Positions 1-21,756 of a stretch of 21,756 nucleotides of DNA are shown piece by piece. Both the position numbers and the translations under genes were made by a program. The stretch comes from a virus. Within the stretch, counting starts at the first letter, position 1; every line of letters begins with the position of its first letter. The notes below the pieces were generated by a model. That model had not been told where the DNA came from and searched no databases. It was given only the letters and a program-made list of their open reading frames with translations. The stretch covers positions 1 through 21,756 of IMG/VR virus record IMGVR_UViG_3300032323_003312; one strand, written 5' to 3'.

Positions 1-603
1 GATTTAGATTGGCATATGATTTTTGATATGTTAGCCAAATTCAAATCAGAACTCCGTGAAAACTTTCCATACAAAGTAATCGATGTTGAAGGAGCCGAGG
101 CAGACGATATTATTGGTACGTTAGTGCCGATATATGCAAAACATGAAAAGGTTTTAATTCTATCAAGTGATGGTGATTTCTTGCAACTACAACACTATGG
201 TGATAATGTTAAACAGTATAATCCTGCTCAAAAGAAATTTGTTAAATCGGTTGACCCACTTATTGAACTAAAAGAAAAGATTATTCGTGGAGATAAAGGT
301 GATGGTATTCCAAATATGTTTTCTCCTTCCGATTGTTTTGTTCGAGATTTGCGGCAGAAGCCCATCACAAAAGGAGTTTTGGATAAGTATCTAAAAGAAG
401 ATGTGAATAATTATAGTGAAACAGACAAGTCAAATTATTCTAGAAATGCCACACTTATCGATCTTACACATATACCAAAAGAGATTAAAGAAAAAATCAT
501 AAATACATATGATGAAACAAAACCGGCATCCCGCCAAAAGTTATTGAACTATTTTATAGAACATAAGCTAAAGAATTTAATGGATGTAATTGAGGAATTT
601 TGA
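1..603 (+). CDS. rnh: T4-type RNase H (5'-3' flap exonuclease), 5' end outside window
   Basis: The frame is open from the first base, so this is the C-terminal 200 residues of a protein that is about 305 residues long in T4. The match to T4 RNase H runs end to end: an acidic EADD segment (bases 97-108), the ILSSDGDF segment (around 157-180), a VKQYNP segment, then RGDKGDGIPN, which is the metal-binding and H3TH region of FEN/RAD2 nucleases. The family removes RNA primers and 5' flaps during lagging-strand synthesis at the phage replication fork. The ATG at 16 is internal, because alignable sequence precedes it. The stop overlaps the next start (TGATG), which suggests translational coupling. 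The catalytic acidic residues visible here are kept, so the enzyme is probably active. Confidence 0.93.
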   Translation, partial: DLDWHMIFDMLAKFKSELRENFPYKVIDVEGAEADDIIGTLVPIYAKHEKVLILSSDGDFLQLQHYGDNVKQYNPAQKKFVKSVDPLIELKEKIIRGDKGDGIPNMFSPSDCFVRDLRQKPITKGVLDKYLKEDVNNYSETDKSNYSRNATLIDLTHIPKEIKEKIINTYDETKPASRQKLLNYFIEHKLKNLMDVIEEF

Positions 604-1025
604 TGAAAAATATTTACGAAGTATTTGATGAGTTTGAAGAAGCTAAGAATAAAAAAGAAAGAATGGAAGTAATTGAAAGAAACCTATCAAAGACTTTGGT
701 AGATGTTTTACAGTTCACTTTTCATCCAGATTGTAAATGGAAAATTAAAGAAATGCCGGACAATTACAAAGTTCCTGATACCAAACCAGGAATTTCACCG
801 TGTCAACTTTCAACTGAAATTAGAAAGCTGTATCTATTTCAAGAAGGACATGAGGAAGCAGAAAAGTTATCTCCTAGGAGACAGAATGAACTATTGATTC
901 TTTTACTTGAATCATTAGAGCCCCGTGAAGCTGAAGTTGTTATTGGAATCTTTAGAAAAGATCAAGGTGTGAGAGGTTTGGATTATAAGTTTGTCAAAGA
1001 GGCATTTCCAACACTAATACCTTAA
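603..1025 (+). CDS. DUF6433-like conserved T4-type phage protein
   Basis: The protein is 140 residues, soluble and mainly alpha-helical. The ATG at 603 overlaps the RNase H stop and is preferred over a TTG one codon upstream. The pattern is a helical N-terminus, a proline-rich middle (KVPDTKPGISPCQL), then LLESLEPREAEVV and a C-terminal KEAFPTLIP. It resembles the DUF6433 family of T4-like cyanophages, which keeps the same LLESLPPREA and KKAFPDL signatures. That is recognition from memory, not a search result. The function is unknown. Coupling to rnh suggests a replication or nucleotide role, which is inference only. Confidence 0.8.
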   Translation: MKNIYEVFDEFEEAKNKKERMEVIERNLSKTLVDVLQFTFHPDCKWKIKEMPDNYKVPDTKPGISPCQLSTEIRKLYLFQEGHEEAEKLSPRRQNELLILLLESLEPREAEVVIGIFRKDQGVRGLDYKFVKEAFPTLIP

Positions 1026-1029
1026 TTCA

Positions 1030-1401
1030 ATGCACGAAAAAGAAAAGATAATAATCGTTACTGGTGAATTTGATCCTTTAGATATGGAAGGATTAAGGTT
1101 CTTAAAAAAATGTAAACGTAAGGGTGATTGGTTAATTGTTGGTGTACATTCTGACTGGTGGATGTTATACTCAGTTGGAGGATTTGTACATAACTATGAA
1201 ACTCGCCGTGAAATACTTTCCAATATTAAGTGTGTTGATGAGATATTTTCTTTTGATGACACCGATGGTACCGTTTGCCAATTATTAAAAATTGTAAAGA
1301 TTTGTTATCCACAATCTGATATAACCTATGTGTCAAATATGGATATGCATAATATGCCTGAAACTAAAATTAAAGGCATTACTTTTGAAACGGTAAGATA
1401 G
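1030..1401 (+). CDS. Cytidylyltransferase-like (nucleotidyltransferase fold) protein with altered HxGH motif
   Basis: The protein is 123 residues. It has the N-terminal beta strand and GEFDP turn (residues 12-16) of the cytidylyltransferase-like HIGH superfamily, a GVHSDWW segment matching the usual GVxSD, and NYETRREILSNIKCVDEIF matching the ER...VD region. The catalytic HxGH motif is replaced by DMEG (residues 18-21), and the C-terminal ISSTxIR-type loop is only loosely present. Fold assignment is fairly secure. Activity as a glycerol-phosphate or similar cytidylyltransferase is doubtful. The gene begins four bases after the previous stop and ends nine bases before the next start, so it belongs to the same operon. 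Confidence 0.78.
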   Translation: MHEKEKIIIVTGEFDPLDMEGLRFLKKCKRKGDWLIVGVHSDWWMLYSVGGFVHNYETRREILSNIKCVDEIFSFDDTDGTVCQLLKIVKICYPQSDITYVSNMDMHNMPETKIKGITFETVR

Positions 1402-1410
1402 GAGAAGCAA

Positions 1411-1587
1411 GTGACCAAGTTTGTAGGTAAATTTCGTAAGAATCAGGATTATAATGAAGATTACGAATATGCAAAAAATGTTTTACATAGCAAAAAACGC
1501 AATAACGAACATTCTGAAGTAAAGAAGCTAAAAGTTCAGGAAAGAAAAAAGTTTGATTTATTCAATGAGTATCAGGAAAACGATTAA
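1411..1587 (+). CDS. Small highly charged phage protein, GTG start
   Basis: A 58-residue protein starts with GTG at 1411, with a good AGGAG ribosome site at 1400-1404. It is rich in Lys, Arg, Glu, Asp and Tyr, with no hydrophobic core and no membrane segment, so it is probably largely disordered or a single charged helix. T4-like cyanophages carry comparable short Tyr/Asp then Lys/Arg proteins at this point. Function is unknown. It is the last gene of the rnh operon before paired hairpins. Confidence 0.7.
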   Translation: MTKFVGKFRKNQDYNEDYEYAKNVLHSKKRNNEHSEVKKLKVQERKKFDLFNEYQEND

Positions 1588-1596
1588 TTTCACCTT

Positions 1597-1673
1597 ATAA
1601 GAAAAATCATTTTTACCATCATAATACGATTTTTCTTATATAAGTATCGGTGTCCTGTTTTAAAATGATACTT
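1597..1673 (+). terminator. Two consecutive hairpins after the rnh operon
   Basis: The first is a perfect 12-bp inverted repeat, ATAAGAAAAATC (1597-1608) with GATTTTTCTTAT (1628-1639), loop 19 nt. The second is AAGTATC (1642-1648) with GATACTT (1667-1673), loop 18 nt. There is no long U tract directly after either, so intrinsic termination is possible rather than certain. They sit exactly between the rnh operon and the next promoter. Confidence 0.5.
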
Positions 1674-1717
1674 TAGGCCTTATGGTACCGAAGTGTGTCA
1701 TAAAAACAACACATGGC

Positions 1718-1746
1718 TTGACAACACATCAAAACTAGTGTATTAT
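1718..1746 (+). promoter_or_regulatory. Sigma70-type promoter for the 1774-2627 genes
   Basis: A perfect TTGACA -35 (1718-1723) and a TATTAT -10 (1741-1746) are separated by 17 bp. Just upstream, AAAACAACACATGG (1703-1716) is a decayed copy of the ACAACAC arm found at the other cassettes, with only a 4-bp GTGT/ACAC pairing left. The first start codon is 28 bases after the -10. Confidence 0.75.
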
Positions 1747-1773
1747 TGTAGATTCCAGTCAGGAGTCTATATT

Positions 1774-2118
1774 ATGATTATACACGGTTACATTCCAAAA
1801 CAGAAAAAACGCAAAGTTCCAAAATCCGTGAAAATGCAACACGAAGATTGGTTAAAATCAATTTCCAAAATACCTCGGATTTCTAATAAAACTAATTCCA
1901 AAGTGGTAATTAAATCAATGCCTAGTCCTAAAATTCCACCTGGCAGGGAAACTCCTCCGTGCGTTTCCGTTAATACTGGTTTTATACCCTGTACCAAAAA
2001 ATCCCAAAATTCATATACAGGCGAAAAGATGAAAGGTGTAGCAACCATGCACAAATCTAATGCTGTTCCTGTATTCACAGATAAAGAAGCTAAAGAAATT
2101 TCTAACATGAGGAGGTAA
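1774..2118 (+). CDS. Unknown basic phage protein, 114 residues
   Basis: The ATG at 1774 is chosen because it lies after the promoter, with GGAG at 1762-1765; the longer frame to 1693 would begin upstream of the promoter. The product begins MIIHGYIPKQKKRK and is rich in Lys, Pro and Ser, with scattered Cys (PPCVSVNT, FIPCTKK). A TYTGEKMKGVATMHKSNAVPVF-like stretch near the end resembles the 'tGexmiGIatMHKSNaVPVf' tail seen in many short phage hypotheticals. No enzyme motif is seen. It is the first gene of a four-gene set. Confidence 0.7.
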   Translation: MIIHGYIPKQKKRKVPKSVKMQHEDWLKSISKIPRISNKTNSKVVIKSMPSPKIPPGRETPPCVSVNTGFIPCTKKSQNSYTGEKMKGVATMHKSNAVPVFTDKEAKEISNMRR

Positions 2119-2121
2119 TAA

Positions 2122-2277
2122 ATGATTACAAGTGAAGAATGGGAAGATTATAGAGATTACCTTTCAGATTTAACACAGGAAGAGCTTGAGATTGAATTGA
2201 AATGGTTGGAATCCGTAGGTCAAGCGAAGAAAAGAGGCAGCATAGTTAGCTGTATTGAAAATTATACTATACAATGA
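2122..2277 (+). CDS. Small acidic phage protein, 51 residues
   Basis: Start ATG 2122 follows a strong AGGAGG (2109-2114). The product begins MITSEEWEDYRDYLSDL and is strongly helical and acidic in the first half. It is not recognised. It sits three bases after the previous stop and eight bases before the next start, which suggests one operon. Confidence 0.6.
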   Translation: MITSEEWEDYRDYLSDLTQEELEIELKWLESVGQAKKRGSIVSCIENYTIQ

Positions 2278-2284
2278 GGTTAAA

Positions 2285-2473
2285 ATGTTACAACAATGGG
2301 AAGAATCACAAATTTATCGTGGCGTAGATGAAATTATGTTCAATTTACGACACATTCCGGCTCAAGATGTTGCTTATTTTCTTGTAAAATTCAATCCGAA
2401 TCTTGCGGAAGAGTTGGCAACAGCGTTAGAGCAACAAATTTTTGATAAAAACGAAGGAAGTAAGCATGAATGA
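2285..2473 (+). CDS. Small phage protein, 62 residues
   Basis: The ATG at 2285 has TGAGG just upstream (2275-2279); a TTG at 2255 inside the previous gene is less likely. The helical product contains a repeated-looking FNLRHIPAQDV and FLVKFNPNLAEEL. This pattern is common in short phage proteins of unknown function. The 3' end overlaps the next start by eight bases. Confidence 0.65.
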   Translation: MLQQWEESQIYRGVDEIMFNLRHIPAQDVAYFLVKFNPNLAEELATALEQQIFDKNEGSKHE

Positions 2474-2627
2474 GCAAAATCAACCTCTAATTTTCTCGGC
2501 ACGAGCGGATGATGAAGAAATTCCAGCGTGGAAACGCCTGGATATCGTTACTAGAAAATGGGCAGCGTTAACCGGCATGGAAAATGACCTTTCCGACTAC
2601 CAAAAACGCAAGGAATACTATCAATAA
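2466..2627 (+). CDS. Small phage protein, 53 residues
   Basis: Start ATG 2466 has GAAGGA (2454-2459) upstream and overlaps the end of the preceding gene. The product begins MNEQNQPLIFSARADDEEIP and contains WKRLDIVTRKWAALTG. It is not recognised. It is the last gene before a hairpin with a T6 run. Confidence 0.62.
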   Translation: MNEQNQPLIFSARADDEEIPAWKRLDIVTRKWAALTGMENDLSDYQKRKEYYQ

Positions 2628-2633
2628 GTGGTT

Positions 2634-2658
2634 TGTTGCTAAAAAACAACACTTTTTT
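2634..2658 (+). terminator. Short hairpin with T6 run, part of a promoter cassette
   Basis: TGTTG (2634-2638) pairs with CAACA (2647-2651) around an A-rich loop, followed by C and six T (2653-2658). It lies ten bases before a -35 box. This is the same GTTG/CAAC hairpin seen at the other cassettes and probably ends the upstream transcript. Confidence 0.55.
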
Positions 2659-2667
2659 CGAAATATC

Positions 2668-2695
2668 TTGACAGATCCTTGGATTCCTGTATAAT
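2668..2695 (+). promoter_or_regulatory. Sigma70-type promoter for the VWA gene
   Basis: Perfect TTGACA (2668-2673) and TATAAT (2690-2695) with a 16-bp spacer, followed by AATGGAA. The spacer holds a small dyad, ATCC-tt-GGAT (2675-2684). The gene start at 2719 follows an AGGAG site (2709-2713). Confidence 0.85.
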
Positions 2696-2718
2696 AATGG
2701 AATTAACTAGGAGATTTC

Positions 2719-4842
2719 ATGCAATTACAAGACACCAAATCGTTACTTGCCAAACTAATGGCAACAGAAAACCTTGTGGTAGAACACCGTAAGGTACCAA
2801 CAGCTATGTTTGATGTAAAAAATCGTGTTTTGGTAATTCCAGTTTTGGATGATAAAATCGATGCTTATACTTATGACCTTTTTGTTGGTCATGAGGTTGG
2901 CCACGCACTTTATACTCCTATAGAAGGCATGCATAAAGCACGCAATGAAAAAATAAACTCATCCATTCTTAATGTTGTAGAAGATTCTCGCATTGAACGA
3001 AAAATCAAATACAAATATCCTGGTCTCCGAAATTCATTCGTTAAAGCTTATAAAGAACTTTACACCAAAGATTTTTTTGGTACTAACGGTATTGATTTGA
3101 ATGAAATGAATTTTATTGACCGCATCAACCTACATTGTAAACTTGGTGTAGGTCTTGGCATTAAATTCAATGCCGAAGAAAAGTCCTTACTCAATGAGGT
3201 AGAAACCACCCAAAACTATGATGAGGTTATTGATGTAACTAAGCGCATCGTGAAATATATGAAGTTGCAGGAAGAAGAGCGTAAATCCAAAATGTCTCCT
3301 GATGATGAACAGTATGATGAAGAAGATGATGACAGCAACGATGGATTTAATTCTTGGAACGATTTAGATGATTATGAGGAAGGCGAAGAATCTCAAGGTG
3401 AAAATGTTAAATCGGCACCAACAAACTCCAATGAAGTCGAAGAAAAATCTGAAGGCGAAGATGATGAGATAATCAATGGTGATGATCGATTTAACCACAA
3501 AGATGTAAAAGAAGATAACATTCGTTCATTTACAGATGAAGCATACAAACAAAACGAAAAGAAACTTTATGCTGAAAATGCAAAGAACTATGTTTATGGT
3601 AATGTTCCTAAATTTGATATGAACAAAGGTATCTTGTCTTACAAAGCTCTATACAAAAAATACAGAGAAACAATGGCCGAATATAATCGAAATGTAAACG
3701 ACCATACTCATTTTTTGAAGATGCGCCGAGAAACCAATAAAGTCGTTTCTTACTTGGTAAAAGAATTTGAGTTGAGAAAAAATGCTGATCAACTAAAACG
3801 TGCGTCAACTGCCAAAACTGGTGACCTTGATATGAAGAAAATATTTTCTTATCAATTCAATGATGATATCTTTAAGAAGATATCGGTTGTGCCTAATGGT
3901 AAATCTCACGGCCTAGTGATGTTTCTTGATTGGTCTGGTTCAATGTCAAATCATATTGAGAATACTGTAAAACAATTAATTTCATTGGTCATGTTTTGCA
4001 AGAAGGTAAATATTCCTTATGATGTGTATGCCTTTGCGACACCGGAATCTTATGAATCACATAATTATAGTATTACTCCAAAAGATGGTGATTTGGTTTC
4101 TAGGAACTTTTATCTGATGAATTTGTTATCAAGTAAAATGACAGCTGGCGAATTTACCTTTGCGGCTTCTTCTTTGGTCAAGATGTCCTTGTCTCCTCGT
4201 TATTTGCCTGGTTGGATGACAATGGGTGGCACACCCTTGAATGAAGCAACCATTGCAGCTATGGAGATTGTTCCACACTTTCAAAAACAATATAAGCTAC
4301 AAATTGTGAATACTGTATTCTTAACTGATGGTGAAGGTCACACAATTCGTTCTGTTTATAGTAAAACAGAAAATGGTCAGTTTACTACAAAAGGTGATAA
4401 TTACAGAGATCAGCTTGGTTTGGTAATTCGTGATCCGGTTACAAAACATCAAGAAACGGTTGAGAATATATATAGTTGTGCTTCACACACCGCTGCATAT
4501 GTTAAATTGTTGAAAGCTAAAACAGGATGTAATGTTCTTGGATTTTATGTAATTGCAAGTCGTGAATTTGGTCGTAAGTTGCATGATTTTTATCCTCGTG
4601 CAGCAAATCCTGATATTATTAAATCTAACTTTCGTAAAAATAAATATGCAGTCGTTAAGACAGCCGGGTTTGATGAGTACTATGTTTTGCGGTCTGAAGC
4701 ATTAGATACAGAAGAAGATGCTAGTTTTGAAGTTAAGGAAAATGCCACTACTCGTGGCCTTGTTTCGGCCTTCAGTAAATACACTGGTGGCCGTGTTGCC
4801 AATCGTGTAGTGTTAAACAGATTCATAGGATTAATATCATGA
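2719..4842 (+). CDS. CobT-like VWA protein with N-terminal HExxH peptidase-like domain
   Basis: The protein is 707 residues in three parts. Residues 1-190 hold HEVGH (58-62) followed by VEDSRIER (87-94), the layout of a zinc-metallopeptidase-like helix pair with Glu88 as a likely third ligand. Residues about 195-260 are a very acidic linker. Residues about 390-600 form a von Willebrand factor A domain with an intact MIDAS: DWSGSM (Asp404), Thr505 in GGTPL and Asp537 in LTDGEG. VWA proteins of this class (CobT, NorD, CoxE) work with a MoxR/CobS-type AAA+ ATPase, and such an ATPase is encoded at 15335. The substrate is unknown. Metal chelation for cobalamin is unlikely in a phage without other cob genes. 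The peptidase role is inferred from motifs only. It starts its own promoter cassette and overlaps the next gene by ATGA. Confidence 0.88.
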   Translation: MQLQDTKSLLAKLMATENLVVEHRKVPTAMFDVKNRVLVIPVLDDKIDAYTYDLFVGHEVGHALYTPIEGMHKARNEKINSSILNVVEDSRIERKIKYKYPGLRNSFVKAYKELYTKDFFGTNGIDLNEMNFIDRINLHCKLGVGLGIKFNAEEKSLLNEVETTQNYDEVIDVTKRIVKYMKLQEEERKSKMSPDDEQYDEEDDDSNDGFNSWNDLDDYEEGEESQGENVKSAPTNSNEVEEKSEGEDDEIINGDDRFNHKDVKEDNIRSFTDEAYKQNEKKLYAENAKNYVYGNVPKFDMNKGILSYKALYKKYRETMAEYNRNVNDHTHFLKMRRETNKVVSYLVKEFELRKNADQLKRASTAKTGDLDMKKIFSYQFNDDIFKKISVVPNGKSHGLVMFLDWSGSMSNHIENTVKQLISLVMFCKKVNIPYDVYAFATPESYESHNYSITPKDGDLVSRNFYLMNLLSSKMTAGEFTFAASSLVKMSLSPRYLPGWMTMGGTPLNEATIAAMEIVPHFQKQYKLQIVNTVFLTDGEGHTIRSVYSKTENGQFTTKGDNYRDQLGLVIRDPVTKHQETVENIYSCASHTAAYVKLLKAKTGCNVLGFYVIASREFGRKLHDFYPRAANPDIIKSNFRKNKYAVVKTAGFDEYYVLRSEALDTEEDASFEVKENATTRGLVSAFSKYTGGRVANRVVLNRFIGLIS

Positions 4843-5054
4843 TACAAGATATTGTAACATTTATAGGTGCTCAAGGACACCGTATTGCTGAAATTGGTTT
4901 CCTTGCCAGTTGTGTAGTAACCCCATTTTACATTGTGGATTTTATTGATAACACAACAGGATTTCATTTAACTAAATTCTTTAATAATGAAGAGGAAGCC
5001 GAAAAAGCTGCCAAAGAGTATGCTTTCGAAGGAATACTGGAGCATGTAAAATAA
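4839..5054 (+). CDS. Unknown phage protein, 71 residues
   Basis: The ATG overlaps the VWA stop (ATGA, 4839-4842), so translation is probably coupled. The product has a mildly hydrophobic middle (FLASCVVTPFYIVDFI) and an alanine/glutamate-rich helical tail (EEEAEKAAKEYAF). It is not recognised. The hydrophobic stretch is too broken to call a membrane helix with confidence. Confidence 0.62.
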   Translation: MIQDIVTFIGAQGHRIAEIGFLASCVVTPFYIVDFIDNTTGFHLTKFFNNEEEAEKAAKEYAFEGILEHVK

Positions 5055-5326
5055 TCGGCCTTGCGGATTCTGACGATTTTAGTCCAAAAAATATTGCTGA
5101 TGACTTGTTTGAAAGATGTAAACAAGCAAAAGTTTGGTACGTATATTGTTATATAGAAGAAGAATGGATGTCAAACGGTGTACCCATGCCATTTGATATA
5201 AGAATTGTTGATGGTATAGTTAGTTGCAAAGTTGTTTGTACCACCTATTCAGAAGCACAAAAAATCGTAGCCAATGTTTTACCCGTAATAAAATTTATAG
5301 AAGATCCAGAAATTGATAATGAATGA
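5051..5326 (+). CDS. Unknown phage protein without a standard start at its apparent N-terminus
   Basis: The first conventional start in frame is TTG at 5105, which lacks a ribosome site. The frame remains open and coding-like upstream: IIGLADSDDFSPKNIADDL reads back to 5051. A GGAG at 5039-5042 sits eight bases before ATA at 5051, so an ATA or ATC start is possible. A one-base slip near ATG-T-AAA-ATA (5044-5053) would give MKIIGLAD, which suggests a frameshift or an assembly error. The conserved-looking body contains AKVWYVYCYIEEEWMSNGVPMPF and a C-terminal acidic tail. Function is unknown. The stop overlaps the following MazG-like start. Confidence 0.6.
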   Translation: MIGLADSDDFSPKNIADDLFERCKQAKVWYVYCYIEEEWMSNGVPMPFDIRIVDGIVSCKVVCTTYSEAQKIVANVLPVIKFIEDPEIDNE

Positions 5327-5594
5327 TAAAGAAAAAGAAGCGTTACTAATCTTACAAGAAGAATGTGCTGAAGTGATACAAGCTGCATCCAAAGTGTTTC
5401 GTTTTGGTACGGAATCAAGATGGCCAACCGAAGAATCAGGAACCACATTAGAAGAACTGCAAATGGAAGTTGGTCAAGTATTGGCGATGATTGATATTTT
5501 GACAGAACAATGTGTGTTATCCGATTCTGCAATTAACGAAGCAAGGCAACATAAAAAAGAAAAACTAAAAATCTGGTCGAGTATTTACAGTTAA
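5319..5594 (+). CDS. MazG-like NTP pyrophosphohydrolase family protein
   Basis: The protein is 91 residues from ATG 5319, all helical. It has the EExxE signature of all-alpha NTP pyrophosphatases at Glu14, Glu15 and Glu18 (EECAEVIQAASKVFRFG), and a second helix LQMEVGQVLAMIDIL. Many phages carry this family with the second motif as ExGD; here it reads EVGQ (50-53), so one expected Asp is Gln. MazG enzymes hydrolyse NTPs or (p)ppGpp-like nucleotides, and phage versions are thought to reshape host nucleotide pools. The missing Asp makes catalysis uncertain. It overlaps both neighbours by a few bases. Confidence 0.82.
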   Translation: MNDKEKEALLILQEECAEVIQAASKVFRFGTESRWPTEESGTTLEELQMEVGQVLAMIDILTEQCVLSDSAINEARQHKKEKLKIWSSIYS

Positions 5595-5716
5595 TGGATA
5601 TCAGAGAACTACTACAATATTTGAAAAAAATTAGGTGTTGGACATTTAACGACACTATGGTTAGAAATTTAGTGGATGAATTGATTGCCAGACTAGAGAA
5701 ACAATTACCAAAATAG
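5594..5716 (+). CDS. Micro-protein, 40 residues
   Basis: Begins MDIRELLQYLKKIRCW with the ATG sharing its A with the previous stop (TAATG). It is helical and basic, with a C-terminal LVDELIARLEKQL amphipathic helix. It is not recognised. The stop codon lies at the base of the next hairpin. Confidence 0.55.
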   Translation: MDIRELLQYLKKIRCWTFNDTMVRNLVDELIARLEKQLPK

Positions 5717-5736
5717 TGTTGTACCAAAACAACACT
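5715..5736 (+). terminator. Perfect 8-bp GTGTTGT/ACAACAC hairpin
   Basis: AGTGTTGT (5715-5722) pairs with ACAACACT (5729-5736) around ACCAAA. This is the cleanest copy of the hairpin found beside most promoters in the window. It lies five bases before the -35 box. Confidence 0.65.
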
Positions 5737-5740
5737 GGTA

Positions 5741-5768
5741 TTGACAACCTCCTTGGTTGTGTTATAAT
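5741..5768 (+). promoter_or_regulatory. Sigma70-type promoter with dyad in the spacer
   Basis: TTGACA (5741-5746) and TATAAT (5763-5768) with a 16-bp spacer. A perfect dyad ACAACC-tcctt-GGTTGT (5744-5760) spans the end of the -35 and the spacer. The downstream leader TGAAAAGGAATTTTATTATG is shared in form with the 16604 and 17867 genes. Confidence 0.87.
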
Positions 5769-5796
5769 GGTACCATAATTGAAAAGGAATTTTATT

Positions 5797-5949
5797 ATGA
5801 GCAATATGAAGCGTTTAATGGAAAATATTATTGATGATTACTCCCGTGGTTACAGCGAATTTGAATTGGCTGAAAAATACGATTTATCGGTTGATGATGT
5901 GGTTAATATTATTGAACAATACTATAATATTTTGGATGAGGCAGCATAA
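5797..5949 (+). CDS. Small HTH-like protein, 50 residues
   Basis: Start ATG 5797 has AAGGA at 5784-5788 and a strong promoter directly upstream. Residues 19-43 (SEFELAEKYDLSVDDVVNIIEQYY) have the spacing of a helix-turn-helix like sigma region 4 or MerR/TetR recognition helices. Short proteins of this type are common in T4-like phages. A DNA-binding or RNA-polymerase-binding role is inference. The stop overlaps the next ATG. Confidence 0.65.
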   Translation: MSNMKRLMENIIDDYSRGYSEFELAEKYDLSVDDVVNIIEQYYNILDEAA

Positions 5950-6281
5950 TGACCAAATCTGGCGAAAAACTTTTATCGATACTTCCTTTCATTGAAGATT
6001 ATCAAAGGCACATAGAAAGTAACTATGCTCTAAATGCCAGAAATTGTGAGTATTCTCATGACTTGGGTTTCACCACAGGTTTTGAAGCTGGCACAAAATA
6101 TGTAAGGATTTTTCATTGGTATGATGATGGCAGTTCTCTCAAACAAAGAAGTTGCCACTCATTCGTTGATTATGAAGGTAACATATGGAAAGCGGCAAGT
6201 TGGAAATCACCAGCCAAAAACTTTCCCCGTGGTAATGTCAAGACGAAAGATTATGGTAATATTCGTTGGACTGGTTGTTAA
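5949..6281 (+). CDS. Conserved phage protein of unknown function, 110 residues
   Basis: The protein begins MTKSGEKLLSILPFIEDYQRHIESNYA. The second half contains KYVRIFHW, then HSFVDYEGNIWKAASWKSPAKNFPRGN. This C-terminal pattern (FVD..G.I.KAASWK.PAK..RGN) recurs in many unrelated phages as a hypothetical protein. No catalytic motif is recognised. It is co-transcribed with the HTH-like gene. Confidence 0.72.
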   Translation: MTKSGEKLLSILPFIEDYQRHIESNYALNARNCEYSHDLGFTTGFEAGTKYVRIFHWYDDGSSLKQRSCHSFVDYEGNIWKAASWKSPAKNFPRGNVKTKDYGNIRWTGC

Positions 6282-6303
6282 TTATATCATACTGTAGTAT
6301 AAT
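6275..6303 (+). promoter_or_regulatory. Probable promoter for 6320-7205
   Basis: TTGTTA (6275-6280) and TATAAT (6298-6303) with a 17-bp spacer. A dyad ATACT-gt-AGTAT (6289-6300) runs into the -10. It lacks the GTTGT hairpin of the other cassettes. Confidence 0.55.
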
Positions 6304-6319
6304 ATTTTAAAATGAATAG

Positions 6320-6511
6320 ATGATGAATTTCAGTGAATTTAACTTTTTTGGTATATCACTACAAGAATTAAACTTATTTTCGTTTGTTCTTGGAATGACC
6401 TTTGCTTTCTTCAACCAAGGTCTATTCGGTAAAAATATTGGCAAATATATTATATCATACTTTATATTACTCTCTCTGTGGTACGCTTTAAAATATCACA
6501 ACTCAATTTAA
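6320..6511 (+). CDS. Small membrane protein, 63 residues
   Basis: There are two candidate starts, ATG 6320 and 6323. Two hydrophobic segments are visible: about residues 18-34 (LNLFSFVLGMTFAFFNQ) and 43-58 (KYIISYFILLSLWYAL). It is probably a two-helix inner-membrane protein. It is not recognised. The stop shares its A with the next ATG. Confidence 0.6.
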   Translation: MMNFSEFNFFGISLQELNLFSFVLGMTFAFFNQGLFGKNIGKYIISYFILLSLWYALKYHNSI

Positions 6512-6603
6512 TGGATCAAAATATGGATACTAAATCAGTAGTAATTATTCTTATGTGTTTAATAGCAATTGCATCATACATTCAACATATGCACACACTA
6601 TGA
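6511..6603 (+). CDS. Single-helix micro-protein, 30 residues
   Basis: The product is MDQNMDTKSVV followed by a hydrophobic stretch IILMCLIAIASYI. It is linked on both sides by overlaps (TAATG at 6509, ATGA at 6600). The overlaps are the main support. A membrane peptide is likely, with function unknown. Confidence 0.45.
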   Translation: MDQNMDTKSVVIILMCLIAIASYIQHMHTL

Positions 6604-7205
6604 CACCAGAACAAATCAAACACCTAGAAGAACTCATAAACAAAACGGGTAAACGAGCTGAATCATTTGCCATGATGATGAATCATGCATTAAGTATTCA
6701 GAATCCACTTATTGTAGAAACTGGATGTGCTCGCCAAGAAAATAATTTTGATGGTGATGGTATGTCTACCATACTTTTTGATAAACTAGTCGAGTACCAT
6801 GGTGGAGAGTTTTATTCGGTTGATATTAATCCAGATAATGTCAAGTTCGCAACCGAACATTGCAAGACAGCCAATGTATTCTGTGGTGATTCAGTTTCAT
6901 TTCTATATAACCAGTCCAAATCGTGGGTTGCAAACAACCGAAAGATTGATGTTCTGTACCTAGATTCATATGATTTTGATTTAAACAATCCACACCCATC
7001 TTCATTACATCATGTCATGGAACTAGTTGCCATTATGCCTTCTCTAAAAGAAGGAACAATGATATGCGTAGATGATAATCCATTATGTGAAGATAGTAAA
7101 GGTAATTTAATTGAAATGGGTAAAGGTCTCTATGTGAAACAATTCATGGAACAGATTAAACGAGAAAGAATATACAACGGTTATCAATGGGTATGGAAAC
7201 TATGA
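6600..7205 (+). CDS. Class I SAM-dependent methyltransferase-like protein
   Basis: The protein is 201 residues from ATG 6600 (ATGA overlap), preferred over an upstream in-frame ATG at 6555 inside the preceding gene. It has a Rossmann pattern: VETGCAR (39-45) at motif I, FYSVDIN with Asp75 as the acidic residue after strand 2, GDS (96-98), and VLYLDSYDFD (118-127) at motif IV. This resembles the Methyltransf_24-type family. The target is unknown; phage members are often linked to sugar, small-molecule or protein modification. The C-terminus (YNGYQWVWKL) looks complete. Confidence 0.72.
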   Translation: MTPEQIKHLEELINKTGKRAESFAMMMNHALSIQNPLIVETGCARQENNFDGDGMSTILFDKLVEYHGGEFYSVDINPDNVKFATEHCKTANVFCGDSVSFLYNQSKSWVANNRKIDVLYLDSYDFDLNNPHPSSLHHVMELVAIMPSLKEGTMICVDDNPLCEDSKGNLIEMGKGLYVKQFMEQIKRERIYNGYQWVWKL

Positions 7206-7260
7206 CAACTTTCACTGGCGAAACGCAACACTAGACATATTATATACTTTGGATAATACA

Positions 7261-7347
7261 ATGACCTTTATTCTTTCCGGCGCTTCCGGGCTTTCCCTCC
7301 AATATCTACCAGTTATCACCACTTTTATCATATTAATCCCTCTTTAA
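7261..7347 (+). CDS. Possible 28-residue hydrophobic micro-protein
   Basis: The frame reads MTFILSGASGLSLQYLPVITT then FIILIPL. It fills the only gap between 7206 and 7390 and is more C-rich than its neighbours. TAGACA (7232-7237) and TAATAC (7254-7259) upstream could be a weak promoter. No good ribosome site is seen, so it may not be translated. Confidence 0.3.
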   Translation: MTFILSGASGLSLQYLPVITTFIILIPL

Positions 7348-7390
7348 AGTATTTTGAGCGATTCAATACATCCTTAAACATTATCCATTA

Positions 7391-7861
7391 ATGCCAGATA
7401 AAAAATCGAATCTTGCCAAAGGCCGACATAGTTTCGATGCCGACATAGGTGGAACTCTGGTACCCTTCCTTAACAGAAATATATCAGAATATCCCACAGA
7501 GGCAGGTGCAGTTAAATTTGAACTAGTTCCTGTAACTCAACAAAAAGACTTGATGATTAATCATGCGAGAATGTATGCTCAGCAAGAATATGACCGTATT
7601 ATGGAATTGGTTAGTGTATTACAAAAACAGGCTGATGATATTAAACGCAGACTGAATGTCACGGATGCTGTACATGCTGCTGTGTATCAGTTTTCACCAG
7701 TGATGGGTAATATCTATTGGTTAGTATGGGACAAAAGAAAACACCACACATTATTAACACAGAATGGTCCAAATGATTGGACGAGTGGTGCTCCTGAAGA
7801 TTATGAATATCAGACTCAGATAAAATATATGGGTGACCACACATGGATGGAGATAAACTAA
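7391..7861 (+). CDS. DUF2452 domain protein
   Basis: The protein is 156 residues and shows the whole DUF2452 layout: N-terminal NLAKGRHSFDADIGG, then a long helix of about residues 52-95 with QKQADDIKRRLNVTDAVHAAVYQFSPVMGNIYWLV, and the C-terminal GDHTWMEIN matching the usual ADHTWE ending. The family is widespread in bacteria and phages with no assigned biochemical role. It starts 185 bases after the methyltransferase. No strong Shine-Dalgarno is visible ahead of the ATG. Confidence 0.85.
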   Translation: MPDKKSNLAKGRHSFDADIGGTLVPFLNRNISEYPTEAGAVKFELVPVTQQKDLMINHARMYAQQEYDRIMELVSVLQKQADDIKRRLNVTDAVHAAVYQFSPVMGNIYWLVWDKRKHHTLLTQNGPNDWTSGAPEDYEYQTQIKYMGDHTWMEIN

Positions 7862-7862
7862 T

Positions 7863-7952
7863 ATGACACACGATAAGAACGATTATGTAAAGGTGTATAG
7901 AGAACGCTTCTGGACTCTGTGGACCGTCCTGAAAAAATTTTTAAAACTATGA
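7863..7952 (+). CDS. Micro-protein, 29 residues
   Basis: MTHDKNDYVKVYRERFWTL... ends with an aromatic, basic amphipathic helix (WTVLKKFLKL). It starts one base after the previous stop and overlaps the next gene by ATGA. The tight packing suggests it is real or serves as a translational coupler. Confidence 0.45.
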   Translation: MTHDKNDYVKVYRERFWTLWTVLKKFLKL

Positions 7953-8167
7953 TACTCAAGAAAAGGGTAGTTCCCACCACAAGATGGAAACATGAAGATG
8001 ATAAGTGGAACACACAAGAAGTCACAGAATGGTGCTGGACAGATATAAGTAACACAGAGGTATCTCCTTGGTTTAACAAATTCGAAAATGCATTAGACTG
8101 GATTATACTTGCGGACCAGAAAAAAAATTTGGAATTTCGAAATCCTGAGGAAAGCTCCAGAAAATAA
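7949..8167 (+). CDS. Unknown phage protein, 72 residues
   Basis: ATG 7949 in an ATGA overlap is chosen over a GTG at 7919. The product contains MILKKRVVPTTRWKHEDDKW, WCWTDISNTEVSPWFNKFENALDW and a charged tail. It is Trp-rich with no known motif. It is the last gene before a 397-base gap. Confidence 0.6.
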   Translation: MILKKRVVPTTRWKHEDDKWNTQEVTEWCWTDISNTEVSPWFNKFENALDWIILADQKKNLEFRNPEESSRK

Positions 8168-8214
8168 AAATCCAAGAAAAAGAGTTTGGGCCAGGATAAC
8201 TTTTTTTATTATTC

Positions 8215-8400
8215 GCTAATCGCTCGCACAGCATCGCCGCCTGTACACCATATAAGTCAATCCGCATAAGTCTCCACCAGAACATCCGAGCCGTACCACA
8301 CATAGTCTCCACGACCACTCCGCACCACTCCCAGCCGTACCCCCTCTAAGCCGTTTCGGCGCCCAACACCAGTCCCAATAATAGTCCATCCGTCCGGTCA
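8215..8400. other. C-rich, GC-rich non-coding block with repeated short motifs
   Basis: Within the 8168-8564 gene gap, bases 8221-8400 hold 75 C and 28 G by hand count (57% GC), against AT-rich surroundings. Short motifs recur: ATAAGTC at 8252 and 8266, ATAGTC at 8302 and 8381, AGCCGTACC at 8289 and 8333, with AGCCGT again at 8349. GCCG-ttt-CGGC (8350-8360) can form a small hairpin. A 61-codon minus-strand frame here is Trp/Cys/Arg/Gly-rich and not protein-like. It may be a non-coding RNA on the minus strand, an origin element or recently acquired DNA; the sequence does not decide. Confidence 0.5.
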
Positions 8401-8449
8401 AGTATTATCCTCAATATTTTCAATAGCTTGGAGCTGGCTAATATAACGG

Positions 8450-8477
8450 TTGACAATTCTACCAGTTCCTGTATACT
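8450..8477 (+). promoter_or_regulatory. Sigma70-type promoter for the Gp88 island
   Basis: TTGACA (8450-8455) and TATACT (8472-8477) with the 16-bp spacer typical of the window. It precedes a 90-base leader that contains the GTTGT hairpin, so here the order is promoter then hairpin. Confidence 0.78.
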
Positions 8478-8506
8478 CCAAGAGTGGAGAAAATTTATCG
8501 GAGTGC

Positions 8507-8524
8507 TGTTGTTTCCATACAACA
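8507..8524 (+). terminator. GTTGT/ACAAC hairpin in the 8565 leader
   Basis: TGTTGT (8507-8512) pairs with ACAACA (8519-8524) around TTCCAT. Because it lies about 30 bases after a promoter, it may attenuate the transcript or mark a rearranged cassette rather than end an upstream gene. Confidence 0.5.
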
Positions 8525-8564
8525 CTTTCCAGTAGATTTCAGAATTTTATTATATTAGGATACT

Positions 8565-8888
8565 ATGAATTTAGATAATATGAGTATTACAGAATTAAAG
8601 CAGTTATTATCTTGCGTTAATCAGGATATTAAGTCTATTAAGCGCAAAGAAAATGCTCTTAAAAAAGCAGCAGTTAATAATGCAATATCGGAGCTGGCTG
8701 AATGTAATATAATCGCTAAGCGTTTTACTGGTAATAAGCAAGTTAATCCAGTCCATAATGCAAAATTAATCGCTGATATTCAAATTCAAAAGGATATTCT
8801 CGATTTTATTCATAATGGTGGTCGTATTATTACTGCTAAGACCAGTAAGAAGCACCGTTTAACCACTTTCAGTAATATCTGCCGATAA
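8565..8888 (+). CDS. Unknown coiled-coil-like protein, 107 residues
   Basis: The protein begins MNLDNMSITELKQLLSCVNQ. Residues 1-50 form a Lys/Glu/Leu-rich helix of coiled-coil type; the tail is basic (AKTSKKHRLTTFSNICR), suggesting nucleic-acid contact. It is not recognised. Codons are unusually T/A-ending (TTA, ATT, GCT, AAT), like the two genes after it, which sets this three-gene island apart from the genes downstream of 12132. Confidence 0.65.
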   Translation: MNLDNMSITELKQLLSCVNQDIKSIKRKENALKKAAVNNAISELAECNIIAKRFTGNKQVNPVHNAKLIADIQIQKDILDFIHNGGRIITAKTSKKHRLTTFSNICR

Positions 8889-8941
8889 TCAGATTATATT
8901 ATCAATTACATTACATTTAAATTATATAAAGGAAATACAAT

Positions 8942-9157
8942 ATGTTATTAATCGACACAATCCAATCATTATCATTAGCTGATAAACGAGCTTTAGTAAA
9001 AACAATCCGTGCTATTATCTCTGAGGAAGTAAAAGATAAAAAGATAATGAAAGTATTTGCTAAACAAGCTAAAGAAAATGCTAAGAGAGATAAAATCGAG
9101 GCGCAAATTAAAGCGGCTCAAGATAAACTAGCAAAATTAACTGCTAAATTAGCTTAA
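8942..9157 (+). CDS. Unknown Lys/Ala-rich helical protein, 71 residues
   Basis: The ATG at 8942 has AAAGGA (8929-8934). The product begins MLLIDTIQSLSLADKRALVKTI and ends in a long Lys/Ala helix (EAQIKAAQDKLAKLTAKLA) that could form a coiled coil. It is probably a small basic DNA- or protein-binding factor, by composition only. A strong hairpin follows its stop. Confidence 0.62.
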   Translation: MLLIDTIQSLSLADKRALVKTIRAIISEEVKDKKIMKVFAKQAKENAKRDKIEAQIKAAQDKLAKLTAKLA

Positions 9158-9165
9158 ACTGTTTA

Positions 9166-9194
9166 TAGTAACCATTATATTATAGTGGTTATTA
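9166..9194 (+). terminator. Hairpin between 9157 and the Gp88-like gene
   Basis: TAGTAACCATTAT (from 9166) pairs with ATAGTGGTTATTA (to 9194) with two G-T wobbles and a very short loop unless the inner pairs open. No U tract follows, so it may be an mRNA-end or processing structure rather than a terminator. Confidence 0.5.
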
Positions 9195-9254
9195 GTAAGT
9201 AGTTTAGTTTAAACCGCTTTATATTGATTGAAATTTTTATTATAAAGGCATTAT

Positions 9255-10028
9255 ATGAAATTATTAAGCACAGGTAATCCCAAAACCTTAAAGGGAATGA
9301 AGCAAGGTTATAATACCTATATTCTACATTTAGCACCAGCAACATTATCTGGACATAATACCTGTCCAAAAGCTACCAAAGGCTGTATTAATGCTTGCCT
9401 GAATACTGCTGGTCGTGGTGGTATGTTTAAAAAAGGTGAGTTTACTAATAATATCCAAAAGGCTCGTATCCGTAAAACAGAGTTATTCTATGATAATCGG
9501 GAAGAGTTTATGTCCTTATTATATAAAGATATTACATTGGCGATTAAGCAGTCAGCTAAACTAGGATTAATTCCAGTATTTCGTTTAAATGGTACCTCTG
9601 ATATTAGCTGGGAAAAGTATCCAGTTACCATCGGTAATATCACTTATTCTAATATATTCGCCGCTTTCGGTCATATTCAATTCTATGATTATACCAAGGT
9701 ACTAGGTCGTAAGGTATCTAATATCAGTAATTATCATTTAACCTTCAGTATGGCAGATGGTAATTATCTAGATTGTAAGCAAGCAGTATTAGAAGGATAT
9801 AATATCGCTGTCGTATTTGGTATTAAGAAAGGTACCAAAATGCCTGAGAAATTCTTTAATAGTAATATGACAGTATATAATGGCGATGAAAGTGATTTAC
9901 GCTTTCTAGATCCAAAGAATAGTATTATCGGTCTATATGCAAAAGGTAAAGCTAAGAAGGATACTAGTGGTTTCGTTAAGTATCCCGTAGGTAATGATTA
10001 TCAATATACTATTAAGATAGCTGCATAA
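9255..10028 (+). CDS. Phage Gp88-family conserved protein
   Basis: The protein is 257 residues. It has the hallmark opening LLSTGNPKTLKGMKQGYNT then LHLAPA, the Cys cluster CPKATKGCINACLNTAGRGG (residues about 37-57), KARIRKTELF and RLNGTSDISWE. These are signatures of the 'gene product 88' family found in many phages, with no firmly assigned function. The conserved Cys residues suggest a metal or redox site, which is inference. The length looks complete. The start ATG 9255 follows AAAGG (9244-9248). T/A-ending codon use matches the two genes upstream. Confidence 0.85.
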   Translation: MKLLSTGNPKTLKGMKQGYNTYILHLAPATLSGHNTCPKATKGCINACLNTAGRGGMFKKGEFTNNIQKARIRKTELFYDNREEFMSLLYKDITLAIKQSAKLGLIPVFRLNGTSDISWEKYPVTIGNITYSNIFAAFGHIQFYDYTKVLGRKVSNISNYHLTFSMADGNYLDCKQAVLEGYNIAVVFGIKKGTKMPEKFFNSNMTVYNGDESDLRFLDPKNSIIGLYAKGKAKKDTSGFVKYPVGNDYQYTIKIAA

Positions 10029-10047
10029 CCTACTGATATTGTTTAGT

Positions 10048-10074
10048 ATAACCTTAGAGATGCTCTGAGGTTAT
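10048..10074 (+). terminator. Strong 12-bp hairpin after the Gp88-like gene
   Basis: ATAACCTTAGAG (10048-10059) pairs with CTCTGAGGTTAT (10063-10074) with one U-G wobble and an ATG loop. It lies 20 bases after the stop. The following bases (CAATAAG) are not U-rich, so it may protect the mRNA 3' end instead of terminating. Confidence 0.6.
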
Positions 10075-10105
10075 CAATAAGTGATAATGGTAAAAGCGCT
10101 CAGGA

Positions 10106-10199
10106 AACCATGCGGATTGTTATTGGATGATACGGTGGATGGCAGATACAGACTAAGCTTCGCTTGGTACTCATATCCTGCGAGTAATCCTGCGTGGTT
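10106..10199 (+). ncRNA. Candidate structured RNA, multi-stem
   Basis: Bases 10106-10118 pair with 10186-10199 in a 13-bp closing stem (AACCATGCGGATT with AATCCTGCGTGGTT, one U bulge at 10191, one G-U). Inside, GCAGATA (10142-10148, read as g142-a148) pairs with TATCCTGC (10174-10181, one C bulge), and above it ACTAAGC (10152-10158) pairs with GCTTGGT (10162-10168) with a UUC loop. An 8-base repeat ATCCTGCG occurs at 10175 and 10187. GC content is visibly higher than in the flanking AT-rich sequence and no credible open frame covers it. It is not recognised as tRNA, a group I core or a known ribozyme. Structure was derived by hand pairing. Confidence 0.5.
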
Positions 10200-10220
10200 A
10201 TTACTATTAGTTATAATATA

Positions 10221-10250
10221 CACTTTATGACACTTTTTCACACTTTCCAA
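10221..10250 (+). repeat. Three 10-bp tandem CACTTT repeats
   Basis: CACTTT starts at 10221, 10231 and 10241, each unit exactly 10 bases with a variable tail. The spacing equals about one helical turn, as in iterons or cooperative protein-binding sites. Confidence 0.6.
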
Positions 10251-10274
10251 TCGGTTTCGCTAGGTTGGTGTGAA
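10237..10274 (+). promoter_or_regulatory. Leader hairpin ahead of the 10304 gene set
   Basis: TTCACA (10237-10242) and CCAATC (10247-10252) pair with GGTTGG (10263-10268) and TGTGAA (10269-10274), with a 4-nt bulge and a 10-nt loop. It lies about 17 bases before the AGGAGG site of the next gene and could affect its expression. It shares bases with the third CACTTT repeat. Confidence 0.45.
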
Positions 10275-10303
10275 TATTTGGTATGAAATACAGGAGGTAT
10301 TAT

Positions 10304-10378
10304 ATGATATATTTAACAGGTTTATCTTTACTAGTGGTTTTTATCACTATTAACTTTATTATAGGAGTATTATTATGA
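10304..10378 (+). CDS. Single-helix membrane micro-protein, 24 residues
   Basis: MIYLTGLSLLVVFITINFII is almost entirely one hydrophobic helix. It has a very strong AGGAGG ribosome site (10292-10297) and an ATGA overlap with the next gene, both supporting translation. The function is unknown. Confidence 0.5.
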   Translation: MIYLTGLSLLVVFITINFIIGVLL

Positions 10379-10578
10379 GTGCATTATATAAACTGGTTCG
10401 TATTGAAAAGAATCAATCAGAATTAACGGTAGAATTAAATGAGAATCAGCTGGAATTGATTGCAGCTGCATTAAATGAATATGGTGATATAATCTATGAT
10501 GTAGAATCTCCTTATTATGAGGAGAAGGATGCGAATGATTTATCCGATTTACAGTTTAAATTAAATGGAGTAGTATAA
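10375..10578 (+). CDS. Small acidic phage protein, 67 residues
   Basis: The product begins MSALYKLVRIEKNQ and contains ELTVELNENQLELIAAALNEYGD, then an acidic tail. The core is similar to that of the next gene, so the two may be paralogues. It overlaps the genes on both sides. It is not recognised. Confidence 0.68.
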   Translation: MSALYKLVRIEKNQSELTVELNENQLELIAAALNEYGDIIYDVESPYYEEKDANDLSDLQFKLNGVV

Positions 10579-10754
10579 TGGTTAAAATAGAATTAACTGA
10601 ACAGCAATTAGAGAGTTTAATTGATGTTCTTGAATATGTGAGTGATTCCGAATATGAGCATTATGTGGAGTATCTGGAAGAAGGTAATGGTGGTGATAAT
10701 CACATTTATACCAAGGTGGCAGAGTTAATGAATTTATCGTGGAGTAAAGTATGA
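10578..10754 (+). CDS. Small acidic phage protein, 58 residues, paralogue-like to the previous gene
   Basis: MVKIELTEQQLESLIDVLEY parallels the VELNENQLELIAAALNEY of the 10375 gene, followed by an acidic region rich in Glu and Tyr. The ATG shares a base with the preceding stop and the end overlaps the next ATG (ATGA). No function is assigned. Confidence 0.6.
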   Translation: MVKIELTEQQLESLIDVLEYVSDSEYEHYVEYLEEGNGGDNHIYTKVAELMNLSWSKV

Positions 10755-10924
10755 GCATTAGTAATATCGAAAGAATGGTAGAAGCATTGGTTCGTGATGA
10801 AATGAATATGGTGCGTTCTATGGGTATGGAAGAATTAGATTCTTATATTGAATTTAATCTCCGTCAAAAACTTGAATCAATGACAGATAATGAAATTATT
10901 GAAGAATATGAAAGGTTGGCATAA
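10751..10924 (+). CDS. Small helical phage protein, 57 residues
   Basis: MSISNIERMVEALVRDEMNM continues through YIEFNLRQKLESMTDNEIIEEYERL. It is acidic and wholly helical, and met-rich. It is coupled by ATGA to the gene before it. It is not recognised. Confidence 0.6.
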   Translation: MSISNIERMVEALVRDEMNMVRSMGMEELDSYIEFNLRQKLESMTDNEIIEEYERLA

Positions 10925-10926
10925 TA

Positions 10927-11010
10927 ATGGTAACCGTTTTAATTGTGATAGTTGTGTTATTATTGTTTATCTATGCGTTTTATAACTTTATCAAAGATAC
11001 TTTTGATTAA
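10927..11010 (+). CDS. Single-helix membrane micro-protein, 27 residues
   Basis: MVTVLIVIVVLLLFIYAFYNF is a typical transmembrane helix followed by a short charged tail (IKDTFD). It starts two bases after the previous stop. No strong ribosome site is seen, so coupling would be needed. Confidence 0.45.
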   Translation: MVTVLIVIVVLLLFIYAFYNFIKDTFD

Positions 11011-11022
11011 AGGTTAGTGATG

Positions 11023-11087
11023 GTTGACCGGTTTGGTCGACTATTATAAAGGATTCTTGCCATTTTTAATAGAATCCTTTATAATAG
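11023..11087 (+). terminator. Hairpin pair including a perfect 17-bp stem
   Basis: GTTGACC (11023-11029) pairs with GGTCGAC (11035-11041). Directly after it, CTATTATAAAGGATTCT (11041-11057) pairs perfectly with AGAATCCTTTATAATAG (11071-11087) around a 13-nt loop, followed by TTCTTTTA. This is the most convincing intrinsic-terminator-like structure in the window, and its right arm contains a promoter. Confidence 0.7.
11057..11085 (+). promoter_or_regulatory. Promoter embedded in the 11041-11087 hairpin
   Basis: TTGCCA (11057-11062) lies in the loop and TATAAT (11080-11085) in the right arm, with a 17-bp spacer. The gene at 11107 follows with AGGAG at 11097-11101. Terminator and promoter share the same bases. 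Confidence 0.55.
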
Positions 11088-11106
11088 TTCTTTTATAGGA
11101 GATATT

Positions 11107-11229
11107 ATGACCTATTATGTTTGTGATGGTTTACTTTTCGATTCATATGCTTTAGTGTGTGCCTATGCGGATGAGCAATATCAACGCTTTGGTACGATTT
11201 TAGGTATCGAAAAAGTGGTTAAAGTGTAA
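11107..11229 (+). CDS. Micro-protein, 40 residues
   Basis: MTYYVCDGLLFDSYALVCAYADEQ reads as a soluble alpha/beta fragment and ends FGTILGIEKVVKV. The ribosome site AGGAG is six bases upstream of the ATG. It is not recognised. Confidence 0.55.
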   Translation: MTYYVCDGLLFDSYALVCAYADEQYQRFGTILGIEKVVKV

Positions 11230-11231
11230 TA

Positions 11232-11261
11232 ATGGTAGTTTATTTAAGGAGTAAAGTATGA
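11232..11261 (+). other. Nine-codon upstream frame overlapping the next start
   Basis: MVVYLRSKV ends in an ATGA overlap with the 11258 gene, and the downstream gene's AAGGAG site lies inside it. It may couple or meter translation. It is too short to call a gene. Confidence 0.3.
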
Positions 11262-11428
11262 GTAAATTTAAAGTAGAAATTGCTTCAACAATCTATTATG
11301 AAGCAGAGGTTGAAGCGGAATCAATAGAGGATATTCATAATCAATTTGATAATGGTGATTTAGATTTCACTACATGGGAAGAAATTGATTTAGAATCGAG
11401 TGTTTTTAATATAGTAGGAGTTGAATAA
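11258..11428 (+). CDS. Small acidic protein, 56 residues, DpnD/PcfM-like pattern
   Basis: MSKFKVEIASTIYYEAEVEAESIEDIHNQF has the beta-strand then helix layout common to small DpnD/PcfM-type and other antirestriction-neighbour proteins, but similarity is weak. The ribosome site AAGGAG (11245-11250) precedes ATG 11258. The ending is FNIVGVE. Function is unknown. Confidence 0.62.
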   Translation: MSKFKVEIASTIYYEAEVEAESIEDIHNQFDNGDLDFTTWEEIDLESSVFNIVGVE

Positions 11429-11432
11429 TATT

Positions 11433-11672
11433 ATGGGAATGTTATATTCAATACAACCTGATGATTTAGAACCAATCGAGTATACCCATTATGACTGTTG
11501 GGAAAACGATACAACATGGTTTGATATTGTCAGAGCATGGGAAAAAACTTTAGGTGTAGGATTACCTAAAGAATCAACAGAGGCCACAATAATATCTTTG
11601 CTTAGCAATGGATATGATGTATATTGTGGTGATGAATTTATTGAAATCTATGAAGGCAAATATAATGAATAA
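11433..11672 (+). CDS. Unknown phage protein, 79 residues
   Basis: ATG 11433 is chosen over a TTG at 11421 that is only two bases from the GGAG site (11416-11419). The product contains EYTHYDCWENDTTWFDIVRAWEKTLGV and NGYDVYCGDEFIEIYEG. It is acidic and aromatic-rich. It is not recognised. The 3' end overlaps the next gene by eight bases. Confidence 0.62.
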   Translation: MGMLYSIQPDDLEPIEYTHYDCWENDTTWFDIVRAWEKTLGVGLPKESTEATIISLLSNGYDVYCGDEFIEIYEGKYNE

Positions 11673-11820
11673 ATGGGAATTTACAATTAAAGAGTTGAAA
11701 GCACTCCAACAAAAAACGCCAGATACACCACTAATTATTGAGGCGTATGTGGAGTGGGTTCTATTAAATGGATATTCTATTAAAAAGAATAGGGCTCATA
11801 AATGTCGAACAGTATCTTAA
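11665..11820 (+). CDS. Small phage protein, 51 residues
   Basis: The ATG at 11665 (AAGG at 11653-11656) starts MNKWEFTIKELKALQQKTPDTPLIIEAYVEW. An ATG at 11608 would lie deep in the previous gene. The C-terminus is basic (SIKKNRAHKCRTVS). It overlaps the following membrane protein by 19 bases. Confidence 0.58.
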   Translation: MNKWEFTIKELKALQQKTPDTPLIIEAYVEWVLLNGYSIKKNRAHKCRTVS

Positions 11821-12011
11821 AATGGTCGGCAACGATTATTACCTTAATCGGTGCGGTATTAACGGCAGCTAATTTATATCCTTATAATATCTACGCATTT
11901 AATATCGGTTGTATATTATGGATAGTATGGGGTTATAAAATCAAAGAAAATTGTATTATATTGGTTAATTCCGCATTATTGGCCATATATTTGGTCGGTG
12001 CGTTGTTTTAA
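11802..12011 (+). CDS. Phage membrane protein, 69 residues, three hydrophobic segments
   Basis: Hydrophobic segments lie at about residues 8-24 (WSATIITLIGAVLTAAN), 29-44 (NIYAFNIGCILWIVWG) and 50-68 (CIILVNSALLAIYLVGALF). The layout AFNIG..LW..WG..I.....I...N..LL..Y is shared by a common small phage membrane family and recalls half-transporter PQ-loop proteins. A transport role is speculation. The stop lies in the loop of the next GTTGT hairpin. Confidence 0.7.
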   Translation: MSNSILKWSATIITLIGAVLTAANLYPYNIYAFNIGCILWIVWGYKIKENCIILVNSALLAIYLVGALF

Positions 12012-12080
12012 TACAACACTTTGGTAATCTTTGATATTAATCGACCAAGTATTGTTATCGGAGTATGCCAAAGTGGTTGT
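12002..12080 (+). promoter_or_regulatory. GTTGT/ACAAC hairpin plus a longer overlapping dyad
   Basis: GTTGT (12002-12006) pairs with ACAAC (12013-12017) around TTTAAT. The same right arm also belongs to a longer dyad: ACAACACTTTGG (12013-12024) is complementary to CCAAAGTGGTTGT (12068-12080) with one extra G. The two structures exclude each other, and the second ends in the -35 box. Confidence 0.5.
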
Positions 12081-12104
12081 GGTATAGTCCAATACCTGTA
12101 TAAT
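12077..12104 (+). promoter_or_regulatory. Sigma70-type promoter for the 12132-15269 gene run
   Basis: TTGTGG (12077-12082) and TATAAT (12099-12104), 16-bp spacer. The spacer carries GGTAT-agtcca-ATACC (12081-12096), a perfect 5-bp dyad. The leader GATTAGGAG precedes ATG 12132. Confidence 0.75.
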
Positions 12105-12131
12105 GGTTTCATTAATTGATTAGGAGCATAT

Positions 12132-12413
12132 ATGTTGAAATTTAAAAATATAGCAAAAGTTGGTGATATTATCCGTGCATACGATTTTAAACCGTGTGCT
12201 GGTCGTGATGATGCTTTTATTGAAGGTATTGTGATTGATGCCGACAATAATGAGCAAGGTTTTAGTGCCTTTAAGGTTGAAGTTACTGCTGATAAGTTTA
12301 AAAAATACGAAACTAAAGCAAGTCCTCGTAACCGTGTTGGCGCAATAATGTATGTACCGTTTCAAACCAGTTTTATGGAATTTGATTTTCGTGTGATTAA
12401 CTTATCGGAGTAA
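12132..12413 (+). CDS. Conserved phage protein, 93 residues
   Basis: The product has the small beta-rich pattern VGDIIRAYDF..CAGRDDAFIEGIVI, then NRVGAIMYVPFQTSFMEFDFRV. A protein with the same layout (GD.IRAYDF..R....CFIEG.V) is frequent in T4-like and other large phages. The fold may be a beta barrel. Function is unknown. It leads a run of short, tightly spaced genes. Confidence 0.75.
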   Translation: MLKFKNIAKVGDIIRAYDFKPCAGRDDAFIEGIVIDADNNEQGFSAFKVEVTADKFKKYETKASPRNRVGAIMYVPFQTSFMEFDFRVINLSE

Positions 12414-12415
12414 TT

Positions 12416-12607
12416 ATGGAAATTGGTAGAGCGTGTGATATTTTGAGTGAAATGGCCAAAGAACGCAACATTGGTGTTTTGGAGGTTTTACAAGAATGGG
12501 ATAAATTCGCCAATGATGAAGGTGAAGCATCTCATTTTTGGCCAGACCAAAACACCGCTTGTCGTGTGTTTATGCGTATGGGTCGTAAATTTTTTGAACC
12601 TGTTTAA
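12416..12607 (+). CDS. Small phage protein, 63 residues
   Basis: MEIGRACDILSEMAKERNIGVLEVL opens with two helices, and HFWPDQNTACRVFMRMGRKFF follows. It starts two bases after the previous stop with GGAG at 12408-12411. It is not recognised. Confidence 0.65.
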   Translation: MEIGRACDILSEMAKERNIGVLEVLQEWDKFANDEGEASHFWPDQNTACRVFMRMGRKFFEPV

Positions 12608-12619
12608 TAGGAAATTATT

Positions 12620-12814
12620 TTGAAAAGTAATGTTAATTTTTTCATCAAAGAGATTATCAACGAAGAAATGGCTGGAGTTCAAAAGCTTCGTAAGTCAGAG
12701 TTGATTGAGATGGTTGGTTATTTAATGGAAAGAAATTTGCGTGAATTGTCCAATGAATCGATTATCGACATTTATGAAGAAACTTTTAACACCTTTGTAA
12801 GGAGTGCTAGATGA
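12620..12814 (+). CDS. Small phage protein, TTG start, 64 residues
   Basis: TTG at 12620 has AGGAAA (12608-12613) at good spacing and gives MKSNVNFFIKEIINEEMAG. An ATG at 12668 is possible but has a weaker site. The rest is a helical, charged protein (LRKSELIEMVGYLMERNLREL). The 3' end overlaps the next ATG (ATGA). Confidence 0.6.
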   Translation: MKSNVNFFIKEIINEEMAGVQKLRKSELIEMVGYLMERNLRELSNESIIDIYEETFNTFVRSAR

Positions 12815-13128
12815 ATTTAGATTATGAAAAAAAGAATCGTTTAATGAGCCTGATATTGGAACAATATACTACACCTGCAGGATTTAGGTCAAAGTTTAAA
12901 GGCGTACCAATGAGGCATTACGAAGAAGTAAAACCATTTATTGATTTCACCAAATATTTTGTAATGTATCGTGGTCCACGACCAAACTTTGGCCAAGCAT
13001 CTACTCGTAAGCGTGATGCTCATTCCTTTGATGTTTATGAGCGTGATGCACGAGTGGTGAGTGAGAATCGAATTGAGCGTGAAGCATTTTTGCGTGGCGT
13101 TCAATGGGCAAATAACAGGAGTCATTAA
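12811..13128 (+). CDS. Unknown phage protein, 105 residues
   Basis: MNLDYEKKNRLMSLILEQYTTPAGFRSKF is followed by a basic, aromatic middle (FTKYFVMYRGPRPNFGQASTRKRDAHSFDVYERDA). No catalytic motif is recognised. Arg-rich composition suggests nucleic-acid or protein contact. ATGA and TAATG overlaps join it to both neighbours. Confidence 0.66.
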   Translation: MNLDYEKKNRLMSLILEQYTTPAGFRSKFKGVPMRHYEEVKPFIDFTKYFVMYRGPRPNFGQASTRKRDAHSFDVYERDARVVSENRIEREAFLRGVQWANNRSH

Positions 13129-13373
13129 TGAGTGATAATCTTTTAGAAAATTTAAGTGTGGATGAATTACAAAGTTATTTGTCCGATTTCCATAAAGATT
13201 ATTATGGTTTTCGTCCTCGCCATTACAATAATGAGGATTGGAATAATAAACAATTCTTAATTGGTTGTATTAACGGTATTCATGATGCTATGGATGAATT
13301 AAAGAAAACACCAAAAGGCCGTGAACAGTTGCGTGCTGAAGGTTGGGTAATTGACGAAAGTGAGTTTGTATGA
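13128..13373 (+). CDS. Unknown phage protein, 81 residues
   Basis: MSDNLLENLSVDELQSYLSDFHKDYYGFRPRHY contains an ELxSYLxDFHKDxYGFRPR pattern seen in many short phage proteins. The rest is helical (FLIGCINGIHDAMDELKKTPKG). Function is unknown. It overlaps both neighbours. Confidence 0.7.
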   Translation: MSDNLLENLSVDELQSYLSDFHKDYYGFRPRHYNNEDWNNKQFLIGCINGIHDAMDELKKTPKGREQLRAEGWVIDESEFV

Positions 13374-13546
13374 GTTATGATTCGGATTATGAAAGTGTTT
13401 ACATGGTTGAGTTTGATTCTGGTAAAACCATCCATGTGCAATTCTTTGATGTTGAAGAAGTAAAAGAATATTGTGCTGATAACCATGCTGGTCAGGTTAT
13501 CAAAACAATCTATAAAGAAGTTTATAATTTTTGTGAAGAAAATTGA
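13370..13546 (+). CDS. Small acidic phage protein, 58 residues
   Basis: MSYDSDYESVYMVEFDSGKTIHVQFFDVEEVKEY forms a beta hairpin then helix pattern. It starts inside the end of the previous gene (ATGA at 13370-13373). It is not recognised. Confidence 0.62.
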   Translation: MSYDSDYESVYMVEFDSGKTIHVQFFDVEEVKEYCADNHAGQVIKTIYKEVYNFCEEN

Positions 13547-13559
13547 TTAGGAATTTATT

Positions 13560-13967
13560 ATGATGAGAGCTGGAACCTACTATGTTGGTGATTTATGTTA
13601 TGTGATGCATGGTGAATGGGATGAAGCTTGTAAATTGATGTTTGCAGGCCGTGATGACCATGGATGCAATCAAGGTGAATTCAATCTATCAGATGGCCGC
13701 AGGTTTGCCATTTATTCTACCGCATATGGTGATGGCACCTACTATGACCAGAATGGTCGTAGTTATTGGGTAGATTCTGGTTCAATTGGTTGTATCCTAT
13801 TGAGTGATATTGATGTCGACCATCCAGAGAATGATTTTGGTGGCGGACAAACGATTACATTCAATCAGGATTTTTATACTGGCTACCAAGATGGCAAAAT
13901 TATGTTTCACAATGTGAGTATTGATACTGATCCTGAAGATGTTGATGAAGAAGAAGATGAGTATTAA
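13560..13967 (+). CDS. Conserved hypothetical protein of the GTYYVGDLCYV type, 135 residues
   Basis: The product begins MMRAGTYYVGDLCYVMHGEW; the second Met (13563) is an alternative start. The N-terminal GTYYxGDLCYVM..EWDE pattern, then RFAIYSTAYGDGTYYDQNGRSYWVDSGSIGC, is a widely distributed phage and bacterial family with no assigned role. The C-terminus is very acidic (DTDPEDVDEEEDEY). The leader GATTAGGAATTTATT resembles other cassette leaders, but no promoter is visible. It overlaps the next gene by eleven bases. Confidence 0.78.
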   Translation: MMRAGTYYVGDLCYVMHGEWDEACKLMFAGRDDHGCNQGEFNLSDGRRFAIYSTAYGDGTYYDQNGRSYWVDSGSIGCILLSDIDVDHPENDFGGGQTITFNQDFYTGYQDGKIMFHNVSIDTDPEDVDEEEDEY

Positions 13968-14187
13968 TAAAATACGAAGCACACAACCAGCCAAAGGTGT
14001 AAAAGGTTATATTATACGAGTTCTTGACAGTTATGTGTTTCGTGTATATAATGAGGACTTTACTTTTGTTGATTATGATATTTTGCATTATGATTTAGAA
14101 ATACAAATTTTAGAAACAGATGCAATGTTATACCGTAGTGAGTTTGGTAATTACCTTGATTATCCACCAATTGATGAGATGAAATAA
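13957..14187 (+). CDS. Unknown phage protein, 76 residues
   Basis: ATG 13957 (GAAGAAGAAG upstream) is chosen over one at 13921 inside the preceding gene. The product is MSINKIRSTQPAKGVKGYIIRVLDSYVFRVY then an acidic tail (DLEIQILETDAMLY..). A YIIRVLDSYVFRVYNEDFTFVDYDILHYDL segment is a common short phage domain. Function is unknown. Confidence 0.65.
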   Translation: MSINKIRSTQPAKGVKGYIIRVLDSYVFRVYNEDFTFVDYDILHYDLEIQILETDAMLYRSEFGNYLDYPPIDEMK

Positions 14188-14513
14188 TGAGTGATTATAC
14201 ACCAGATAGATGGATTGTGGTGAAGATTACAACCGATAAAGAAATGTTATACAAGGTATTTGCCTGTTGGTATGGCGGATATGCCGGCTCTGATTCATGG
14301 CAAATGAATAGTGGTATCAAAAGCGTAGAAGAAGATGAAACGCATTTTATGTTCAATGGATATTCTGGTAGTGTATATCGATGTCATAAAAACACATACG
14401 GCACCAGTGGTTATGGGGGCAGAGTTTTACAAAACTTTATTGATAAGGCAGATAACAAAATTGAAATACTGCCTGGCGGTACAAATTGGAAAGAATTAAA
14501 ATATGACTGTTAG
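14187..14513 (+). CDS. Conserved phage protein, 108 residues
   Basis: MSDYTPDRWIVVKITTDKEMLYKVFACWYGGYAGSDSWQMNSG is followed by DETHFMFNGYSGSVYRCHKNTYG. The pattern YKV.A.W.GGY..GDSW..NSGI and F.G.SGSVY.C.K..YG recurs in many phages as a hypothetical. It is probably a small beta-rich protein. Function is unknown. Confidence 0.77.
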   Translation: MSDYTPDRWIVVKITTDKEMLYKVFACWYGGYAGSDSWQMNSGIKSVEEDETHFMFNGYSGSVYRCHKNTYGTSGYGGRVLQNFIDKADNKIEILPGGTNWKELKYDC

Positions 14514-14868
14514 ATATTCAACCAATTGGATGGGTGTGGCAAACCTTCAATGGTATAGAGACCGTGGCCTAACCAAACGAGTGACTAAAACATTAACAGA
14601 AGATTCTCAATTAACCGGCAGAAAAGCTGGTGAATCATTTGAATATGATGAAATTACACAAGAATATTCATGTGGTCGTATTGATTGTCGTGGTGAGGAT
14701 TTAGGACGATATGGTGATGAGATTGGTGTTGATCCAATGAAATCGGAAGATTGGTATCGATTTGGTAAATGGTTAGGTACTGTTGAAACGGATGATTTGT
14801 GGACAATCGAGCAATTGGTTGAAATGTATGAAAGAACAAATCCAAAAATTGAATGGTGGGTAGAATAA
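14503..14868 (+). CDS. Conserved phage protein, 121 residues
   Basis: MTVRYSTNWMGVANLQWYRDRG begins with the widely shared VRYxTNWMGP pattern, and EYSCGRIDCRGEDLGRYGDEIGVDPM followed by EDWYRFGKWLGTVETDDLWT completes it. This family occurs in many large phages, usually unannotated. A tail with IEWWVE ends it. Overlaps with both neighbours suggest coupled translation. Confidence 0.77.
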   Translation: MTVRYSTNWMGVANLQWYRDRGLTKRVTKTLTEDSQLTGRKAGESFEYDEITQEYSCGRIDCRGEDLGRYGDEIGVDPMKSEDWYRFGKWLGTVETDDLWTIEQLVEMYERTNPKIEWWVE

Positions 14869-15269
14869 TGGGAATTAGTGCATACAAAGAAGTAACAGAA
14901 TGGGATAATTCAGATTTTGTGGTACCCAATCACACTTACCTATTTGATGGCAAGTCCAATATTCTGGCATACACCAAGGCGAGTAATGATGAGCTGGTGA
15001 TATTACCTAAACCAGTAAAGATTGATACCCGTAGGCGTAAGTTCGAGAAGGTCAAACACAAGGCACTGGATGCGTATGGTGCAACGGTGGTGGTTGATGT
15101 ACCTAACCTTGACAATGCGCCTCATTGGTCAGTTAAGAGTGATTCTGGCAAGACCTATACAGTCACCTTAGAATCTGGTAAGTACCAATGTAATTGTGTA
15201 GGATATGCGTACCGGGGCGCCTGTAAGCACTCAAAAAGTGTTGCTTCCACACAACAGTCTAGCAAATAA
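14868..15269 (+). CDS. SWIM zinc-finger domain protein
   Basis: The protein is 133 residues from ATG 14868. Near the end, CNCVGYAYRGACKH (residues 108-121) has the CxCx(n)CxH spacing of a SWIM zinc finger (Cys108, Cys110, Cys119, His121). The first 90 residues have no clear domain. SWIM proteins bind DNA or proteins. In bacteria they often sit beside MoxR ATPases and VWA proteins, and the AAA+ gene of this phage starts only 65 bases downstream. The 3' end overlaps a weak GTTG/CAAC hairpin (15239-15256). Confidence 0.82.
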   Translation: MGISAYKEVTEWDNSDFVVPNHTYLFDGKSNILAYTKASNDELVILPKPVKIDTRRRKFEKVKHKALDAYGATVVVDVPNLDNAPHWSVKSDSGKTYTVTLESGKYQCNCVGYAYRGACKHSKSVASTQQSSK

Positions 15270-15272
15270 TGC

Positions 15273-15300
15273 TTGTGTTTTCCTCTGGTACCTGTATAAT
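15273..15300 (+). promoter_or_regulatory. Sigma70-type promoter for the AAA+ gene
   Basis: TTGTGT (15273-15278) and TATAAT (15295-15300), 16-bp spacer, with palindromic GGTACC (15287-15292) ahead of the -10. The -10 is followed by GGTAC. The ATG at 15335 follows a GTGAAAGG leader. Confidence 0.75.
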
Positions 15301-15334
15301 GGTACATTAAATTATGTTTAAGTGAAAGGCGTAT

Positions 15335-16501
15335 ATGTTGAATAAAAACGGTGTTGCTTTCGTAGAAGCGGCAGAAAAATTGTATGGCATCGGTGCGGTA
15401 TTGAACCGAGATAATATTGCTCATGTAGTGAGTGAAACTGATGTGCCATATCCATATTGGTTTGTAACCAAAACAGAATATCGTACCGGTAATCGTGGCG
15501 AATATTTGTTACCGAATATCGGTACTAAAAAATCAAAAGCATCGGTTGTTGCAAAAGAGCCAGAATTAGAAGTTGCATTGCAGGCGCAATCAGCACAAGT
15601 GCTTGAGTTCCGTCAACCAAAAATGATTGATGAATCTGATTCGGCAATTCCTGCAAAGTGGCCTGATTATGTGCCGTTTGGTTTCTTCAAAGATATGCGA
15701 AACATTATCAACAGCAAACAATTCTATCCTGTATTCGTTACAGGTTTATCAGGCAACGGCAAGACCTTGATGGTTGAGCAAGTGTGTGCTGAATTGCAGC
15801 GTGAGTGTATTCGTGTGAATATCTCCATTGAAACTGATGAGACCGACCTGCTTGGTGGTCCTACTCTTATCAATGGCAATGTGGTCAATCGTGATGGTCC
15901 TGTATTGCAGGCTATGAAGAAAGGCGCCGTGTTGTTGATTGACGAAGTAGACCGTGGTTCTAATAAGTTGATGTGCTTGCAAGGCATTCTCGAAGGCAAA
16001 CCATACTACAATAAAAAGACCGGCGAAGTAGTAACACCAACCAAAGGTTTCACCGTGATTGCCACCGCCAACACCAAAGGTCGTGGTAGTGAAGAAGGTC
16101 GTTATCTATCACAAGTGCTTGATGATGCCTTCTTGGAACGATTCCCAATTACGGTAGAACAGGAATATCCTGATGCCAAAACTGAGAAAAAGATTCTTAC
16201 ACCACTAATTGATGATGTGGATTTTGTTGAGAATTTATGCCAATGGGCAGATGTGGTTCGCCAAACATTTGACCAAGGTGCAGTTGATGAGATTATCTCT
16301 ACTCGCCGATTGGTACATATTGCCAAGGCGTATGGCATCTTCAAAGACCGCATGAAAGCGATTGAGCTTTGTGTGAATCGTTTTGATGCCGAAACCAAAA
16401 TGGCATTTTTAGATTTGTATTCAAAAGTCGATGCGACAGTAGAATCACCAGCGAATACAAGTACCACAGTTGCCAGTGCCGAAACACCGGTACAACAATA
16501 G
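15335..16501 (+). CDS. cobS: CobS/MoxR-like AAA+ ATPase
   Basis: The protein is 388 residues. After an N-terminal region of about 110 residues comes one AAA+ module: Walker A GLSGNGKT (137-144), Walker B VLLIDEVDR with Asp203/Glu204, sensor 1 at Asn246 (TANTKG), and an ERF arginine-finger segment. The order and spacing fit the CobS/MoxR group that remodels partner proteins, often with a VWA cofactor. Phage copies are usually annotated CobS, though no cobalamin pathway is implied here. Possible partners are the VWA protein at 2719 and the SWIM protein at 14868. The C-terminus is low complexity (Ala/Thr/Val). It has its own promoter. Confidence 0.9.
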   Translation: MLNKNGVAFVEAAEKLYGIGAVLNRDNIAHVVSETDVPYPYWFVTKTEYRTGNRGEYLLPNIGTKKSKASVVAKEPELEVALQAQSAQVLEFRQPKMIDESDSAIPAKWPDYVPFGFFKDMRNIINSKQFYPVFVTGLSGNGKTLMVEQVCAELQRECIRVNISIETDETDLLGGPTLINGNVVNRDGPVLQAMKKGAVLLIDEVDRGSNKLMCLQGILEGKPYYNKKTGEVVTPTKGFTVIATANTKGRGSEEGRYLSQVLDDAFLERFPITVEQEYPDAKTEKKILTPLIDDVDFVENLCQWADVVRQTFDQGAVDEIISTRRLVHIAKAYGIFKDRMKAIELCVNRFDAETKMAFLDLYSKVDATVESPANTSTTVASAETPVQQ

Positions 16502-16522
16502 TGGTAAACATCCAAGGACTGG

Positions 16523-16551
16523 TTGCCAACCAACCATCCTTGTGTTATAAT
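16523..16551 (+). promoter_or_regulatory. Sigma70-type promoter with imperfect dyad
   Basis: TTGCCA (16523-16528) and TATAAT (16546-16551), 17-bp spacer. CAAGGA (16513-16518) and GGTTG (16521-16525) are complementary to CAACC (16531-16535) and TCCTTG (16537-16542), a dyad that covers the -35. The leader TGAGAAGGAATT precedes the ATG. Confidence 0.78.
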
Positions 16552-16603
16552 AGTAGTTCAAGTTGCATTTTATTTTATTAATTTATTGAGAAGGAATTAC
16601 ATC

Positions 16604-16957
16604 ATGGCATTAACAGTTCGCAAAGGCAAAATCAACCGTCACGAGAAAATCACTCAGGTATTATTGAGTGGCAAACCAGTATCACCTGACGAGATTGCAA
16701 CCGTATTCAAAGGCACCGACCAAGAGTCTGTTTTGTATCGACTCTCAACCAACATCTACAACATTCGTAAAGATGGTGGCATCGTCAAAGTGATTAAATC
16801 TGGCCGTAAGGTGACAGGTTATCAGCTCGTAAACTTTACCGAGTTCGATGCTAATGGTCGTTACAAAGGCGTCACCAAAGCAGCTGCACCAGTGAAATCA
16901 GTAGTAAAAGCTGGCAAGGCAGTTGACCAATCCCAACCTGCAGAATTAGCAGCCTAA
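16604..16957 (+). CDS. Winged-helix/HTH-like protein, 117 residues
   Basis: ATG 16604 is used because it follows the promoter and an AAGGA site (16591-16595). Residues 13-65 have helices then a beta-wing: KITQVLLSGKPVSPDEIATVFKG, VLYRLSTNIYNIRKDGGIVKVIKSGRKVTGYQLV. This is the spacing of a winged helix-turn-helix. The Ala/Lys tail is flexible. A DNA-binding role is likely, as a regulator linked to the AAA+ gene, but this is inferred from the pattern. It is followed by a long structured leader of the next gene. Confidence 0.74.
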   Translation: MALTVRKGKINRHEKITQVLLSGKPVSPDEIATVFKGTDQESVLYRLSTNIYNIRKDGGIVKVIKSGRKVTGYQLVNFTEFDANGRYKGVTKAAAPVKSVVKAGKAVDQSQPAELAA

Positions 16958-16968
16958 TCGTAGAATCA

Positions 16969-17074
16969 AATATGGCCCCTCGTGAGAGGCCGCCATATTA
17001 AACACACCATACGAACCGATTATTCTGGTAGCAAAGGCGTAAGCTGATGGTGTGTTTAATATGGTGTGTACCAT
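16969..17074 (+). promoter_or_regulatory. Leader RNA with mutually exclusive hairpins
   Basis: Three pairings compete. Stem A: AATATGGC (16969-16976) with GCCATATT (16992-16999), capped by CCTC-GTGA-GAGG (16978-16989), where GTGA is a GNRA loop. Stem B: an 18-bp perfect pairing, CCATATTAAACACACCAT (16993-17010) with ATGGTGTGTTTAATATGG (17047-17064). Stem C: ATGGT (17061-17065) with ACCAT (17070-17074). A and B share 16993-16999; B and C share 17061-17064. Such sharing is typical of switches and attenuators. The loop of B (17011-17046) is unpaired and unrecognised. Confidence 0.6.
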
Positions 17075-17109
17075 AAAGTGAATAGTTTAATGTATATTAT
17101 AAGGAAATT

Positions 17110-17577
17110 ATGAGTAAGAAAATTTTAACTGAAAAAATTCGTGGTTTTTCTGATTATACCATTTCATCTGATGGTACAGTTACTTCCCACAAATTTGACA
17201 AAACAACCGTATTATCACCATCTACATCCACAGGATACGAAAAAGTAACGCTATCTAATGGTAAAATTAAAAAGAATCAGCAGGTACACCGTCTTGTTGC
17301 CCAAGCATTTTTAGATAAACCAAAAGGTAAAAATATTGTTAACCATATTGATGGCAACAAACTCAACAACAAATTAGATAATTTGGAATGGACAAATCAC
17401 AAAGGCAACAGTAAGCACTACTCAACTAAGTTAGCCAAAAAACAAGGTGTTGTGCGTAAACAGAAAAAAGAAGAAGATTTAAAAACTAGATTGGCTATTG
17501 TAGACTTTGCATATCGTGCTTGCACCAACAATCCAGTATTATTCCAATCCGTTTATGCAGCAAACTTTGGTGAATAA
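17110..17577 (+). CDS. HNH endonuclease with NUMOD4-like N-terminus (homing-type)
   Basis: The protein is 155 residues. Residues 11-30 (RGFSDYTISSDGTVTSHKFD) match the NUMOD4 start of phage homing endonucleases, VHRLVAQAF (59-67) follows, and VNHIDGNKLNNKLDNLEWTN (77-96) is the HNH core with Asn78, His79, Asp81, Asn91 and Trp94. The tail is basic. It is probably a free-standing homing endonuclease that nicks or cleaves intronless alleles or related phage DNA. It sits behind the leader described above and before a membrane protein of different composition. Confidence 0.88.
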   Translation: MSKKILTEKIRGFSDYTISSDGTVTSHKFDKTTVLSPSTSTGYEKVTLSNGKIKKNQQVHRLVAQAFLDKPKGKNIVNHIDGNKLNNKLDNLEWTNHKGNSKHYSTKLAKKQGVVRKQKKEEDLKTRLAIVDFAYRACTNNPVLFQSVYAANFGE

Positions 17578-17591
17578 ATGAAAATGTTCCG

Positions 17592-17771
17592 ATGGCATTA
17601 ATTTTACTTATATTCTGTATCGCCACGGCATTCTCCGCAGGTCGGGAGTTTGAGTCCAGAAATACCATAGGCTACTCACCAGGAGCGCTTGGAACGCTTC
17701 TGGTTTGTTCGGTTATACTAGGTCTCATACTCATTGGCGTCCTCTCTCCCCAAGCGCTTTGGATCGACTAA
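17592..17771 (+). CDS. Two-helix membrane protein, 59 residues
   Basis: MALILLIFCIATAFSAGREF and LGTLLVCSVILGLILIGVL are two hydrophobic helices of about 17-19 residues separated by a polar loop with charged residues (REFESRN). The codons are markedly more GC-rich than those around it. No strong ribosome site is visible. It may be a holin-like or accessory inner-membrane protein; function is not recognised. Confidence 0.55.
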   Translation: MALILLIFCIATAFSAGREFESRNTIGYSPGALGTLLVCSVILGLILIGVLSPQALWID

Positions 17772-17797
17772 AAAGTGTTGTTTTTATGCAACATTTT
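17772..17797 (+). terminator. Hairpin of the promoter cassette at 17810
   Basis: AAAGTGTTG (17772-17780) pairs with CAACATTTT (17789-17797) with one G-U wobble over an 8-nt U-rich loop. It is the longest copy of the GTTG/CAAC hairpin and sits 12 bases before the next -35. It overlaps the stop of the membrane protein by one codon. Confidence 0.65.
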
Positions 17798-17809
17798 AGC
17801 ATATTTCTC

Positions 17810-17837
17810 TTGCAATTCCTTATGGTTATGTTATAAT
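17810..17837 (+). promoter_or_regulatory. Sigma70-type promoter for 17867-21469
   Basis: TTGCAA (17810-17815) and TATAAT (17832-17837), 16-bp spacer, then GGTAG. The leader TGAGAAGGAATTTTGAT matches the 5797 and 16604 leaders. Confidence 0.8.
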
Positions 17838-17866
17838 GGTAGTTCAATTTGAGAAGGAATTTTGAT

Positions 17867-18109
17867 ATGAAAAAATCAGTAAATAAATCGATTCAAGATA
17901 TTTTTCCTGGCATTATGGTTTTAGATAATGAGCCAGTTAGTGTAGAAAATCCATTTAGCGGTGAGAGCATCGTGTTATCACCTGATGAGGTTGCTGTATA
18001 TGATTATCTCAAAGGTTGTGAATTGATTGGTGATTATAAGAATTTGCAAAAAGGCATTGATTGGTTTATTAAGAATAATACCCAAGCCTACATGACATTA
18101 TTAGATTAA
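17867..18109 (+). CDS. Conserved phage protein, 80 residues
   Basis: ATG 17867 has AAGGA at 17854-17858; in-frame starts upstream lie in the leader. The pattern VENPFSGESIVLSPDEVAVYDYLKG, then YKNLQKGIDWFIKNNTQAYMTLLD is shared by a large phage family with no assigned role. It heads an eight-gene run on one transcript. Confidence 0.78.
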   Translation: MKKSVNKSIQDIFPGIMVLDNEPVSVENPFSGESIVLSPDEVAVYDYLKGCELIGDYKNLQKGIDWFIKNNTQAYMTLLD

Positions 18110-18119
18110 GGAATATATT

Positions 18120-18824
18120 ATGGGAACAAGGTCGCTTACTTTTGTTTATGATGAACAAGGCGAAAAGATTATTAACCTTTATCGCCAGTTTGATGGTTAT
18201 CCAACCGGCCATGGTGCTGAGTTGGCACAGTTTTTAAATTCTGGTCGTGTAGTGAATGGCCTTAATGGTGTAGGTAAAGAACGACAATTCAACGGTGCAG
18301 GTTGTTTGGCTGCTCAATTAGTATCCGAATTCAAACAACAATCTGGTGGGTTCTATTTGTATCCCACCTCAGTAGAAGATTGTGGCCAAGATTATGAATA
18401 TCATGTTTATACCGAAGATGAAATTCGTATCAAAGTGATGGATTGTGGTTACAATGTATTTGGTATGACACAAGATGAAACCTACAAAGTATTATTTGAA
18501 GGCACCTTGCCGTCATTCATGAAGTTTTGTGCTGATGATTTGCCTGATGAACAAGAAAACATTTTTGATGGCAGTATCGTTGGCCAAGATTGGTTAAAAT
18601 CCTGTTTGCGTGATGGTGTAGTAACAGTTAATTTTGTTAAAAATGATGGCACCGAGCGTACCATGAAATGCACCTTGAGTAAAGAGATTGTGCCACCAGT
18701 TGTGAGTGAGAATGTTAAAAAGGTTCGTGCCATCTCAAGTGATGTACTGCCTGTATATGATGTTGATGCACAAGGCTGGCGCTCATTCCGTTGGGATTCA
18801 ATTAAGAGTGTGGAGATAAAGTGA
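18120..18824 (+). CDS. Phage protein with C-terminal DUF2693-like SH3-fold domain
   Basis: The protein is 234 residues in two parts. Residues 1-140 begin MGTRSLTFVYDEQGEKIINL and continue YRQFDGYPTGHGAELAQFL, a domain found in many phages and bacteria with unknown role. Residues 150-234 carry VTVNFVKNDGTERTMKCTLSKEIV, VYDVDAQGWRSFRWDSIKSVEI, the pattern of DUF2693 (SH3-like beta barrel) of T4-like phages. The two parts are usually separate genes, so this looks like a fusion. It overlaps the next gene by GTGA. Confidence 0.8.
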   Translation: MGTRSLTFVYDEQGEKIINLYRQFDGYPTGHGAELAQFLNSGRVVNGLNGVGKERQFNGAGCLAAQLVSEFKQQSGGFYLYPTSVEDCGQDYEYHVYTEDEIRIKVMDCGYNVFGMTQDETYKVLFEGTLPSFMKFCADDLPDEQENIFDGSIVGQDWLKSCLRDGVVTVNFVKNDGTERTMKCTLSKEIVPPVVSENVKKVRAISSDVLPVYDVDAQGWRSFRWDSIKSVEIK

Positions 18825-19114
18825 AAATTGTAATTAACCGTTGTCATGGTGGTTTTGGTTTGAGTGAGAAAGCACAAAAACTATTTTGCCAATATTCTAT
18901 GATTGAATGGAACGATTGGCGAGAAGATTGGTCTTATTATGACATTGAACGAAACGACCAATATTTGGTGCGTGTTGTAGAAGAATTAGGTGATATTGCC
19001 AATGGTCGATTTTCAGAACTTAAAATTGTAGAAATTCCTGATGATGTGGAATGGCAGATTGATGAGTACGATGGTTTAGAATGGGTTGCAGAAAAACATA
19101 GAACATGGGAATAA
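18821..19114 (+). CDS. Conserved phage protein, GTG start, 97 residues
   Basis: GTG 18821 overlaps the previous TGA. The start MKIVINRCHGGFGLSEKA is a widespread phage signature (MKIVINxCYGGFGLS), followed by acidic helices and a C-terminal EYDGLEWVAEKHRTWE. The function is unknown. No ATG alternative fits better. Confidence 0.78.
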   Translation: MKIVINRCHGGFGLSEKAQKLFCQYSMIEWNDWREDWSYYDIERNDQYLVRVVEELGDIANGRFSELKIVEIPDDVEWQIDEYDGLEWVAEKHRTWE

Positions 19115-19115
19115 T

Positions 19116-19403
19116 ATGAGTGATAGATTCGATTTTGAGCAACAGATTCAAAAGTGTTGGTTGATTACAGATGATATGTATGATTTGTCTGAGGCTATTC
19201 TTGAACGAGATTTAAGTAATGGCCAGATTACCAGTGCGTTATTAGGTTTGAAAGAAATTGGCGAGATTAGATTCAACAAATTGTGGGAACTATTTGAAGA
19301 TGTGCATATGTCATTAGTTCGTGAGAATCGTATGTTGAATGAAGAATGTGCTGCGTTGCGTGAACAATTAGAGAAAGTAGAAAAGAAAAATGCCAAACGA
19401 TAA
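19116..19403 (+). CDS. Helical phage protein with C-terminal coiled coil, 95 residues
   Basis: The ATG at 19116 is one base after the previous stop. Residues 65-95 (VRENRMLNEECAALREQLEKVEKKNAKR) have heptad-like leucines and charges, suggesting a coiled coil; the first half is also helical. It overlaps the next gene by 14 bases. It is not recognised. Confidence 0.66.
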   Translation: MSDRFDFEQQIQKCWLITDDMYDLSEAILERDLSNGQITSALLGLKEIGEIRFNKLWELFEDVHMSLVRENRMLNEECAALREQLEKVEKKNAKR

Positions 19404-19635
19404 TCCAGAATACAGTAAATATATTTCATCTGATGGAAAAACCAGATATGGTAAAGTGTATTCAACGACACAGAAACCTATTCGTATTCAAATAGGTCGT
19501 GCTGACATTCCAAAATTTCTCTCGATGTTGCATGAAACACAATTCAATCTAATTGAGGCGGCAGTTGAGAGTAGAGAGAAACAAGGATTTGTTGAAGCCA
19601 ACATGGTGATTAAACATATTATGGAGAAGAAATAA
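19390..19635 (+). CDS. Unknown phage protein, 81 residues
   Basis: MPNDNPEYSKYISSDGKTRYGKVYSTTQKP then RIQIGRADIPKFLSMLHETQFNLIEAAVES. Basic in the first half, helical in the second. No known motif. It overlaps both neighbours. Confidence 0.66.
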   Translation: MPNDNPEYSKYISSDGKTRYGKVYSTTQKPIRIQIGRADIPKFLSMLHETQFNLIEAAVESREKQGFVEANMVIKHIMEKK

Positions 19636-20021
19636 TGGCAACATGGAAAATTGAACCTACGTGGAAGAAATCAATCATTGAACGTCAGACATGGACGAAA
19701 CCTGGTTTACCAGGATATATCACACATGAAATTGGTTGGCGTTGGGGTGAATTCTTTGTTGAAACTGAAGATGATAATCCACCAGAATTAGAAGCTGGTG
19801 TTGACATGATGTGCTGTGGTTATGATTGTGAAGATTGGTCTACCGATGACGGATGTTGGGAAGAAACCGACATTGATATTGCTGATGAAGATGAAAAGGC
19901 CAGACTCGAAGAATTCATTGAAGAAAACTCAATATATGACCTTGAAGAACAAGGTTGGATTTGTGAAGAAACCGAAATGATTATTGATTGTGATTTATCG
20001 ATTGAGAAGGTAGAACGTTAA
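19635..20021 (+). CDS. Acidic phage protein, Trp/Cys-rich, 128 residues
   Basis: MATWKIEPTWKKSIIERQTW then KPGLPGYITHEIGWRWGEFFVETEDD, MMCCGYDCEDWSTDDGCW and a long Glu/Asp-rich tail. The pattern W.IEPTWKKSI.ER..W and GWRWG.F is a common phage hypothetical. The Cys-rich middle could bind metal, but the spacing fits no known finger. Function unknown. Confidence 0.74.
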   Translation: MATWKIEPTWKKSIIERQTWTKPGLPGYITHEIGWRWGEFFVETEDDNPPELEAGVDMMCCGYDCEDWSTDDGCWEETDIDIADEDEKARLEEFIEENSIYDLEEQGWICEETEMIIDCDLSIEKVER

Positions 20022-20257
20022 TGGCCTCGATTGAACCCGATTCAATGTTGGTTGAGTTGACTGAACAGATTGACCTACAGTTAATGGATTGGATGGTTAA
20101 GAATAAACTGGCGCCATTAAATATGGTTGCGATTGTGTTGGCTCGATTATCACGATTGGCCAAAGAAACTGGTTGTATGGAAGATTTTATTGCATTACTA
20201 GAAGCACCAAAAGAAATTTTAAATGAAGAACTAGATAAAGAGAGAGTGGTACATTAA
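20021..20257 (+). CDS. Helical phage protein, 78 residues
   Basis: MASIEPDSMLVELTEQIDLQLMDWMVKNKLAP is followed by VAIVLARLSRLAKETGCMEDFIALLEAPKEIL. It is all-helical and acidic. No signature is recognised. It shares one base with the previous stop (TAATG) and ends one base before the phosphoesterase start. Confidence 0.66.
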   Translation: MASIEPDSMLVELTEQIDLQLMDWMVKNKLAPLNMVAIVLARLSRLAKETGCMEDFIALLEAPKEILNEELDKERVVH

Positions 20258-21133
20258 ATGAAAATTGCATTAGCATCAGATATTCACCTTGAGTTTGGTG
20301 ATTTACTCCTGAAGAACGAGGAAAATGCCGAGGTATTAATACTGAGTGGCGATATCTGCACGGCTAAAGCTTTCAAACACAAACCAAAAGAACGAGCAAT
20401 GGTTAAAGATTTCTTTCGCCGTTGTTCATTCCAATTTCCCCATGTTGTGTATGTGATGGGTAACCATGAGCATTATGATTTTGATATTGCTAATACATAT
20501 GATAGACTAAAAGCTGAATTGGCTGATTTGCCAAATATTCATTTGCTTGAAAAAGAAACATGGAAACATAATGACATCACCTTTGTTGGTGGTACATTAT
20601 GGACTGATATGAACAAAAGTGATTCATTGACCTTGTGGCATACTGGCCAAAATATGAATGACTTTCGATTAATCGAAAACAGTAATCGTATGGTTCAACA
20701 TAAAAGAAATGTTTATCATGAAAGTGAACGTGATGAACAAGGTAACATGATTGTTAAAACTGTGGATCATTATCAGAGACCTTCTAAATGGTCAACAGGA
20801 GATTCAGTAGAGGATCATAAGAAGATGTTAGATTACATCCGTATCTGTACTGAAGATGCCTCAAAGAAATATATTGTGGTCACACACCACGCACCATGTG
20901 AGTTGAGTGTTCATCAATGTTATAAAGAAGATACATTGATGAACGGTGCGTTTTATTCAGACCTATCAGATTTCATTATTGATAGACCTCAGATTAAATT
21001 GTGGACTCACGGACATATGCACAATGTATCTGATTATGTTCTAGGTGAGACAAGAGTTGTTTGTAACCCTCGTGGTTATATTAAGTATGAGCAGCGAGCC
21101 AAAGAATTTCAATTGAAATATATGGAGATTTAA
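20258..21133 (+). CDS. Calcineurin-like metallophosphoesterase
   Basis: The protein is 291 residues with all five signature blocks: SDIHLEF (Asp8, His10), GD (31-32), GNHE (68-71), THHAP (209-213) and THGHMH (250-255). The first Asp/His pair, the GNHE and the two His blocks should bind two metal ions. The family hydrolyses phosphate mono- or diesters. The substrate of this copy (nucleotide, RNA, DNA end or protein) cannot be inferred. Phage members are frequent among accessory genes. The N-terminus directly begins the fold. Confidence 0.93.
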   Translation: MKIALASDIHLEFGDLLLKNEENAEVLILSGDICTAKAFKHKPKERAMVKDFFRRCSFQFPHVVYVMGNHEHYDFDIANTYDRLKAELADLPNIHLLEKETWKHNDITFVGGTLWTDMNKSDSLTLWHTGQNMNDFRLIENSNRMVQHKRNVYHESERDEQGNMIVKTVDHYQRPSKWSTGDSVEDHKKMLDYIRICTEDASKKYIVVTHHAPCELSVHQCYKEDTLMNGAFYSDLSDFIIDRPQIKLWTHGHMHNVSDYVLGETRVVCNPRGYIKYEQRAKEFQLKYMEI

Positions 21134-21469
21134 ATGGGAATGTTTGATGAGATTCATTACCAAGGTGAGGTGTATCAAACCAAAGATACACCTTGCCAAA
21201 CTTTGGACAAATACAAAATTGAACATGACCAAGATTCTGGTCACATTTACCTATGGCACCAAGATTATGATGCTGAGTGTGTTGAAGATGAAGGCCTTTT
21301 CGGTGGTTCATTAAGACAATTCAATCACCGATGGGTACATTGCTGGGATTTTGATGGTAAAATTCGGTTCTATCGTACCGAAAACAAAGGCGATTCGTGG
21401 ATAGAGTATTCGGCATTGTTTATGAATGGGCAGTTATTGAAAATTAAAAAAATCGATGATGTCGATTAA
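21134..21469 (+). CDS. Conserved phage protein of the MGMFDxI type, 111 residues
   Basis: MGMFDEIHYQGEVYQTKDTPCQTLDKYKIE then YDAECVEDEGLFGGSLR. The MGMFDxI..KG..YQTKDTPxQ.LD pattern occurs in many phages as an unknown. It has a beta-rich tail (GKIRFYRTENKGDSWIEY). It directly follows the phosphoesterase stop and is the last gene of the run. Confidence 0.78.
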   Translation: MGMFDEIHYQGEVYQTKDTPCQTLDKYKIEHDQDSGHIYLWHQDYDAECVEDEGLFGGSLRQFNHRWVHCWDFDGKIRFYRTENKGDSWIEYSALFMNGQLLKIKKIDDVD

Positions 21470-21500
21470 AAAATTTCATTAGACAAACGCACTCGATTGA

Positions 21501-21538
21501 GTTAAACTATGCATAAGTATTAATACTTATATTTTAAC
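21501..21538 (+). promoter_or_regulatory. Nested palindrome ahead of the rubredoxin gene
   Basis: ATAAGTATTAATACTTAT (21513-21530) is a perfect 18-nt palindrome. GTTAAA (21501-21506) and TTTAAC (21533-21538) form an outer dyad around it. TTGAGT at 21497 could be a weak -35, but no good -10 is seen. The site lies 17 bases before the ribosome-binding region, so an operator or leader structure is plausible. Confidence 0.55.
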
Positions 21539-21554
21539 TTAAAAGGAGAGCAGT

Positions 21555-21689
21555 ATGAATCAGCATTATGTTTGTCAGGTGTGTGGTCATACCCACGATG
21601 AAGAAACGGAAGGTAAATGGGAAACTTTGTCAGATAACTTTATCTGTCCCGAATGTGGTTGTTACAAAGATGAATATGTGTTAGTTTAA
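21555..21689 (+). CDS. Rubredoxin-like iron protein
   Basis: The product is 44 residues with two CxxCG knuckles: YVCQVCGHTHD (Cys7, Cys10) and FICPECGCYKDEY (Cys31, Cys34), and LSDNF in place of the usual LPDDW. This is the rubredoxin core for one Fe(Cys)4 centre; it is slightly shorter than the usual 52-54 residues. The ribosome site AAAAGGAGAG (21541-21550) is strong. It lies 17 bases ahead of the rubrerythrin start, so an electron-transfer pair is likely. Confidence 0.85.
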   Translation: MNQHYVCQVCGHTHDEETEGKWETLSDNFICPECGCYKDEYVLV

Positions 21690-21706
21690 TTAAAAGGAGA
21701 AGTAAA

Positions 21707-21756
21707 ATGGCAACAACATTAAAAGGTACTAAGACAGCAGAATGTCTAAAAGAAGC
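21707..21756 (+). CDS. Rubrerythrin, N-terminal fragment (continues past window)
   Basis: Only 16 residues are visible: MATTLKGTKTAECLKEA. The LKGTKTxxxLxEA opening is characteristic of rubrerythrins, ferritin-like di-iron peroxidases that take electrons from rubredoxin. An AAAAGGAGA ribosome site precedes the ATG. The assignment rests on the N-terminus and the rubredoxin neighbour. Confidence 0.72.
   Translation, partial: MATTLKGTKTAECLKE

Follow-up and report, generated by a model that had tools for sequence, protein, structure and literature searches.

A paired AAA+ ATPase and HExxH-VWA protein of phages fit a protein remodeler or protease better than a vitamin B12 enzyme

An AAA+ ATPase of the MoxR/CobS-like type and a VWA protein with a predicted zincin-like head are encoded by two widespread phage genes whose distribution indicates that they are a real pair, and the sequence of this pair fits an ATP-driven protein remodeler or protease better than a vitamin B12 enzyme. 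The pair is recognized by its sequence families, its invariant residues, its strict co-occurrence and its gene context. The stretch of viral DNA analyzed here, called the window, comprises 21,756 nucleotides (positions 1 to 21,756 of the IMG/VR record IMGVR_UViG_3300032323_003312). The four proteins named in the original prediction were all confirmed in place on its plus strand, namely the VWA protein (2719..4842), a SWIM zinc-finger protein (14868..15269), the ATPase (15335..16501) and a small HTH/winged-helix-like protein (16604..16957). These parts had been supposed to act together. This stands for the ATPase and the VWA protein, which, as strict co-occurrence and adjacency suggest, form one system of the MoxR-VWA type, and it does not stand for the SWIM protein as a working part. 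We hold with moderate confidence that the two components are a MoxR-type AAA+ motor and a zincin-VWA partner, which remodel, and probably cut, a client in replication, recombination or late transcription.

The VWA protein has 707 amino acids and matches PHROG_459 ('peptidase') over its full length (E=2.7e-198). It begins with the zincin-like head, continues with an acidic linker and ends with the VWA domain. In an alignment with 31 relatives, which share 29-88% identity with the window protein, only 44 of the 707 positions are invariant. Among them are H58, E59 and H62 of the HExxH motif (HEVGH, residues 58-62, 2890..2904), as well as N85, E88 and D89 of the segment NVVED (residues 85-89, 2971..2985), where E88 may act as the third zinc ligand. 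Since it belongs to so small a fixed set, the HExxH motif is no chance motif. The same HExxH..N..ED set is invariant across 41 N-terminal domains, bacterial ones included, so that the gluzincin signature of HExxH and a downstream glutamate (H58, E59, H62, E88) is present in both alignments. The five MIDAS residues D404, S406, S408 (DWSGS, residues 404-408, 3928..3942), T505 (4231-4233) and D537 (4327-4329) are likewise invariant in the 31 relatives. An intact MIDAS and an HExxH...E head had been read from the single sequence, and both are borne out by this conservation.

The N-terminal domain was modeled with a pLDDT of 88 and a pTM of 0.83, and the head is predicted to adopt a zincin-like fold, with NVVED carried by the second helix of the model (81-99). 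Structure prediction places the HExxH helix in a zincin-like fold and not in a non-zinc one. The top PDB fold matches of this domain are selecase, jannalysin, abylysin, ArdC and IrrE/PprI, which are individually weak (best E=0.084). These minigluzincins, IrrE/PprI and ArdC are not known to have a VWA domain or an AAA+ partner. Prediction also supports the VWA fold of the partner, which was matched, among others, to MDN1 and to NorD of the NorQD complex, and a PDB sequence search with the VWA family yielded nothing useful. The VWA domain is preceded by a finger-like segment (residues about 357-396, 3787..3906) with conserved G368, Y378, F385 and K395. It was modeled with low confidence and, by analogy with NorD, may serve as a pore finger. 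In profile comparison the protein resembles bacterial and plasmid AAA-linked HExxH-VWA proteins (99.6%, E=9e-25). A direct relationship with the DUF2201_N metallopeptidase-VWA family (PF13203) is not claimed, as profile comparison gave 8%; one phage-type protein matched PF13203 at E=3e-4, which does not reach the Pfam cut-off.

The ATPase is assigned by Pfam AAA_5 (E=4.4e-17, 62.8 bits against a cut-off of 22), by PHROG_249 (E=5e-109) and by sequence matches in the PDB to CobS, NorQ, CbbQ and midasin chains. Its Walker A motif reads GLSGNGKT (15743..15766). The CobS-like ATPases of Staphylococcus and Listeria phages are distant, with about 25-30% identity; at the phage K locus, the upstream frame that was inspected showed no HExxH-VWA partner. 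Among related records, all those that extend 13 kb or more upstream of the ATPase gene contain the VWA gene as well. With an ATPase, a VWA protein with a full MIDAS and joint travel, the pair would belong, on its sequence, to the MoxR-type class. The two genes adjoin in cyanophages, pelagiphages and some freshwater phages. In the window, the VWA gene lies about 10.5 kb upstream of the ATPase gene. This split had been called unusual; it is real, yet comparison with relatives shows it to be typical of the freshwater phage clade of the window and not of the whole family. Among the closest known counterparts is the 'peptidase' and 'cobS' pair of cyanomyoviruses, which belongs to the same two families (PHROG_459 and PHROG_249, common in T4-like cyanophages), with full-length matches and strict co-occurrence. 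The window clade differs from it in that 11-23 kb separate the two genes and that a SWIM gene is often, and a 16604-type protein nearly always, found near the ATPase.

The order gp47-gp46-[VWA]-[AAA]-gp45-gp44 is found in cyanophages, pelagiphages and an Ochrobactrum phage. In the window clade, the ATPase gene is set among small variable genes and the replication context is weak. Inherited position alone may account for the gene context of the pair in T4-like phages. Outside phages, an AAA+ gene near an HExxH-VWA gene is also found on IncC and IncHI2 plasmids and bacterial chromosomes. These loci differ from those of phages by an extra DUF3150 gene and, in IncC, by ssb-bet-exo in between (AAA-ssb-bet-exo-DUF3150-VWA). 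An IncHI2 plasmid has the order VWA-toprim and a Pectobacterium element VWA-AAA-dnaE. The bacterial and plasmid AAA-linked VWA proteins show low sequence identity to the phage proteins, and in that of IncHI2 the HExxH is kept whereas the downstream ED was not seen. A search on DUF3150 found nothing relevant in the set of papers covered.

The SWIM gene ends 65 bases before the ATPase gene, and its start at 14868 is backed by homologues beginning MGISAYKE. Its predicted zinc finger is present as CNCVGYAYRGACKH (CxCx8CxH, 15189..15230), and the motif is retained in 86 of the 93 matched ORFs; the other seven align with the query chiefly in its N-terminal part. The window protein itself has no Pfam match, and a distant homologue, L175, passes the Pfam SWIM (PF04434) cut-off of 19.6 with 22.2 bits. 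Where at least 8 kb upstream could be counted, SWIM precedes the ATPase at 16 of 34 loci, at distances among relatives from 2 bp (G035) to about 18 kb or more. It was not found in the 157-175 kb contigs carrying the pair. Co-occurrence of all three genes in related phages had been named as a check; the pair is together in every record with at least 13 kb upstream of the ATPase gene, whereas SWIM is missing from about half of the ATPase loci, and this distribution and the variable distance led to its rejection as a required third part. The 16604 protein is a closer neighbor of the ATPase gene than SWIM: at 65 of 72 loci it lies no more than 1.5 kb downstream, with a median gap of 68 bases. It is found where predicted and is well conserved, with 47 invariant positions in 13 relatives, but there is little support for a winged helix (Pfam HTH_20 matched 4 of the 13 members, with a best E=0.008), and no relative of note appeared in a PDB search.

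In the proposed mechanism, the ATPase would form an AAA+ ring, on which the VWA protein would dock through its VWA domain and finger-like segment. The target would be bound by the zincin-like domain and the MIDAS of this partner. ATP hydrolysis would then shift the partner and remodel the target, which would probably be cleaved by the zincin head. The client probably takes part in phage DNA replication, recombination or late transcription, or else stands in the way of one of these processes. This is suggested by the position of the pair, which in many phages lies in the corresponding cassette, and by plasmids, whose recombination or replication clusters contain a similar set of genes. The phage ATPase matches NorQ and CbbQ chains and the phage VWA fold matches NorD, which relates the pair to the MoxR-VWA chaperones NorQ-NorD and CbbQ-CbbO, although its client may differ. 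The docking logic is likely the same (PMC13036017). The same machine could instead open or metallate its client like NorQD/CbbQO, with an HExxH head that is structural or metal-holding and does not cut. NorQD, the best-studied relative, remodels without cutting (PMC13036017), and the NorD and MDN1 matches agree with such a role. A purely structural zinc site needs no catalytic-type glutamate, however, and E59 is invariant along with the ligands; moreover, true CobT functions without the motif. A non-cutting machine is rather unlikely on this evidence.

That the pair and SWIM form a three-part conflict or anti-defense system, as originally suggested by analogy with VWA-MoxR ternary systems, is very improbable. 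The closeness of SWIM to the ATPase gene here and in G035 speaks for it, as does ArdC, an antirestriction protein, among the fold matches of the head. There is no fixed third component, however, and the cyanophage and pelagiphage loci read have no SWIM motif beside the pair. Among the PADLOC defense models, the ATPase matched IetA marginally (E=0.0024, 15 bits) and the other proteins matched none, so that a defense or anti-defense label was dropped. In cyanophages cobS is a core gene (PMC3037559), which is more in keeping with a general role in phages than with an optional gene of an arms race. A search on a SWIM-MoxR-VWA system found nothing relevant in the papers covered.

Databases label the pair as vitamin B12 enzymes. 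It has been published as viral 'CobST', and the 'peptidase' label has been regarded as an error (PMC8651126); phage CobS and CobT would join host CobN, insert cobalt and raise the B12 supply. The aerobic cobaltochelatase CobS-CobT does share an AAA+ partner, an N-terminal domain and a VWA domain with the pair, the VWA protein is a remote CobT relative through bacterial intermediates in profile comparison, and CobN is present in the Prochlorococcus genome searched. The phage proteins nevertheless fall short of the curated cut-offs. The ATPase scores 61.5 bits against the CobS equivalog TIGR01650 (cut-off 558.55), and the phage ATPases form a single clade apart from true CobS in the tree. The window VWA protein does not match the CobT models TIGR01651, PF06213 and PF11775, while a true CobT, used as positive control for the equivalog, scores 786 bits (cut-off 759). 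The HExxH..E kept in the phage protein is lost in true CobT, and no CobN was found among 18 phage records. Pelagibacter phages carry the pair, and their host is not known to synthesize B12 de novo. The argument that a Nonlabens host lacks CobN was dropped, because one gene on that contig is identical to cyanophage P-TIM40, so that the contig is probably a contaminant. Overall, a viral cobaltochelatase appears improbable. A broader proposal is put forward tentatively, as a possibility: the core 'cobS/peptidase' genes of T4-like marine phages might not be B12 genes and might encode an AAA+-driven zincin-VWA protease acting on a replication, recombination or late-transcription client, with the same type of machine used by IncC/IncHI2-type plasmids and CobT as a branch with a decayed protease head.

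At present, cobS is classed as a viral auxiliary metabolic gene for vitamin B12. Hundreds of sequenced marine cyanophages, as well as pelagiphages, carry the pair, and if the pair is an AAA+ metallopeptidase machine, ecological readings based on B12 need revision. Since H58 and E59 are invariant, the question can be tested directly. If the proposal is true, phages and conjugative plasmids would have in common an uncharacterized machine with a link to DNA replication or recombination.

The window is a 21.8 kb contig from a T4-like phage; amid its many small ORFs are one gene of the T4 RNase H type and one with DUF6433. The four proteins named in the original prediction are real and correctly placed: the HExxH-VWA protein (2719-4842, plus strand, 707 aa), the SWIM zinc-finger protein (14868-15269, plus strand), the MoxR/CobS-like AAA+ ATPase (15335-16501, plus strand) and a small HTH/winged-helix-like protein (16604-16957, plus strand). 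The PHROG assignments are PHROG_459 for the VWA protein, with a full-length match (E=2.7e-198), and PHROG_249 for the ATPase (E=5e-109). In the window's clade the VWA gene is closely preceded by the RNase H-type gene. Also encoded are a GP88-family protein (9255-10028), an HNH endonuclease with a weak NUMOD4 match (17110-17577), a WYL_2-tailed protein (18120-18824) and a calcineurin-like phosphoesterase (20258-21133). A stretch of ~1.4 kb (10029-11420) shows high GC skew and contains neither an ORF >67 aa nor a tRNA.

The AAA+/VWA pair is common and has partly been published already, as 'CobST' (PMC8651126); cobS is among 25 cyanophage core genes (PMC3037559). By tblastn, 463 phage records contain the VWA protein and 805 the ATPase; the cyanophage groups are the same in the two sets. 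The proposal that the two form one system is supported by the presence of the VWA gene in 18/18 related-phage contig records that extend 13 kb or more upstream of the ATPase gene; the ATPase records without a VWA gene all have <12.4 kb upstream and are uninformative on co-occurrence. The two genes are separated by 11-23 kb in most related-phage records, by between 16 and a few hundred bases in three records (G026, G028, G033) and by ~94 kb, if circular, in a 236 kb record (G014). They adjoin, or nearly so, in cyanophages, pelagiphages, and Ochrobactrum and Stenotrophomonas phages, and the split seen in the window is therefore a feature of its clade. At another locus (L119:1781-2677 and 4210 onward), two matches to the CobS-like ATPase adjoin the VWA gene, which may reflect a duplicated or an interrupted ATPase gene.

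A ternary conflict system that includes the SWIM protein was not borne out. In locus counts resting on pattern-based retrieval and deduplication, SWIM was upstream of the ATPase gene at 16 of the 34 loci whose upstream sequence reaches 8 kb or more (median gap 684 bases), and the HTH/winged-helix-like protein was within 1.5 kb downstream at 65 of 72 (median gap 68 bases). SWIM was not found in pair-carrying contigs of 157, 172 and 175 kb, nor was its motif seen among the cyanophage, pelagiphage and related loci read. Within the same variable region, SWIM is an accessory gene whose zinc motif is well conserved. ORFs that lack the motif (loci L176-L182) share the N-terminal portion of the protein, about residues 8-70, which may therefore be a separate module.

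The phage pair is flanked by gp55, gp47 and gp46 on one side and by gp45, gp44, gp62 and regA on the other, and the bacterial and plasmid relatives lie near ssb-bet-exo in an IncC plasmid, toprim in IncHI2 and dnaE in a Pectobacterium element. This gene context, only partly kept in the window's own clade, points to a putative client tied to DNA replication, recombination or late transcription. A PHROG_624 'DNA binding protein' is encoded between the VWA and AAA+ genes of a P-TIM40-like contig (L202:10211-10756), and small unnamed genes occupy the same place in the P-SSM7 and S-PRM1 loci (L185, L265); the presence of a DNA-binding component next to the pair would be consistent with a role in replication or transcription. 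The P-TIM40-like contig (NZ_RMVE01000006.1, 188 kb, filed as Nonlabens xiamenensis) has T4-like gene order and shares one protein at 100% identity with cyanophage P-TIM40, whose record is 188.6 kb long. It is apparently a phage contaminant of a bacterial genome assembly. The conjugative plasmids IncC (L261) and IncHI2 (L262) carry AAA+, DUF3150 and HExxH-VWA genes, in IncC on either side of ssb-bet-exo, and roughly 3,900 plasmid records contain an ATPase of the same type.

The VWA protein, compared with 31 relatives, has 44 invariant positions out of 707, including H58, E59, H62, N85, E88, D89 and the full MIDAS. The same H-E-H-N-E-D columns are invariant in 15 bacterial and plasmid VWA proteins, most of which are encoded within about 1-4 kb of a P-loop ATPase gene. 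In the AlphaFold2 model, HExxH sits on a helix (49-65) that follows three strands, and E88 on a second one (81-99). Foldseek comparison of the head with the PDB gave no match below E=0.001; the top matches were zinc metallopeptidases or relatives (selecase, jannalysin, abylysin, ArdC, IrrE/PprI, BlaR1, myroilysin). The predicted zincin-like fold thus has good support, short of proof. Solved structures matching the VWA domain include MDN1 and NorD of the NorQD complex, and the ATPase matches NorQ and CobS chains. NorQD serves as the model of a MoxR ring with a VWA partner. Its mechanism comprises insertion of a finger into the pore, rotation of the VWA domain, stretching of the linker in the partner and remodelling of the target (PMC13036017). 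By these matches and this analogy, the phage ATPase would form a ring on which the VWA partner docks and a target is remodelled; since the catalytic-type glutamate is invariant, the head would probably also cleave that target.

Profile comparison linked the phage family to the bacterial/plasmid family (99.6%, E=9e-25) and the latter to true CobT (99.8%, E=3.5e-30), the direct comparison of the phage family with CobT giving only 20.8%. Three bacterial/plasmid members pass the Pfam CobT cut-off. HExxH was not found in true Rhodobacteraceae CobT, the phage proteins did not reach the curated CobT and CobS equivalog cut-offs, which a positive control passed, and in the ATPase tree they form one clade separate from true CobS. 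On these sequence grounds, the phage VWA protein is a CobT relative that retains a zinc-type site missing from CobT, and the published words 'mistakenly annotated as a peptidase' therefore look too strong for it. We infer that the direction of change was loss of the site in CobT. What makes the protein of interest is that its accepted B12 label clashes with a zincin-like head that is invariant and has fold support.

Follow-up and report, generated by a model that had tools for sequence, protein, structure and literature searches.

A candidate phage structured-RNA family with a three-way junction, found behind a small protein gene and in the spacers of permuted tmRNA genes

The stretch of DNA analysed here (the window) is an entire IMG/VR record of 21,756 nt, probably a fragment of a genome. 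Between two of its genes lies an RNA element that is conserved, possesses a covarying secondary structure, changes its genomic setting from phage to phage and occurs once in each positive record; its junction was found in more than 60 distinct copies from phages. Judged from these sequences, the best reading of the element is that of a previously unrecorded family of phage structured RNA, and we give about even chances to the view that it works as a trans-acting RNA module, the tip of which binds a protein or another partner. The HNH endonuclease gene that follows it in the window is not a constant partner and the most frequent site of the element is the tmRNA spacer, so the element is no switch for the HNH gene; it may act on its own.

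Fold of the element and its conserved core

The element begins 3' of the stop codon of gene q (16604 to 16957, + strand; 117 aa), its upstream neighbour. Three stems on the + strand, all noticed in the sequence-only reading, are indeed present: a GNRA-capped hairpin, H1 (16969 to 16999), in which CCTC-GTGA-GAGG sits within an AATATGG/CCATATT stem; a long stem, the handle or P1, with its 5' arm at 16991 to 17010 and its 3' arm at 17047 to 17066; and a short third stem, TATGGT-GTGT-ACCATA (17060 to 17075), which most relatives lack. P1 is a perfect inverted repeat of 18 bp (16993 to 17010 with 17047 to 17064), or of 20 bp if the outer G-U pairs are counted, whereas the perfect inverted repeats of order-1 Markov sequences simulated from the window (200 runs, spacers of up to 100 nt) reached at most 14 bp by chance. 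Folded as RNA, the element region has a z of -3.2.

The 36 nt between the arms of P1 had been described as an unpaired loop, which our data contradict: they form two more hairpins, namely P2 (17015 to 17029; ACCG/UGGU), which lies within the core and is backed by covariation, and P3 (17036 to 17045; GGC-GTAA-GCT), in which three of three pairs are altered on both sides across copies, so that the whole is a three-way junction P1-P2-P3. The accompanying suggestion of a functional-looking structured RNA with the loop as its key part fared better, in that the loop carries the conserved core CGAACCGATTATTCTGGTAGCAA (17012 to 17034), which comprises J12, P2 and J23 and closes the three-way junction.

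Across 42 distinct copies this core of 22 to 23 letters is near-invariant, with the form CGAACCGA(GUUA/UUAUU..)UCGGUAGCAA, unlike P1 and P3, which vary freely with compensation; in these copies the junction has either both an A on its 5' side and a G on its 3' side or neither of the two. Covariation was detected at nine of nine inner P1 pairs tested. In an alignment of 20 distinct copies over 16 pairs all cells are paired (318/318). Compensatory changes on both sides occur at 13 of the 16 pairs, and the covariation score is 0.887 compared with 0.249 for shuffled alignments and at most 0.24 with slid partners; the compensatory changes thus go beyond the controls, as in a conserved structured RNA. 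Changes within P2 include A-U to U-A in one copy (L291), G-U/G-C exchanges, and the replacement of CCGA/UCGG by CCAA/UUGG in L080. A pairing of CGAACC with the T-loops of tRNAs (GGUUCG) was considered and is unsupported: GGTGCG is found in many carrier tmRNAs, and CAAUCC in L080.

The stems had also been read as mutually exclusive. H1 and P1 do overlap in the window, but exclusivity was overstated: the segment common to both is only the 7 nt CCATATT, P1 retains 11 bp when H1 holds this segment, and the fold with full P1 (-41.7 kcal/mol) lies 2.8 kcal/mol from that with full H1 and a shortened P1 (-38.9 kcal/mol). Nor is the competition conserved. The same H1 is found 3' of q in L003, L004-L006, L008-L013 and L100; other relatives have in its place a second GNRA-capped type, GTCACC..CGTTGTGAAACG..GGTGACACC, which overlaps P1 by about 1 nt, and there both stems form together.

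Genomic settings and distribution

More than 100 syntenic phage contigs were gathered as relatives by means of the neighbouring ATPase and q genes. Gene q, for which neither Pfam nor PHROG yielded a match, is strongly kept among them over its first 89 or so residues, with identities of up to 96%. 3' of q, these contigs possess a GNRA hairpin, either H1 or a different one, and then a long stem that bears one of several inserts; the insert of the window recurs in L003, L004-L006, L009, L012, L057, L129, L132 and L144 and, in diverged form, in L080-L082. At this position the outer handle is locus-specific while the inner part is exchanged. The region 3' of q is a hot spot for structured RNAs among the relatives. 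One insert, type C (L072, 2261 to 2377; L048, 6651 to 6767; L069), has a T-arm-like hairpin, AGAGGGTTCGAAACCTCT, and ARAGORN finds no tRNA in it; a long, GC-richer conserved stretch (GTGTGACCCGCACGA...), located downstream of q or of module A (as we call the element of the window) in L060 and L169/L176, resembles another structured RNA.

The downstream neighbour in the window is an HNH_3 endonuclease gene (17110 to 17577, + strand), which passes the Pfam gathering cut-off (PF13392; 36.1 bits against 24.8) and matches phrog_59 with an E of 1.6e-35. This gene stands next to the element in the window and in L004-L006, and is missing after the same element in L003, L012, L057, L132 and L080. The closest relative, L003, possesses another gene at this place, coding for a 449-aa protein, and L057, L132 and L080 possess yet another, coding for a short protein. 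Because the downstream genes differ between relatives, the HNH gene is a neighbour and not a target, and an HNH-specific leader is ruled out, the same element preceding other genes. The ribosome-binding site of the HNH gene (17101 to 17106) is clear of all three stems. No U-tract follows any of the stems on the + strand, no terminator-like site was found on this strand in the element, and a search between the element and the HNH gene gave no promoter-like site on it; nothing observed connects the element with expression of the HNH gene. The best promoter-like site, TTGCCA-17-TATAAT (16523 to 16551, + strand), is located upstream of q and, as a match to the consensus, agrees with it at 11 of 12 positions, with TG before the second hexamer. 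Elsewhere in the window (11039 to 11089), TTGCCA-17-TATAAT is enclosed by a 19-bp inverted repeat (GACTATTATAAAGGATTCT/AGAATCCTTTATAATAGTT) and forms a palindromic promoter-like site; similar sites were seen in L029, L039, L059, L140 and L171.

A scan with the exact core led to copies inside permuted tmRNA genes, a looser core pattern retrieved at least 119 viral stretches, and for the majority of the 60 loci submitted to it ARAGORN predicted a permuted tmRNA. By setting, the 62 distinct copies comprise 43 in the intervening segment of a tmRNA, 6 just upstream of a tmRNA, 2 beside tRNAs and 11 in mRNA or other settings. P1 of the tmRNA copies begins within a few nt of CCA and prolongs the acceptor stem. 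The Rfam models RF04321 and RF01850 recognise the tmRNA and leave the segment of the element as an unmodelled insert; pieces of permuted tmRNA (RF04321) surround this segment in L165, L167, L177 and many others. The permuted (two-piece) tmRNA is the most frequent host gene of the module, whereas around the window copy neither the tRNA-like 3' piece nor the coding 5' piece was found. In Pelagibacter phage HTVC008M (L287; NC_020484, near 145120-145460), ARAGORN predicts a permuted tmRNA with the tag ANFNEYALAA that is unannotated in the GenBank record.

When 50 viral records, 28 of which have a permuted tmRNA, were searched in full with a covariance model, 31 proved to contain the module, in exactly one copy each wherever it is sited; as many of the records searched are fragments, this copy number is in many cases a minimum. 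Eight of the 31 exceed 100 kb. In G041, G042 and G050 the tmRNA spacer is filled by something else and the module is located elsewhere. An RNA that acts in trans is expected to occur once irrespective of place, a repeated cis signal is not; we regard the single copy, given the fragments, as a suggestive signature of action in trans.

Neither of two near-exact core patterns yielded a genuine copy in 84,980 prokaryote species genomes (two matches to the patterns lacked the stem), and a bacterial or archaeal origin was rejected on the strength of these two scans. Since they required a near-exact core, diverged copies could be missed; at the sensitivity of these scans, the element is restricted to phages. 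Named phages gave no DNA match to it, and queries with the tmRNA region matched other tmRNAs only. No family of Rfam 15 reaches its cut-off for the window element; at E = 10 the weak matches comprise eukaryotic miRNA hairpin models, which detect nothing but the long stem, and two marginal matches to H1. Text searches for a tmRNA spacer motif, covering literature outside most subscription journals, found nothing.

The phage-associated motifs 'drum' and 'skipping-rope' of comparative screens have a long stem with conserved tip nucleotides and are common in phages; our element differs from them in being a three-way junction with another core and in having no Rfam match. The nearest published observation that we found concerns phage Melnitz, whose two-piece tmRNA is reported to bear a glutamine riboswitch motif (glnA; PMC9004378), likewise an aptamer-like structured RNA joined to a permuted phage tmRNA. 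However, the glnA model (RF01739) matched neither the window element nor L186 at E up to 10. Excerpts of the tmRNA database paper mention a tRNA or a repetitive element in a few intervening sequences and describe no recurrent structured spacer motif (PMC11915505). Identity with the HRIMA motifs was set aside, given that almost all of these are confined to metatranscriptomes and that they were discovered via association with hairpin or hammerhead ribozymes (PMC10085705).

Inserts in tmRNA spacers

A scan for tmRNA ends 40 to 70 nt apart gave at least 120 stretches. The matches listed, together with the loci already collected, amount to at least 90 distinct tmRNA spacers, which a crude rule of shared 8-mers sorts into about 46 clusters. 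Of the cluster representatives of these spacers, 80% have a terminal stem of 8 bp or more, versus 0.8% of shuffled sequences, and the handles share a 5' pattern near AAARYAYAYT. Module A forms the largest cluster among these spacers (25/90), a share inflated because earlier scans had selected for it; by reading, it accounts for about 12 of 80 rows among the spacer-scan matches listed.

Other inserts also move between settings. Type D is found behind q in L014 (3458 to 3582) and, on a different handle of 22 bp, upstream of the ATPase gene in L101 (about 720 to 850); it contains CTACC..GGTAGCAAATAG, and of its two wholly different handles the one upstream of the ATPase gene stands just behind a promoter-like TATAAT. 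The spacer insert of L313 (3644 to 3715) reappears on the minus strand of L246 (about 9233 to 9275) at the tip of a terminator-like hairpin; the tip common to both reads CCTCTTAACAATGsGCAACCTT, and the L246 hairpin is followed by TTTTTT. The insert of L355 occurs twice in one contig, the second time in an RNA array, so that a single copy is no rule for all inserts. The spacers of L397 and L398 (the tmRNAs of G041 and G042) and of L402 (G026) hold a short ORF for hydrophobic peptides that look similar (MFNDWHWTYLWGIAVVANYLFWIVKSLFDGDE..., MNLKWYQILLCLAVPINYFYWLVLHRFF...). In L048, the space between tRNA-Lys and tRNA-Arg is exactly filled by a stem-borne insert of 131 nt (253 to 383); its handle (GAAGCACATTA/TAGTGTGTTTC) is of the kind described above, and its tip is unrelated.

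Since handles of one kind bear many alternative inserts, it appears to be the handle, and not the insert, that serves the tmRNA. In general, the spacers of phage tmRNAs resemble cargo bays, each with a covarying stem handle that bears one of dozens of different inserts. We tentatively go further for phages of aquatic bacteria: the tmRNA spacer, together with a few stable-RNA or mRNA sites, could be a cargo bay for dozens of unrelated tips, sometimes a micro-ORF, each being a trans-acting effector (e.g. one that inhibits a host factor or acts as a decoy for it); one such tip, located outside tmRNA, would be that of the window.

Possible functions of the module

The element combines a variable handle P1, a near-fixed P2 with junction (CGAACCGA...UCGGUAGCAA) and a covarying P3. 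Its carriers are stable-RNA transcripts, mostly with the element in the intervening segment of permuted tmRNA, or, in the window, an untranslated region that follows the gene of a small protein; there the element would be transcribed together with q and the HNH gene and exert no regulation on the latter. In a trans-acting module the tip would be the binding part for a protein or another partner, and the handle would be a mount only, which in tmRNA copies may extend the acceptor stem and be cut away during maturation. Against this reading it can be said that 49 of the 62 copies are located within a tmRNA or directly upstream of one, which is compatible with a cis processing role. We infer the order of likelihood to be a trans-acting tip, then a cis element for processing or stability, a ribozyme, a cassette at the DNA level and finally a switch of the HNH gene.

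The strongest competitor, though in our judgement unlikely, is the cis-acting element. Handle and tip would mark the borders of stable RNAs (between tmRNA halves, before a tmRNA, between tRNAs, behind H1), guide endonucleases and protect ends, and in mRNA they would separate or protect the messages of q and HNH. Copies do abut the ends of stable RNAs, P1 continues the acceptor stem near CCA, and handles are both far longer than chance allows and similar in sequence (the AAARYAYAYT pattern). However, a near-fixed core of 22 nt is unneeded for such a role, dozens of different inserts occupy the same place, and there is one copy per record despite many stable-RNA borders.

A ribozyme that cleaves itself and so parts the two pieces of the tmRNA, or the halves of the mRNA, would suit a three-way junction that is compact, has a conserved single-stranded core of fitting size and is sited where RNA pieces need separating. 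We consider it improbable: the hammerhead and other Rfam ribozyme models gave no match, the other inserts at the same place are unrelated in sequence, and the permuted transcript is reported to be cut by tRNA processing enzymes (PMC11915505).

Still less probable is a mobile or recombination cassette at the DNA level, with an incidental RNA structure. The genomic location differs between phages, a locus-specific outer handle surrounds an exchanged inner part, and the neighbourhood is hypervariable, all of which would fit an insertion remnant or a shuffling element similar to the PeSL cassettes of T4-type phages. As cited in PMC4503421 (from Arbiol 2010, Comeau 2014), PeSL are stem-loop cassettes with an early promoter and a terminator stem-loop at shuffling sites between T4-like phage genes; in contrast, the window element has neither promoter nor U-tract, but a conserved junction core. 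Compensatory changes in P1 and P3 keep the pairing and not the sequence, and this covariation weighs heavily against an incidental structure; the copies inspected have the orientation of the carrier transcript, and no transposase was seen. The sequence-only reading had offered an inverted repeat left by an insertion as an alternative; in this simple form it is unsupported, the 18-bp arm occurring nowhere else in the record.

Least probable of all is the ligand-sensing riboswitch or attenuator for the HNH gene originally suggested, for which the overlap of H1 and P1, an aptamer-like junction and the Melnitz motif (PMC9004378) could be adduced, but which is unsupported, given that H1/P1 exclusivity is not conserved, the third stem is mostly missing, the ribosome-binding site is free and neither a U-tract nor a terminator is present, that downstream genes vary, that most copies lie in tmRNA spacers unlinked to HNH, and that glnA gives no match.

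If the module acts in trans, as we prefer, or otherwise, the discarded spacer of phage two-piece tmRNAs emerges as a hypervariable site for many small structured RNAs on a common handle, and a widespread, phage-restricted structured RNA that is missing from Rfam is added to those known. Should the tips be effectors, the spacers would constitute an easily mined reservoir of phage RNA effectors or regulators; should they merely guide processing, they would still supply an explanation, open to testing, of how the split tmRNAs of phages mature.
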